A DNA stretch of 64,000 bases from the NCBI GenBank assembly GCA_029215795.1, contig JARDYH010000005.1:161039814-161103813 (forward strand), read 5' to 3'. Positions 1 to 64,000 of the stretch are shown piece after piece (the first letter of the stretch is position 1; each line of letters opens with the position of its first letter). Made by a program: the position numbers and the translations under genes. A model generated the notes under the pieces. The model saw nothing but the letters and a program-made list of their open reading frames with translations, had not been told where the DNA came from and searched no databases. Source of the stretch: Anniella stebbinsi (Eukaryota > Chordata > Lepidosauria > Squamata > Anniellidae).

Positions 1-193
1 TCGCTTGTTCACATAGTCAAAATGCGCTTTAATGGCCGGAGCAAAATAAAACTCGCTATTTAACGAGCATTCGATAATGTGCATAATCAGATGTTTAAAG
101 CGCCTCTACGCCCGATTTGAGCTCCGTTCTTGTAGAGGTAAATTTTTTAATGCGCCTTGAAAGAGCTTTAAATGCCTCTTGTAGAGGCAGCCT
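1..193. mobile_element. Partial hAT-type MITE (CTCTACAAG family), right part
   Basis: Sequence rich in alternating GCGCATTA-type motifs that ends in CTTGTAGAGGCAGCC. It matches the right portions of the copies at 15925-16271, 22250-24883 and 44056-44409. The left end lies outside the window. Non-autonomous and non-coding; the open frame crossing it is a by-product. Confidence 0.75.
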
Positions 194-359
194 AGGTTTG
201 CCATTACTTTGTGATTCTGCTGGACAGTTTGGTCCTCTTTCTGGTTATGCATCCCATCCCATGTCAACCATGCCCCCATTTCCCCAAGCTGCTCAGAAAT
301 CCATAAGAGTATTGATCTTAGACTCCACTGCGTGGTTGGACTAACTCCCCTCCCCTCAG

Positions 360-476
360 CAGTACAAGTGGCAGTCAGAAAACTTCAAAGTGGCAGAATG
401 CACCAAAAGTTTACACGATCAGCAGAAACAGGCAGTAAATAAAGCTATTCTTGGACCATCCTACTTCAAGCTGCAG
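360..476 (+). CDS. Candidate internal coding exon of an unidentified gene
   Basis: A pyrimidine-rich acceptor (CCCCTCCCCTCAG) at 347-359 is followed by 117 nt open in one frame, then a donor CTGCAG|GTGGGAG at 476/477. The segment is exactly 39 codons with phase 0 at both ends. It starts Q-Y-K-W-Q-S-E-N-F-K and ends with G-P-S-Y-F-K-L-Q. The composition (K, Q, N, aromatic residues; no low complexity) looks like real protein and not a repeat, and I see no other copy in the window. I do not recognise the protein. The neighbouring exons are not evident here, so the gene would extend to the left or lie across long introns. It could also be a chance open segment between splice-like signals. Confidence 0.4.
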
Positions 477-1170
477 GTGGGAGAGGAAATATTTAAATGC
501 TCCTCTATGAACAAAATTCCTTGTAAGCTGAATAAAAGTGGGCAAATATCTCTCCCATTTTCTTGAGACCATTCTTCCTCTGGGAAAATGTGAGGTGCTT
601 GCAAGAAGTAGGGAAAGAGAAATTCCCCCACTGTTTTCAGGTGTGTTGGATTACTTGATTCATCATTGACAAAGTGAATGGGGGGTGGGGGGGTGGCACT
701 TTCTTTAATAATAATAATAATAATAATAATAATGCTCGGCCGTTAATTATAGTAGCTCTCTGCAGCTTTCCGGTTGCATCTCCTAGACCAATATATGATG
801 GGAATGATGCTATTATTAATACGTCTTGTTTCATTTATTTATTTGCAATATTTATATACTGCTCCATATGTAAAATAGATTTCAGAGCCGTCTACATAGG
901 AATAAAATGTCCAGGAGATTAGCGCTCCCGGTTCACTTACGGCAGAGGAAGCGTGTTCCAGAGATCCCTCCAAGTAAGAATACTCACACACCAGCGGTTT
1001 GTGTTTAGTATAAGCTTTACTGAGATTCCAGTAATTCCTTTCAGTATACGTACAGCAGTTTGGTCATCAAATATAATACAGGTTTCCAGGAAGATTCCAC
1101 ATCAAATAACATCACCGTCTAACCTCATATCCTCATACAACCAGCCTCACATTCTATCAGATATTTACAG

Positions 1171-1223
<53 letters not shown>

Positions 1224-1439
1224 AATGGACAATGACTATGCACAGATCTATAGAAAAAACTCCCAGGGAAAAACTCACTATCTCCCTGACCTTTACAAGA
1301 GTAGATAGAAAAAACCACTCCCCTGTTAATTGACATCAGGTGCTATAGTCAGTCCTCTGGACACTTTGTAACTGTCCAGTCCTTTTATTCATCTGAGAGA
1401 ATTTTTCCTCAACATAAGATAGTAAAAAGTAAGATTTTA
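477..1439. other. No gene seen; microsatellites only
   Basis: Contains a (TAA)n run at about 705-733, an AT-rich stretch around 830-910 resembling the tail of a LINE in reverse orientation, and a (TA)n/(CA)n compound microsatellite at about 1170-1220. The open frames here translate those microsatellites (poly-N, poly-L, YIYI, THTH) and are not genes. Confidence 0.6.
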
Positions 1440-1860
1440 AAAATTGTTCAACTTATAACAAAGGATCAATAAAAATAGTGGCTGGCCAGTTGAGGAATGC
1501 TTCCTGGAAGAGTTGTTTTCAGGAGGCACTGGAAGCAGCCTAGTGTTGGCACCTGCCTGACCTCTAGGGGCAGGGAGTTCCAAAGAGAAGGGGCCACCAC
1601 ACTAAAGGCTCTTCTCCTGGTGGATTCCAATCGGGCCATAGGTCCACGTGGAACCACCAGGAGCAGGCCCTCCAATGACCTCAGTGATCGAGCAGGTTGG
1701 TAAGGGGGAAGGTGCTCTCTCAAGTATCCTGGTGCCGAGTTGTCTAGGGCTTTGTACACTAGTAGCAAAACCTTAAACCTGTCCTGATGACCAATAGATA
1801 GCCAGTGTAATTCCCTCAGCAAAGGAGTTATATGCTGAAAAGAGGCAGCTCCCGACAACA
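1440..1860 (-). mobile_element. 5'-truncated L2-like LINE, C-terminal part of ORF2
   Basis: Reverse-strand frame 1858-1466 encodes the region after the reverse transcriptase core that is common in L2/CR1-group LINEs: a HITPLLRELHWL block, a FKVLLLVYKAL block, then an R-x-FSVVAPSLWNSLP block. Only the last ~130 residues remain, followed by a short 3' tail at 1440-1465. It is a dead fragment; 5' truncation is usual for this class. Confidence 0.8.
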
Positions 1861-2439
1861 GCTGAAACCAAAGTCAACACACAAAGCAAAATGTGGTTCA
1901 GAGAGCTTGTAAAGTGCAAAACTCAGATGGATCTGCTATTGAAAAAACTTTTAACGAAATTTGATAAAATAATTAATCCATACTACAAAGTATAAAAAGT
2001 AAATGTAAATATGTAACTATAACAAACCATACAGAATTATACCATAATGGAAACTAGACAGTCCCCCTGGAGGTGGGGGATCCCCATTCCTCCCCCAAAA
2101 CTGTGCCCCTGCAGTCCCTTTCTAGCTTCGTCCATAGGGGATAATGAAATGGCTTTGCTCATCATTAGTTCCTGTGGGGCTGGTGTAAAATCCCTGTGGG
2201 GTGAAATTGGGGAGTGGGGACTGACCCTATGGCTCAGTCACAAGGGAGTTGGCTTTGGTCCCCAGCCTCCAATTTGGCCCTTGAAAGATCTTTACTCTGC
2301 ACCTCCCGAAGCTAACTGTCAGCACCAACTTCATTAGTTTTTATGTTGGTTGGACTGGACACTAGAGGGCACCCCTGTATTAGGAATATGCTACACCTTG
2401 CAAACTGCATCTCCAGCAGCGCTGACTGAAAGGTCAATG

Positions 2440-2760
2440 GAAGAACCCTGATGCTGGATCAGACCAGCGGTCCACCTAATCCAGCATTCAGTTCACACAG
2501 TGGCCAACCAGCTTCCCATCAGAAATGCACAAGCCAGACATGAGTGCAACAGCACTCCCTACCCATGTTCCCAAGCCACTGGGGTACACAGGCATACTGC
2601 ACTGGAGGTAGCACATAGCCATCAGGACTAGTGGCCACTGAGGGCCATCTCCTACAGGGATTTGTCCAACCCCCCTTTAAAGCTATCCAAATTGGTGGCC
2701 ATTACATCTTGTGGCAGTGTATTCCATAGTTTAACTATGCACATGGGAAACTAGTAAACA
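2440..2760 (-). mobile_element. CR1-type LINE 3' fragment
   Basis: Reverse-oriented copy of a dispersed repeat also present at 16300-16580, 29393-29515, 38700-39245, 44705-44800 and 52230-52385. Shared landmarks are a 'ctggatcagacc' block, a 'cacagtggccaacca' block and a 'ggtggccattacatcttgtgg' block. In the + copy at 38.8-39.06 kb the same region encodes a short C-terminal ORF (LWNSLPQ..., LDGFKRGLDKFL). Confidence 0.7.
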
Positions 2761-3182
2761 TGGGAAACTAGCATGGACCGCTGATCCTCCAGATAGGGAT
2801 AATTCCCAGAAGTGCAACCTGCAGCATTCCTACAATACACACCCCAATTTCTCCATCTTCAGAAGTAGGAAGATAATGCCCAGAGTAGACCAAAGGGGTA
2901 AACATGCTCTTCGGGTGCATGCATGACAAATATACCTGTGAGGGTTATGACCCAGGTTGTCATCTGAGGATAGGCCCTACGCTTCCTGCAGTATTCTAGG
3001 TGGCATGGCATGCTTTCTGAGTTTTCTTCTTAGTAGGCTTGGTTTTGAGAGAAGGACTCACTTCATCATCAATCAATTCTGGAGTCCCATGCTTCTGACG
3101 CTTCCGTTTTGTAAGGTGTAGCATAACCCAGATCCAAGGGCGCCCTCCAGTGTCCAGTAAGAGGTAGTACAGCTTCAACTAT
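2761..3182. other. Unassigned sequence
   Basis: No clear gene. On the reverse strand 3178-2996 is an open frame with a lysine-rich end (KRKRQKHG..., KTKPTKKKTQK), but its first part overlaps a short repeated block ('ggacactggagggcgccc') also seen near 2355. I see no splice signals that would make it an exon. Confidence 0.4.
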
Positions 3183-3190
3183 GTTTCTAT

Positions 3191-3878
3191 TAGGGATGTG
3201 TATCGTATTGTTAAAATGTCAGATAACGATACGATAAGGTTGTTATTGGACATCTGATTAACGAGAATGATACGATAGAAAAACCTCCGATAAATATCCG
3301 ATCCGAAAATTTTCAGCCTGATTATGTCGGATTATCGGACCTCCATATAAATAAACCTATAACTTCTGTATTTTAAAAGTCAGAGGCTTGAAACTTGGTC
3401 ACAGTGCTTATGGGGTATGCCTAAGTATGTGTAAAATTTGAGATCGATCCCTCCAACCCTCGATTTTATATGAATTTATTAAAGATCGTTTAAGTTCTGA
3501 CAGGTCAAAATGACAGCTCGCCACGTGCGTTCATTCAGACCTGTCAAAAAGTTGCAGGATCTTTAAAAAAAAAAAATCATATAAAATCGAGGGTTGGAGG
3601 GATAGATCTCAAATTTCATACACATACTTATGTATACCCCATAAGCATTGTGACCAAGTTTCAAGCCTGTAACTTTGAAAATCCAGAAGTTATAGGCATT
3701 TTCCCCTAAAATATTCAGCTCTATAGGGCACAACGGGGCTGCAAATTAAATATCAGATTTCCGATAATTATCGTGAAGGCAATATGATTAACCTACGATA
3801 TTATTGGAGATGATAATTTTTTTGGTCCGAAATTCCGATAATGATAAAATACCATGTTTTTGGGTGTGCACATCCCTA
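3191..3878. mobile_element. Palindromic hAT-type MITE, TAGGGATGTG family, 688 bp
   Basis: Starts TAGGGATGTG and ends CACATCCCTA, flanked by a perfect 8-bp target duplication GTTTCTAT (3183-3190 and 3879-3886). The two halves are largely inverted copies of each other, including mirrored 'cctataacttctg' and 'gaagttatagg' blocks and a centre with DNA of the form ctgacaggtc...gacctgtc. Copies or pieces occur at 46261-47212, inside 53242-53988 and at 58655-58810. An 8-bp duplication with these ends is the hAT hallmark. Non-coding. Confidence 0.85.
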
Positions 3879-3955
3879 GTTTCTATGTATTTCTGTATAT
3901 CCGTTTGTTTGTTTCTTCTATGTAGGAGGCATAGCACAATTACTTTGTCCACAAG

Positions 3956-3957
<2 letters not shown>

Positions 3958-3994
<37 letters not shown>

Positions 3995-4155
3995 TTGTAG
4001 CCCACCTCTCCCTCTGGATCGAGGCAGGGAACAACAATAAATATAAATACAAGAACGATAAAATAGATAAAACATTAAAAACAAATTATTAAAAACATCT
4101 TAAAATTCAGCTGGGTAGGCCTGCCAGAAGAGATCAGTCTTGCAGTGATTGCATT
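3958..4155 (-). mobile_element. 3' end of an L2/CR1-group LINE with (ATT)n tail
   Basis: On the reverse strand this is the LINE 3' end that runs into an (ATT)n tail at 3958-3993. It matches the tail of the longer copy at 22716-24787 ('gatcgaggcagggaacaacaa', 'ggcctgccagaagag'). Severely 5'-truncated. Confidence 0.75.
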
Positions 4156-4220
4156 GTAGGGGGAAAAACTGAGTTACATCATTTCCCTTTTGCATTCTGA
4201 ATTTCTGTTCTTGATTACAG

Positions 4221-4330
4221 GGGCTGGCCAAAGATGGGAAGGCATGGTGCTAAAGTTTGTGGTTAAAGGAGACGACGTGGGGATATTAGGTGAAGACAAT
4301 AATACTTTGAAAGATTTATTTTGTAATTGA
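4221..4330 (+). CDS. Candidate 3'-terminal coding exon of an unidentified gene
   Basis: A good acceptor (TTTCTGTTCTTGATTACAG, ending 4220) is followed by an open segment in phase (first two bases complete a codon begun upstream). It reads A-G-Q-R-W-E-G-M-V-L-K-F-V-V-K-G-D-D and ends ...L-K-D-L-F-C-N before TGA at 4328-4330. It lies directly after LINE-derived DNA and before a MITE. I do not recognise the protein. Its phase does not match the exon at 360-476 directly, so a shared gene would need another exon between them. It may be a chance open end. Confidence 0.3.
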
Positions 4331-4586
4331 TCCTGTTGAGATGTCAGTGAGTGAATGCTCCAGTGTCACAGAAGAAAAAGCTGCAAGTAGTAACAAAAAG
4401 TTTTGTCAAGCAGTTAAGTGCCAAAGTAGATGTGATGGTGGCAGATCCCTGTGTTTAAACACATGACGAGGGGGGTTCCCCCATCCCTTACCAGTTTTCA
4501 AAAGCAAAAGAGGCTAGTGGGTGAAGTATTCAGAACATATGAGCATTTTGTTACAGCTGGCAAATTACTCAAACATGCCCCATTAG

Positions 4587-4901
4587 TAGCCTGACCAGAT
4601 AAAATCCAGGTCAGGGTTCATGTAACTTTAACAGTTGTAAAGAAAAGGGAATTTCAGCCGGTGTCATTTGTATGCAATTAGTTCCTGGTGAAATTTCCTC
4701 TTCATCACAACAGTTAAAGTTGCAGGCACTAGAGTGACCATATAGAAAAGGAGGCAGGGCCCCTGCAACTTTAACAGTTGTGGTGAAGAGGAAATTTCAC
4801 CAGGAACTAATTGCATACAAATGACACTGGCAGAAATTCCCTTTTCTCTACAATTGTTAAAGTTACATGAGCCCTGACCTGGATTTTATCTGGTCACCCT
4901 A
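4587..4901. mobile_element. Palindromic hAT-type MITE, TAGGGTGACCAGATA family
   Basis: About 315 bp, near-perfect foldback. Landmarks are 'aactttaacagttgt', 'ggaatttca' and 'tttgtatgcaattagttcc', each present again in reverse complement. Ends TAG-CCTGACCAGATAAAA / TTTTATCTGGTCACCCTA. Flanking CCATTAG (4580-4586 and 4902-4908) is 7 of the expected 8 bp. Confidence 0.85.
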
Positions 4902-5469
4902 CCATTAGCAATCCTGAATGCAAACATGAATGGGAGTGCATGTTCTCCTAAAACATGCACAACTTTCTCAATATGCACATTTCCCATTGAAATGAACTGA
5001 AAAACAAGTCACAAATGAGAATGTTAGTGAGACAAAACTAAAAGTAAAATTTGGAGAATTTTAGTGAGCGCCCTTTCTGAATAAGGATGGGAGTTGTGCA
5101 TTCTCCCACACTTATACAGAACCCTTTTTCTGCTACAGGTCCTCCCAATCCTCTTTAAAAGGTGAAAAAAAGAAATGAAAACAAAAATAATCCATTTTCA
5201 AAGATTGACTAGATTTCAGATTAGATGGCATCTCCTAAGCGCCATGGAAAGACCATGACCGTATACTTTACTTGCTCTCAGTTCTTCAATGTGCATATTA
5301 GACAGAGAGCATTTTCAGATGGGGGGAAATTGTGTTTCCTTACTGTCACTTTGCCTCTTGCTTCTCTCCCACTACAGGGACGAGCAGCTTCCTCTTTCTT
5401 CACATAGGGAAGAAAGACTAAGCAAGTAGCGACCACATGTCCCATTGAGTGGCCGTTTTTATAGTGTCG
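4902..5469. other. No gene or repeat recognised
   Basis: AT-rich sequence. I see no coding signal beyond short chance frames and no obvious repeat boundary. Confidence 0.4.
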
Positions 5470-5710
5470 TTCTCCTTTTAAAATGTAACATCTTTTAAAC
5501 GTCTCCTGAAAACACATCTTTCCAAAAGGCTTTCCCTGGGCTGTAAGTGCTTCTGAGTTTATTTTGTTTTTACATGGTATTTTTTAAACCTTTACAGCAT
5601 TATATTATGTTTTGATTTGCTGTATTTTATGGTTTTAATTGTGAACTGCCCAGAGAACACTGGCTATTGGGCAGTATAAAAATGTAATACATAAAAATAA
5701 ATATAAATGA
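5470..5710 (+). mobile_element. LINE 3' tail ('cccagagaac..ctattgggcagta' type)
   Basis: Plus-strand 3' end of an L2/CR1-group LINE: a 'gaactgcccagagaacactgg' block, then 'ctattgggcagtataaaaat' and a run of ATAAATA. The same tail ends the copies at 18420-18615, 34686-35146 and (reverse) 41195-41340. Confidence 0.65.
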
Positions 5711-7949
5711 ATACACACAACTACACTGAAAGCATTAGTACCTGTTGCTATATATATATATATATATATATATTACAGCAGGTTTGAAAACAAATCAATT
5801 TAATGATGTAATGATTTATTATCGATTCTCCACACAGTGGCAGAAATCCCAGTTTCCCTCTCTTCATTTGGAGTTTTCCTTTGAGTTTATTCTTTTATTC
5901 AAAATATAAAAGTATCAAAAAAAGCCCTGCTGGATTGGACCAAAGCTCCATTTAGTTCAGCATCCTCTTTCTCACATTTATATATAAAAAGCATATAATA
6001 ATGGCATTAAAAACAACCAATATACCTAGAAAGATCTTTGTTTGTCTATATATCAAAGTTCCCCTCTAGATTTGCATTCTGAAAGGCATGCATGACATAT
6101 GTTACATTTTAAAAGATGTTACATATTAAGAATGCTTTGCATGAAACTCTGCATTTGAAGAATGTTTAACACCTTTATTCTCTACACATTGTCAAGTGCA
6201 ATTGTCATCTCTGCCTTTAGGAGTCGGTTTCATATGCCCAGTATTTAGATTTTATTAAATTACCAGCTATCTAGGCAATAGAAAATTTCCCATAAAGGAA
6301 GTACAACTTTTCTGCATTATATTGTGGGTCCAGCAGGTATTTGTATATACACTTTATTGTATTTTCAAGACATAGCAATATAAAAAAATAATTAAAAAAA
6401 CTTGTATACAACATTTGATCTCCACACCCCTTTTGCCTTGTGTGTCGTCGTGTCTTTTTATATAGTAAGTGTGCAGGCAGGGACTGTGTTCTTTTACTGA
6501 TATGTAAGTCTCTCTGGGAGCCTATCAGGCTGAGGGATGGGATAAAAATACTGTAAAATACGTAAGTAAATAAATCTAAAAGTTGCCATGCACATTTTGG
6601 CTAAAGCAAATTCCAGCGTGCATTTGAGTGTTCCTCTTCAGGTGAAACATCTGGGACATTTCAAAAGAAACCAAAAGGGTTTGAATAGGCTGCTGGTGAT
6701 GTGATGTTTCTCATCAAAGGGAGGGGAATGTCTTCGTTAAGGCTCTATCCTGTGTAGCATTCTAAGAGAAAACAAGCAATCCAGAACTTTTGTTTACATG
6801 CAAGTTTATTACACGTAACACCTAACGTCATTATCATTACTGTCATTCAAAAAAGCCTTATTGTAACTTATATGAGTTTTAACTGGTTCATCGATAAATC
6901 AATCCACACAAAACTACATAGGATGAATGGAAGGAAAAAGCACAGTGTCTTCGGTTGTCTATCTTACAAGCAGGGTGGCCACATCTCCTCTTTTACAAAG
7001 GACAGCCCTCCGTTTGAAGGGCTGCCAGAGGACTGTCCTCCATTTGAAGGGCTATCTAGTCCAGTTCCTTTCTTAAAATAAAGGACCCTAAAAACTGTTG
7101 CCCATCAACAGTTAGCATCTGGACAGCAGACGGACAGAAGGGGCAGGGACATAGGTCACCTGGTCACAGGCTCCCATACTATAGTGAGATGTACTGTCTT
7201 TCAATTTAAATTGCAATAATCGTTTCAAAATTTGCATCTAAGTATATGCAAAATTTTTGCAACCTGGCATCCTCTTGTGCCCTCTTTTTTGGTGAGGCAG
7301 TTCTTTTTTGGTGATTTATAAGTGGCCACCCTAAGTAGAAGAAGCATTCCATCCTGCATAAGAGTGAAGGGGCAAGGCCTCTTCTAAGACACCTGCAGTT
7401 CTTATATATATACTTACACTAAAAATAATTACCATTAAAAATAATAATGTGCTGTCCAATAAATCAGGGAATGATTTTTATATTAGCCCACCTTGTTAGA
7501 TTTAAGGAAGACCGGGAAAGTACTGAACAGATTTTTCTTGAATTGGAATAATTCTTAATGTACCTGGACAGCATTTTCACCAAAGCACTGCTGAAGATTG
7601 TTACAATGATAAGGCAATCGATACATACTTATTGTGGAATGTTGTTTGATCTGGAGGCTCTAATAAATGGCTCCAGGGCAATAGCCTTACAATTTATTAT
7701 TCATCTCATTTTGTATTTGAGTTTTAGACTCATTGAATATCTAAAATCCATCCGCTCTGAAAAGTGGAATGATACATATTATCAATTATTGTAATGAAAT
7801 AATCATTAAGCTATATATATATATATATCCATCCTACTTTGATAATACATAGTACAAAGCTAAAAATAAAAGGACACGCAGAATAAAACACACACACACA
7901 CGCATTATTAATGACATTTTTGGTAATTAAAAGTTTGGTAAAATAGGAT
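5711..7949. other. Mostly unassigned sequence with microsatellites and a small repeat
   Basis: Contains (TA)n at about 5748-5773 and 7813-7829, a 45-bp CR1 scrap near 5925-5970, a (CA)n run near 7890, and at about 6972-7333 a segment bounded by AGGGTGGCCAC and GTGGCCACCCT. That last segment is probably another small inverted-repeat element, though I could not confirm a target duplication. No convincing gene. Confidence 0.4.
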
Positions 7950-8160
7950 AATCTTTAGCCTAGATCTTAAAAGATAGAAATGATGGTGAGTGGCCAACAT
8001 CCGTAGGGAGGGAGTTCCAAGGCCAAAGTGTCACCACAGAGAAGGCTTTGTGGCCAGTATCTACCTTCTTTTATTTCAGTGGTGGAAGACCCTCATATCA
8101 ACTAATGAGAAGGGTGGTATGGGAGAGGATGGATCTTTAGGTTCCAGATCACTGAGAACT
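7950..8160 (-). mobile_element. Possible LINE fragment
   Basis: The block 'gagggagttccaaggccaaagtg...accacagagaaggc' resembles, on the reverse strand, the FSVVAPSLWNSLP-encoding part of the L2-like LINE at 1440-1860. Degenerate; it could also be 3' untranslated sequence of the gene upstream on this strand. Confidence 0.35.
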
Positions 8161-8459
8161 AAAATATAGGCCAGTCTTGTTATTTTCATGTTGCAGAGAA
8201 GGAGTCAAGGCTAAGAGCTGGAGGTTTGTGTAAGGCCTCCTGGTTAGTTTATGGCTGAACTCAGATTTGGATGAGGGATTTCCCAACTCATAAGGCACAA
8301 TCTTAGCCATGACACGACACCAGTCTTCAGGACTATTAAGCTCAGCGCTGGTGGGATAGTCAAAATCAGTTGTGTCACAGTGCATGCTGTTTGGTAATAC
8401 TGTTGTTTTAGGCACCAGTTCCTCTACTTCTGGTTTAACGTAGTGCAACGCCGGCCATC

Positions 8460-9398
8460 TCAGAGGTTGACAAATGAAGTCGTCTCTTTCTTTTGCAGTG
8501 CCTTGGCGGCCACTTCCCACCACCCTCGCTCCGACAACTTGTACTCAGTCATTCCATGTCTATATGTTACTGTGATTAGGTTCTCCCCTTTCCCAGAGAT
8601 CAGCATGATTTTCTCATTGCAGGTGAAAAGCTGCATCTTGGCATTATTCTGAACACAATGGGGTTCCTGCCAGAATCTACTAATGGCTTCATCCAGGCAA
8701 TTTGTCAGCTGCCTCCATTTTGTGACAGTCAACTTGTTCCTCACCTTCCACAAGTTCTCCATGTTTAGTGGCTCTGCTCCAGTTTGGAGACGCTCCTTGA
8801 CTACATCCCAGTCGTTCACCTGGAGATCATATTCAGGTACACCTAGTTTGAAGAAGACAGAAATCTTGTACTTTCCCTGGCCTGAGACAAACTTCATCAC
8901 TTTTCCATCACACTCCACCAACATCTCAGCATCTTGTTGGATGACTTCAGGTTCCATGGGAAACCGTTCAGCTGCTCGGTCAAAACAGGCCAAAGAAGAA
9001 AACCCTGGTCTAGAGGGACCCCAGCTATGAAGATGACTACGAATGCCAAGGATAGTACTAAGGCTGAGGGGCTGTGAGCTAGAGCAAAGACGAGAAAGGT
9101 AGAGCCCCCATCTAGGCACAAAGACATCGTATTGGACTTTGCCTTGATCGTGGAAGACTGTGATGGCACATTCTCCATCACCAGAGGTAAACTCCATCAG
9201 GGTGTGCCCATCAGAAATGGTAAGATGGGCATTGCTTCTCACGCATGGGGGCTCCCTCTGGAGCTTCTCTAAAGCACAACTGAGACAGAAGGACAATTTG
9301 CTGTTGGGCTCTTCTTTATTCTTGACTAACAGCAAGTTCCTGAAAATGAGCTCCTTTGAGAGAGAGGGTGCCATTCCACCAGATGACGCCTTCTTCAT
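8460..9398 (-). CDS. Tandem-repeat protein, locus 1 (three SG-x-GE units); unrecognised, candidate interferon-induced gene
   Basis: A 312-residue frame on a single exon. The start is the first ATG after a strong acceptor (TTTTTAATTGTCCTGCAG, AG at 9411-9410); the frame stays open upstream but that part is intronic. The ATG has A at -3. The protein holds three related units at about residues 34-104, 134-204 and 228-301. Each has a Cys/Ala-rich helix ending in EP (residues 49-50, 149-150, 245-246), a strand pair, an SG-x-G turn (SGDGE at 72-76, SGQGK at 172-176, SGKGE at 268-272), a strand such as ITVTYRHG, and a Y-x-L or W end. Helical linkers separate the units. There is no signal peptide or membrane segment, so a cytosolic or nuclear protein is likely. 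Relatives lie at 19.65, 39.45 and 41.7 kb. A consensus ISRE sits 1.4 kb upstream. I cannot name the family; the immune role is inferred. Confidence 0.7.
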   Translation of the reverse strand: MKKASSGGMAPSLSKELIFRNLLLVKNKEEPNSKLSFCLSCALEKLQREPPCVRSNAHLTISDGHTLMEFTSGDGECAITVFHDQGKVQYDVFVPRWGLYLSRLCSSSQPLSLSTILGIRSHLHSWGPSRPGFSSLACFDRAAERFPMEPEVIQQDAEMLVECDGKVMKFVSGQGKYKISVFFKLGVPEYDLQVNDWDVVKERLQTGAEPLNMENLWKVRNKLTVTKWRQLTNCLDEAISRFWQEPHCVQNNAKMQLFTCNEKIMLISGKGENLITVTYRHGMTEYKLSERGWWEVAAKALQKKETTSFVNL

Positions 9399-9409
9399 TC
9401 TGTTCTCTA

Positions 9410-10134
9410 CTGCAGGACAATTAAAAAACAAACAGATTTGAGCTTTTCTAGCAATGAAAAGACATCTTATTTCCCATTCCACCTGCACAAAAAGGCTTTC
9501 CAACAAAGACGATGGCAAGAGCAAAGCCCTGAGCGTACTCCATTCCAGGCCACTGGAGAATGGACAAAGGTCTCCTGCAACATATAGACCCTTATAATAG
9601 GCAAATTGGTATCTCATTGCAGGTGTCAGAAATAATCACTCAAGGAAAGCCTTTGAGGGCATCCTTTGGCATTTTCTTTTGATAGGAATAGGAGTCACAT
9701 TAAGTAAAAACATTTTGTACAAAGGATAGGGGATTTGACTGGTAGACATGGAATGGCGAGCTTCCCACTATGACTACTATAATTTTCTCTCACTCTCTCT
9801 CTGACCAGCCTTGCCACATTTCAGACCTCTTACCTCTACACCAAATGTCACTGCCAAATAATTCATTTGCCAGTATTAAGCCAAGTGATCCCCATTTTCA
9901 TTTCTCTACACTGACAAAAATATCCCGCACAGATTCATCCAGATCTTCAAAGCAGCTTCCAGAGCCTCACCCCATCCTAACTTCCCATGCCTTTTGCTTC
10001 TCCAACTCACAGCTAGCCTAAGCTCTTACACGCTTCTAAGATACTCTGCTCCATTGTCCTTCGTATCCCTTATATCTAGAACTCACACCCCAACACCCAT
10101 ATAGTCCCTTCTCTTCCTTCAAAATTGAAAATTC
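9410..10134. other. Presumed intron of locus 1
   Basis: Sequence between the acceptor of the locus-1 coding exon and its putative promoter. No repeat recognised. Intron status is inferred from the acceptor at 9410-9411; the donor of the upstream exon was not located. Confidence 0.4.
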
Positions 10135-10330
10135 GAGTGAAGAATTTGGCCTGTTGAAAGGACTAAAGAGATAAGGGCTATTGAAAAACCACAGTGAGCA
10201 GGCACATGTCTCAAACTTCTTGGTTCCCTCTTTGCCCCCTCTCTCCCCTCCCCTTGCAATCAGGGTTGATAAAAATCAATGAGCCCCCCCCCCCCCACCA
10301 CAGGTGGTGTACAGAAGTGTATGCGCTCTC
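10135..10330. repeat. Duplicated block, partner at 21820-22250
   Basis: The segment from 'cctgttgaaaggactaaagagataagggc' through 'caatcagggttgataaaaatc' and on to 'ggtggtgtacagaagtgtatgc' is matched at 21.8-22.25 kb. Both copies carry the same hAT-type end (CAGGGTTGAT at 10261 and 21977) at the same site, so that insertion is older than the duplication. Here the transposon is truncated after about 20 bp. Confidence 0.75.
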
Positions 10331-10344
10331 TCTCTCTCTCTCTC

Positions 10345-10485
10345 TCTCCTCCTCTCCATGGTATCCTCACAATAACAACCCTGTGAGGCAGGTCAGGCTG
10401 AGAATCTGTGACTGGCTCAAAGTCACTCAGTGAGCTTCCATGGTCGAGTGGGGACTAGACCACTAATCACTACACCACCCTGGAT
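10345..10485 (-). mobile_element. tRNA-derived SINE fragment
   Basis: Reverse complement reads a tRNA-like head: box A-like TAGTG-GTTA region and a box B-like 'agtccccactcgaccatgg', followed by 'ggttgttattgtgaggatacc'. Another copy is at 30060-30286. Both belong to a larger duplicated block. Confidence 0.65.
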
Positions 10486-10824
10486 CGCCGTCTGCCCATC
10501 ACCTCTTGCCTCTCTCTCGAACCGCTTCTCTCTCATCTCCCTTTAAAATAGCCCTCCCCATCTGATGTCCTCCAGATTTGTCGGGCTACGCTTCCCATCA
10601 TCCCCAGCTTAGCATGGCCCTTCTTTTTTTTTCTCATAGCCGTGGCCAAAGCAGCTGGCACAGTATAAGAAATTCTTTTCATTGTACCTTACTCTCTGCT
10701 CTGCGGAAGAAGCTGCTTCGGGTCCCAATCCACGATGTCTGTCTGGGGAAAAAGCTTCTACGAAGTCCCCTTTTCCCACCTCTTTATCTCCGCCTCTCCC
10801 TCTTCCCTCGGTATGATCTGAGCT

Positions 10825-10836
10825 AGTTTCGATTTC
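10825..10836 (-). promoter_or_regulatory. ISRE of locus 1
   Basis: On the reverse strand the sequence is GAAATCGAAACT, a full match to the interferon-stimulated response element consensus GAAAnnGAAACT bound by ISGF3 and IRF proteins. It lies about 1.4 kb upstream of the acceptor of the locus-1 coding exon, the expected place for a promoter with a short 5' exon and first intron between. The same 12 bases recur at 31195-31206. A single 12-bp match can occur by chance, but its conservation in the duplicate and the analogous ISREs at locus 4 support it. Confidence 0.6.
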
Positions 10837-10971
10837 CCCGCAAGGCCGATCGTTTCTGGGATGCTTCAAAATCTGGGAATGGATTTTCGTCTGGCTGACA
10901 GGAGTGGGAGGGCCGAGCCAGAGAAAAAGACGCACTTAGCAAGGTATCATGTATCTCGGAGGCCATTGCAG

Positions 10972-11183
10972 TGGAAGCTGGTGGCTCCGATTTTGGTGGG
11001 ACCATGAATCCATTCTGAGTTTCAGTCAGAACCAGCCAGAATTCTAAAATAGCAATCAAAGGTGTTGATCCCTATCTCCAAAATATGTTCAATGCCTTTG
11101 ATAGCTCCTATAGAGTTCTGGCTGGTTTTGACTGAAACCTAGAATGGATTCACAGCCCACTGAAATCGGAGCCACCAGCTTCC
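10972..11183. repeat. Imperfect palindrome inside the promoter block
   Basis: Arms of about 75 bp: 'ggaagctggtggctccgatt' at the left and 'aatcggagccaccagcttcc' at the right, with 'gaatccattctga' and 'agaatggattca' also mirrored. The loop (about 11040-11110) is itself partly inverted. In the 30-35 kb copy this palindrome is split into halves at 30.92-31.05 and 34.53-34.61 kb by foldback-element DNA. Confidence 0.75.
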
Positions 11184-11439
11184 ATTCCAGAGCTGGAATT
11201 CTACGATTGTGTTACCTGAAATTCTGCATCATTTCTTAACCCTAGTCTAAAACTTTTATAAAGCACCAAATATTTTTTAAGCATTGTAGTGCAAATAATG
11301 AAAGAGAAGACAGTCTCTGCCGGCAGGTTCACAATCTAATAGACACGGTACACAAGGAAAAGAGAACGTGGAGGGGAGAGGAGAGGTTGGTCATCTCCCC
11401 TGATGAAATGTGCGGCGCATGCCTATGGAAAAGTTGGAG

Positions 11440-12348
11440 TAGGGTGACCAGATAAAATCCAGGTCAAGGCTCATGTAACTTTAACAGTTGTAGAGAAAAG
11501 GGGATTTCAGCCAGTGTCATTTGTATGCAATGAGTTCCTGGTGAAATTCCCTCTTCATCACAACAGTTAAAGTTGCAGGGGCCCTGCCTTCTTTTGTATA
11601 TGGTCGCTCTAGTACAGTTGGAGACAAAAGGAGAGCAAAGCTCTGGTGCTATGTAAAAATATATTTTTCTTTATTTCTTATGTCTTATCTTCTGTATGCT
11701 CGACGCGTTTCGGTTGTGAAACCTTCATCAGGATCTACACAAAAACTAAAATACAAACATAAAATCATTAAAGATTGTCTTCAGCTAGCATGAAAACAAC
11801 ACCCCTACACCAACTGAAGCATATCTTAGTATACATTCTTTTGCTATCCAAGAGAAACACCAGAAATATTCAACATTTGCACATTCATGTAAGAGATTTT
11901 TTTTAGAAAAAACTGACCTGGAGCACTTCTTTACAAATTGTTGTTATTATTCTAACAGAAAACAGTTTAAAGTTTCTGCTCATATACCGTCCCGATAAGC
12001 TCATTCGTCTCGAGATTCTTAGCTGAGGGTCAGTTGGGAAGCAATTTTAAATCATTCAGTTCTACAGCTGGCAGTCTTAATTGCCTTGTGACTCAGTGAT
12101 CCTGTCAACACTCTGTTAGCAGTTTGGGAAGGTTTTTATCAACCTGCTACTTTTTTCTGCTTAAGCCTTACTTAAGCATTCACCATAAGCATTCACTCTA
12201 GTATAGTGCCTGCAACTTTAACTGTTGTGATGAAGAGGGAATTTCACCAGGAACTAATTGCATACAAATGACACTGGCTGAAATTCCCTTTTCTCTACAA
12301 CTGTTAAAGTTACATGAGCCTTGACCTGGATTTTATCTGGTCACCCTA
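11440..12348. mobile_element. TAGGGTGACCAGATA-family MITE, interrupted by another insertion
   Basis: Left half 11440-11617 and right half 12194-12348 together form one element of this family. The gap is a Penelope-like insertion. Flanking bases (AGTTGGAG and ACTTACCC) do not form a target duplication, so recombination between two copies is also possible. Confidence 0.75.
11618..12193 (-). mobile_element. Penelope-like element fragment with hammerhead-ribozyme-like core
   Basis: Inserted into a MITE, with the MITE bases around CTCTAGTA present on both sides (near 11608 and 12197) as a target duplication. On the reverse strand 11731-11707 reads CTGATGA, a GGTT...AACC stem, then GAAAC and GCGTC. 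This is the conserved hammerhead core arrangement reported for Penelope-like retroelements. There is one unpaired A next to stem II, so this copy may be inactive. No reverse transcriptase coding is left. Confidence 0.5.
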
Positions 12349-12419
12349 ACTTACCCACTCTGGGAACTGTAATCTTCAGAGGCGCCAGTGAAAGGCAGTT
12401 TAATATGTTTCTTCTTCAG

Positions 12420-12473
12420 GAGGTGCTAGAGGCACCCAGCAGTGATGATGTACAGCACGAGAAAACAGTATTT
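12420..12473 (+). CDS. Candidate 54-nt internal exon, unidentified gene
   Basis: Acceptor TGTTTCTTCTTCAG (ending 12419), 54 nt open only in phase 0 (E-V-L-E-A-P-S-S-D-D-V-Q-H-E-K-T-V-F), then a consensus donor GTAAGT at 12474. Both splice signals are strong for so short a segment. It could be spliced to the segment starting 12894. Not similar to the SG-x-GE family. The gene is not recognised, and a decoy exon is possible. Confidence 0.3.
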
Positions 12474-12893
12474 GTAAGTGCCAGGGAGATGGGACATTTA
12501 GCCATCAGCTTTCACTTTCTAGAATTTCCATGGCTTTCTTGCTAGCTCTCTCTTTCATCTCCTGTGATCTGCTCTTGTGATTTCATTGACCCATCACTGC
12601 ATGTCTGAAGATGGTTCTGTGGCTGATCTGACAGGAATGGCAGTCTTAACACATGTGGAGGACACTAGGCTGGGGAAGGCTGTTCTTCTTTAGAAAACCA
12701 ATGATAGCCATGTCCAAAGGAGCAACAGGAAAGAGGGGTGTGTGTGTGTATGTGTGTGTCTGTAGAGGAAACAGCCCATGCAGCTATTAGTTGAATGTGC
12801 TTCCCAGAATTGGTATGATTTCTCAGAAAAGAAATTAAATGGCTTATTATCCCTCTCTTTCACTTTCGGGTCTCTGCTTTTGTTGCAATTTAG

Positions 12894-13045
12894 CTAATCG
12901 CCAGGCACAACAGCTCAACAGATTGGGCCAGGAGGACCCTGCAGAAAAGGTCACCCTGGACCATGTATTCATATCCTCTGCTGTGCTCAGAAATTCTGTG
13001 GCAGACAATGTGATGTGGAAAACAAATGGCCTGCAAACTTTCTAA
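12894..13045 (+). CDS. Candidate 3' exon, unidentified gene
   Basis: Acceptor TCTGCTTTTGTTGCAATTTAG ends at 12893. In phase 1 the segment encodes A-N-R-Q-A-Q-Q-L-N-R-L-G-Q-E-D-P-A-E-K and runs to TAA at 13043-13045. In phase 0, as needed to join the exon at 12420-12473, it is also open, to TGA at 13011-13013. The phase-1 reading looks more protein-like, which argues against a direct join. No match to anything I know. Confidence 0.28.
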
Positions 13046-13139
13046 GACTTTTGCTACAAGATGAATGGAGAATGTTCCATGCCATCACTTCGTCTAGAAG
13101 GAGATGGTTCAGGGTGGGGAAAGAGGTATACGTTTGGCA

Positions 13140-13360
13140 TAGGGTGACCAGATAAAATCCAGGTCAGGGCTCATGGAACTTTAACAGTTGTAGAGAAAAG
13201 GGAATTTCAGCCAGTGTCATTTGTATGCAATTAGTTCCTGGTGATATTCCCTCTTCATCACAACAGTTAAAGGTGCATGCACTATACTAGAGTGACCAGA
13301 TACAAAAGAAGGCAGGGCCCCTGCAACTTTAACAGTTGTGATGAAGAGTTTGGCACCCTA
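13140..13360. mobile_element. Internally deleted TAGGGTGACCAGATA-family MITE
   Basis: Perfect 8-bp target duplication GTTTGGCA (13132-13139 and 13361-13368). The right half is mostly lost; only the terminal CACCCTA remains, giving about 221 bp instead of about 315. Confidence 0.85.
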
Positions 13361-13475
13361 GTTTGGCAACATTCTTCCTGTAGCAAATGGCCGAGTGAAT
13401 CATTTAGGAACAGCAACAAGTCACGTGGTGCCTTTGTGGGCTAACATTCTAAAAATGCAAGAAGCCCATCTATTT

Positions 13476-13795
13476 TAGGCTGACCAGATAAAATCCAGGT
13501 CAGGGCTCATGTAACTTTAACAGTTGTAGAGAAAAGGGAATTTCAGCCAGTGTCATTTGTATGCAATTAGTTCCTGGTGAAATTCTCTCTGCATCACAAC
13601 AGTTAAAGTTGCAGGGGCCCTGCCTTCTTTTGTATATGGTCACTCTAGTATAGTGCCTGCACCTTTAACTGTTGTGATGAAGAGGGGATTTCACCAGGAT
13701 CTAATTGCATACAAATGACACTGGCTGAAATTCCTTTTTCTCTACAACTGTTAAAGTTACATGAGCCCTGACCTGGATTTTATCTGGTCAGCCTA
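13476..13795. mobile_element. TAGGGTGACCAGATA-family palindromic MITE
   Basis: 320 bp foldback, ends TAGGCTGACC / GGTCAGCCTA, with perfect 8-bp target duplication ATCTATTT (13468-13475 and 13796-13803). Only about 115 bp from the preceding copy. Confidence 0.9.
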
Positions 13796-13900
13796 ATCTA
13801 TTTTGTTTATTCAAGTTGCTCAACTGTATACACTCTGGCCTACTCCTGAGCTTGCACAGGCATTTGAGGTTGCACTAAGCAGGTAGATTCACATACCCAC

Positions 13901-13904
<4 letters not shown>

Positions 13905-13940
<36 letters not shown>

Positions 13941-14115
13941 TATTTATTTATTTATTTATAACCCACCTTTCCCTCCAGATCGAGGTGGGGAACAACAACA
14001 AATATAAAACACAAGAACCACAAAATATATTAAATATTAAAACAAATAAAAACTAATACATCATTAAAAACATCTTAAAATTCAACTGGTAGGCCTGCCG
14101 AAAGAGATGAGTCCA
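13905..14115 (-). mobile_element. 3' end of an L2/CR1-group LINE with (ATT)n tail
   Basis: Same 3' end as at 3958-4155 and 22716-24787, with an (ATA)n run at 13905-13940 marking the tail of the reverse-strand element. Confidence 0.75.
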
Positions 14116-14957
14116 CTCAGCAATTTACAAAGCAATCCTATTAGAATTTACTTGGAAGGAAGTCCCAATGTGGCCTTCTTAGACAGCTGCCAGGACCCTG
14201 AGACCCTGAGCTCCATCAGACAAGCGTTTTATTGCACTCATGGATTTTCGCGGGTCCCTCTCACGGCATTGTCTGCCTTCCTCGCGCCACAAAAACACAC
14301 CCAGAAAGTCCAATATATTTTCTCCACATGACATAAAAGCACCCTTCTGTCCTGTGTATTGCCATCATGTGTAACGTTGATGAAGGAGGAAGGCAGGGCG
14401 GTTCTCCAGCTTGCTGAGTCTGTCGGTTGAATGAACGGACTTGTGCTGAGCTGGTCAAACGGACTTTTGCTACTCCAATCTCACCCTCATTGCCTGCAGA
14501 AACAGTGCCCGGCCAATTAAATGCTTAATTGGTAAAACCCTAGACAACAGAACCAGAGCGAGGTGGGGAAGGCAACCTGGTCCATCACCTGACAAGAACC
14601 AATGAACTGGAGGGGAAAAGAGAGGAGGCAGGGCGGGGCGGGTGCAATAACAGGAGAGCAAACAGCAGCAGCAATCGTGAAAGGGACCAGCACTTGCTGC
14701 ACTAATGAAATGGAGGTCAAAATCATAGGTGCATACCAGGAAAAAAAAGTAGGTGTGATGGAGCCCCATGGCAGGGCCCACTGCTGAAGCCTTCCCTGCC
14801 CTGTTTAAAAAATATTGTCCAGCACTGTGAACACTGCCAAGTAGCTGGATCTAGCCACTATTTTAATTTCCCATAATGCCCCGCTACCTAGTATCACTCT
14901 GAAGGACTGTGGGAAATTTAATGGCTGAAGCCTTCCCTGCCCATTCCCACTGGCTGT

Positions 14958-14990
<33 letters not shown>

Positions 14991-15459
14991 TCCCACATTT
15001 TGAGCATTGCTAGGAAGCTGGATCTAGCCACACTTTTAACCTCCCCATGCCTCCCTACCTAGTGTTACTCTGAAGGATTGTGGGAAATTTGATGGAGGGC
15101 TACGCTCAGGAACCCAACACTGTTTGGGACACTGCCTTCACAGACAAGTAAGTCCTTCAGACCCCGGCGACAAGGGAGGGGAGGCTATCAGGGGACACTT
15201 TTTTCCAGGATCCATCAGACCTGGAACCAGCCCTGGTCAATGAAGCATATTCCCTCGGTTGGGTATACAGGATTGTTGAAGCCTGGGCTGACAACTTACT
15301 GAAGTCAGCAAGCCAATCCAATGGTGTCAGCAAAGCAATAGTAAGCTCATGAGAACAACTGATGAATCCTAATCAATGAGTTCGCAAGAGAACAGCAAAA
15401 AGTCCTGTGGCTGCAATTATATTTTAGTCTCCAGCAGTATCTTGTTTCACTTCTTCCTT
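14116..15459. other. Unassigned sequence
   Basis: No convincing gene. Two related blocks, 'gaagccttccctgccc' and 'aggaagctggatctagcca', occur around 14790-14940 and 14930-15080 as a local tandem duplication split by (ATA)n at 14961-14990. A short piece at 14720-14765 ('caggaaaaaaaagtaggtgtgatg') resembles 47935-47960. Confidence 0.4.
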
Positions 15460-15600
15460 TATTTCTTTGTTACATTTATACCCCACCTTTACATACAAAG
15501 GCCCGAGGCTGCTAACAACAATAAAATCCACAATAGAAAATGATCAATATACATAACCAAATTATCCATAACATTGAAAAACCAAATAAAAATTAGATAA
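15460..15600 (-). mobile_element. LINE or SINE 3' tail, reverse orientation
   Basis: The reverse complement gives 'aaaggtggggtataaatgta' followed by an AT-rich tail, the typical 3' end of reptile L2/CR1-group elements. Confidence 0.5.
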
Positions 15601-15924
15601 GCGCAGATCAAAGAGGAGATATGGACTATGCCCTCTCTTCATGCTAAGGTCCATGTGGTCAATAGTTAAATTACCTATATCTTAGGTAAGAATCTCGGTG
15701 CCCTTCTAGTGGTTTGGACCATACCTCCTATCAGCCCCAGCCAATATTGGCCAATGGTCAAGGATTATGGATTTCATTAATACCAGAGGTAAGCAATTTG
15801 GTGCCCTTCAGATGTTTTGTAATACAATTCCCATAACCCCTGATCATTGGACATGTTGGCTGAGGCTGACGAGAGTTGTAGCCCAAAGCATCAGGAGATC
15901 ATCAGATTGCCTGTTATATATCTA

Positions 15925-16271
15925 AGGGTCCCTCTACAAGAGCGTTTTAAAGCTCTTTAAGTCGCATTAAAAAAAAAACCCTCTACAAGAGTGGAGCGCA
16001 AATCGGGGGTTGAGGCGCTTTATCTGTCCGATTATGTGCATTATCGAATGTGCATTAAATAGCGAGTTTTAATTCTCCGCGGCAGTTAAAGCGCATTATG
16101 ACCATGTGAACGAGCGATTCTCAGCATTTCAACCACTTTAAAGCGTGTTTCATACTGCCAGTTATGCGCTTCACCGCATGTCGTTTATAGGATTTAGGCG
16201 TAAAAGCGTTTGTGAAAGGATGCACATAATCGGACAACCAGGCGCCAAACCGAATTCTTGTAGAGGGGGCC
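15925..16271. mobile_element. hAT-type MITE, CTCTACAAG family, complete
   Basis: 347 bp. Ends AGGGTCCCTCTACAAG and CTTGTAGAGGGGGCC form terminal inverted repeats. Perfect 8-bp target duplication TATATCTA (15917-15924 and 16272-16279) fixes both ends and the hAT assignment for the family. The interior is rich in GCGCATTA-type words. Confidence 0.88.
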
Positions 16272-16299
16272 TATATCTATGTAACTTTAGTTTCATCCC

Positions 16300-16580
16300 C
16301 ATACAAGCCCTGATCTGCTAAAACTTCTTCACACAACACATAATTAAACTATGGAATTCATTTCCACAAGATTGGAAAGGGGGATTGGAAAAAATCCTAG
16401 AGGATAAGGTTGTCAATGGCAACTAGTCCTGATAGCTACTATGCTACCTCCAGTAGTGGAGACAGTTAGCCTATATACACCAATTGCTGGAACACAGGCA
16501 GGAGGGTGCTGTTGTACCGTATCCTGCTTGTGGGTTTCCCATGGGCAACTGGTTGGCCACTGTGTGAATAGAATGTGTTT
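16300..16580 (+). mobile_element. CR1-type LINE 3' fragment
   Basis: Forward copy of the repeat described at 2440-2760: 'aaactatggaattcatttcc', 'ctagtcctgatagctac', 'ttggccactgtgtgaa'. The C-terminal ORF is broken. Confidence 0.7.
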
Positions 16581-17538
16581 GCCCCACTGCGTCTGCAAAC
16601 AGCTTTTGCCAGACATCTCCAGACCCTTGCCAACCAGACCCCTGCTGTCAGTGTCAGACAAGGTCTTCACAAGTTAAGCAATTTAGGCAAGTCCCCTCTG
16701 CAACATATGGATGTGTAAACTGAGACCAAGGAAACGTGTGGGTGCATGGAGGTTAAATCGTAAGCAAGCACAAGTTGTGACATTGCATAACATCATGATT
16801 GATCACAGGGCATGTCAGATAACGGCATCAGCCTTAGCTTCCAATTTCCTGGCTTTGAGAAGTTTGGACCATGGTGAGAAAGCCTTATCTTCTGGTCTTT
16901 TAAACCTGCAGCTTTTCTGATGATTTAATTTCCTTGGTTTTGAAAAGCAAGATACTTGCTTTTAATTTTGCCACTCTCAGCACTCTATGCATGCTATGTA
17001 TGCCTGCTCTGTGAATCTCTATAGTTCCCCATGAGGCCCAGCAAGGGGAAGTCAGTAAATGAACCCCGGGAATGTAGGGTGGGATTCCATCAAGTTCAGC
17101 TGAGAGCGGTGGCTGTATAAGATGGACCTGCATTGAGTGGTGCTGCTGAGTTTCTGGCAGACCCAGCCAGGCAACTCAATGGCCTGTCATGTGCTGTGTT
17201 TGGTAGCTTGCAGGAGCACCTGTGTCAGAAAGCAAACGGGCATATGACAACGGTTATTTCGGTCTGCCAGTTTGTTTATCTTTAATAGTCTGGGGTCCAG
17301 ACCTCTACAGAAGGGCAATTGTGTTCTGTGGTTGGCGTCAGTCTAAATGATTTCTAGGGGTCCCTTACTCAGTGCCTCTGATCACAGAGATTGAGGATTT
17401 TCTCTAACTCGGTAACTCTTGACGTTACTAGGCCTGTTGAAAATATATTTTAACATATAAGCAGGAAAACAGTGAATACCCCCTTATCTTGTTAAACCAA
17501 TGAAAACATGTCACACAAGAAGTCTTAAGATAGGAATG
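16581..17538. other. No gene or repeat recognised
   Basis: Only short chance frames on both strands. No splice-bounded open segment stood out. Confidence 0.4.
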
Positions 17539-17546
17539 GTTTATAA

Positions 17547-17863
17547 TAGGGTGACCAGATAAAATCCAGGTCAGGGCTCATGTAATTTTAACAGTTGTAG
17601 AGAAAAGGGAATTTTAGCCAATGTCATTTGTATGCAGTTAGTTGCTGGTGAAATTCCCTCTTCATCACAACAGTTAAAGGTGCAGGAGCCCTGCCTTCTT
17701 TTGTATATGGTCACTGTAGTATAGTGCCTGCACCTTTAACGGTTGTGATGAGGGAATTTCACCAGGAACTAATTGCATACAAATGACACTGGCTAAAATT
17801 CCCTTTTCTCTACAACTGTTAAAATTACATGAGCCCTGACCTGGATTTTATCTGGTCACCCTA
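17547..17863. mobile_element. TAGGGTGACCAGATA-family palindromic MITE
   Basis: 317-bp foldback with perfect 8-bp target duplication GTTTATAA (17539-17546 and 17864-17871). Confidence 0.9.
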
Positions 17864-17871
17864 GTTTATAA

Positions 17872-18419
17872 AGAAAAGTAAATGCAGAAGAACATCAGAT
17901 ACAGAAGTGAAATGTGAAACATGCAATGACTAGAAAGAAAATACATGTGTACACTATGCAAAATACACTTCAATTTAACTGTTGCTAAGGCCTATTAGAA
18001 AAGCAATGTAAGTAGGCCCAAAACAATGTCAGTAGGTCAAAGCACGTCTAGAAATGTAGGCACAAGCACTTGAAATGTTTTAGTTGTACTTAAACTTCCA
18101 CCAGTCCAAACTAGTTAAATGAAGCGTTTGAAGCTTTCAATTTTATAGCAGTATGGTCTAAACTTTTAGATAAAAGGGAATAGTGTTTGTACTGGGGTGG
18201 GGGATTAAAAGAAATGTATAGAGCTACCTATCCCAAGGAGAGATCTGAAGACCAGGCTTTCATGGACCCATAGGAAGAGCTCTCTCATAGAATCCAGGGT
18301 GTAAAATTCAGCAAAGTCCAGGTAGGGAAAATCAATTGAGGTAGAGAGTGAAAAAAAATATTTTGAAATGAAAAGTGCTGTGAAGTCCAAGCTTCACCAG
18401 TGATCAAAATCAAATAGTG
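17872..18419. other. No gene or repeat recognised
   Basis: AT-rich. A minus-strand open frame (18390-18205) is rich in F, S and L and has no supporting signals. Confidence 0.35.
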
Positions 18420-18615
18420 AGCGAGGGGTGTTTTAAATCTGTATTTTAAATCTGTATAAATCTCTGCATTGCTTGGTTTTACCCTGGTTTTGCTTTTATA
18501 TTGTATTTTTATCCTGCTTGGTTTTATACTTTGATTCGTGTTTGATGGCTTTAACTTTCGTGAACTGCCCAGAGAGCTTTGGCTATTGGGCAGTATAGAA
18601 ATCCAATAAATAAAT
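18420..18615 (+). mobile_element. LINE 3' tail
   Basis: 'gaactgcccagagagctttgg', 'ctattgggcagtatagaaat' and 'aataaataaat' match the tail of the LINE at 34686-35146. Confidence 0.65.
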
Positions 18616-19651
18616 ACACAAACTACACCAAGTTGCTCAGGTGCATGGCTCAGAGAAACTGGCTTGGGGGAAAGATAGCTCTAAATAGTCTCAGCCAAGG
18701 GAAAACGTGTTCCGAAAGAGAAAAGAGGACTCTTCTTCTTCTTCTTCCAAAAGGGAGGCAAGAACCAGGCTTAGCACGCTTCTCAGACTTTAGGCAGCAA
18801 AACTCTCTGCCCTCGAGGAAAGACAGGCCTGCTTATGAACCAAAGTTTCATTCCCATTCAATTCCATAGCTTCCTTCTAAGCCCTCTGTTCCCAGCTTTT
18901 GAACTCAAAAAGGGACCTTAGTAAAACAAACAATTAAGGGAACGAGTAGGAGCACAGACCAGTATACACAAGTGGTAGGGTCTAATCACGTTGAGGGGAT
19001 TGCTTGTCCACACACACACACAGGTCCCAGAAATTTGCTGCTGCTGCTTTTACTCCAACATGGCAGTCATCCCCTCCCCCTCCCCCCTCAACATTCCAAG
19101 TGCCGAGCTATGAGATCTCATAGTCTTTTATTAGCAAATAAAAAAATAAGTAAATTGAATTTTTTAAAAAGAAGTTCCATTCGACCAACCACAGTAGAAA
19201 GGGAATAAAAAAGCAGCAATGTTTAAATCATGGAAGATATTGTGTCTAAGAGAGGGGCACAAACGGTTGCCAACACATTTTCAAAAATGCTTTTGCGTGA
19301 CCGAGTTTTCCCCCCCTCTTTTTTTTCTGTTAACTGCCCTTTCACCCTCAAATTTTAACCAATCTTCCTGAAATTTTCAGGTTATGTCAAATAGGCCTTT
19401 CTTTCTGGCATGTGTCACTTTCAGGATGATTGGTGAAATCCTTTCAGTTTTAGTAAGGTTATAACACACCCACACAATTTCCATTTAACCTTACGGAATC
19501 TCTATTTTACTGATCGCCTTATCTATTGGCGCCACTACTGTGGCTCCAATAACAGACAAGATAAAGGAAGCAAACACACATTTTCAGCCAAGATTTAAGA
19601 TCAGTAAATTCCATGAACATGTTTGGAAAAGAAGTAACTGTGACAGAAACA
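18616..19651. other. Downstream region of locus 2; no gene recognised
   Basis: Short low-complexity stretches (CTT repeats near 18735, CA repeats near 19012). The part next to 19651 may be 3' untranslated sequence of locus 2; no polyadenylation site was pinned down. Confidence 0.35.
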
Positions 19652-20296
19652 TTAAGCACATCTAGCTAGAACTGTACACTGATCATGTTTCTTCTTTGCT
19701 GTATAACACATGGCTGTATTTTTATCATCATCATATAGCACTGTGATCTCATTCTCGCCTCCACCAGAAACAAAGGACAAAATGAATTCATCACAAATTA
19801 TTTGCAGAATGCAGTTATTTTTCATGCTGTATGTAGGCTCCTTAACTAATTCATGTTTGGCCAGGTAAAAACAAGCATCCAATTTTTTGTTCTCGACTCC
19901 CAAAAACTTCAACTCATTCTGCACTCGCTGGAGGTTCTGCAGGCTGAGAAGCTCTTCAAATCCTCCTTTATTCCACCTGAGATAGATATCTAATGTTGCC
20001 ATAACCCGGTGTTGCTGAAAGTATCCATGCTTATCAAAAATGCTGACTTTGCATCTCTCCTTCCCATAAACAAGCTGGAGTCTTTCTCCACTGAAGAAGT
20101 GTACATCCTCATCCCACTCCCCATCCTGTAGGGAGTTGGGCTCTTGAAGGAGATGTTTCAAGATTCTGTAGAAGCGGAGTTTTTGATCTTGAAGCAGGCT
20201 ACAGTGTTTTGTCCATGTTGCCTTCAATCTTGGATCATTGTGGGCTTCCCCGCTTGACTTGGCAGCAATCTGTGGTTCTGGAAGGTTTTCTGCCAT
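19652..20296 (-). CDS. Tandem-repeat protein, locus 2 (two units); unrecognised, same family as locus 1
   Basis: 214 residues from the ATG at 20296 (G at -3, G at +4). The frame is open 14 codons further upstream but without an ATG, so an upstream coding exon is possible. After a polar N-terminus comes a helix and a divergent unit (residues about 50-106; EP at 52-53, with FSGER in place of SG-x-GE). A helical linker follows (about 113-150, with the string NLQRVQNELKFLGVENK), then a clearer unit (about 153-200) with K-E-P, N-N-C, SGGGENEITVLY. The protein stops soon after, as in the paralogues. No signal peptide or membrane segment. I found no ISRE near this copy and no strong acceptor directly upstream, so its expression is less certain than for loci 1 and 4. 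The linker and second unit are closest to the broken copy at 39.45 kb. Confidence 0.6.
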   Translation of the reverse strand: MAENLPEPQIAAKSSGEAHNDPRLKATWTKHCSLLQDQKLRFYRILKHLLQEPNSLQDGEWDEDVHFFSGERLQLVYGKERCKVSIFDKHGYFQQHRVMATLDIYLRWNKGGFEELLSLQNLQRVQNELKFLGVENKKLDACFYLAKHELVKEPTYSMKNNCILQIICDEFILSFVSGGGENEITVLYDDDKNTAMCYTAKKKHDQCTVLARCA

Positions 20297-20530
20297 TTCA
20301 ATGGGATTATTGGGGGTCCTTTTTTCTTTTACCCACAATGTTTGGCTCTTTTCCTAATGTCTATGATCTGTTAGTGAGTCGATCTCAAGCACTCTTAGAT
20401 ATTCGCCTTGAAGAATCTGAGAAGCAGAGAGAGAAAAACGCCTTCAGTTCAGTACTTGGAGCTTTTAACGCTGCCATGTGTGAGTATGAACATTCCTGAA
20501 TGAAAGTCAAAGCATGCCACGCTCTAGGAT

Positions 20531-20850
20531 TAGGGTGACCAGATAAAATCCAGGTCAGGGCTCATGTAACTTTAACAGTTGTAGAGAAAAGGGAATTTCA
20601 GCCAGTGTCATTTGTATGCAATTAGTTCCTGGTGAAATTCCCTCTTCATCACAACTGTTAAAGTTGCAGGGGCCCTGCCTTCTTTTGTATATGGTCACTC
20701 TAGTATAGTGCATGCACCTTTAACTGTTGTGATGAAGAGGGAATATCACCAGGAGCTAATTGCATACAAATGACACTGGCTAAAATTCCCTTTTCTCTAC
20801 TACTGTTAAAGTTACATGAGCCGTGACCTGGATTTTATCTGGTCAGCTTA
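20531..20850. mobile_element. TAGGGTGACCAGATA-family palindromic MITE
   Basis: 320-bp foldback, perfect 8-bp target duplication TCTAGGAT (20523-20530 and 20851-20858). It sits about 230 bp upstream of the locus-2 coding start. Confidence 0.9.
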
Positions 20851-20858
20851 TCTAGGAT

Positions 20859-21819
20859 AGACTGCTACATAATGCTTATAGCAAGGGCCCTCAGATGCTT
20901 TACCATCAGCCCCCCACCCTTTTGAGAGTGTTAAAAATGACTGAGGCCCACAAGTCATAAAATGGCGGTAGATGGGGGCGGAGTTTGGTGTTATCAGCCA
21001 GCAATTACTGATATATTTTTCTATTGAGACCGAATCCAGCTTTGGAAATGGATAAATACTTTGACACAGTGATTTCTTTGTAGCAAGGAGTTCCATAATT
21101 CAGTTTTCCTCAGGGTAAAGTACAGACATTGGCTCTGAAGCTATTATGACTCATCCTCCCTATTTCAGGCAGAATTTGGTGATCCAGAGGCTCTAGGTCA
21201 GAGGTCAGGAACCTCAGACTGGTGGGCCAAATTTGGGCCTCCTGGTATCCCAGTCTGGCATTCCAGGGTTTCCCAGAGGCCATACCCTTTCCCCCAACCA
21301 TTTGCTTTCCTGGCATTTGTGCATTACCCTCCCCCTCCATGCCCCATTCTAAAAATTTGAAAAGCCTCTCCTAAACTTAGTTACTGGCAGTAAGAGCTTT
21401 AAGCTAAAATATGCTGGGGTTTGTGGCATATTGATAGGTTTGGCCTTAGCTCTTTTGCCTGTGGCCCTACCTGCCACTGGAACACTTCTTCAAAATTGAA
21501 TTTGGGGCACTACTGAAAGAGGTTCCCACCACTGCTCTAAGTGGAGGACTTTTGATTTCAAATTGTTTACCTTCTTCCCAGCCCTCACATGCCTCTTGAA
21601 ATATGCTTACTCATTTCCTGTCATCTCCTCTCCCCATCTCTTTTCACATTTAACCTAACCCTCCACACTGCCAGTTTCTTTTATCCCACTATTCTGGATA
21701 TACTGGGTGAGCTGCAGCAGCCCTGAGGCCCACCTGAACGTGGGTTGAGACCCACTGGTGGTCCCCAGCTAGGTTGAGAAATTCTGGCATACAGCATGAA
21801 AGTATAGCACCTTGGGCTT
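20859..21819. other. Unassigned sequence upstream of locus 2
   Basis: No ISRE-like word and no recognised repeat. If locus 2 has a promoter it should lie here or beyond, but I cannot point to it. Confidence 0.35.
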
Positions 21820-22250
21820 AGAAAGGTCAATTTGCCCTGTTGAAGGGACTAAAGAGATAAGGGCTATTGAAAAACAAAAGCATGCTTTGGTATTGTGACA
21901 GTGAGCAGGCACATGTCTCAAACTTCTTGGTTCCCTCTTCGCCCCCTCCCTCCCTCCCCCTCCCGCCACTTGTAATCAGGGTTGATAAAAATCAATGGCT
22001 TCCTCCCAAAAAAATTAAAAAAACCTAACCCTAAATCAGATTTCAAAATTGTCTTAAAACAATTAGTAAAAAAACCCTGCCCAGCTCAAAGATGTCATCA
22101 TCAATATTGATTATACAACTTCTAATTATATTCTACGTATATGTTAACAGAAATTTATGGAGATGAAAGATAACCTGATCAGTCCTATTCTGCACTAAAG
22201 GTGGTGTGCAGAAATGTATGCATGCTCTCTCTCCCTCACCCTCTCTCTTG
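21820..22250. repeat. Duplicated block, partner at 10135-10330
   Basis: Carries the same sequence on both sides of the hAT-type end at 21977. About 200 bp of transposon-derived DNA follows before the shared 'ggtggtgtgcagaaatgtatgc' resumes near 22200. Confidence 0.7.
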
Positions 22251-22369
22251 GGTCCCCTCTACAAGGATTCGCTGTTGCGCCCGGTTAGGCGATTATGCGC
22301 ACTATCGCTGAAGTGCATTTACGCCTAATACCTCTGCACGAGAGGCGGCGGCAAAAGGCGCTTCCCTCC

Positions 22370-22660
22370 CCTCCCCTTCCCTCTGGCTGGCTGGCAGGCT
22401 GTGGGCAGCAGGCGAGCGCTCCTCCTCCTCGCCTTCCTTTACCCCCTCTTCTTCCTCCTCCTCCTCCCGCCGGGCCCCCCCCCCGCGGGCGGGCAGGCTC
22501 TCTTTCCTCCTTCGCCGCAGCCAGGCAGCCCCCTCCTCATGCTGCTCCGGCGAGCAGAAGGGACAGCCGGCGGGCGGAGGGTAGTCGCCCACCTTCCCCA
22601 GCTTCAGTTCGGCAGCTCGAGCCCGCCGCGACTTTTGACAGCGGTGGCGGTGGCAGCAGT
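22370..22660. other. GC-rich insert inside the MITE
   Basis: About 290 bp of strongly GC- and CpG-rich sequence with CTC/CCG runs, unlike the rest of the window and absent from the other four copies of this MITE. It replaces the usual centre of the element. It looks like a fragment of a vertebrate CpG-island promoter or 5' untranslated region picked up by the transposon. The overlapping open frames on both strands (A/P/R-rich and E/R-rich) are compositional artefacts. Confidence 0.5.
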
Positions 22661-22879
22661 CAAAATGTGCTTTAATGGACGGAGCAAAAAAAACTCGCTA
22701 TTTAACGCGCATTCAATAACATAACATAACATAACAATTTATTTCTTACCCGCCTCTCCGTCTGGATCGAGGCGGGGAACAACAACATGATAAAATACAT
22801 AAAACTGATTAAAACATTACACATATGATTAAAACTGCATAAAAATCTTAAAACATCCTAAAAACATCCTTAAAACATT

Positions 22880-24187
22880 CTAAAATTCCACTGGATATGC
22901 CTGCCGGAAGAGAACAGTCTTTATGGCTTTCTTAAATTCTAAAAGACTGTTAAGTTGACGAGTCTCCTCCGGCAGGTCATTCCACAGTCTGGGAGCGGCA
23001 GAAGAGAAGGTCCTCTGGGTAACGGTTGTCAGCCTAGTCTTGGCCGACCGCAGTAAGTTCTTCCCAGAGGACCTGAGCGTGCGGGGCGGATTGTACAGGA
23101 GAAGGCGATCCCGCAGGTAACCTGAACCCAAACCATGTAGGGCTTTAAAGGTAATAACCAACACTTTATACTTCGCCCGGAAACTAATTGGCAGCCAGTG
23201 GAGCGATTTTAAAGCTGGCGTAATATGGTCACCCCTAGATGTACCGGTGACCAACCTGGCTGCCATATTTTGAACTAGTTGAAGTTTCCGGACTAGGCAT
23301 AGAGGTAGCGCTATGTACAGCGCATTGCAGAAGTCGAGCTTCGAAGTTACCAGCGCGTGCACCACCACCTTTAGGTCTTCCAACTCTAGGAAGGGGCGCT
23401 GCTGGCGTATCAGCCGAAGCTGATAGTAGGCACTCCTGGCCATCGCATCTATCTGGGCTGTCATTTGGAGCGACGGATCCAGGAGCACCCCCAAGCTGCG
23501 AACACAGTCTTTCAGGGGGAGTGTAACCCCATCCAGAACCGGTTGACACACCTCCAAACCCAGATTGCGGCCTTTGACAGCAAGCACCTCCGTCTTGTCT
23601 GGATTCAGCTTCAGTTTGTTTTTCCTCATCCAACCCATTACCGCCTCCCAGCATTCATTCAGAGGAGACACACTATCCTTAGCTGTCGCTGTTATCGAAG
23701 GCATAGAGAAATATATTTGGGTGTCATCAGCATACTGATAGCACCCCGCCCCATGCCTCCGGATGATCTCTCCCAACGGTTTCATATAAATGTTAAACAG
23801 CATTGGGGAAAGGATGGCACCTTGCGGTACGCCACACAGCAGCTCCTTCTTTGCAGAGCAGCTATCCCCAACCATCACCATCTGGAACCTGCCCGAGAGG
23901 TAGGACCGGAACCACTGAAGCACAGTGCCCCCGATTCCCAATCCCCTCAGGCGTTCCAGAAGGATACCATGGTCGATGGTATCGAAAGCCGCTGAGAGGT
24001 CCAGAAGTACCAACAGGGACACACTCCCCCTGTCACTACTAAGGCGTAGATCATCCACTAAGGCGACCATAGCAGTCTCAACTTCGTATCCCGCCCTGAA
24101 GCCAGTTTGAAATGGGTCTAGAAAATAAGTGTCATCCAAGACTACTTGGAGTTGAAAGGCAACCACCCTCTTGATCACCTTGCCCAA
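22880..24187 (-). CDS. LINE ORF2 reverse transcriptase, C-terminal two thirds
   Basis: 435 residues, uninterrupted. It begins in the reverse transcriptase palm: the block TGFRAGYEVETAMVALVDDL (about residues 28-47), LLDLSAAFDTIDH (62-74), a GVPQGAILSPMLFN block (119-132) and the catalytic YADD motif (about residues 151-154, in QYADDTQIYF), followed by the GW..KNKLKLNPDKTEVL thumb region. After this come HITPALKSLHWLPI, LVITFKALHGL and F-SSAAPRLWNDLP, typical of the L2/CR1 group C-terminus. The long intact frame shows a fairly recent insertion, but the element is truncated and joined to its upstream part only through a frameshift, so it cannot move on its own. Confidence 0.85.
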   Translation of the reverse strand: MGKVIKRVVAFQLQVVLDDTYFLDPFQTGFRAGYEVETAMVALVDDLRLSSDRGSVSLLVLLDLSAAFDTIDHGILLERLRGLGIGGTVLQWFRSYLSGRFQMVMVGDSCSAKKELLCGVPQGAILSPMLFNIYMKPLGEIIRRHGAGCYQYADDTQIYFSMPSITATAKDSVSPLNECWEAVMGWMRKNKLKLNPDKTEVLAVKGRNLGLEVCQPVLDGVTLPLKDCVRSLGVLLDPSLQMTAQIDAMARSAYYQLRLIRQQRPFLELEDLKVVVHALVTSKLDFCNALYIALPLCLVRKLQLVQNMAARLVTGTSRGDHITPALKSLHWLPISFRAKYKVLVITFKALHGLGSGYLRDRLLLYNPPRTLRSSGKNLLRSAKTRLTTVTQRTFSSAAPRLWNDLPEETRQLNSLLEFKKAIKTVLFRQAYPVEF

Positions 24188-24218
24188 GAATGGAAGGTTT
24201 GATACCGGTCTGTAGTTA

Positions 24219-24776
24219 TTAAAGTCCAGGGGATCCAGGGAGGGCTTCTTTTAAACATGATGGGAAAGTCCCCTCCCTGAGAGATGCATTAATAATATAT
24301 TGTAATTGCGATCTAACCGCATCTCCTCCCTGGACGACCAGCCATGAAGGACAGGGATCGAGAGGGCAAGTCGTCGTCCTCACTCGTCCAAGCAGCTTGT
24401 CCACGTCCTCGGTACTCACCAACTGAAACTGATCCAGTGTAATTCTACTCGCGGAGTCGCTGGACACCCCATCGTCAGCCTCTGCTATAACGACGACATC
24501 TAAGTCGGCTCTTATCTGAGAGATTTTATCTGTGAAATGATCGTTAAAGGCATCATAGCGAACCGCCGGAGGCTCTAAAATCGGATTCAGGGGGGAAGGT
24601 GCCCAAGTTAGACCCCTCACCACCCTGAACAGTTCCGCTGGACGCGAATTCGCAGACGCAATGCGTGCAGAAAAGAAAGCTTTCTTCGCTGCACGTATTG
24701 CCACCCCATAGGAACGAAGATGTTCTCTATGCCGTGTCTTGTCGGATAGAAGTCGAGTTTTCTGCCATCGGCGCAA
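24219..24776 (-). pseudogene. LINE ORF2 part upstream of the reverse transcriptase core
   Basis: 185-residue frame continuing the LINE 5' of 22880-24187, offset by a frameshift and stop around 24190-24230. It includes the spacer between endonuclease and reverse transcriptase and an N-terminal RT stretch (SQLQYIINASLREGTFPSCL). The endonuclease domain is absent, so truncation lies within ORF2. Confidence 0.7.
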
Positions 24777-24889
24777 TCTCGGGGAGATAACGCGCCTCTA
24801 CGCCCCATTTGCGCTCCGCTGGTGAAGAGGTAAATTTTTTAATGAGACTTCAAAGAGCATTAAACCTCTCTTGTAGAGGCAGCCTCTCT

Positions 24890-25638
24890 CTCTCTGGTTG
24901 TTACCTGTGCCTTGCCTCACTCTAAGTGTAAGGATAGAAAATGTCAATGAGCAGAGAATTTGGGGAGATGGAGTAGATCTGAACAAGGAGGAGGAGTCTA
25001 GATATATATGCAAGAGATAGCGGAGGGGGATAGAAAATGAAACTAAAAGTAAACAGAATATATTCATGCAGTCCTGTTTAGGAAACTTCTGCTGCCAAAA
25101 AAGAGGCCCCATTTAGGAATATTTTGTTTCTGTTTCTGCTGAGTTTGAAATTGACATTTTATTTTTTAAAGAACTTTGCGTAGATCTAAAAACTGAAATA
25201 GTTAACCATTCAAAAATCCCTGTGTGTATTTTGTTAATGTCATTGTTTGTTGAAGACTAACCAGAAGAATATTTTTTCTTATGAATTTTAACAAAATAAA
25301 AACCATAGAAGTAGATAAAAAGGAATTTATTTTTTTAAAAAAGCTTGTTTGGTGGTGTTGATTCTGGAACATCAGGAAAAAAGTCATAATTAATTAAATA
25401 GTTGGAAGGGGGCTCATCTTCTGAATGACTTCACAAGTTCATTTTGCTTTAGTACTAAAATTACCTAATTATCATCCTATTTTTTTGATGGAAATTAATC
25501 TGAAAACAATTCAGGATAATTGCTTAGTGTGTACCTAACTTCTAATGAAACCTACACCTCTGAATATATATTAAGGTTCTATTAAACAATAGTGTACTTC
25601 TACTAAAAATGATGATTAAATAGAATCTTCCCCACTAG
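24890..25638. other. AT-rich sequence, part of the CAGGG hAT element
   Basis: Lies between the MITE end and the hAT terminus. Subterminal GATTTAAA-type words appear near 25640. No coding signal. Confidence 0.4.
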
Positions 25639-25757
25639 TGATTTAAACCGATTAAATTCATTAAAATTGAGCCCTTCAGAGAAGCGATTTAAACCATGAT
25701 TTAAATGAAATAGACCCTGCTTGCAATAGGCTAAGTTGAGAGGCTTCCAATCTTGCT
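25639..25757. repeat. Direct repeat flanking an L1 insertion, left copy
   Basis: About 119 bp, matched with scattered differences by 28699-28806. Shared words are 'tcattaaaatt', 'ccttcagagaagc', 'catgatttaaatgaaat', 'ccctgcttgcaa' and 'gagaggcttccaat'. It probably arose as an unusually long target-site duplication of the L1. Confidence 0.7.
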
Positions 25758-28698
25758 AGCAGAACCGGTAAAGAAAATATTTGGTCTGATGAAGATGTGT
25801 ACCAAAAAATAAAGCATCAATGGTAATAATGACCTTAGACCTATATAAGGCATTTGATACGGTAAACCCAAAATTTATAACTAAGCTATCAACAATATAT
25901 AATTTGGGGAGTAAATTTAAACATGTAATAGAGGCATTATATGTACAAACTACAGCCAGAATAAGGTATAATGGACTAGAAACAGGGGAAATAAAAACAA
26001 ATTCCGGAACTAGGCAGGGATGTCCACTATCACCACTGTTGTTTATGATGGTGATAGAATTCCTGGCTGATAGAATCAGTGAAGGAAAAAATTAATGATG
26101 ATAACTGGGGGAGGATATGGAATGTTAGAATGTTAAAGCTGTTGTCGATTAGAATTAAGGAGAATTACTATAAGACAACGTGGAGATGGTATCTAACACC
26201 TGTAAGATTTCACCAGATTGATAAAAAAGTGTCTAAGAATTGTTGGAGGGGGTGTCAGGAGGTTGGAACCTATTTTCATATGTGGTGGAGCTGTGAACAT
26301 GTACAAAAATTTTGGGAAAGGGTGTTTAAAGAAATAAATGAAATAATTGGAAGTAAATTGGAATTAAACCCAAAGTTAGCTCTACTAGCAATATGGGACA
26401 GAGAGAATGAGAAAATAACTAATAGAGAATTGGTAAACAACCTCCTGGCACCTGTTAGAATAATGATTGCTAAAAATTGGAAAGGACAAGGAAGCTACAC
26501 AATAGAAGAATGGTATAAAGAAATATGGGATATGGCTTTGAATGATATGCTGACTTGTAAAATGAAAATAAAGAGGGGAATGTCCAGTAAGAGTGATTTT
26601 GGAGAAATATGGAGTCCCTTTTTCAACAAGTAGCAGAGCTTAAAGTAAACGAAAAAAATCGGGATTGATGTGTTTACATATAGGGCCTCAGGAACAAGTA
26701 GAAATATCTAAAATTACAGGTATCCCTATAGTTGCGAAGGCATTTAGATATTTTCGAATACAGGTCCCTAAAAAACAGGAAAATATACTGAAACTTAACT
26801 ATGGAAAATTGTGGAAAGAAATAAAAAATGGCATAAGCAGATGGGAGAAAAAGTATCTATCTCTTTCAGACCGGATAATGATCATAAAGATGATGATGAT
26901 ACCAAAATTTACTTACTTATTTAATGTATTACTGGAATAAATCCCAATTAATAGATTCAGGACATGGCAAAATAGGTTAGAAAAAATTATATTTAAGAGT
27001 AAAAGACCATGAATGGCGAAAGCATTCAGATATAGGTTTACACAAGAAGGAGGATGGAGCGTACCACATTTAAGAACATATTATGAAGCACATCAGTTAA
27101 GACGCTTATTGGCAATAACAAAGGAAGAGGGAAATTTGCAATGGGTAGAAATAGAGAGGGAACTGATGGGATTTAAAAAAGAAGCAGAAACACAGGGTAT
27201 GTATCACAGTAAAAATATATATAAAAAAACAAATGGAACATAAACAAAACTCAATAAAATGTATGATGAAAGTATTGTATTACAAAAAAGAAAAAAATAG
27301 TGCCATGTATATCACCATTAACACCAATCTGGATGCACCCAGAATTTGATATTCAAAAGAAAGTAATAACTAAAAGTAAATTAAAAGGAACAGGACTGAT
27401 ACAAATAAGATTTTTTATGAGCAAAATCATCCAATAACACAAGCAATATGGAACAAGCAAACACAAAATATGAAGATACCATGGATAGCATAGATGCAGA
27501 TTAGTAAATTTATAAGAGAAAAGCAAAGTACAAGGGAACTAACAGAATGGGAAAAAAATTGCAGACAAATAGAAAACTGGGGATAACGGTACGATAACAC
27601 AAATCTATAAAATTTTAATAAGGTACGAGATTAGTGGAAAGTGGACAGTAAGGCAAATATGGGAAGGAGATTTGGAAGAAGGAATTGAAGACAAAGAGCG
27701 GGAAGGTATTTTTGAGAAATTTCCCTTCCAAACAACATCTGTAAAAATTAAGGAAGGGCCCCTAAAATTAGTACAAAAATAGTACCTTACACCGGTGAAG
27801 TTGGTAAAAATTAATAGGGATTTGACGTCAAAGTGTTGGAGACGATGTAAAGAAAAAGGAACCCAAATGCATATGTGGTGGTAATGCAGAAGTGTTAGGA
27901 AATTTAGAATGTCAGAGTTGGCTCTGCTGAATATGCATATTAAAGAAAATGAAGGGATAAAAGAAAAAAAATATTAATTGGGTTCATGCTGACAGCACTG
28001 AAAGAACTGATAGCTTACAAATGGAAGACAGCCAGGAGGCTGACCGTTAATTAACATGTGGGAAAGCAATTTGTGGAATATTGCAATAAATGAAAGACTG
28101 ATGCAGAAATTAAGAGTCTATAGGGGGGAAAAAAGAGATACTTTTAGAACAGATTGGCAAGCGTTTATAGACTATGGCCTCCTCCACACGGGGCGTTTAA
28201 TGAGCCTTGAAGGCTCATTATAAATTTTACCTACACACCAGCGGAGCGCAAAACGGGCGTACAGGCGCGTTATCTCCCCGATAATGCGCATTTTCGAACG
28301 CGCGTTAAATAGCGACTTTTATTTTGCTCCGGCCGTTAAAGCGCATTTTCGCTGTGTGAACAAGCGATTATGCGCATTAACTACCTGGAAAGCGCTTTTT
28401 GGGCATCTTTTAATGCGCTTCGCCGCTTCTCGCCGCCTCCCGTGCAGAGGGATTGTGAGTAAATGCGCCTCCGCGATAATGCGCATAATCGCGGAACCAG
28501 GCGCAAAGGCGCATTCTTGTGGAGGGGGCCTATATGGAAAAAAACCAAACAAAAAATCTATGTCAGAAGCATATAGAAAACTATGGGAGAAAAACAAAGC
28601 CAAGGAGGGAGGGGGGAAGATTAGAGATGTAAATAAATAAGAGATTGTTGTATGAAAATGAAATAAAGATTATATTACAATTTTTTAAAAAAACAAAC
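25758..28698 (+). mobile_element. L1 LINE, degenerate
   Basis: Broken L1 ORF2. 25820-26095 encodes reverse transcriptase pieces (TLDLYKAFDTV, SGTRQGCPLSPLLF). 26079-26633 encodes the C-terminal region (RWYLTPVRFHQIDKK, CWRGC...VGTYFHMWWSCEHV) out of normal order. 26665-27243 holds further shifted pieces, followed by a second, more decayed C-terminal region. The order suggests rearrangement or two overlapping copies. It ends in an A-rich tail near 28690 and is interrupted by a MITE at 28176-28530. Confidence 0.75.
28176..28530. mobile_element. CTCTACAAG-family hAT-type MITE inside the L1
   Basis: Ends GGCCTCCTCCACACGG and CTTGTGGAGGGGGCC; the interior matches the other copies. A clear 8-bp target duplication is not visible. 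Confidence 0.8.
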
Positions 28699-28806
28699 TG
28701 ATTTAAATCATTAAAATTCAGTCCTTCAGAGAAGCAACTTAAACATGATTTAAATGAAATCAACCCTGCTTGCAAAAGGCTAAGATGAGAGGCTTCCAAT
28801 TTTGCT
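28699..28806. repeat. Direct repeat flanking an L1 insertion, right copy
   Basis: Counterpart of 25639-25757; it restores the CAGGG-element end (ATCAACCCTG) that stands upstream of the L1. Confidence 0.7.
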
Positions 28807-29392
28807 TTGTGATCCTGATTCATGTGCAAACTATGGTTTGTGTAAACCAAGATCAGAAGCTTCTAATATCCTATATTTGAGACCTATTTGGGTACATACA
28901 GAAGTTATGATTTGGAATCTGATCCTCCATGTGCTCAGTTTTGTAGACCACCATAAAAAAAAAACCACTTCCATGCCTATAGAAAACTAGCAGATCAGGG
29001 AAAAATAGGTTTCCCATTACTCTTGAAATGCTACTTGTCTATGACCTGGGAAATTTGCACATTAGGGAGCTGGGGTTTATTGGGGAAGAGTATATTTCTT
29101 CTACTCTGTTCATTGGGTCCAGCCTCTCTGGTGCTTCTCATGAATTCCAGTTTAACTTGGAGAATTTTTAAAATTATTTCTTGATTTGGATCATGCACTG
29201 TTTGCTGCAGCTCCAAATTTCTTAAGTTGGTTTCTCCCTCTTTTTCTCCTCTGTTACCAAAATGCAGATGTGCATTGCAGGGTTGGTGTCAGGACACGGT
29301 ACCAGCACCCCAGCAAATCCAGTCACTGATGCATTTATGAGTCACACAGCCAGTTTACCAGGAACAGGAACTGCCACAGGTAGAAATGCACC
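28807..29392. other. No gene or repeat recognised
   Basis: Short chance frames only. Confidence 0.35.
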
Positions 29393-29515
29393 CAAGGAAG
29401 AGCCCTGCTGGATCAGACCAATGGCCCCTCTCTACTCCGGCATCCTGCTTTCTCCAGCAGCCAACCAAATGCGTTGAGGGAACCCACAAGCAGTCTGAGA
29501 AGTCCATAACCCTCT
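29393..29515 (-). mobile_element. CR1-type LINE scrap
   Basis: 'gagccctgctggatcagacc' and 'agcagccaaccaaatgc' match the reverse complement of the CR1 copy at 38700-39245. Confidence 0.6.
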
Positions 29516-30059
29516 CCTGTTTTGATCCCCAGCAAATGTTATACTGCCTGTGAGGCTTTTAATGTGTAATATAATGGACCTGCCTCTTACACACATTTGT
29601 TTGGAGGTTCCAGACATCATCAGCACCACCCACTTGTAATTGTGTCATGTTTTCCTACTAACCCTTCCTTCTTTCTTTTTTTCTACTGCAGGAAATCTGT
29701 GATGGAGGGAAAATGCAGAACAGCACAGTGTGAGGAGTGGTCCCCGAGGAAGGGGATACACCTCTTTTATTGCATGCCCTGCACTTCTGGTTGCACAGCC
29801 ATTTCATGCAAGGCAGGGGGAGCAAAGGGGGGGAGGATGTTGGAAAGAGCCACTTGGGCTCCTTCTCTTACTGTGAAAAGAAGTGCAGGAGGAAGTAGAG
29901 GCTGTGTCTAGAGGGGACTCACAAAATCTTGTCCAAGTTGCCTTTGCATACATGTGTAGGGTAACCCTATGAAAAGCAGGACAGGGCTCTTGTATCTGTA
30001 TTAGAAAAGAGAATTTCAGCACGGCAACGTTGGCCTGAAAAGAGCTGCTGCAAAATTTA
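29516..30059. other. Unassigned sequence with one acceptor-like site
   Basis: A good splice-acceptor-like tract (TTTCTTTTTTTCTACTGCAG) ends near 29691, followed by a short frame E-I-C-D-G-G-K-M-Q-N-S-T-V and stop. I see no partner exon. The rest is unassigned. Confidence 0.3.
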
Positions 30060-30286
30060 TTTGTTGCATTTATATCCCGCCTTTTTTCCTCCATAAGGAA
30101 CCCTAGGTGGCATACATAATCCTCCTCTCCATGGTATCCTCACAAAAACAACCCTGTGAGGTAGGTCAGGCTGAGTGTCTGTGACTGGCCCAAGGTCACT
30201 CAGTGAGCTTCCATGTTCCAGTGGGGACTAGAACCTCGATCCTCTTGACTCCCAGTCCAACACTCTAACCACTACACCACCCTGAA
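30060..30286 (-). mobile_element. tRNA-derived SINE, nearly complete
   Basis: Read on the reverse strand: head 'ggtgtagtggttagagtgtt' (box A region), 'aggttctagtccccac' (box B), a 'ggtcacagacactcagcctg' middle and a LINE-like tail 'aaggcgggatataaatgcaa'. This is a SINE, not a tRNA gene. Confidence 0.75.
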
Positions 30287-30536
30287 GCTCTGCCCATCAC
30301 CTCTTGTCTCTCTCTCCAACTGTTTCTCTCTTCCTCTAAAACAGCCCTCCCCGATCTGATGTCCTCTGGATTTGGTGGACTACACTTCCCATCATCCGCT
30401 GCCTAACATGGCTCTTCCTCTTCTTCCTCTTTTTCTCATAGCCGTGGCCAAAGCAGCTGGCACAGTACAAGAAATTCTTTTCATTGTACCTTACTCTCTG
30501 CTCTGCGGAGGAAGCTGCTTAGGGTCCCAATCTAGT
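30120..30536 (-). repeat. Duplicate of promoter part A (10.35-10.74 kb)
   Basis: Includes 'ctcatagccgtggccaaagc' and 'gaagctgcttagggtcccaa' in the same orientation as at 10.63-10.73 kb. It is cut off by foldback-element DNA at 30547. Confidence 0.8.
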
Positions 30537-30546
30537 ATGTGGAAGT

Positions 30547-30916
30547 GGGACGTACTAAAACAAAGGACAGTACTTGCCCATAGAGAAACCATACCTGCCC
30601 ATAGAGAAACCATACTTGCCCATAGGGATCCATTGCATAGCACTTCCCCATAGGGATTCATTGCATAGCACTTGCCCATAGGGATTCATTGCATTGCACT
30701 TTCCCATAGAGAAACCATACTTGCCCATAGGGATTCATTGCATAGCACTTGCCCATAGGGATTCATTGGACAGTACTTGCCCATAGAGAAACCATACTTG
30801 CCCATAGGGATTCATTGCATAGCACTTGCCCATAGGGATTCATTGGACAGTACTTGCCCATAGGGATTCATTGGACAGTACTTGCCCATAGGGATTCATT
30901 GCATAGCACTTTCCCT
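30547..30916. repeat. Foldback-element arm made of short tandem repeats
   Basis: Starts GGGACGTACTAAAAC, the same terminus as 31306, after TGTGGAAGT (30538-30546). The rest is a tandem array of ~28-bp and ~21-bp subunits, each with CCCATAG (for example 'cccatagggattcattgcat'). The far end joins the promoter palindrome directly at 'ctataggagctatcc' without a terminus, so this is a partial element left by recombination. Confidence 0.75.
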
Positions 30917-31305
30917 ATAGGAGCTATCCAAGGCGTTGAACGTGTTTTGGAGATAGGGATCAACACCTTGGATTGCTCCTTTAGAATTCTGGCTGATTCT
31001 GACTGAAACTCAGAATGGATTCATGGTCCCACCAAAATCGGAGCCACCAGCTTCCACTGTAATGGCCTCCGAGATACATGATACCTTGCTAAGTGCGTCT
31101 TTTTCTCTTCTGGCTCGGCCCTCACACTCCTGTCAGCCAGACGAAAATCCATTCCCAGATTTTGAAGCATCCCAGAAACGAGCGACCTTGAGGGGAAATC
31201 GAAACTAGCTCAGATTATACCGAGGGAAGCCGGAGAGGCGGAGATAAAGCGGTGGGAAAAGGGGACCGCGTAGAAGCTTTTTCCTAGACAGATTTGACTT
31301 CCACA
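30917..31305 (+). repeat. Inverted duplicate of promoter part B (10.74-11.10 kb)
   Basis: Matches the reverse complement of 10.74-11.10 kb, from half of the palindrome ('ccaccaaaatcggagccacc') through the ISRE to 'gtagaagctttttcc'. It is bounded on both sides by foldback-element DNA. Confidence 0.85.
31195..31206 (+). promoter_or_regulatory. ISRE in the inverted promoter duplicate
   Basis: GAAATCGAAACT, identical to the locus-1 ISRE including flanks (GGG before, AGCTC after). The segment is inverted relative to its own part A, so any start site it drove would now face foldback-element DNA to the right. It is probably a disconnected promoter; the broken locus 3 at 39.45 kb lies on the + strand, 8 kb downstream. 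Confidence 0.55.
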
Positions 31306-32044
31306 GGGACGTACTAAAACAAAGGACAGTACTTGCCCATAGAGAAACCATACCTGCCCATACTTGCCCATAGGGATCCATTGCATAGCGCTTGCCCATA
31401 GGGATTCATTGCATAGCACTTTCCCATTGAGAAACCATACTTGCCCATAGGGATTCATTGCATAGCACTTTTCCATAGAGAAACGGCGAATGGTGCAAAA
31501 GCTGGAATGGAACCGAACGGGCCGGAACGACCCCTTAATATTAAAAAAACCACACCAAAAACAGTGGCATATGTTAGAAACACTTGAAAACAATATTTTA
31601 GGACTGAAACCATTGCAATATTATATTATTATTAACCTCATAACTCCCAGAACAACATCCGGAACAGAATGGATGGCCCGGAACAGCCGCTTCTGAATGA
31701 CTGAAACCAACCAAACTCAACTGTCACACATTACTAGGTGGGACAGATACAATACACCACAAAACAGCCACAAAAACCATGTTCCGGTGCCTGTATCAGG
31801 CCATAGTCCATATTGCGCAAAACAGGCCGGAACGGCAGCTTCCAAGTAAGCCAACTCAACCAAACTCACCACTCACACATTACTAGATGGGACAGATAGA
31901 ATACGCCACAAAACAGCCACGAAAACTATGTTCTGATGCCCGTTCCGTGCTATAGTCCATATTGCGCAAAGCAGGCCAGAACGGCATCTTCCAAGTGAGG
32001 TAAGTCAAATGAATTCAACAGTCACATGTTACTTGGTTGGACAG

Positions 32045-33415
32045 AAAATAATAATAATAATAATAATAATTTTATTTCTTACCTGCCTCTCCATCTGGAT
32101 TGAGCCAGGAAACAACAGTAAATATAAAATATGATAAAGTACATAAAACTGATTGAAACCGTGGCACACATTATTAAAATATCAATAAAACATCATTTAA
32201 AAAATCCTAAAATCATTCTAAAATTCCACTGGATATGCCTGCCTGAAGAGACCAGTCTTTATAGCTTTCATAAGTTCTAAAAGACGGTTAAGTTGACAAG
32301 TCTCCTCCAGCAGGTCATTCCTCAGTCTGGGAGTGGCAGAAGAAAAGGTCCCCTGGGTAACGGCTGTCAGCCTAGTGTTGCATAAATTATGCTGTTCCCA
32401 AGTGTGCCAAAGTCCAAATATGAAACACTTGACAAAAGACCTCCTGAAGCTTTGGAAACTAATTTATTATTCTGCGCAGAATAGGTGACCTCCGGACGCT
32501 AACGCTGCTTTCCAGAGTCACACCACACCAAGGTTCAAACAATGCTCTTATACTCCAAAAGTTACACTGGCATCAGCCCTCATCCCATTGGTTTATAGCC
32601 CTAGTGACATCATTTGGCCAACTCTATTTTACTCTCGAGTAGTCCCGAGTAGTGGCCAGGTGTGGCGTTGCATTGCCATGTGCTATTTTACTTGTACCCA
32701 GAGATGCTTTGCAACGTCCCTCTACTTCTATCATTCTCTTATATGGTCGTTTTGTCCCTCTCCAGGTGTGCCACGGTCACATCTGGATGAGTCACACCCC
32801 TGGTTCTTCTAAGTCAAGTAGCCTATGTGTGTCTCTGACTGTGTACAATGGAGTCTGACCTGGAGAAGAAGGAGCAATGGCAATATTGACAAGCTCCTAG
32901 TTCTTGCACCACCAAATGTATTGCAAGCAGCTTGACTTTTGCAGAAATGGATACAAAGGACAGGCAGTGGGGAATGGGGCTTTGGGGTGCTGTGTGTGGA
33001 CGGTTTGGGTGAGCGTGTCAGCAAACACATGTAGGATGCATGTAAGATGCGTGTAAGATGCGTGTCAGAGGAAATGGACGTGTTTTGGGATGGAAATCAT
33101 AGATCTGTTCAGATTTTTATAACACTAGTGTTGGCCTACTGTAGTAAGTTCTTCCCAGATGACCTGAGCATGCGGGGCGGATTGTATGGGAGAAGGTGAT
33201 CCCGCAGGTAACCTGGACCCAAACCATGTAGGGCTTGAAAGGTAATAACCAACACTTTGTACTTCACCCGGAAACCAATTGGCAGCCAGTGGAGCGATTT
33301 TAAAGCTGGTGTAATATGGTCACCCCTAGGTGTATCGGTGACCAACCTGGCTGCCATATTTTGAACTAGTTGAAGTTTCCAGACTAGGCACAAAGGTAGC
33401 CCTATATACAGAATA
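32045..33415 (-). mobile_element. L2/CR1-group LINE 3' part, split by a solo LTR
   Basis: 32045-32375 and 33129-33415 together match the 3' end of the LINE at 22716-24787, with (ATT)n tail at 32048-32070. The distal part encodes a broken ORF2 C-terminus (reverse strand 33519-33136: HITPALKSLHWLPIGFRVKYK). It lies in the loop of the foldback element. Confidence 0.8.
32376..33124. mobile_element. Solo LTR, 749 bp
   Basis: Begins TGTTGCATAA, ends TTTTTATAACA, with 4-bp target duplication CTAG (32372-32375 and 33125-33128). The uninterrupted target is seen in the sister LINE near 23034 ('agcctagtcttggcc'), which confirms both ends. TG..CA ends and a 4-bp duplication suit an LTR retrotransposon or endogenous retrovirus. 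Family and coding strand not determined; no internal region remains. Confidence 0.65.
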
Positions 33416-33739
33416 ATGGTATTTAACAATTTTGTAACAACCTTGTGGGATAGGTTAGGCTGAGAGAGGTGATGGCCACAGGTCATTGGAAGCTTCATGA
33501 TGGAATAGGTCCTACCCATTCTAGTCTGATATTTTGAGTGCTACACCACACCACACCACAACAATGGGCTTCGGTATGAAACTGTCTTTGCAGATCTTCA
33601 TTCTGGATTCTGTGAAAGTTTGTTAGCTCTTCCATTTAGAACACTGAAAGTGGTTTGTTCGATTGCCTTCACTCACACAGAACTTGCCATCCTGGGCTAT
33701 TTCTCAAATGAGTTTCTACCTCATTTTGTTCACCCATGA
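33416..33739. other. Loop remainder of the foldback element
   Basis: Contains a decayed SINE-like piece (about 33425-33535: 'ttgtgggataggttaggctg', 'gtgctacaccaca') and unassigned sequence. Confidence 0.4.
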
Positions 33740-34618
33740 TCTGCTTTTCCAGGTTATTTTGCACAATATGAACCACGGCCCACAACGAGCATTGGAACGT
33801 GGTTTTCGTGGCTGTTTCCTGGCTTATTCTATCTGTCCCACCTAGTAATGTGTGAGTGGTGAGTTTGGTTCAGTTGGCTCACTTGGAAGCTGCCTTTCCG
33901 GCCTGTTTTGCGCAATATGAACTATGGCCCGATACGGGCACCGGAACATGGTTTTTGTGGCTGTTTTGTAGTGTATTGTATCTGTCCCACCTAGTAATGT
34001 GTGACAGTTGAGTTTGGTTGGTTTCAGTTATTCAGAAGCGGCCGTTCTGGGCCATCCATTCTGTTCCGGATGTTGTTCTGGAAGTTATGAGGTTAATAAT
34101 AATATAATATTGCAATGGTTTCAGTCCTAAAATATTGTTTTCAAGTGTTTCTAACATATGCCACTGTTTTTGGTGTGGTTTTTTTAATATTAAGGGGTCG
34201 TTCCGGCCCGTTCCGTTCCATTCCGGCTTTTGCACCATTCGCTGTTTCTCTATGGAAAAGTGCTATGCAATGAATCCCTATGGGCAAGTATGTTTTCTCT
34301 ATTGGAAAGTGCTATGCAATGAATCCCTATGGGCAAGTATGTTTTTTCTATGGGAAAGTGCTATGCAATGAATCCCTATGGGCAAGTATTTTTTCTCTAT
34401 GGGAAATTGCTATGCAATGAATCCCTATGGGCAAGCGCTATGCAATGGATCCCTATGGGCAAGTACGGTTTCTCTATGGGCAGGTATGGTTTCTCTATGG
34501 GCAAGTACTGTCCTTTGTTTTAGTATGTCCCAGTTTTGACTGAAACTTAGAATGGATTCACAGCCCACTGAAATTGGAGCCACCAGCCTCCATTCCAGAG
34601 CTGGAATTCTGCGATTGG

Positions 34619-35403
34619 TAGGGTGACCAGATAAAATCCAGGTCAGGGCTCATGGGACTTTAACAGTTGTAGAGAAAAGGGAATTGGGACCACAATACCT
34701 GATGGAACGCCTTTCCCGACATGAACCTACCCGAACACTACGTTCAACATCTAAGGCCCTCCTCCGAGTGCCTCCTCCGAGGGAAGCTTGGAGGTCGGCA
34801 ACAAGAGAGAGGGCCTTCTCTGTGGTGGCTCCCCAATTGTGGAACGATCTCCCCGACGAGGCCCGCCTGGCGCCAACATTGTTATCTTTTCGGCGCCAGG
34901 TCAAGACTTTCCTCTTCTCTCAGGCATTTGGCAATATCTGAGGAGCCTGGGTTTGTTTTGTTTTGTTTTTTGTAGTTTTTTGAAGTGTTGAAGTGGTTTT
35001 TAAATGTACAGATTGTGTGTATGTTGTATGTTTTTGCTGTTTTAATTTTTGTATATTGTTTTTAATTGTTTTTAATCCTATGTAAACCGCCCAGAGAGCT
35101 TCGGCTATGGGGCGGTATACAAATGTAATAAATAAATAAATAAATAAATTTCAGCCAGTGTCATTTGTATGCAATTAGTTGCTGGTGAAATTCCCTCTTC
35201 ATCACAACAATTAAAGTTGCAGGGGCCCTGCCTTCTTTTGTATATGGTCACTCTAGTGTAGTGCCTGCAACTGTAACTGTTGTGATGAAGGGGGAATTTC
35301 ACCAGCAACTAATTGCATACAAATGACACTGGCTGAAATTCCCTTTTCTCTACAACTGTTAAAGTTACATGAGCCCTGACCTGGATTTTATCTGGTCACC
35401 CTA
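34619..35403. mobile_element. TAGGGTGACCAGATA-family MITE, split by a LINE
   Basis: Flanked by GCGATTGG (34611-34618) and ATGATTGG (35404-35411). The paralogous block at 11203-11210 has the empty site ACGATTGT, which proves the insertion and an 8-bp duplication. Confidence 0.9.
34686..35146 (+). mobile_element. 5'-truncated L2/CR1-group LINE inside the MITE
   Basis: The short frame 34684-34941 encodes the LINE C-terminus (RTLRSTSKALL, RAFSVVAPQLWNDLP, FRRQVKTFLFSQAF), followed by a 3' untranslated tail with 'cccagagagcttcggctatg' and (AATA)n. AATT is present on both sides as a short target duplication. Confidence 0.85.
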
Positions 35404-35640
35404 ATGATTGGGCCACCTGAAATTCTGTATTACATCCTAACCCTGGTCTTAAACATTTATAAAGCACCAAATATTTTCTAAGCATTGTAGTGCAAATAAT
35501 GAAAGAGAAGACAGTCTCTGCCGGCAGGCTCACAATCTAATAGACATGGTACACAAGGAAAAAGGAATGGGGAGGGAAAAGGAGAGGAGAGCAAGCATTG
35601 GAACAGCCATGGATGGGGCCAGGTTGGTCATCTCCCCTGC
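35404..35640 (-). repeat. Duplicate of promoter part C (11.2-11.4 kb)
   Basis: 'aagcaccaaatatttt', 'gacagtctctgccggcagg' and 'cacaatctaatagaca' match 11.27-11.35 kb. The shared sequence is itself an old dispersed repeat tail. Confidence 0.75.
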
Positions 35641-35900
35641 CGTGATGTTCAGCCTTGGAGGCGAGGTCTACTGGGGGCCACCCACCTCCAAGCCAATCCC
35701 AAGGCAACCATCTTCCATGGCCATAAAAATGCATGGTTACCAGCTGGCCAGAATGTGATTAACAGATACTAGATGCCAGGAAAGAAATAACAACCTCAGG
35801 GGTTGGATCCAGAATCTGCTTTCTGTGAGAGCGATATTCTATTGCACATGATCTTTATGCTCAATTTTGGGGGCTTCACCCTCTCCCCCCTCCAAGGTCA
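35641..35900. other. No gene or repeat recognised
   Basis: Only short chance frames. Confidence 0.35.
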
Positions 35901-37080
35901 TCTCAGTCAGTCAGTCATGTTTATTGCTTTTGGCCAATGGCCTTTGCATAAAACAAACAACAACAAACAGTACAATCACCAAAAATAATAATAAATAATA
36001 ATAACATTAAAATACATACACAAAGGTTATTCATAATGTACATAGACATAATGCACGTAGTACATAATATACAAAATTTTAAAATATAGACTGGTATGTC
36101 ATAGGTGATCTGTCAGTGATTTAATATAAATCGGACATGGACAAATGCAATAATCTCCTTTACAATTAGTGGTGTTAGAAAGGACCATTCAGGTTGACCA
36201 TTCAGTCTGCAAAAGGACAACACAATCTGGAAGTTGAAAGTAGGTTTCTTTATTGCAAAGACATTCTTGCAAGAAAGGGTGAGCTTAGGCACACACCCTG
36301 CATTGAAATCACAAGTCCATTATTCCCTGTGTGGAACCTATAGGAGACGCCTAATTAAACTACTAAATTCCCCGCCCCTGTTTACATATCCTCTTACCCA
36401 CATTTCTGCGCCCCCACTCATGTTTGTTAAAGCAAGCTGTTTCCTTTGTTTCTGCAAGCAGTCATGGTCACTGTCATGGTCTAATTGCCAAAGCTATTTT
36501 TCTACTGGTTCCATGCTATCACGAGCCTAGTTTTGACCACATCTACTAGCGAGGTTTCTCTACAAGAATAGCTCCAGAACAGTTTCGGTTGTGCTGTCCT
36601 TCATGGTCCAAAGGTCACACACCTGTCAAGTTTTAGACTGTTCCATTGCCACTCTGTTCCTATCTTAGCAATGCTTTTTGCTGTTTGATTAATATGTGCC
36701 TTAGCATTTTATATGTGCCTCTTGGATTAATTAACTATTGCTCCTTGGATTAATAAATGCTTAGCCCTGCTTGTTGCTTTTGAAAAAGCAACATTATTAT
36801 CTTTCCTACAGTGGCTATCTCTGTTATGTATTTATTTCTAATCTTTCTGGCAGCTGTGACAAACAGAGCTACATGCCAAGTCACATATTTATCCACGTCC
36901 ACTAGGAAGTAAAATATCACTTCCAGTGGGCTCTGGCAAAAGTAGTTTCCAATTAAGGGTGCCACAAATTGTTCCCTTGGGTCATTGTATAGGGGACAGT
37001 AAAGAATATACTGCAGTGGCAGTATTGCAGCCAATGAGCTTTTTCCGAGGCGCGATTATTGCTAATTTGAAACTTTTCCC
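35900..37080 (-). mobile_element. LINE 3' region, split by a solo LTR
   Basis: 35900-36172 is an AT-rich 3' region ('ttattgcttttggccaatgg'). 37034-36811 encodes a LINE ORF C-terminus on the reverse strand (LYCPLYNDPREQFVAPL, FYFLVDVDKYVTWHVALFVTAARKIRNKY), a pattern common after the reverse transcriptase of reptile non-LTR elements. The clade is uncertain. Confidence 0.6.
36173..36810 (+). mobile_element. Solo LTR, 638 bp
   Basis: Starts TGTTAGAAAG and ends CTTTCCTACA, so the termini are inverted repeats (TGTTAGAAAG versus TGTAGGAAAG). 4-bp target duplication GTGG (36169-36172 and 36811-36814). An AATAAA at about 36752 near the right end suggests + orientation. Probably an endogenous retrovirus or related LTR element; the internal part was lost by LTR recombination. 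Confidence 0.7.
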
Positions 37081-38699
37081 AAGGTCATCTCATTCAGCAG
37101 GGTCTCCTGACTGTGTGTAGCATTTTCAGGGGTCTCAAGAGGCTTCTGTGGGAAGGAGGGGCTCTGAAGGTCCACTTCCACCAATTCAATCCAGATTAAA
37201 TCTGGATCCAGAGAGCTTTGGCTATTGGGTGGTATAAAAAACAATAATATAAAATAAAAATCCAAGCCCATGTGTTTAGTGCTGTAATTATTATTTCTCT
37301 ACTTTATATATGATGTCTTGCAAAAAGGATAGCCCCTTTTCTGGAGGATGGTACTTTGCACATGCTCATAGGTATTCTGCCCCCCCCTTTTTTAAAGCTG
37401 CTTCTTATCAAAGGCGAATGTCATTTTGTGTGTGGACCTGCTCAAAAACACTGGCTGAATTTGAACAACACAATAGTCAATGGTGGGGTAATAATCAACT
37501 TTACAGTTGTTCATCTAGGGGGTACTCCCCACACAACATGGTAATAAATAATCAACTGTGGTGTGGATTAGGATCAGCACTGAGTTGACTATGGCAGCAT
37601 GCGGACGACACGATAGTCAACACAACTGACGATTGTTCCCCCCCCCTCCCAGTTGCTTATTGTGTCGTCCGAATTCAGCCACTATGTCCTTAGTTCCATT
37701 TTGTCTAAACAGAAGCTAGTTTCCTTAGAAACCAACTCTGCATAATCCTCCCACCCGTGTGGTTAGATATCAGCACCAGTTTATGGAGGTTCTAAAGACA
37801 GGAGATGATTTACATTCCTGGAAAATTCATAAGGAGGCAATGACCCATTTGGAAGATATTGTAAACCCTATTCAGGAAGGCATAAAGTTTTAAAAGGAGG
37901 GTTTGACCCATTTTGAAGAAATTAAAAATCCTATTTAGGAAGGAGTGTCCATTCTCCCATGGGTGACAGAGTTGAATACTACTACTCAATCACTGATGAA
38001 ATGTTGAAACGGATTGCACAATTCCGGAGTCACCGTTTGTTATCTGTCTATTGCTTGCTGTTATTGTAGAGCCAATTGAGCAAACATATATATTTGTACA
38101 TGAGATTTTATTAATTCTTGTATGTTAAAATATTCATTACTGTGGATGTACAATTTCATTGAGTAGGTTTTTGCTCATTGTTAAGCTCAGATGAGCCAAT
38201 AATACATTGCTTGATATTTGTATGAAATATTTCTGCCATGAGTAGTGTAGTAATTGCCATTACCCTCTTGTCCTGTTTTGGTTGTTTTATGCTTGTGAGG
38301 GCTCCTCTCTTTGTTTGTTGATGTGGGTGAAGGGCATAGACATGCCTGTGTATGCATTTGGGTTATATTTCTGAATGGAATGTTAAATCCAAAAATCATA
38401 GTTTTTTTTTTAAATGACAAGCAAAAGATCCCTTTTCTAGAGCAGGGCACTCTGCACATGCTCAGTGGCACTGCCATTAGAAGTGTTTTCTAAAGCTTCC
38501 TCCCATCACAAGGGAATTTAAAATTGCTTGGACTGGGAGACTTTTGCCCCCCTCTAACCTTTTTTCTCAGTCCAAATGAATGGAGAAATTGCTCCATTCA
38601 TTTTCATGGGGATGAGGATAGAAAGAGAAAAAAAGAGCTAGAGAGAGAGAGAGAGAGAGAGAGGAACCAGAGAGACAGATGAAATGAAGGAAGTAAAGG
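37081..38699. other. Unassigned sequence
   Basis: A LINE tail scrap lies at about 37205-37260 ('agagagctttggctattggg'), and a (GA)n run at 38638-38664. Two blocks around 37800-37930 ('cattttgaagaaatt...aggaagg') form a weak local duplication. No convincing gene. Confidence 0.4.
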
Positions 38700-39245
38700 G
38701 CAACTAACATGATCAAGGGGCTGGAACATTTCCCATATGAGGGAAGGTTACAACAACAGCTGGGATTATTTAGCTTGGAAAAAAGGAAGCTGAGACATGA
38801 TAGATGTGTACAAAATTATGCATGCTGTGGAGAATATGGATAGGGAGACATTTTTCTCCCTCTCCCATAATACTAGAAAACAATGTGGTCATCCCGAGAA
38901 GCGGATTGATGGGAGATTCAGAACAGATAAAAGGAAGGACTTCTTCACACATAGCATATAAACTATGGAATTCACTACCACAAAATGTAGTGATGGCCAC
39001 CAATTTGGATGGCTTTAAAAGGGGATTGGATAAATTCCTGGAGAAGGCTATCAATGGCTACTAGTCCTGATAGCTAAATGCAACCTCCTGTATCAGAGAC
39101 AGTAAGCCTATCTACACCAGTTGCTGGGGAACATGGGCGTGAGTGTGCTGTTGCACTCATGTCCTGCTTGTGGGCTGTTTGGCCACTGTGTGAACAGAAT
39201 GTTGGATTAGTTGAACCCTTGGTCTGATCCAGCAGGGCTCTTCTT
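38700..39245 (+). mobile_element. CR1-type LINE 3' fragment, longest copy
   Basis: Carries a short C-terminal ORF (38804-39064) with AYKLWNSLPQNVVMATNLDG and FKRGLDKFLEKAI, followed by the 3' region 'ctagtcctgatagctaaatg' and 'ctgatccagcagggctcttc'. Other copies in the window are pieces of this. Confidence 0.75.
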
Positions 39246-39449
39246 ATTTTATTATGAATTTGCCACTTCAGCTGAAAGAGTTCCCTGCCTGTGTTACAGC
39301 TTCTAATATCTTGGAAGAGGACATTGCTGGTTGGCAAGCAGGGGTGCAGCTAGGGCTGGGCTCCTGAGCCAAAGTCCAAGACAACCACAGTGGCCACCAA
39401 ATGTCCTCCTAGAGAATGACAGGTGACAGAGGGTAAGTGGCAAACAGGA

Positions 39450-39735
39450 GCAGCCTGGAAGACCCCCAGAGGGTGCAGAATGAGCTGAGGCTTCTGGGAG
39501 TTCAGAACAAGGAAATAAAGGTTTGTTTTTCCCTGGCTAGGCATAAATTCATTGAGGATTCTGAATGCTTGCAGGAAAATGCCACTCTGAAAATAATCTG
39601 CAAGGAAATTATCTTGAGGTTTGCAGCTGGCAAAGGAGGGAATGTGATCAGTTATGCATGATGAGAAAAAGAATGCAGTCAAGTATTACAGAGGGGCAGT
39701 CTATATGTGGGATATATGTGGGAAAAGCCCCGCAA
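39450..39735 (+). pseudogene. Broken copy of the tandem-repeat protein, locus 3
   Basis: Encodes the helical linker and the first part of one unit, closest to locus 2: Q-R-V-Q-N-E-L-R-L-L-G, an LARHKF helix, L-Q-E-N-A, I-I-C-K-E-I-I-L-R-F and a GKGGN turn in place of SG-x-GE. A 1-base frameshift near 39650 then moves the reading to the next frame, where D-E-K-K-N-A-V-K-Y-Y continues the similarity for a short stretch. There is no start region or first unit upstream; the sequence before 39440 is unrelated. A truncated, frameshifted duplicate, opposite in strand to the intact copies. Confidence 0.65.
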
Positions 39736-41194
39736 TGGCTGCAGATCTGCATTGCATCAGTTATACGAGACAGCAGCAGCTTCACAGCCACTGTGGGGCT
39801 TTCCTGCAAAGCTGCGCATTGAAAATGTCTGGGACTTAACCCAACTTTTTAAATGAGAGCAAGGTCAGTACAGCTCTTCTGCTGTCTGTGTCACTCTGGA
39901 GACAATCTGGGGGCTGTCCCCGGTAGAAGGTGAGCGGTGATTCGTCACCTTCCACCAAGAAAAGGGTACGATGGCTCCGGTACCTGGATGGTCACCTGAA
40001 ACCCCACGCTCCCTCCTTGGCATCGGGATTACTCGATGGAAGAGGAAAACTGTGAGGTTTCTGATGGAGGCAGCACCAAGTTGGCACCGTGAAGACAGCT
40101 CCCATAGTAAACTGGGAAAAGTCTGGATCTACATTGGAAGGTTGATTTTTCTCCCAAGCCCGAAGGCAGACTTCCCTCCCCCATCCCTCTTGTGGCTCAC
40201 TCAAGAACTTACTGAACTTAAAATGTTGGATGGAGATTGTGCTTTCTTTTTTTATGTTGTTTTGAAATAAACCAAAGAACACAGTTGCTGCCATTTTAAG
40301 TGCCTTTTAATTCCAATTGCAACAAACCTAACTAGTCACAGGCAATCCTCCTCGCCCCGCCAACAGTTTTCCCCAACATGGTACCCTGGACAACAGGCCT
40401 CAACATTCTTGACTATTGGACACGCTGGTTGGGGCTTAAGTCAAAAGCATCCTGAGGCCACCAGGCTGGGAAACATCAATTGCAACATGACCAATATACT
40501 GACCCTCCCTCAACCCCCACAACAGTTTGACAACTCTTATGTATGTATATATGAGATAGAGGGCAAGTAGAATGAATTATGAGCAATGTACACATATATA
40601 TTTTAATGCAAATATACCACTTCTAAAAACAAAGCAAAGCACGACTTTATATATTTATTATTTTTAAAGCTTTGATCCTGCTTTTAAACATGAGCTTTCT
40701 TAAAAAGAAGAAAATCAAATCAAACGTGGCATCACAACAAGGAGCACAAAAATACCTTCACAATCAGTTCAGGCAACACAGTGGGACTTTTCAAACTTCC
40801 AGATTGTGTTGTTAACCTGTTAAATGCCTGGGTGGATACAAAAGTCCCCAGCAGACACCTAAAGATAGGCTCCAGGTAAGCAGCTCTTTGGAAGAGCATT
40901 CCATAGTCAGAGTTGGGGCTACTGCAAAAGTCTTTGGTCTGGTTGGCCATCCACCAAATCTCTGATGGCAGGGGCGCTCAGAGAAGATCCACTGATCCAG
41001 ATCTGAATTTGGAGGTGGCAAATTATGGCAGGTGTTTTTAGTAGTCTTGGGGGCCTGCAATGCCTGAAAACTTTTGGGACTGAAGGGAGCGCTTACCATG
41101 CTGTATTACTTTTCTTTTCTTTTCCTTTCACCTTGCACCAGTTTAAAAACACAGCTGGCAGCATTTAAACTAGTGGGAAAAGTAAATGTATCCA
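39736..41194. other. Unassigned sequence
   Basis: The first part may be 3' flank of broken locus 3; an AATAAA occurs at 40266. The plus frame 39971-40270 has no recognisable features. Confidence 0.35.
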
Positions 41195-41340
41195 TTTGTT
41201 CATTACATTTCTATACCGCCCAATAGCCAAGGCTCTCTGGGCAGTTCACAACAATTAAAATTGTAAAATGCAATATGATAAAACATAATATAAAACTTCA
41301 AAAAGTTTAAAATTACTACGTAAGAACAGAAGTAAAACCC
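41195..41340 (-). mobile_element. LINE 3' tail, reverse orientation
   Basis: Reverse complement reads 'gaactgcccagagagccttg' and 'gctattgggcggtatagaaa', as in 18420-18615. Confidence 0.7.
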
Positions 41341-41724
41341 AGCAGCAGGGAAGAGATTTAAAAATTCAGCAAGGGAACAATGCTATGGCCCCTAGACAGC
41401 ATCTGGGAGGCCATAGCATAGTTTGGATTCCCGGATCCGAACTCCTTGCCTCTTCCCCTCGCAGCTGGTGCATACAGCATTGCACCAACTGCCTCTCCGA
41501 GTTTGCAACAGGGGGCATCCTGGTAGGCAGGGACCAGAGGGGCTGTGATACAAGTTATCACAAGGCGTCTCCAGACTTCTTTGCTCCCCCTTTGAAGCAC
41601 CCCAGCTAGATGGGCAAAAAGGCCTGTCTAGCAAAAATGCAGAGGATGGGGAGGCAAAGATCAGAATTAATCTTGTATTCCTTGTGTCCACCCATTATGT
41701 TATGTATATATTGGAGAAGTTTGG

Positions 41725-42370
41725 TTACCAAACAGTGGGTGTGAGAGCTCTCACAAAGCGATCCACAAAAGTAGAAAGCTCAATGTCATACTGAATTTCT
41801 CTATTCCTGGTCCGGTAGACGTGGATGAAATTCCCTCCCTCACCAGAAATGAGCTCCAGCTTTCTTCCATCTGTCTCTATCACCATCCGGCAATTGTTCT
41901 GCACACGGATGGGCTCTTGAGCAAAATGGCTCCGGCCGTATTCCAAGCAAGCCTTGAGGCCTTTGGTCATTTCCCTCCAGGAGATGATCTCATGGGCTAT
42001 CTTCTCTAGGTTCTCCACACTCAACAACAACCACCCACAGGATGACATCTCTACTTTTTCACCAAATTTGGGGAGATGGACTTTATAACAAGGAATGCCC
42101 CCCACAAAGGACACTTCAATGCCACTCTCTCCCTTGCCTGAGACAAATTCCAGCTTCTTCTCCTCACAACACATCACCAGCCGGGCATTCTCCTGCAAGC
42201 AGCTCTCTTCACGGCTAAATTTCAGCAAGGCGTGATCTAGGCATTTTTCCAGTGCATTGGAAAGAGCACCCAGGGATTCCAGGCGATTGCGCACCTTTGC
42301 AATGTTCTCCACATTGAGTACCTCAGGCCGGGTTGATAAACACTTATCCATCTCGTCCAAGGATGACGTT
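41725..42370 (-). CDS. Tandem-repeat protein, locus 4 (two units); unrecognised, candidate interferon-induced gene
   Basis: Single exon bounded upstream by a strong acceptor (TTTTCTCGTTCTCTTTTCTATAG, AG at 42372-42371). From the first ATG (42351) the protein has 208 residues; coding could also enter from an upstream exon. It begins with the helical linker that precedes unit 3 of locus 1 (PEVLNVENIAKVRNRLESLG). Unit 1 (about residues 40-100) holds Q-E-N-A-R, SGKGESGIEV and Y-K-V. A second linker (about 105-135) follows, then unit 2 (about 137-203) with F-A-Q-E-P, Q-N-N-C, SGEGGNFIHV and Y-D-I-E-L. It stops 7 residues after the last unit (R-A-L-T-P-T-V-W), as in locus 1. Two ISREs sit 1.05 kb upstream. 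No signal peptide or membrane segment. Function unknown; the interferon link is inferred. Confidence 0.7.
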
Positions 42371-42371
42371 C

Positions 42372-43199
42372 TATAGAAAAGAGAACGAGAAAAATGGTAT
42401 GAGAGTGTGCAATACAGTATGGTCTTTTAACAGTGAAACGAAAAAGGAATCGTAACACCTTCCCATTAGGTCAATACCTCTCGCCCCTAATACACACATA
42501 TCATTTAATAATGGGGCTGCTGCAAAACTCATTCCTTTCCTTTAATTCACATAGACAAAAAAAGATTCACTTGTTTTATGTTAAGTTACAAGGACTTAAC
42601 ATATGTGGGGTACTAAAGAAGCTATGTGAGCTAATTATTTCCATGAGATCTAATATCATGTCCAGCCAAAATGATTTTTGAAATACTGACTTCAACATAT
42701 CATCTTAGAAGAGACGTTTTTACAATAGGTATCGCAGATAATTTATCACAAATTTTCACACCAGGAAGCAAGCTCTCATAAAAGAGAAGCTAGGAATCCA
42801 GGCTTCGAATTTTCTCTGCTCTAATCCACATGACATGGATTTTTGCACAGAACTCAACCTCCTGTCTATCTCAATGTTACCTGTATTTCTTGAGTCCTAC
42901 TAGATGGTGTAGTCCTGATCCAGTGGAGCTTGCCCTCGAAAGACTGTGACCAGTCTTTGCTTCAATGGAGAATTATGCTTGAGTGCACCAACAACCTATT
43001 TGGCTTCCTCTGTCTCATCTTTTAACTTTCTGTTTCCTAATATGGTCATGATTCGCGGCTATGTCGGGACATCTGCCAAAAGAAGTGTTTGAGAAAAGCG
43101 CCTTGGGCCAGGTTGAGACCGGATGAAGCCCTACAATTGCCCTTGTTTAAAATGGAGCGTTGGGAGACGTGGGCGGGGAAAAGAAATAAAATACACTTG
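42372..43199. other. Presumed intron of locus 4
   Basis: Between the acceptor and the ISRE promoter block. No repeat recognised and the donor was not located. Confidence 0.4.
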
Positions 43200-43800
43200 A
43201 TTTACGGTTGTTTAAACTGATTCTAAACCGCAGTGGTCTCCTGCGGCTGCAAGGGGGCTTCTCCTTGAACGAGAGCGTTTTGTTCCCCCCCCCCCATTGT
43301 TCTTTGGAACCTCTTTCAATCCCATCCCTCACCCCAACGCGGCTCGCTCTTCGTCCCACTTCGCTCTCGCTCTTTGGATGCTCCGTCACACCTTACAACA
43401 GCTGAGCCAACATACCCAGGAAAACGAAACCTAAACTTGAAAACGAAACTGCCGAGGAGGGAGGGAGAGAAGAGCAATATGTGATAGGCCAGTTTGCAAA
43501 GGGAAGACGAGTGAGGGACTAGAATAACCTTGCAGTCATTGGAGTACCCTTTGGGGAGTGAAGCCGCACCGGATCCAGTGAGGCTTTTGGAGTAAAGACG
43601 CATTGGCTGTGCGGGAGGAGGAAAAGGAATGGGGGCCATTTTACAGGATTTCATAATTCTATACAATTTTTTTAAGGCTGCAGAGAGCACAAATATTTTT
43701 AGGGTAATTTAGAAGGTTTTTTTTTTAAGGGGGGGGGGGTAAGCAGCGAGATGATTTCTGAGGATTCCCGCCCCTGCTGTTTAATGGAGAACGCAGTTCT
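43200..43800 (-). repeat. Locus-4 promoter block, inverted partner at 45890-48250
   Basis: The reverse complement of 43.50-43.70 kb matches 46.0-46.19 kb ('atatttgtgctctctgca', 'gcggcttcactcc', 'actgcaaggttattc'). The reverse complement of 43.25-43.50 kb matches 48.04-48.25 kb ('catattgctc', the ISRE pair, 'tttcctgggtatgttggctc', 'tgaaagaggtt'). In the partner these parts are separated by inserted DNA, including a hAT element. Confidence 0.8.
43420..43450 (-). promoter_or_regulatory. Tandem ISREs of locus 4
   Basis: GAAAACGAAACC (43420-43431) and GAAAACGAAACT (43439-43450), 19 bp apart. The second fits the ISRE consensus GAAAnnGAAACT exactly, the first in 11 of 12 positions. They lie 1.05 kb upstream of the locus-4 coding exon. 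Paired ISREs are typical of strongly interferon-induced vertebrate genes. Neither the TATA box nor the start site was fixed. Confidence 0.65.
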
Positions 43801-44055
43801 ATTGGGCTTCTCTCTGCTTCAAATGTGTTGGAGGCACAGAAATGCTGCTAGAAAAGTGAGAGTACAGCCTAATTGCCAAGCCCTCCTGAGCAGGATCGAC
43901 ACTATTGCTTTGTATCGGTTTATAACCGGGGTGTAGACTTCTCAATTTTTTGGGGGTGGGGGAGGCATGGGGCTTAACTTGGAAATGCCCCCCCCGTTAT
44001 TCCTAAATGGGCAATCGTTGGTCCTACAAGACCTGAAGGGGTCGGAGAAAATGAG

Positions 44056-44409
44056 GCTCCCTCTACAAGGATTCGCTTTTGCGCCCGGTTCGGCGATTAT
44101 GCGCATTATCGCAGATGCGCATTTACTCCTAATCCCTCTGCACGGGAGGCGGCGAGAGGCGGCGAAGCGCATTAATAGATGTCCAAAAAGCGCTTTACAA
44201 GAAGTTAATGCGCATAATCGCTTGTTCACACGGGGAAAATGCGCTTTAACGGCCGGAGCAAAATAAAACTCGCGATTTAACGCGCATTCAAAAATGCGCA
44301 TTATCGGGGAGATAACGCGTCTCTACGCCCGATTTGCGCTCCGTTCTTGTAGAGGTAAAATTTTTAATGAACCTTCAAAGCGCATTAAACCTCTCTTGTA
44401 GAGGCACCC
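44056..44409. mobile_element. CTCTACAAG-family hAT-type MITE, complete
   Basis: Ends GGCTCCCTCTACAAGG and CTTGTAGAGGCACCC; interior as in 15925-16271. TGAG flanks both sides but a full 8-bp duplication is not clear. Confidence 0.85.
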
Positions 44410-45429
44410 TGAGTCTGGGGAAGGCTGAACCTGACACAAAAGGAGAGCAGCCTTTGTCTTGCAAAGAGATCTGCTGGGCATCTGAGGAGGAAGCAGGGTT
44501 TGCTTGGAGGTAATTTAGACTCACCCCCAAACACATAATACAGACAACTGGAGACTGACTGAGGAATCTGCCAGTCAGGCTATAAGCTTATTGATGTTAC
44601 TTGGTTGGGCGTTGCCCCCTCTGGAAAATCCCAGGGTGGGGATATTGTCCCCCTGGGAAATCCCAGTAGGGGCTTGAGCCCTGCCCCCTGTAGTTTACGC
44701 CCCTGTATATAACCACAAATTGGTGACCATGACTACATCTTGAGGTAGTGAGTTCCATAGTTTAATTATGCACTGTGTGAAGAAGTCCTTCATTTTATCT
44801 GTCCTGAATCACCATCCAACAGGGACATAGATGTTTCAATTCCTGGGGATGGGGGTGGGGCTAAACCTGGGAAAGAGGACTAGGCTTATTCGTTTACATT
44901 TATGTATATATTTCTATTTATGTTTCTGGAAACCATCCTTCATGAATGGATCCTAGATGATCCATTGATGAAGGATGTTTAAAGTGTTTAAAGCCACATA
45001 TTAAAGTAACCAGTACTCAACAAAAATATTATGTTTTAATTGTAATATTATGATATTTTAAATACTACCCCACCATCCATAGTTCTATACAATATACCAT
45101 CCAGGTTTCAGCTCATGATAAAAATCAACAAACACTTTTTATGAATTAAAACAAATTTATTATAGCTATCCAGATGGAGGCATTGAAGGGTAGATAACTA
45201 AGCAAAGCACCAAGCATAAGAAATACATTCAGGATATGCACTGTTGCCAGCCAGGCTGTGAGCTTATTGATGTTACCTGCTTGGGCATTGTCCCCCCCCC
45301 CCCCCCCCCGAAATCCCAGGGGGAGCTTGAGCCCCACTGCTCCCCCTGTAGTTTTTGCCCCTGCCATTCAATCAGCTTCATGGGATGACCCCAGTAGGTT
45401 CTAGTATAATAGGAGGAGAAAAATGTCTC
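44410..45429. other. Unassigned sequence with repeated blocks
   Basis: Two related blocks around 44575-44705 and 45250-45365 ('aggctgtgagcttattgatg', 'gatgttacctgcttgggc', 'aaatcccaggg', 'ccctgtagtttttgcccctg') form a local direct duplication. The second contains a run of about 20 C. A CR1 scrap (-) lies at 44705-44800. Confidence 0.45.
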
Positions 45430-45545
45430 CTTATCCACATTCTCCACACCATGCATAATTTTGTCTAGCTCTATCAAGTCTCCCCTTATCCTCCTTTTTT
45501 CCCAAGCTAAACAATCTGAGCTGTTGTAACCTTCTCTTATAGGGG
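45430..45545 (-). mobile_element. CR1-type LINE scrap
   Basis: Reverse complement of 38730-38830: 'agctaaacaatctgagctgttgtaacc'-type block and 'ccatgcataattttgt'. Confidence 0.6.
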
Positions 45546-46260
45546 AGATGCTCCAGCTCCTTGATTATTTCAGTTGCCCAATCAATGGGGGAATTCTTAC
45601 ACCTTTGGCAAGTGCAGTGTCTCCATACACAAAGTGTTTTATCCCACTCTCATCCAAGGAGCTCATGGCAACAGCCACTATTCTTCCCACGACTTGTGTT
45701 TTGTCCTTGCAACAATCCTGTGGATATATGATAGGATGTTTGGCCCAAAATCAAACAGTACCCTTCGTGACTGAGTTTGGGCTTTATTTATTTGGACAAT
45801 CACGAGCTTGCAATAAAAGCTCAGCATAGAAGCACTCTTGTGTCTTTAAGGGAACACGTTTGCAGCACAGTGAAATGCAACAGTATTGGGTTTTCTATTA
45901 AATAGGGTGGGGGATGGGTGGGGAGAGGAATCTCTGAAAATCCTCTTGCTATTCCCCTGCAATTTTTTTTCCAGATTTCCCTAAGAGTTTAAATATTTGT
46001 GCTCTCTGCATTCTTAAAATAAATAAAAAGAACTCTGTATATAACTATAAAAGCACATAAAATTGCCCCTTTCTCCCCTTTCTGCCTGTCTGATAGTTGT
46101 CCTCCAGCATTGTTACTCCTAAAGTGTCCCTTGATCGGGTGTGGCTTCACTCCCAAAAAGGTACTCAAAGGACTGCAAGATTATTCATGAGCTCCACTAC
46201 ACCAGTGATTTATCGCATTCTCACTATGCCTGGTATGTGTTTTTGCAGCATGGTACTCAC

Positions 46261-47212
46261 TAGGGATGTGCACGCCCAACAATATTTTATTGTTATCGGA
46301 ATTTCGGACCAAAAAAATTATTGTCTCCGATAATATTGTAGGTTAATCATATAGTCTTCACGATAATTATCGGAAATCCGATATTTAATTTGCAGCCCCA
46401 TTGTGCCCTATAGAGCTGAATTTTTAAAGACAAAATGCCTATAACTTCTGTATTTTAAAAGTTAGAGGCTTGAAACTTGGTCACAATGCTTATGGGGTAT
46501 GCCTAAGTATGTGTATGAAATTTGCAATCGATCCGTCCAACGCTCAATTTTATATGAATTTCTTAAAGAACATTTAAGTTCTGACAGGTCAAAAGTTGCA
46601 TGATCTTTCAAGAATTCATATAAAATACAGGGGTGGAGGGATTGATCTGAAATTTGGCACATATGTGTAGCAACATGTGCTAGACATGTGTATGAAATTT
46701 GATATCGATCCCTCCAACCCTCGATTTTATATGAATTTATTAAAGATCCTGCAACTTTTTGACAGATCTGAATGAACGCACATCTACACTACTGCTTTAA
46801 AATGGTTTATAACAGTTTTAAACCAGTTAATAACGGTTATTACCAGTTTAAAATGGTTATAAACCATTTTAAAGCAGTAGTGTGTAGATAGGCTCTCTGA
46901 CCTGTCAGAACGTAAACGATCTTTAATAAATTCATATAAAATTGAGGGTTGGAGGGATCGATCTCAAATTTCATACACATAGGCATACCCCATAAGCACT
47001 GTGACCAAGTTTCAAGCCTCTAACTTTTAAAATACAGAAGTTATAGGTTTATTTATATGGCAGTCCGATAATCCAACATAATCAGGCTGAAAATTATCAG
47101 ATCAGATATTTATCGGAGGTTTTCCTATCGTATCGTTATTGTTAATCAGATGTCCGATAATGACCTTATCGTATCATTATCGGACATTTTAACGATACGA
47201 TACATATCCCTA
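46261..47212. mobile_element. Palindromic hAT-type MITE, TAGGGATGTG family, 952 bp
   Basis: Flanks GTACTCAC (46253-46260) and GTACTCGC (47213-47220) are an 8-bp target duplication with one difference. Longer than the 688-bp copy at 3191 because of a second small palindrome inserted in its centre. Confidence 0.88.
46779..46894. mobile_element. Small palindromic element nested in a MITE
   Basis: About 115 bp, 'ctacactactgctttaaaat' mirrored by 'attttaaagcagtagtgtgt', with internal 'ggtttataac'/'gttataaacc'. Absent from the copy at 3191-3878, so it is a later insertion. Confidence 0.7.
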
Positions 47213-48084
47213 GTACTCGCATGACGTCCCTGTCCTGTGCTCATCTCGCCTCTTCCCCTCCATTTTCCATCTTATTTTGGAGCTGGGAAAGTCCATTTTT
47301 TCACACCGTGCATAATAAAGCTGCTCCTCCCTCCCATGTATTCCTGTGCTTGTGCTATATTGGACCATCCCATTTTTTGTTGGAGGCAGGGTGTGTGTGT
47401 CGCAGGGGTTCTCGCTGACAAAAGAGGAGAGTGGCGTGGTTCTCCGCTCAACCGTGAAGGGGGAGGGAGAGAGGGCACCCGAACACCCTGCAGAGAAGGT
47501 GAGCGAGGTCGCCACCACCCATGCCTGGGACTCGGTCCCATTCAACTCTATGGCTTTTACTCCTGAGTAGGCAAGTCTAAGTTTCCTGACCAGAACAATG
47601 TCAGCTTCCCTTTGCCATGCCAGCAATGACCACAAACTTCTCCACAAACTAATTGTAATACTTTCTCTTCACTTTTCATGTTTAATATAATCTTAGGGGA
47701 AAGCATAGTGTTTTGTTTTGCCGTAATTGCACAGTTTCAGGCTGCCGTACATACTATTGTATTTCTGTAAATATTAACTGCAGGGGGAAGGAGAATGTAG
47801 GGGGCGGGGTGGGAGATTTCACTGGCATAATAGCAATACAAGTGAAAAGATACATGGGCACAACAACACACAGACATGAAAGTGCTTAGTGCTCGACTCG
47901 CTAGGAAATGGAGGGGGGAAACGGTGGATGCAGACCAGGAAAAAAAAGTTGGCGTGATGTTGCCCCTTATCTCCTCGCTCTTCTTCCTTTCTGGCAGCTG
48001 GTGTGTCTCAGATGAAAATTGATTTCGTCATCGGAGCGTTTTCTGGGCTGTTTCATATTGCTCCTCCCTCTCTCCTTCCTTGGC

Positions 48085-48115
48085 ACTTTCGTTTCCACAC
48101 TTAAGTTTCATTTTC
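48085..48115 (+). promoter_or_regulatory. ISRE pair in the inverted promoter duplicate
   Basis: On the reverse strand 48115-48104 reads GAAAATGAAACT, a full ISRE match. The neighbouring site 48096-48085 reads GGAAACGAAAGT, with one base lost between the two GAAA boxes. They correspond in place and order to 43420-43450. Transcription from here would run right into the satellite array, so it is either orphaned or serves an unknown transcript. Confidence 0.55.
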
Positions 48116-48266
48116 CTGGGAATCTTGGCTCAGCGTACTGTTGTTTGAGTAATCAATCAAGAGGGAGTAGGGTGGAAAAGGGAGTGAAGGGGGAAGAGGG
48201 GTTGGAATGAAAGAGGTTGAAAAAACTGGAAGGAAAATCTAGTGCTCAAAGAGAAACGCCTGTGTA

Positions 48267-51200
48267 GGGACATACTAAAAGGAAGGACACCGAATGGCCA
48301 TTGAAATGCATTGGGTCATTCCGAATGGCCATAGGAAAGCATTGGAGAATATTAGGGATCATCTACAAATCAAAATACTCAAATGGGATGAACATTTATT
48401 TTTCATACAAAACAACACAGAATCAAAATACAAACTAACAGAGTGGTTTTCGGAAACAACTGCTATGACTCCCCAACATAGTGGTTTCTAGGGATCATCT
48501 CCAAATACAAAAGGAAAACAGAATGCAATAAACAGAGGGTAAAGACAGTTTTATACAATGCTTCCTTAGCACCGGTTTTAAAGCACCCACATACGTGGAG
48601 GAGGGTTTGCCAAAAACTGCCAACGGTTATTTCCGTATTTCCATCTGCCCCCCCCCCCCCACCAGCACCCAGTCCTTATGATAGGCCTGTATTTCCGAAT
48701 GGCAATAGGAATACAGGGAAATGTTACTACAAGACCCTCAAGAAACAATGAGAGCAGTAAAAACGATTGTGGGGTTCAAATTAGCACCCCAAGCATCCAA
48801 AGAGTCTCTCCTTGATGCATGCTCTGTTGGACAGGCCCCATGCTTGTGCATGGCTACAATATCATGTAAAACTTAGAATGGCTCTAGCAAAGGATTAGGC
48901 AGTGACAAGCACCCCCCATAGAAGAGAGGGAACCCCCAAACCTCTCAAAGAGGTTCACATTAGCACCTAAGCATCCTATCAGTGCCTACCGGAGCTATGA
49001 TCCTTTGGATTGGCCCCCTCTTTGCGCACAGCTACATCACGTGTTCTTCCGAATGGCCGTAAGAAAGCATTGGGCTATTGCGAAAACCCCACAAAAAAAA
49101 GCAGGAGACCCCAAACTGCTCAGGGAGGTTCGAAATACAACCCTACGCATTCCGTCAGTGTCTACCGGAGGTATGATCCTTCGGATCGGACCCTTCCCTG
49201 CGCATGGCTACATCTGGTATTTTTCAGAATGGCCATAGGAAAGCATAGGGCTATTACAAGTACCCCACAGAATAGGGCAGCAAATCCCAAACTGCTCATG
49301 GAGGTTCACATTAGTACCCTAACCATCCTGTCAGTGTTTACCTGAAGTATGATGCTTCAGATCAGCCCCCTCCCTGCGCACTGCCACATATATGGCGTTC
49401 TTCCAAATGGCCATAGGAAAACATTGGGCTTTTGCAAATACCCCACAGGAAAGAGCAGGAGACCCCAAACTGCTCAGGGAGGTTCAAAATTCAACCCTAA
49501 TCATCCTGTCAGTGTTTCCCTGAAGTATGATCCTTCAGATCAGCCTCCTTCCCTGAGCACTGCCACATATCAGGCGTTCTTCCGAATGGCCATAGGAAAG
49601 CATTGGGCTATCACAAGTACCCCACACAAAAGAACAGGGGACCCCGAACTGCTCATGGAGGTTCATATTAGTATCCCACTCAACCGATCAGTGTCTACCT
49701 GAAGTATGATCCTTCAGATTGGCCCCCTCCTTGCGCACGACCACATATCAGGTGTTCTTCCGAATGGCCATAGGAAAGCATAGGGCTTTTACAAATACCC
49801 CACAGGTAAGAGCAGGAGACCCCAAACTGCTCATGGAGGTTCATATTAGTATCCCACTCAACCGATCAGTGTCTACCTGAAGTATGATCCTTCAGATTGG
49901 CCCCCTCCTCTCGCACGACCACGTATCAGGTGTTCTTCCGAATGGCCATAGGAAAGCATTGGGCTATTGCAAATACCCCACGGAAAAGAGCAGGAGACCC
50001 CAAACTGCTCAAGGAGGTTCAAATTAGTACCCTAACCCTCCGATCAGTGTCTACCTGAAGTATGATCCTTCAGATTGACCCCCTCCTCGCGCACGGCCAC
50101 GTCAGGTGTTCTTCCGAATGGCCATAGGAAAGCATTGGGCTATCACAAGTACCCCACACAAAAGAACAGGGGACCCCAAACTGCTCATGGAGGTTCATAT
50201 TAGTACCCCACTCAACCGTTCAGTGTCTACCTGAAGTATGATCCTTCAGATTGGCCCCCTCCTCGCGCACGACCACATATCAGGTGTTCTTCCGAATGGC
50301 CATAGGAAAGCATTGGGCTATTGCAAGTACCCCACAGAAAAGAGCAGGAGACCCCAAACTGCTCAAGGAGGTTCAAATTAGTACCGTAGAACTCCTATCA
50401 GTGTCTACCAGAGGTATGCTCCTTCGGATAAGCCCCCTGCCCTGAGCACTGCCACATATCAAGTGTTATTCCGAATGGCCATAGGAAAGCATTGGGCTAT
50501 TACAAGTACCCCACAGAATAGGGCAGCAGATCCCAAACTGCTCATGGAGGTTCAAATTAGTACCCTAACCATCCGGTCAGTGTTTACCTGAAGTATGATG
50601 CTTCAGATTGGCCCCCTCCTCGCGCACTGCCACATATCAGGTGTTATTCAGAATGGCCATAGGAAAGCATTGGGCTGTTACAAGTACCCCACAGAAAAGA
50701 ACAGGGGACCCAAAACTGCTCATGGAGGTTCAAATTAGTACCCTAACCATCCAATCAGTGTCTACCTGAAGTATGATCCTTCGGGTTGGCCCCCTCCTCT
50801 CGCACGGCCACATGTCAGCCATTCTTCCGAATGGCCATAGGAAAGCATTGGGCTGTTACAAGTACCCCACACAAAAGAACAGGGGACCCCAAACTGCTCA
50901 TGGAGGTTTGTATTAGTATCCTAACCATCTGATCAGTGTCTACCTGAAGTATAATCCTTCAGATTGGCTCCCTCCTCATGCACAGCCACATGTCAGGCAT
51001 TCTTCCGAATGACCATAGGAAAGCATTGGGCTTTTGCAAATACCCCACAGGAAAGAACAGGAGACCCTAAACTGCTCATGGAGGTTCATATTAGTACCCT
51101 ACCCATCCTGTCAGTGTTTACCTGAAGTATGATCCTTCAGATTGGCCGCTTCGTCGCGCACGGCCACATATTAGGTGTTATTCAAATTAGTACCGTAGAA

Positions 51201-51364
51201 CTCCTATCAGTGTCTACCAGAGGTATGCTCCTTCGCATCAACCCCCTCCCCTGAGCACTGTCACATATCAGGTGTTCTTCCGAATGGCCATAGGAAAGCA
51301 TATGGCTATTACAAGTACCCCACAGAATAGGGCAGCAGATCCCAAACTGCTCATGGAGGTTCAA
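48267..51364. repeat. Foldback-like terminus followed by a 178-bp satellite array
   Basis: Begins GGGACATACTAAAA, the same terminus type as 30547 and 31306. Between 48.29 and 49.0 kb are degenerate units. From about 49000 to 51364 there are roughly 13-14 tandem copies of a unit of about 178 bp, recognisable by 'ttccgaatggccataggaaa', 'accccaaactgctcatgg' and 'tgtctacctgaagtatgatc'. Unit starts fall near 49047, 49222, 49401, 49580, 49758, 49936, 50111, 50290, 50469, 50647, 50825, 51002 and 51278. One unit is internally deleted at about 51180. Not protein-coding; the frames here are repeats of the same translated unit. Confidence 0.9.
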
Positions 51365-51367
51365 ATT

Positions 51368-51505
51368 ATGATTTTTTTAGATTAAAAGTTACAAATGTTT
51401 TTCCACAGAGGCTTGGGCTGTCAATTGCACCCCCTCCCCCCTCCCCCTCCCTCTTTTATCTGTCAAAACTCTGTGTTGTTGTAACTTTTAATCTAAAAAA
51501 ATCAT
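51368..51505. mobile_element. Short inverted-repeat element
   Basis: 'atgatttttttagattaaaa' at the left is mirrored by 'ttttaatctaaaaaaatcat' at the right, with a C-rich centre. About 138 bp, directly at the end of the satellite. Confidence 0.6.
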
Positions 51506-51782
51506 AGCAACTGAATGCCTGGACCTATCTTTTGGAAATTTCGGATAGATAATTAACCCTAACCCAACCAGAAAGTGAGCAACTTTCAGACATCTAACTT
51601 TTAAATTAAAAAAGTTACAAGTGTTTCGAAGTGGGAGAATCTATTAGATCCTTTCTTCAGGCATCTCATCTACCATTATGGGTGAATCACTCTCCAAAGC
51701 CAGGAGTCGGGTGAACCCAGACCCTCTCTTATGAGACACTTTGAAAGGGTGGGAAGACCGATCTACATCACCCCCGCCCAGT

Positions 51783-52003
51783 GCTGCACAGCTCCGAATA
51801 GGTGAGGCAGGAAGATCGGCAAAGGCAAACCACATCCTGACATGAGAGCTGCACAGCCCCCATGAGCAGGTCCCCCCAATATGCCAATCACCAAAAGGTG
51901 CCAGAGTGCTCACTGCTCCTATTGTAACATCGTGCAAATTCCCACACACCCCTGTCAATCCAATCTAATCCACCTATTTACTCTGCTAATCGTAATTCCA
52001 GCG
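51783..52003. repeat. 220-bp direct repeat, copy 1 (copy 2 at 54224-54443)
   Basis: From 'gctgcacagctccgaatagg' to 'taatcgtaattccagc', nearly identical to 54224-54443, 2.44 kb apart in the same orientation. Ends are not TG..CA and no target duplication is clear, so I do not call it an LTR. Confidence 0.75.
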
Positions 52004-52229
52004 TGGAGTAGGCTGTTGCCAGTGCAGTTGTAGCAAAGTGAGCCTCTGCTTTGGTCTGCAGGGTGAGCATTTGGGGGGATGCCTGGGGGTGGGGCCTGGG
52101 GGTCAAAAGCCAGGCACGCCCTTCTTCCACAAAACCACTTGAACAATTACTCCAATATTGGCCCATCACCCCATGACAAATCACCCCGACCCTCAGACAT
52201 AGCGCTCCTGAGCACTCACCATGCTGTAA

Positions 52230-52385
52230 GATGATGTACATCAGTTGCTGGGGAAGATGGGTGGGAGGGAGCTGTTGCATTTGTGCCCTGCTTGTGGTTT
52301 TCCTGTGGGCAGCTTGTTTGCCATCGCGTGAACAATAAGCTGGTTTGGTTGGACCCTTGCTCTGATCCAGTAGGGCTCTTAGTAT
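52230..52385 (+). mobile_element. CR1-type LINE 3' scrap
   Basis: 'cagttgctggggaagatggg', 'tgctgttgcatttg'-like sequence and 'ctgatccagtagggctctta' match the end of 38700-39245. Confidence 0.65.
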
Positions 52386-53233
52386 GTTCTGAAGAGCAAG
52401 AGGAGGAAGATGATGGCTGGAAAAGAAGAGGAGATTGGATCTTTGAAAATGACATGGTGGCAGTGGGGTTTGTATGGGGAAGCAGAGAGGGCCTGACTAT
52501 GGCCTGTCTATATGTATGAAACCCCATTAGTTCTGCATTAGACATACAATCTTTTCTTCCTGATGGGCTCCTCCTATCTAACAGCTATATGGCAGGCAGG
52601 TACATTTGCAACATGTTTTGGTTCAACACAGTTTCCGCTTCAGAATATCGCTATGAAAAGCTGCAGATGTGACAAATCCACCGCTGGAGCTATCTCTTGC
52701 CTTTAGTTCTGCTCATCGGAAAGCCAGGATACAGCCTATGACAAACCTGGCTTTGGTACAATACCATGTGTGCAAAGGCCTCATACGACAGCAGGTTTCC
52801 ACATCAATGTGGAAAGTCTTGGCAGTAGCATCCTCTGCTAACATCCAGTTCCCATCAGACTCTTCGTGATCCATTATTAGCAGTCCATGAGGTGATGAGA
52901 AGAGGAAAAGAAACCACCCTCTTACTGGAAAATGGGGAGGAGAGATATAATTCTGTGAGTACATCATGAACAGGTGAGTTCAGATTGCTTACTCTCGTTC
53001 CTTGAATGACAACAATTATATTATGAACAAGTAGAATCTATCCCAAATGATGCAGAGTGGAGTTCTCCTGTTCAGTGTTCCAGACAGGCAGTCATGCTGT
53101 CTTTCAGAAGACTCCAGTGCATGTCTCCTGCCCCCCTTTTTTGCCCCCAACTTTCAATTAGAATTCCCTGACCACTGAGCATGCTCAATCCTCAAGGGCT
53201 GTCTTGGCTTCTTTCCTATCATTTACATTTTCC
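52386..53233. other. No gene or repeat recognised
   Basis: Short chance frames only. Confidence 0.35.
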
Positions 53234-53241
53234 CACCTAAA

Positions 53242-53988
53242 TAGGGTTGCTATACGTCCCAGAAAACCGGGATTGTCCTAGATTCCAATCAATTCCAAAA
53301 TGTCCCGGCCATTTGGTCAGGAATCCCAGATTCGGAGTCTGAGAAATATGTCCAAAATTTCAGAACAATCCCTCTACCCCTGTATTTTATTTGAATTTTT
53401 TAAACATTGTGTACCTTTTTTGACAGATTTCTGAATGCATGTGGCAAACTGTCATTCTGAGCTGTCAGAAATTAAACAATGTTTTAAAAATTCATATAAA
53501 ATACATGTTTGGAGGGATTGTTCTGAAATTTCATACACATACTTAGGCATACCCCATACGCACTGTGTCCAAGTTTGTAGTCTCTAACTTTTAAAATACA
53601 GAAGTTATAGGTTTAGTGAAATGGCGGTTTGATAATCTGAAAAAAATCTGATATAATCGGACTGAAAACCTTTGGATCTGATATTTATCGGAGGTTTTTC
53701 TATCATGCCGTTATCATTAATTGGATGTCTGATAACACTATTATCGGATCATTATCAAACATCGGAATAATATGATACTCATCCCTATCAAATATCCATT
53801 TCCTTGGATTTGGTTGCAAGCCTCAAATCTCTTACTTGGAATTAAATTGTAGTGAATAAGATATCTGTATTTACAGTTGTTGATGTTCCTTTCCCTAGAC
53901 CTTTACATATTGCTCAATTTTTTTAAAATTCTAGCCCCTCTCCATCCAAATTGTCCCTGTTTTGTGGATCCAGAATATGGCAACCCTA
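53242..53988. mobile_element. hAT-type element (TAGGGTTGC ends) containing TAGGGATGTG-family DNA
   Basis: Ends TAGGGTTGCTATACGTC and GGCAACCCTA with flanks CACCTAAA (53234-53241) and CACCTAGA (53989-53996), an 8-bp target duplication with one difference. Most of its centre (about 53340-53790) matches the 688-bp MITE at 3191, so it is either an insertion or a composite. Confidence 0.7.
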
Positions 53989-54223
53989 CACCTAGAGATT
54001 TTTCCCTCCCTGCTTCTGCAAATCTAAGGGTTCACCTGATCATGTTCGTATCTCCCACTGGTTTCTCACTAGGCCCACTTTGAATCAGCAAAACTCAATC
54101 TCACTGGTGCTTGGATGTGACAAGACCTGGGCTAATAAAGTGAAGCACATTCCAGGCAAGGCTGCTTTCTCCAAACATCATGTGTTTTTTTCTCTTTAAT
54201 GACTGATGCATCATTTCTTAGAG

Positions 54224-54443
54224 CTGCACAGCTCCGAATAGGTGAGGCAGGAAGATCCCCTAAGGCAAACCACATCCTGACATGAGAGCTGCACAGGCCC
54301 CATGAGCAGGTCCCACCAATATGCCAATCACCAAAAGGTGCCAGAGTGCTCACCGCCCCTATTGTAACATCGTGCAAATTCCCACACACCCCTGTCAATC
54401 CAATCTAATCCACCTATTTACTCTGCTAATCGTAATTCCAGCA
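54224..54443. repeat. 220-bp direct repeat, copy 2
   Basis: See 51783-52003. Differences are few (for example 'gatcccctaagg' versus 'gatcggcaaagg'). Confidence 0.75.
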
Positions 54444-55046
54444 TCGAGAAGGCAAAAAACCTGTACACAACTGCCAATTCATGACAGGTAAAATTCCTAC
54501 TCAGCCCCCCACCTCTCCAAAGGGAGCTAATGGCTAAACCCATACTAGTGAAAGGGAAGGAAGGAAAGAGCAGGACAGTGAAAGAGGCTGAGATTCAGCA
54601 GGGCTGGCCTTTTTAGGCTCTGTCCCATCCACATGACAGGTGGCACACGTGCCTTTGCATATGCCGTCTTTCTTCTACAACCTCCCGCTTGGAAAAGCCA
54701 CCCACCACCCCAAGCGGGGTTCTCTGAGTAGCCAAAATGGCAGCATCCACACATGAGAGGGAGAAATCAGCCCTCCACTCCCCAGCCTACGAAAATCTCA
54801 TTAGAAATGGACAAATCTATTGATTTCAGTTCCTCTCTTTTTCTCATTTTTCAGTTCTTAAGTTTGGTTCATCTCAAACTTTGTTAATGTCTCCAACATT
54901 AAGTTCACTTTGTCTCCAATCTTGACAATTTTACTTTTAAAGATTGGCATAAAAACTCATAATCTTTTTTATGCAGATTTCCCTTCCTATTTCTATTTTG
55001 TCTGTATCTATGGTTTTCTGCCAAATATACATGTTTTTGCAAGAAA
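54444..55046. other. No gene or repeat recognised
   Basis: Short chance frames only. Confidence 0.35.
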
Positions 55047-55135
55047 TGTGGTGTAGCTGTTAGGGTGTTGTACTTCGTCTCAGGAGATCTAGTCCCCACA
55101 GGGCTATGGAAGCTTCCTGGGTGATATTGGTCTTG
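55047..55135 (+). mobile_element. tRNA-derived SINE fragment
   Basis: 'tggtgtagctgttagggtgt' (box A region), 'ggagatctagtccccacagg' (box B region), 'tatggaagcttcctgggtga'. It truncates the reverse-strand frame next to it. Confidence 0.65.
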
Positions 55136-55344
55136 CAATGCCAACATACAGCAAAGAGGGGTTCTGCAGCCACCTCAAAGTGGTCCCACACCATGCTGCT
55201 CTGCTTGTGGGGTGAGCCAGTCTGCTTGTCGCTGCCAGCACCTTGACTCTGGGGTGCCACTATAGGCACAGAGGTTGAAGGCCTTGAAGAAGAGGTTTGG
55301 GAGAGGGGTGAGGGAGCCTGCCTGCTGCTCCTCCTGAACCTCAA
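55130..55344 (-). pseudogene. BED-type zinc finger fragment, probably from a hAT transposase
   Basis: After a Ser/Pro/Gln-rich lead, the reverse-strand frame reads S-S-M-V-W-D-H-F-E-V, then F-A-V-C-W-H-C-K. The S-x-VW-x-HF block followed by C-x-x-C is the first half of a BED zinc finger, found at the N-terminus of hAT transposases and their domesticated ZBED relatives. The reading ends at a SINE before the distal His/Cys pair, and I find no catalytic domain nearby. A remnant of the autonomous hAT that mobilised the MITEs is possible but unproven. Confidence 0.45.
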
Positions 55345-55409
55345 CCGGCTGGACCACCTCTGTGATCTCAGGGAAAAGATTCCTGAGCGGGCTCCTCACC
55401 TCAACCACT

Positions 55410-58400
55410 GGAGCATGAGAAGTGGCTCTTCAAAGAGGGCCCTGCGGGCAGACCTTTCAGAAGGCGCTGCTGGTATCTCTGCCTGCTTAAGCGCAAAAAA
55501 GGCAGACTTGCACTTAATTTTAACATGGTGAGAGAAAGCCACCCCAGAACTGCCCCCAGCAGCAACAGCATCTTTCCTTGATGAAGAGGCAGAGCCACCT
55601 CACCCAAGGCGCGCCTTAGAGCACTGTTTCATATTGTGCTTGCAAAGAATCAAAATTATTTCTATTAATTATAATCCTGTTATACAAAAACCCATATATA
55701 TTTTGTATAACCCAGTATAAATCCTGTTATACTGTTATACAAAAACCCATATATGTATGTATATACACATACATATATGGGTTTTTTATAACAGTAAAAC
55801 AGGGACGGGAACAACAACACACTCTCACAGAACCCTCAGCACAGTCATGCTAACCTAACCCTTCAATCAAACCAACAAACAGCAAACACAAAACACACAA
55901 GGAATGAGACACAGAGGGGAACAGAAAGATTCAAGAAGAAAATAGATAGAACAATAATGCTATAATAGAATCTCCAACAATCGCCAAAATACACAGACCT
56001 CCTCCAAAATCCACCTTTCTCCTTCAACGCCTACTCCCAACAGAGATGGAAAACCTAAGGGTGGGGGTGCTCAGCCCTCCTCCGACATTGTGATTGGCTC
56101 CTGCTAGGATCCTTGCTGCACAATTGGTTACTGAATCTGTCAGTCTCAGCAAGCAGACCCCACCTTCTAGCTCCCTCAATGTGGTGGCAAAAGAGAAAGA
56201 GCCTTCCGATAATACGATAAAAATCTGATAATCATCATAGGATTTCATCATCTTTTTTTTTTTAGAGCAGGGGAAACACGGTCTTATTTCTGAAAGCAAA
56301 AGAAAAGTTCTTTTTGAAGAAATCAGATCTTAGTTTTGTGACAAAACTGAAGCAGATACAGCAGATTAACAGCCTTGTGTAGAAAAGCTCTACAAAACTA
56401 AAAAAAATCTTTCTACGATTCTTATTGCAGTTTTGGCTTGTTCTTCTCACAGCTGAACAGAAGGTGAAGCAGAGGTGGTGGTGGTTCAGGGCACCTACCC
56501 CTGTGACAACCCTCAAGGCCTGGCTCTTGCTCAATTCACAGGCAAACACTGCCATCTCTGTGTTTCCAACCCCCTCCTTCTGGAGGAAGTCACCTTCATA
56601 CTGACCATCACTCTTAAAAGCCCACCCTTTTTCCCATACTGCCTGTGACTGAAATACCAGTGGTGGGTACTGATTGTCCAAATCACTGGGGCTGGTGAGA
56701 TGATCCTGTGGGGGCAGCAGAACCACAGTGGGCAAAAAGGTAGGAAAATCATGATGTGGACCACACTACCTCAACAACCAGGCAACCACTCCAGGCAGTG
56801 TAGTTCTCTCACCTCTCTGCTAACCACGACCCCACTGTAGTCCTCCTGCTGCTGCCACCACACATCCCATTGGTCACTGCAGTGGGAATTGGATTGCAAT
56901 GGCCACTCCAGCCATTGCTTGACAATTTTAATTAGCTGAGAAGGCTAGCGTGTCACCAACACTTCCATCTCTATGGTCACACAGTCCATCACATGACACG
57001 GTGAGCCACCCTGGGTCCTTTTACCCCCATTGCACAAAGTGGGTTTCAAGAGTGGTTACCATATTTATCGTGGGCAGGAAAAACTCCCCCCATGACATGA
57101 GAAACTCTCATGGGGCTCTCCTGGATGCAACCTATGATGTGTTAGCATGCCATGTGAAACCAGCCAATGTCAGGTAAAGAAGACCTTGTCTGGAATGCAG
57201 TTTCTCTTGCCAGGAAAGCACTCACCTCTTTACAACTGTCATGGGGAATGGCAGAGGCCACTTAGTTATATTCATTATGTCAGTCAGAATTACTGTTTGT
57301 ACATAGAACTGGAGGGAGAAAAAAGGAAGTTCCCTTTGAAATCATTACCACTCTCAGAAGAGTATTAATTCATAGCCTTCTTTGGCGATAGGGCTGGTTG
57401 GAAGTAATGTTGATAGAACAAATATGTAACCAGTCATCTCCACAGCCATCTGTCAGGTATGCTTTAATTTGGATTCCTGGAACTAATGACCTTCAAAATT
57501 TACTATTCCATTATTCAATAATTCTATAATCTAAGGAGAGGTATATCCCTTAAATGTGTGGTGGGGAAATAATGGGGCCCGAGGGCTGCATTGCCTCTAT
57601 GGAAACCTCTTGGTGGGTGAGGCTACATTGCTTTCATTTCAACCTGCCCTCTATAGAATCACCACCACCACCACCACCACCACCACACATAAACTTAACA
57701 TACACAGGCACACTCCGAGATACACACTCCTATCACCCCACTCTTTTCCCCCTGCAATTTCCCCAATCATCCAATTTTCTCTCCTCCTCCTGCTCCTCCT
57801 CCTCCTGCTCCTCCTCCTCCTTCTCTAGATAAGCAGGAAGGGAGCCAGTTGGGCTGACCATGAGTATGACCTGTTGCACCAGGCAGCCAAGCTCGTGCCC
57901 CTGGTGGTAACACAGGAGTATTGCAGGTCCCTGGTTGGGAGGGGCAAGACAGATTTGCAGACACAGCAGAGATCAGATTTTCAGACACTCACAAGTGAAT
58001 AAAGTGAAGAGGAAGGGCAGGGATAGCGAAGCACAGCAACAACATGCCAGGTTCCAACATCCGCAGCAACAGAACATCTACAATGATGAGAGCCTCTCTC
58101 TTGACTGGCACCTCACCTTTGGTCATGAGGGTCTTTCTCTAAGGAGGACCCTTCATCACCTATGATGTGGAACACTGAGAAAAAGGCCTCTGGCTCATTC
58201 TGTTTTGCCTTGTGGGCTGCTTTGACTGACCTCCCCTGTCCCACATTTTGATCTGTGGATGCTTCGCCTCTGCTGAGCTCCAGGTGGCTGACTGCCCACC
58301 AAATCTGCAACAGGAAAGATCCCGTGATTGCCTAGCACTTCTTACCTGAAAACTTGAGATCCCCTTGATGCCAAGGGCTGAAACTTCTCAAGGTCTTTCA

Positions 58401-58654
58401 AAGAGGAGGAATGACAACCTGAGTTTGAAGGCTATGGCTCCAGTGTTGTTTTAAAAATAATAATTTTAAAATCTTGAATATTTAAAAAAATCCTAAAAAT
58501 CAACAGTTGAACAGATCTGCTCAGCCAGGTGCATCTCCAGATAGACATGGGCGAGTTTCTGGATTCCTGGGAACCAGTCACCTCATTGACTTGACCTCCT
58601 CTGTAACTTGGAAAATTAAGAAGTTTTAGGCGTCTCTGACTCAAAAATCAACTC
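55410..58654. other. Unassigned sequence
   Basis: No gene recognised. Includes a hairpin-rich stretch at 55677-55795 ('tatacaaaaacccatatatg' and its reverse complement), a small piece near 56200-56240 with words like those of the TAGGGATGTG hAT family, (CAC)n at 57660-57688 and (CTC)n with CTG interruptions at 57780-57827. The open frames at 57554-57832 are translations of those microsatellites. The reverse frame 56735-56262 is open for 157 residues without recognisable motifs. Confidence 0.4.
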
Positions 58655-58810
58655 TAGAGTCTATAGGGCAAAATGTAGAAACGATATAAATATCGGAAAT
58701 ATGAGACGATATGATATGGTTCACCTACGATATTATCAGAGATGATAATGTTTTTGATCCGACATACTGATAACAAGACAATACGATAGTTTTGGGCGTG
58801 CACATCCCTA
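58655..58810. mobile_element. Right-end fragment of the TAGGGATGTG hAT family
   Basis: 'ctacgatattatcagagatg' through to the terminus GTGCACATCCCTA matches the right end at 3878. The left part is missing. Confidence 0.75.
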
Positions 58811-58814
58811 ATAT

Positions 58815-60319
58815 TTTACAAATCTATATAAAAGACATGAAGTTTTGGAAGAAAAATGGAGGAGTATATTAAAAAACCAAAAATTGCCTAAAATTACGGA
58901 GGAACAAAAGGAGATTATGACAATAAGAGAACTGGCGGAGGCAATAAGAAAGACAAAACAAGAAAAATCACCAGGACCAGATGGGTTGCCAGGGGCTTAT
59001 TATAAGAACTTTGAAGAGGAACTAATACAAAAACTACAACACATAATGAACTCTATCCTGAATAATGGAAATATACCAGAAACATGGAGGACAGCATACA
59101 AAATGTTAATACCTAAAGAAGGACAAGACCAGTCGTTAACAAAAAATTACAGACGAACATCACTGTTGAATAATGACTACAAGTTGTTCATGATGATATT
59201 GGTGACAGATTTGAAAAAAAGTCTGCAAGAATTTATCCGTGAGGATCAAAGTGGCTTTTTACCTAAAAGACAACTGAGGGATAATGTAAGAACTGTATTA
59301 AACGTATTGGAATATTTCAAAAACACCCAGAAAAACAAGCTGCGCCGATATTCCGGGACGCAGAGAATGCCTTTGACAATTTTAAGTTGATTTTTTAGTT
59401 AAGATACTGAAAGAAATGAGTTTTGGAGTAAACTTTATAAAATGAGTCAAATCAATTTACACCTCACAAAACACACAAATAATAATCAGTGGAGATTTGA
59501 CAAAACCATGCGTAATACAAAGAGGACCAAGACAAGGTTGTCCATTGTCACCACTGTTATTTATTCTGGTGATGGAAGTATTGAATAGGGATATAAGGCA
59601 AAATGAAAGAATTGAAGGGGTAAAGATTTAAAAAAGAGTCATAGAAGTTGAAAGCCTTTGCAGATGATTTAGTCTTTACATTAGAAGACCCTTTAAAGGG
59701 AATTGAAATTTTGATCAGTAAATTGAAGGAATTTGGTGTAGTAGCAGGCTGAAAGGTGAATAAGCAGAAGACAAAGATGTGAAACAAAAATATGAATTTT
59801 GAAAAGCAAATATAACTGACAGAAAAAAACAGGTTTTAAAACAGAAAAAAAGGTAAAATACCTGGGTATTACCCTAACAAAGAGGAATTGTATGCTGTTT
59901 CATAACAATTATGTCAAGGTGTGGGATGAGATTAAAAACGATTTAGCAAGGTGGGACAAGGTTCAACTATCACCGTTGGGAAGAATAGCTACGATCAAGA
60001 TGAATGTTTTACCAAAAATGATGTTTTTGTTCCAGATAATACCTACAGTGACATCAGAGTTACCATTTAAACAATGGCAGAAAGACATAGCTAAATTTGT
60101 ATGGAAAGCAAAAAAGCCAAGAGTGAAATATAAAATATTATAAGATGCGAAGGAAAGAGGAGGTCTAGGTCTACCAGACTTAAAACTGTATTTTTTTGCC
60201 TGTTGTCTGGTATGGATGAAAGAGTGGATTTTGTTGAAAAATAAAAGGTGACTGGAATTAGAAGGACATGAGTTGATATACGGATGGCATGGATATTCTT
60301 TGTATGATAAAGTTAAGGA
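58815..60319 (+). mobile_element. L1 LINE copy A, 5' part (continues at 63394)
   Basis: 58845-59390 encodes the start of the L1 reverse transcriptase (KSPGPDGLPGAYYKNF; FIREDQSGFLPKRQLRDNVR). After a frameshift come GCPLSPLLFILVMEV near 59540 and the post-RT region at 59892-60143 (LGRIATIKMNVLPKMMFLFQ). Several frameshifts and stops; an old copy. Confidence 0.8.
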
Positions 60320-61359
60320 CAACAAGAAGCACATAGTAAAAAGATTGAAGAAGAGATTAAGGAATTAGAGGAACAAAGTAGAATTAATAAGGATAAACTT
60401 ATATATGCCCAACTCCAAGCAAAAAGAAAAGAACTTGAGGGAAAGGATACAGAAAGAGTTCAGAAAGAATTAATATATTTGAAAAGGAATTTTTTTGAGT
60501 ATTGTAACAGAAACTCTAAAATGTTGGCAAGGTCCATGCAATCAAAGAAGGAAAAAAATATAGTAGGGACAATTAAAGATAGAACGGGGGAAAATTGTAA
60601 TTTAATGAAGGATAAATTTTAAAAAATTGAGGAATTTTATCAGGTTTTGTATACTTCAGAAGCAGGTTCACAAACAAGAATACAGGAATATATAGAGAAA
60701 AATTGGAAGCTAAGATTAAAAGATTAGGGATTATATGGAAGCATTAGTGACGGGAAAAGAAATAGAGGGAATTATCGATAAATTGAAAGGAGGGAAATCT
60801 CCAGGAGTTGATGGATTGGGGCCGGAATATTATAAGATATTTAAAGAACTTTTAGTACCAAAAATGGAAAAATTATATAATAATATAATAAAGGGAGAGA
60901 AGACCCCGCCATCGTGGGGATTTAACGGATCCAGCTTCATATAGACCTATTTCTTTAATTAATCAAGATTCTAAAATATTTATAGCAGTTATGGAAACAA
61001 GATTAAACACTTTTATAAATGAGTATATAAAAAAGGATCAATGTGGATTCATTCCAGGAAGGCAAATGCCAAATTTAATAGGGAGGGTACTAAATATAAT
61101 AAATATTATTAAAAGAAAGAATTTAAAAGCAGGGTTGATAGCATTGGATATTTTTATAGCCTTTGATTGCGTGAAATGGCTGGTGTTAAAAACTATTATA
61201 AAGATATTTGGTTTTGGAGAAAGGTTCATGGGAGTGATTAATCAGCTTTATGCAAGCAATAAGGCGGAGGTGATGGTAAATGACGGCTTAACACAACAAA
61301 TTACCTTAGCCTGAGGTACAAGACAAGGGTGTCCTCTCTCCCCAATATTATTTGCGATT

Positions 61360-62364
61360 GTGATTGAAATATCGGCAAATGTTATTAGGGAGGATGAGAG
61401 GCTGAAAGGGATAGGAGGGGAGGAAAAAATAAAAATTAATATGTTTGCGGATGATACTTTATTGACATTAGAAAATCCGGGGGGAAGTATAGAAGAAATA
61501 AAACAACATTTGAGAGAATTTGGAGAGGTTACTGGATTACAGGTAAATTGGGGGAAATCAGAGATGATGTTATTTAATTATGATGAAGTAGAAAGGGATG
61601 AGTGTAGTTCAAAATTAGATTTGAAGGTTAAAAATATAATACGCTATTTAGGAGTTTATATTACGAAAGAGTTAGAAAGCTTAGAGGAAATGAATTTTAG
61701 TAGGTTAAAAAAACAAATAATGGAAAAGTTAGAGGCTCATAGGAGATTAAAGCATTCATGGTTTGGTAGAATAGCGGTAATTAAAATGAAAATATTACCA
61801 AAGATTAATTTTTTGTTTAGAATGTTACCAATTAAAATAACAGAAGTAGAATTAAAAAGTTGGCAAAGTATGTTAAATAATAATTGTAATGGGGATAGAA
61901 AACCAAGAATTAATAAGACAAAATGGTATAAGATTCAAAGGGAAGGAGGGTTAGGACTCCCGAATATAAAGATGTATTATATAGCTAACCAATTAAGATA
62001 TGTTATAAATAGTATAGTAGGGGAAGAGAATTTAGAATGGTTAAAGACACAGACAGGAGATATAGAGTTAAAGTTACAAAATGATTTTTTTAGTAAAATA
62101 CTAAAGAGTCAATTGAAGGATTTGGAAAATCCCATCCTAAGAAATATTATAGAAATCTGGGAAAGGTATAAGAAGAAACTATTGCCAGGAATTTCCCCTC
62201 TGACCCCAGTGGTTTTACTGGAAAACTTTCCAGGTAATTTGAGAAGAGAACTGGAAGGGCTATTGCGGGAGAAAAAAATAATTAAAGTGAAAGATTGGGT
62301 AAGGAGAGTGGTTGATAAAAAGCAAATAGAAGAGCTTCTAATAGGGCAAAAAAATATGGTTTAA
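61360..62364 (+). pseudogene. L1 ORF2 fragment: RT catalytic FADD and post-RT region
   Basis: 334 codons open. Residues about 29-32 are FADD, the usual L1 form of the RT catalytic motif, in NMFADDTLLTLENPGG. Then comes the thumb (VTGLQVNWGKSEMMLFNY), IRYLGVYIT, and the conserved KHSWFGRIAVIKMKILPKIN and KTKWYKIQREGGLGLPNIKM blocks. A stop at 62362 separates it from 62375-63034. Within a 5'-truncated element with at least two stops, so inactive. Confidence 0.8.
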
Positions 62365-62374
62365 GACTTTACAA

Positions 62375-63034
62375 TTGGAACAGTGGACACAAAAATGGAA
62401 AAAGGAAAATAAGGACTGTAGAAAAGAAACAAGATTTGAAAAGCTAATTGGGTCTAGAGAGAAGGAGGGAGAAAATAAAAATAAAAGTAAAAAAGGTATA
62501 ACAAGCAAAATATATAAGATATTATTAAAGGAGGTTGAATCTCAAGAAATTCTGAAAACAATCTGGGAAGAAGATTTAAAAATTCAAATTACTGGGGACA
62601 GATGGGGGAAGATATGGGAATTAAGAACTTTAAAATTGCTTTCAATAAGGACACAAGAAAATCATTATAAAATAATCTGGAGATGGTACCTCACTCCTGT
62701 AAGATTACATCAGATAGATAAGAAAATATCAAAGTTATGTTGGAGGGGTTGTCAGGATGTGGGTACGTATTACCATATGTGGTGGACATGTGAATATGTT
62801 AAAAATTTTTGGAAAAGAGTTTTTATGGAGATAAGTGAGATATTGGGTAAGAATGTGGAAATAAGTCCAAATATAGCTTTATTAGGGTTATTTGCTAAAG
62901 AATATGGTGAGAATAATATAAGAGAATTGATAAACAATCTCCTGACACCGGCTAGATTAATGATAGCTAAAAGTTGGAAAATACAAGGGAATTATAGTAT
63001 AGAAGAAGGGTATAAAGAGTGTGGGATATTGTAA
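62375..63034 (+). pseudogene. L1 ORF2 C-terminal region
   Basis: 219 codons. RWYLTPVRLHQIDKKISKLC, WRGCQDVGTYYHMWWTCEYV with the C/H pattern of the L1 C-terminal zinc-knuckle-like domain, then NNLLTPARLMIAKSWK. Matches 26079-26633 in the other L1. The natural end is shifted by a frameshift near 63010; the alternate frame continues to about 63190. Confidence 0.8.
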
Positions 63035-63315
63035 TTAACGATAGATTAACCTGTATAATGAAAGTTAGGATGGAATTAACTAAAAAGAATGATTTTGGAA
63101 GTATTTGGGGTTTCTTTCTAGAATATGTTTTAGTAAAGGGGAGGCGATATACACCTTCAAAAGAATCATTGCAATTTTGGGAAAATGTATAAAACAATAA
63201 AGTAAGAAGGTCTCATGGGTAGGGGAGCACGGGGGGGTTGTGGTGGATTGTATATGTATTGTGCTTATTTTATGTATTATATGTTGAAAATCAATAACAT
63301 TATTATAAAATAACA

Positions 63316-63317
63316 AT

Positions 63318-63350
<33 letters not shown>

Positions 63351-63373
63351 AATAATAATAATAATAATAATAA
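63316..63373 (+). repeat. (ACA)n(ATA)n tail of L1 copy B
   Basis: Simple repeat at the L1 3' end. The reverse-strand poly-leucine frame here is an artefact. Confidence 0.85.
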
Positions 63374-63393
63374 AAATATAAATAAAAGTTTAT

Positions 63394-64000
63394 TGGAATT
63401 AGAAGGACATGAGTTGACATATGGATGGCATGGATATTTGTTGTATGATAAAGTTAAGGTTAATGTAGAATTTAATGATCATTATGTACGACATGCCATC
63501 TTGAGAATATGGAATAGATATAAACTTAGGTTCTGTCCAAAAATGACACTATGGATATCAGCACAGGAGGCACATTACAGAAGAGAAATGATAAGTAGGT
63601 AGAATTGGTTGACATATAGTGATATATTAGAACTGAAGCAAGGAGAATACAAACTAAAGTGAAGAGATGAATTGCAGAATGAAGGCTAAGTATGTCAATG
63701 GTTTGCATATTTACAAATGTCTGAAAGGTTTAAAGTAGATAAGAAAACTTGGGATTTTGAACAAATAAAGTCAGAATTTGAAAGGATATTGTGTACGAAT
63801 GACGAACATGTTATTCCAAAAATTTATAAATTGCTATTGAAATATGAGATGGAAGAAGAGCAAGTAAGGGATTGGATGATAAAATGGAGGCAAAATTTTG
63901 GATATAATGTATTAATGGAACAATGGGAATAGATGTGGTTAAAAGGTCTACAATTTACACTATGTGCTAGTCTTAAAGAATTTATTTATAAAATGATGTA
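63394..64000 (+). mobile_element. L1 LINE copy A, 3' part
   Basis: Repeats 66 bp of copy A (LELEGHEL-YGWHGY-LYDKVK) and then continues its ORF2: HAILRIWNRYKLRFCPKMTLWISAQEA, later MSERFKVDKKTWDFEQIKSEFERIL and EMEEEQVRDWMIKWRQNFG. It has stops and frameshifts and continues past the window end. Confidence 0.8.

What the first reader, a model, noticed from the sequence alone, without database searches (positions are those of the whole stretch)
8460..42370. Multi-copy family of tandem-repeat proteins with an SG-x-GE unit, possibly an undescribed immune gene family
Three intact exons and one broken copy encode the same unusual ~70-residue unit (helix ending EP, QNNA/C, beta strands around SG-x-GE, Y-x-L) in two or three tandem copies. 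The loci differ strongly in sequence (roughly a third identical by eye) yet keep length and architecture, which points to selection on the fold with rapid divergence. The single-coding-exon structure plus ISRE promoters suggests interferon-induced effectors. I cannot match the unit to a known domain.
Basis: partly seen in the sequence, partly recalled or inferred. Interest (0 to 1): 0.85.

Follow-up and report, generated by a model that had tools for sequence, protein, structure and literature searches.

The report
Reptile interferon-linked tandem-repeat protein family
A lizard genome carries a cluster of genes from an unnamed reptile protein family built from repeats of one roughly 90-residue domain; interferon-type control sites beside the genes, and a cousin gene set inside a cluster of known interferon-induced defence genes, suggest they are infection-response proteins, though this has not been tested.

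Summary
In detail: three intact single-coding-exon genes (3, 2 and 2 units) and one broken copy belong to one family. The unit is an 87-residue core, period about 98, predicted as two helices plus four strands (mean pLDDT 87 and 90). No convincing match to a described family was found. All 30 named hits of the widest search are non-avian reptiles, uncharacterized or misnamed; turtle members reach 10-11 units. The paralogs are old, not freshly diverged.

The immune reading gains ground. Full interferon-response elements number 5 in the window (0.18 expected) and 0 in 160 kb of flanks, though only about 3 are independent. A two-unit cousin with a hydrophobic anchor, on another chromosome, lies inside the genome's main cluster of interferon-inducible GTPases (IRG), head-to-head with one of them, with such an element between the two. 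Mouse IRG genes share the layout of one coding exon behind untranslated exons.

Best reading: interferon-induced, often membrane-associated, cell-autonomous defence proteins with multivalent binding units. Expression, ligand and action are untested; Foldseek was unavailable; REDD1 is only a weak fold resemblance.

The parts
8460..9398 (-). gene 1, 312-aa protein, three units (9123-9371, 8823-9089, 8535-8789); probable coding exon 8460-9409
   Evidence: orthologs in Elgaria 89%, Rhineura, Varanus, Hemicordylus, Podarcis 67-73%
9410..9425 (-). probable 3' splice site of gene 1, read by eye
10825..10836 (.). full ISRE about 1.4 kb upstream of the gene 1 splice site; lies in a segment (10738-11113) repeated inverted at 30915-31292, 93.7%
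19652..20296 (-). gene 2, 214 aa, two units (20009-20230 degenerate, 19706-19960); probable 3' splice site ends at 20417
25033..25044 (.). full ISRE, 4.6 kb upstream of the gene 2 splice site; assignment to gene 2 uncertain
31195..31206 (.). full ISRE in the second copy of the repeated segment found upstream of gene 1
39443..39682 (+). broken copy: one unit, nearest to gene 2 (69% of bases over 245), stops before and after it in its frame
41725..42351 (-). gene 3, 208 aa, two units (42079-42339, 41782-42036); probable coding exon 41725-42370
   Evidence: orthologs Elgaria 88%, Hemicordylus 72%, Varanus 66%
43420..43450 (.). twin ISREs, starts 19 bases apart (43439 full consensus, 43420 core only), about 1.05 kb upstream of the gene 3 coding exon
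48043..48134 (.). inverted duplicate (80% over 92 bases) of the gene 3 promoter segment 43401-43492, with twin ISREs (48104 full, 48085 core); no family coding exon found beside it

Best explanation
A reptile family of interferon-inducible, cell-autonomous defence proteins. Each protein is a string of one alpha-alpha-beta4 unit (2 to about 10 copies). I propose that the string binds a repeated or surface ligand multivalently (pathogen or pathogen-vacuole surface, or a partner defence protein), and that many members are held at membranes: a hydrophobic anchor helix in members B and C, an amphipathic or hydrophobic C-terminal segment in several others. Member C is probably co-induced with the divergent IRG GTPase next to it and may act on the same membranes. 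Shown by sequence: family, repeat structure, ISRE excess, position of one member inside the IRG cluster, hydrophobic segments. Read by eye: the splice site before each coding exon. Inferred: interferon induction, membrane localisation, multivalent binding, cooperation with IRGs, antimicrobial effect.
For: Unit profile and copy numbers: 183 units, partial ones included, in 46 proteins. Confident predicted fold in two genes. Full ISRE 5 in the window against 0.18+-0.44 expected, 0 of 100 shuffles reaching 5, and 0 in 159.8 kb of flanks. Twin ISREs upstream of gene 3. Member C at C7:73278895-73279878 lies between IRG ORFs (Pfam IIGP E 4.1e-92 and 2e-116; a third nearby at 1.7e-77). Of 13 IIGP matches in the genome 12 are on C7, 7 of them (two look like halves of one gene) in the 99-kb cluster that holds C. 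Chance that one of three random loci falls inside: 1.6e-4, post hoc. A full ISRE at C7:73281182 lies between C and the divergent IRG. Mouse IRG ORFs typically sit on one long 3' exon behind untranslated exons, and most transcribed ones on chromosomes 11 and 18 have ISRE/GAS motifs (PMC1297648, passages), the layout proposed here. Hydropathy (19-residue mean) 2.54 in C, 3.06 in B. C-terminal segments with hydrophobic moment 0.51-0.70 in the turtle, alligator and snake members tested, 0.55 in gene 3, 0.43 in gene 1 (best window near the end, no control).
Against: No transcript or induction data. Of the five full ISREs two are copies of one repeated element and two are a duplicated promoter. The looser ISRE core is less telling: 10 in the window but also 9 in 159.8 kb of flanks. 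GAS sites are not enriched (15 against 23.9 expected). Members A and B have no full ISRE in the stretches held; the IRG next to C on the other side has none within 6 kb, and a second full ISRE in the 50 kb of C7 (73306811) is not beside a family gene. IRG linkage concerns one of three family loci. Genes 1 and 3 have no strongly hydrophobic stretch, and gene 2 looks eroded. The fold gives no function.
Confidence: 0.5

Rival explanations
1. Secreted or surface ligand-binding proteins outside interferon biology (developmental or reproductive), with ISREs present by chance or carried by repeats.
For: Two ISREs lie in copies of a repeated element. Members B and C have a hydrophobic anchor that could present the units outside the cell. 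Lineage-restricted, moderately fast proteins are also common in reproduction (general knowledge).
Against: Twin ISREs at gene 3, no full ISRE in 159.8 kb of flanks, member C inside the IRG cluster. Genes 1 and 3 show no strongly hydrophobic start.
Confidence: 0.25
2. Distant REDD1/DDIT4-like domains: stress-induced regulators of mTORC1 built as tandem copies.
Confidence: 0.07
3. Dead or dying duplicates with no current function.
For: One broken copy; gene 2 has a degenerate unit and a lost tail; reverse transcriptase ORFs around.
Against: Genes 1 and 3 have intact full-length orthologs in several lizard families at 60-89% identity, and gene 3 unit 1 is kept at 67% with a turtle. Decay would not keep frames that long. 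Gene 2 itself may fit this reading.
Confidence: 0.08
4. Genes captured from a virus or bacterium.
For: Single coding exons; only reptiles among the named hits of the searches made.
Against: No relative in viral contigs with three single-protein queries or in bacterial and archaeal genomes with one; these scans find close relatives only. PHROGs matches are short (best E 2.2e-4 over 32 residues of a turtle protein, none for genes 1 and 3).
Confidence: 0.04

Closest known systems
Immunity-related GTPases (IRG, p47; Pfam IIGP)
   Same: Proposed layout of a single coding exon behind untranslated exon(s), ISRE nearby, clustering; member C sits inside the IRG cluster and is divergently paired with an IRG ORF
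   Different: No IIGP match in any member scanned; unrelated tandem alpha/beta units
IFIT proteins (interferon-induced, TPR repeats)
   Same: Tandem repeats, interferon-type gene layout, lineage-specific expansion (recalled; PMC3688568 seen only as a search listing with the start of its abstract)
   Different: Units here are alpha-alpha-beta4, not TPR; no TPR family over its cut-off in the Pfam scans
REDD1/DDIT4 core domain
   Same: Two helices on a four-stranded sheet, EP-x-C-like motif after helix 2, top (weak) structural hit for two models
   Different: No sequence relation to the one human sequence tested; psi-loop topology; single domain
Uncharacterized reptile proteins, e.g. LOC134396007 (Elgaria), LOC123021069 (Varanus), LOC112548570 (Alligator)
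   Same: Same family; orthologs of genes 1 and 3 and longer relatives
   Different: Unnamed, or misnamed as metabolic enzymes in two Platysternon records; no paper found in two searches for 12 LOC names

Membership tests
SG-x-GE unit family (defined here) | 87-residue unit, helix ending EP, C-V-Q-x-N-A, S-G-x-G loop, Y-x-V, tandem | tested here: met
   Units in genes 1-3 with E from 2.4e-7 to 1.2e-31 in the six-frame scan of 223.8 kb. Over 159 of 183 units (24 short ones dropped): E 96%, P 91%, N 93%, S 96%, G 89% and 94%
Interferon-stimulated genes | ISRE in the promoter region | tested here: inconclusive
   Sites present: twin ISREs upstream of gene 3, one in a repeat upstream of gene 1, gene 2 uncertain; transcription starts unknown, so that they are promoter sites is inferred
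Interferon-stimulated genes | induction by interferon | not testable with these tools
   No expression data held
IRG (p47 GTPases) | IIGP GTPase domain | tested here: not met
   No IIGP match in genes 1-3 or members A-C
IRG (p47 GTPases) | single coding 3' exon behind untranslated exon, ISRE, clustered location | tested here: inconclusive
   Splice sites read by eye, ISREs, IRG cluster location for member C only; untranslated exons unproven without transcripts
REDD1/DDIT4 | sequence relation to the DDIT4 core | tested here: not met
   Profile score at shuffle level against one human sequence only
REDD1/DDIT4 | same fold | tested here: inconclusive
IFIT | TPR repeats | tested here: not met
   No TPR family over its curated cut-off in 27 units, the window's three ORFs and 7 relatives; one sub-threshold TPR_TEX10 match in the snake protein, E 0.002

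The most novel reading that the evidence does not exclude
A new domain and a new arm of cell-autonomous immunity: multivalent membrane-associated repeat proteins, co-induced and co-located with IRG GTPases, present in the ancestor of lizards, turtles and crocodilians, with no relative found in birds or mammals.
Probability: 0.25. Interest if true: 0.9.

Novelty: new variant of a known kind. Interest (0 to 1): 0.72.

Why it matters
Reptile innate immunity is poorly mapped. A study of crocodile cells given RNA and DNA virus mimics reported that about 10% of the responding genes were uncharacterized (PMC5702629, abstract and passages). This family gives named candidates, a unit profile and a testable partner (IRG) in reptiles. 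If confirmed, it would add a protein domain to the interferon response for which no mammal relative was found here, and would correct turtle records misnamed as metabolic enzymes.

Tried and rejected
REDD1 homology was tested after it topped both structure comparisons and rejected at sequence level. Long turtle members do pass the Pfam cut-off for DUF6374 (P0025, P0026, P0029) and bDLD1 (P0026), but over 23-37 residue pieces summed over many repeats, so they were set aside as chance. PID_2 on gene 1 (E 0.098) and a designed TIM barrel over 34 residues (E 0.0054) likewise. PADLOC and NCBIfam gave only weak matches. Viral or microbial origin: searches found nothing. dN/dS could not be done: no relatives' DNA was held. 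P0002 was never a protein-database query (3 of 3 searches spent), so its orthologs are unknown. GBP linkage and a genome search with member C stayed unanswered. Foldseek 'pdb' and 'viral' were not run. The chance figure for IRG linkage is post hoc.
Full report
WHAT IS THERE. Three intact minus-strand ORFs and one broken plus-strand copy carry the same unit. A profile trained on the family finds three units in gene 1, two in gene 2, two in gene 3 and one in the broken copy. It scores 104 bits at best in the window, nothing in the reversed window, at most 3.4 in ten block shuffles and at most 2.6 in 148 kb of flanks from which I left out the 12 kb holding member A. The unit is 87 residues with about 11 residues of linker. 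The most constant residues over 159 of the 183 units (24 short ones dropped) are L (98%), E-P (96%, 91%), S-G-x-G (96%, 89%, 94%), F (94%) and N (93%). Units in the window are 22-43% identical to each other, whole paralogs 29-34%.

GENE LAYOUT. Read by eye, each coding exon is preceded by a pyrimidine run and AG: ending at 9410 for gene 1, 20417 for gene 2, 42371 for gene 3. Gene 1 then starts at ATG 9398, not at 9617; P0006 (Rhineura) starts alike. First exons are inferred, not shown.

WHO ELSE HAS IT. Three protein searches returned 13, 8 and 32 proteins. The 11, 6 and 30 of them that bear an organism name are all non-avian reptiles: lizards with one gecko, one snake, many turtles and one alligator; the other 2, 2 and 2 are unnamed 'lgn' sequences. 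The third search was cut to the 7994 candidates sharing most words and all three limit the length of hits, so absence from birds and mammals is not proven. Turtle proteins hold up to 10-11 units (P0025, P0026). Two Platysternon records named as a reductase and an oxidase are members. For the window's three ORFs no Pfam family passes its cut-off, nor for 27 single units any below E 0.003; long turtle members pass it for DUF6374 and bDLD1 by short pieces summed over repeats, which I take as chance. NCBIfam, PADLOC and PDB sequence searches gave only weak or short matches. Two literature searches for 12 LOC names found no paper; word searches listed no paper whose title or abstract start describes it (in one search, 15 of 33 were listed).

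AGE. In a tree of 85 units from 25 of the 46 proteins, which I chose, gene 1 units 1, 2 and 3 and gene 3 unit 2 each form their own clade across lizards (0.98-1.0). Gene 3 unit 1 forms a clade with a Mauremys turtle unit inside it (0.989), and the last units of snake, alligator and turtle proteins join (0.977). Gene 3 unit 1 is 67% identical to the turtle unit (57-71% for the five lizard sequences), gene 1 64-89% between lizards. So the paralogs most likely predate the lizard-turtle split; differences between loci are old, not recent arms-race change. Deep branches have weak support.

INTERFERON SIGNALS. AGTTTCNNTTTC occurs 5 times against 0.18 expected, GRAANNGAAASY 10 against 1.78, GAS not in excess (15 against 23.9). 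In the 223.8-kb stretch all five full ISREs fall in the 64-kb window; of the looser core 10 fall in the window and 9 in the 159.8 kb of flanks. Two full sites are in copies of a repeated element and two belong to an inverted duplicate of the gene 3 promoter, so about three are independent.

THE WIDER GENOME. The window is C5:161039814-161103813 of a 1.89-Gb assembly. Further members: A, C5:161028969-161030474, three units and a long polar tail, 67% over 450 residues to gecko P0046; B, C5:157635025-157636032, hydrophobic anchor and two units; C, C7:73278895-73279878, hydrophobic anchor and two units. The counts are lower bounds by the tool's own note. C lies between two IRG ORFs (IIGP E 4.1e-92 and 2e-116) in a 99-kb cluster holding 7 of the genome's 13 IIGP matches, two of which look like halves of one gene. 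A full ISRE lies between C and the divergent IRG; the IRG on the other side has none within 6 kb, and a second full ISRE at C7:73306811 is not beside a family gene. For three random loci the chance of one falling in that cluster is 1.6e-4, a figure made after seeing the result. Mouse IRG genes typically have one long coding 3' exon behind untranslated exons, and most of those transcribed on chromosomes 11 and 18 have ISRE and GAS motifs (PMC1297648, passages).

HOW IT MAY WORK. Inferred: interferon turns the genes on; the strings of units bind a ligand multivalently; anchors (hydrophobic helix in B and C; amphipathic C-terminal segments with moment 0.51-0.70 in the turtle, alligator and snake members tested) put many of them on membranes, perhaps the same ones that IRGs act on. 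None of this is shown. The count of units varies from 2 to about 10, which fits avidity for a repeated surface.

LIMITS. No transcripts, no DNA of relatives, no Foldseek search, gene 2 never searched alone, and the genome search tool was often unreachable.

Noticed in passing
C7:73187351-73285934 of the same genome (loci L026-L028): A cluster of IRG-like interferon-inducible GTPases in a lizard: 7 of 13 IIGP matches of the genome, five of them in open frames of 406-450 aa.
   Followed up: partly
window 43401-43698 and 48134-45991: Inverted duplication of the gene 3 promoter with twin ISREs in both copies; the 48-kb copy has no family coding exon beside it, but a satellite-like array at about 48.9-50.2 kb.
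   Followed up: partly
window 10738-11113 and 30915-31292: A repeated element (93.7% identical, inverted) carries a full ISRE: a possible case of an interferon site spread by a repeat.
   Followed up: partly
window 37005-37143 +: U4 spliceosomal RNA match over its full model length (63.4 bits); gene or pseudogene not decided.
   Followed up: no
window 22883-24250 -, 58812-59387 +, 61315-62361 +: Reverse transcriptase ORFs (RVT_1; the one at 58812 just below the cut-off).
   Followed up: no
P0025 and P0028 (Platysternon megacephalum): Records named dTDP-4-dehydrorhamnose reductase and coproporphyrinogen III oxidase are multi-unit members of this family: misnamed.
   Followed up: yes
C5:161028969-161030474 (L002): Member A begins MGACIPK, a possible acylation signal (recalled pattern, not tested).
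   Followed up: no
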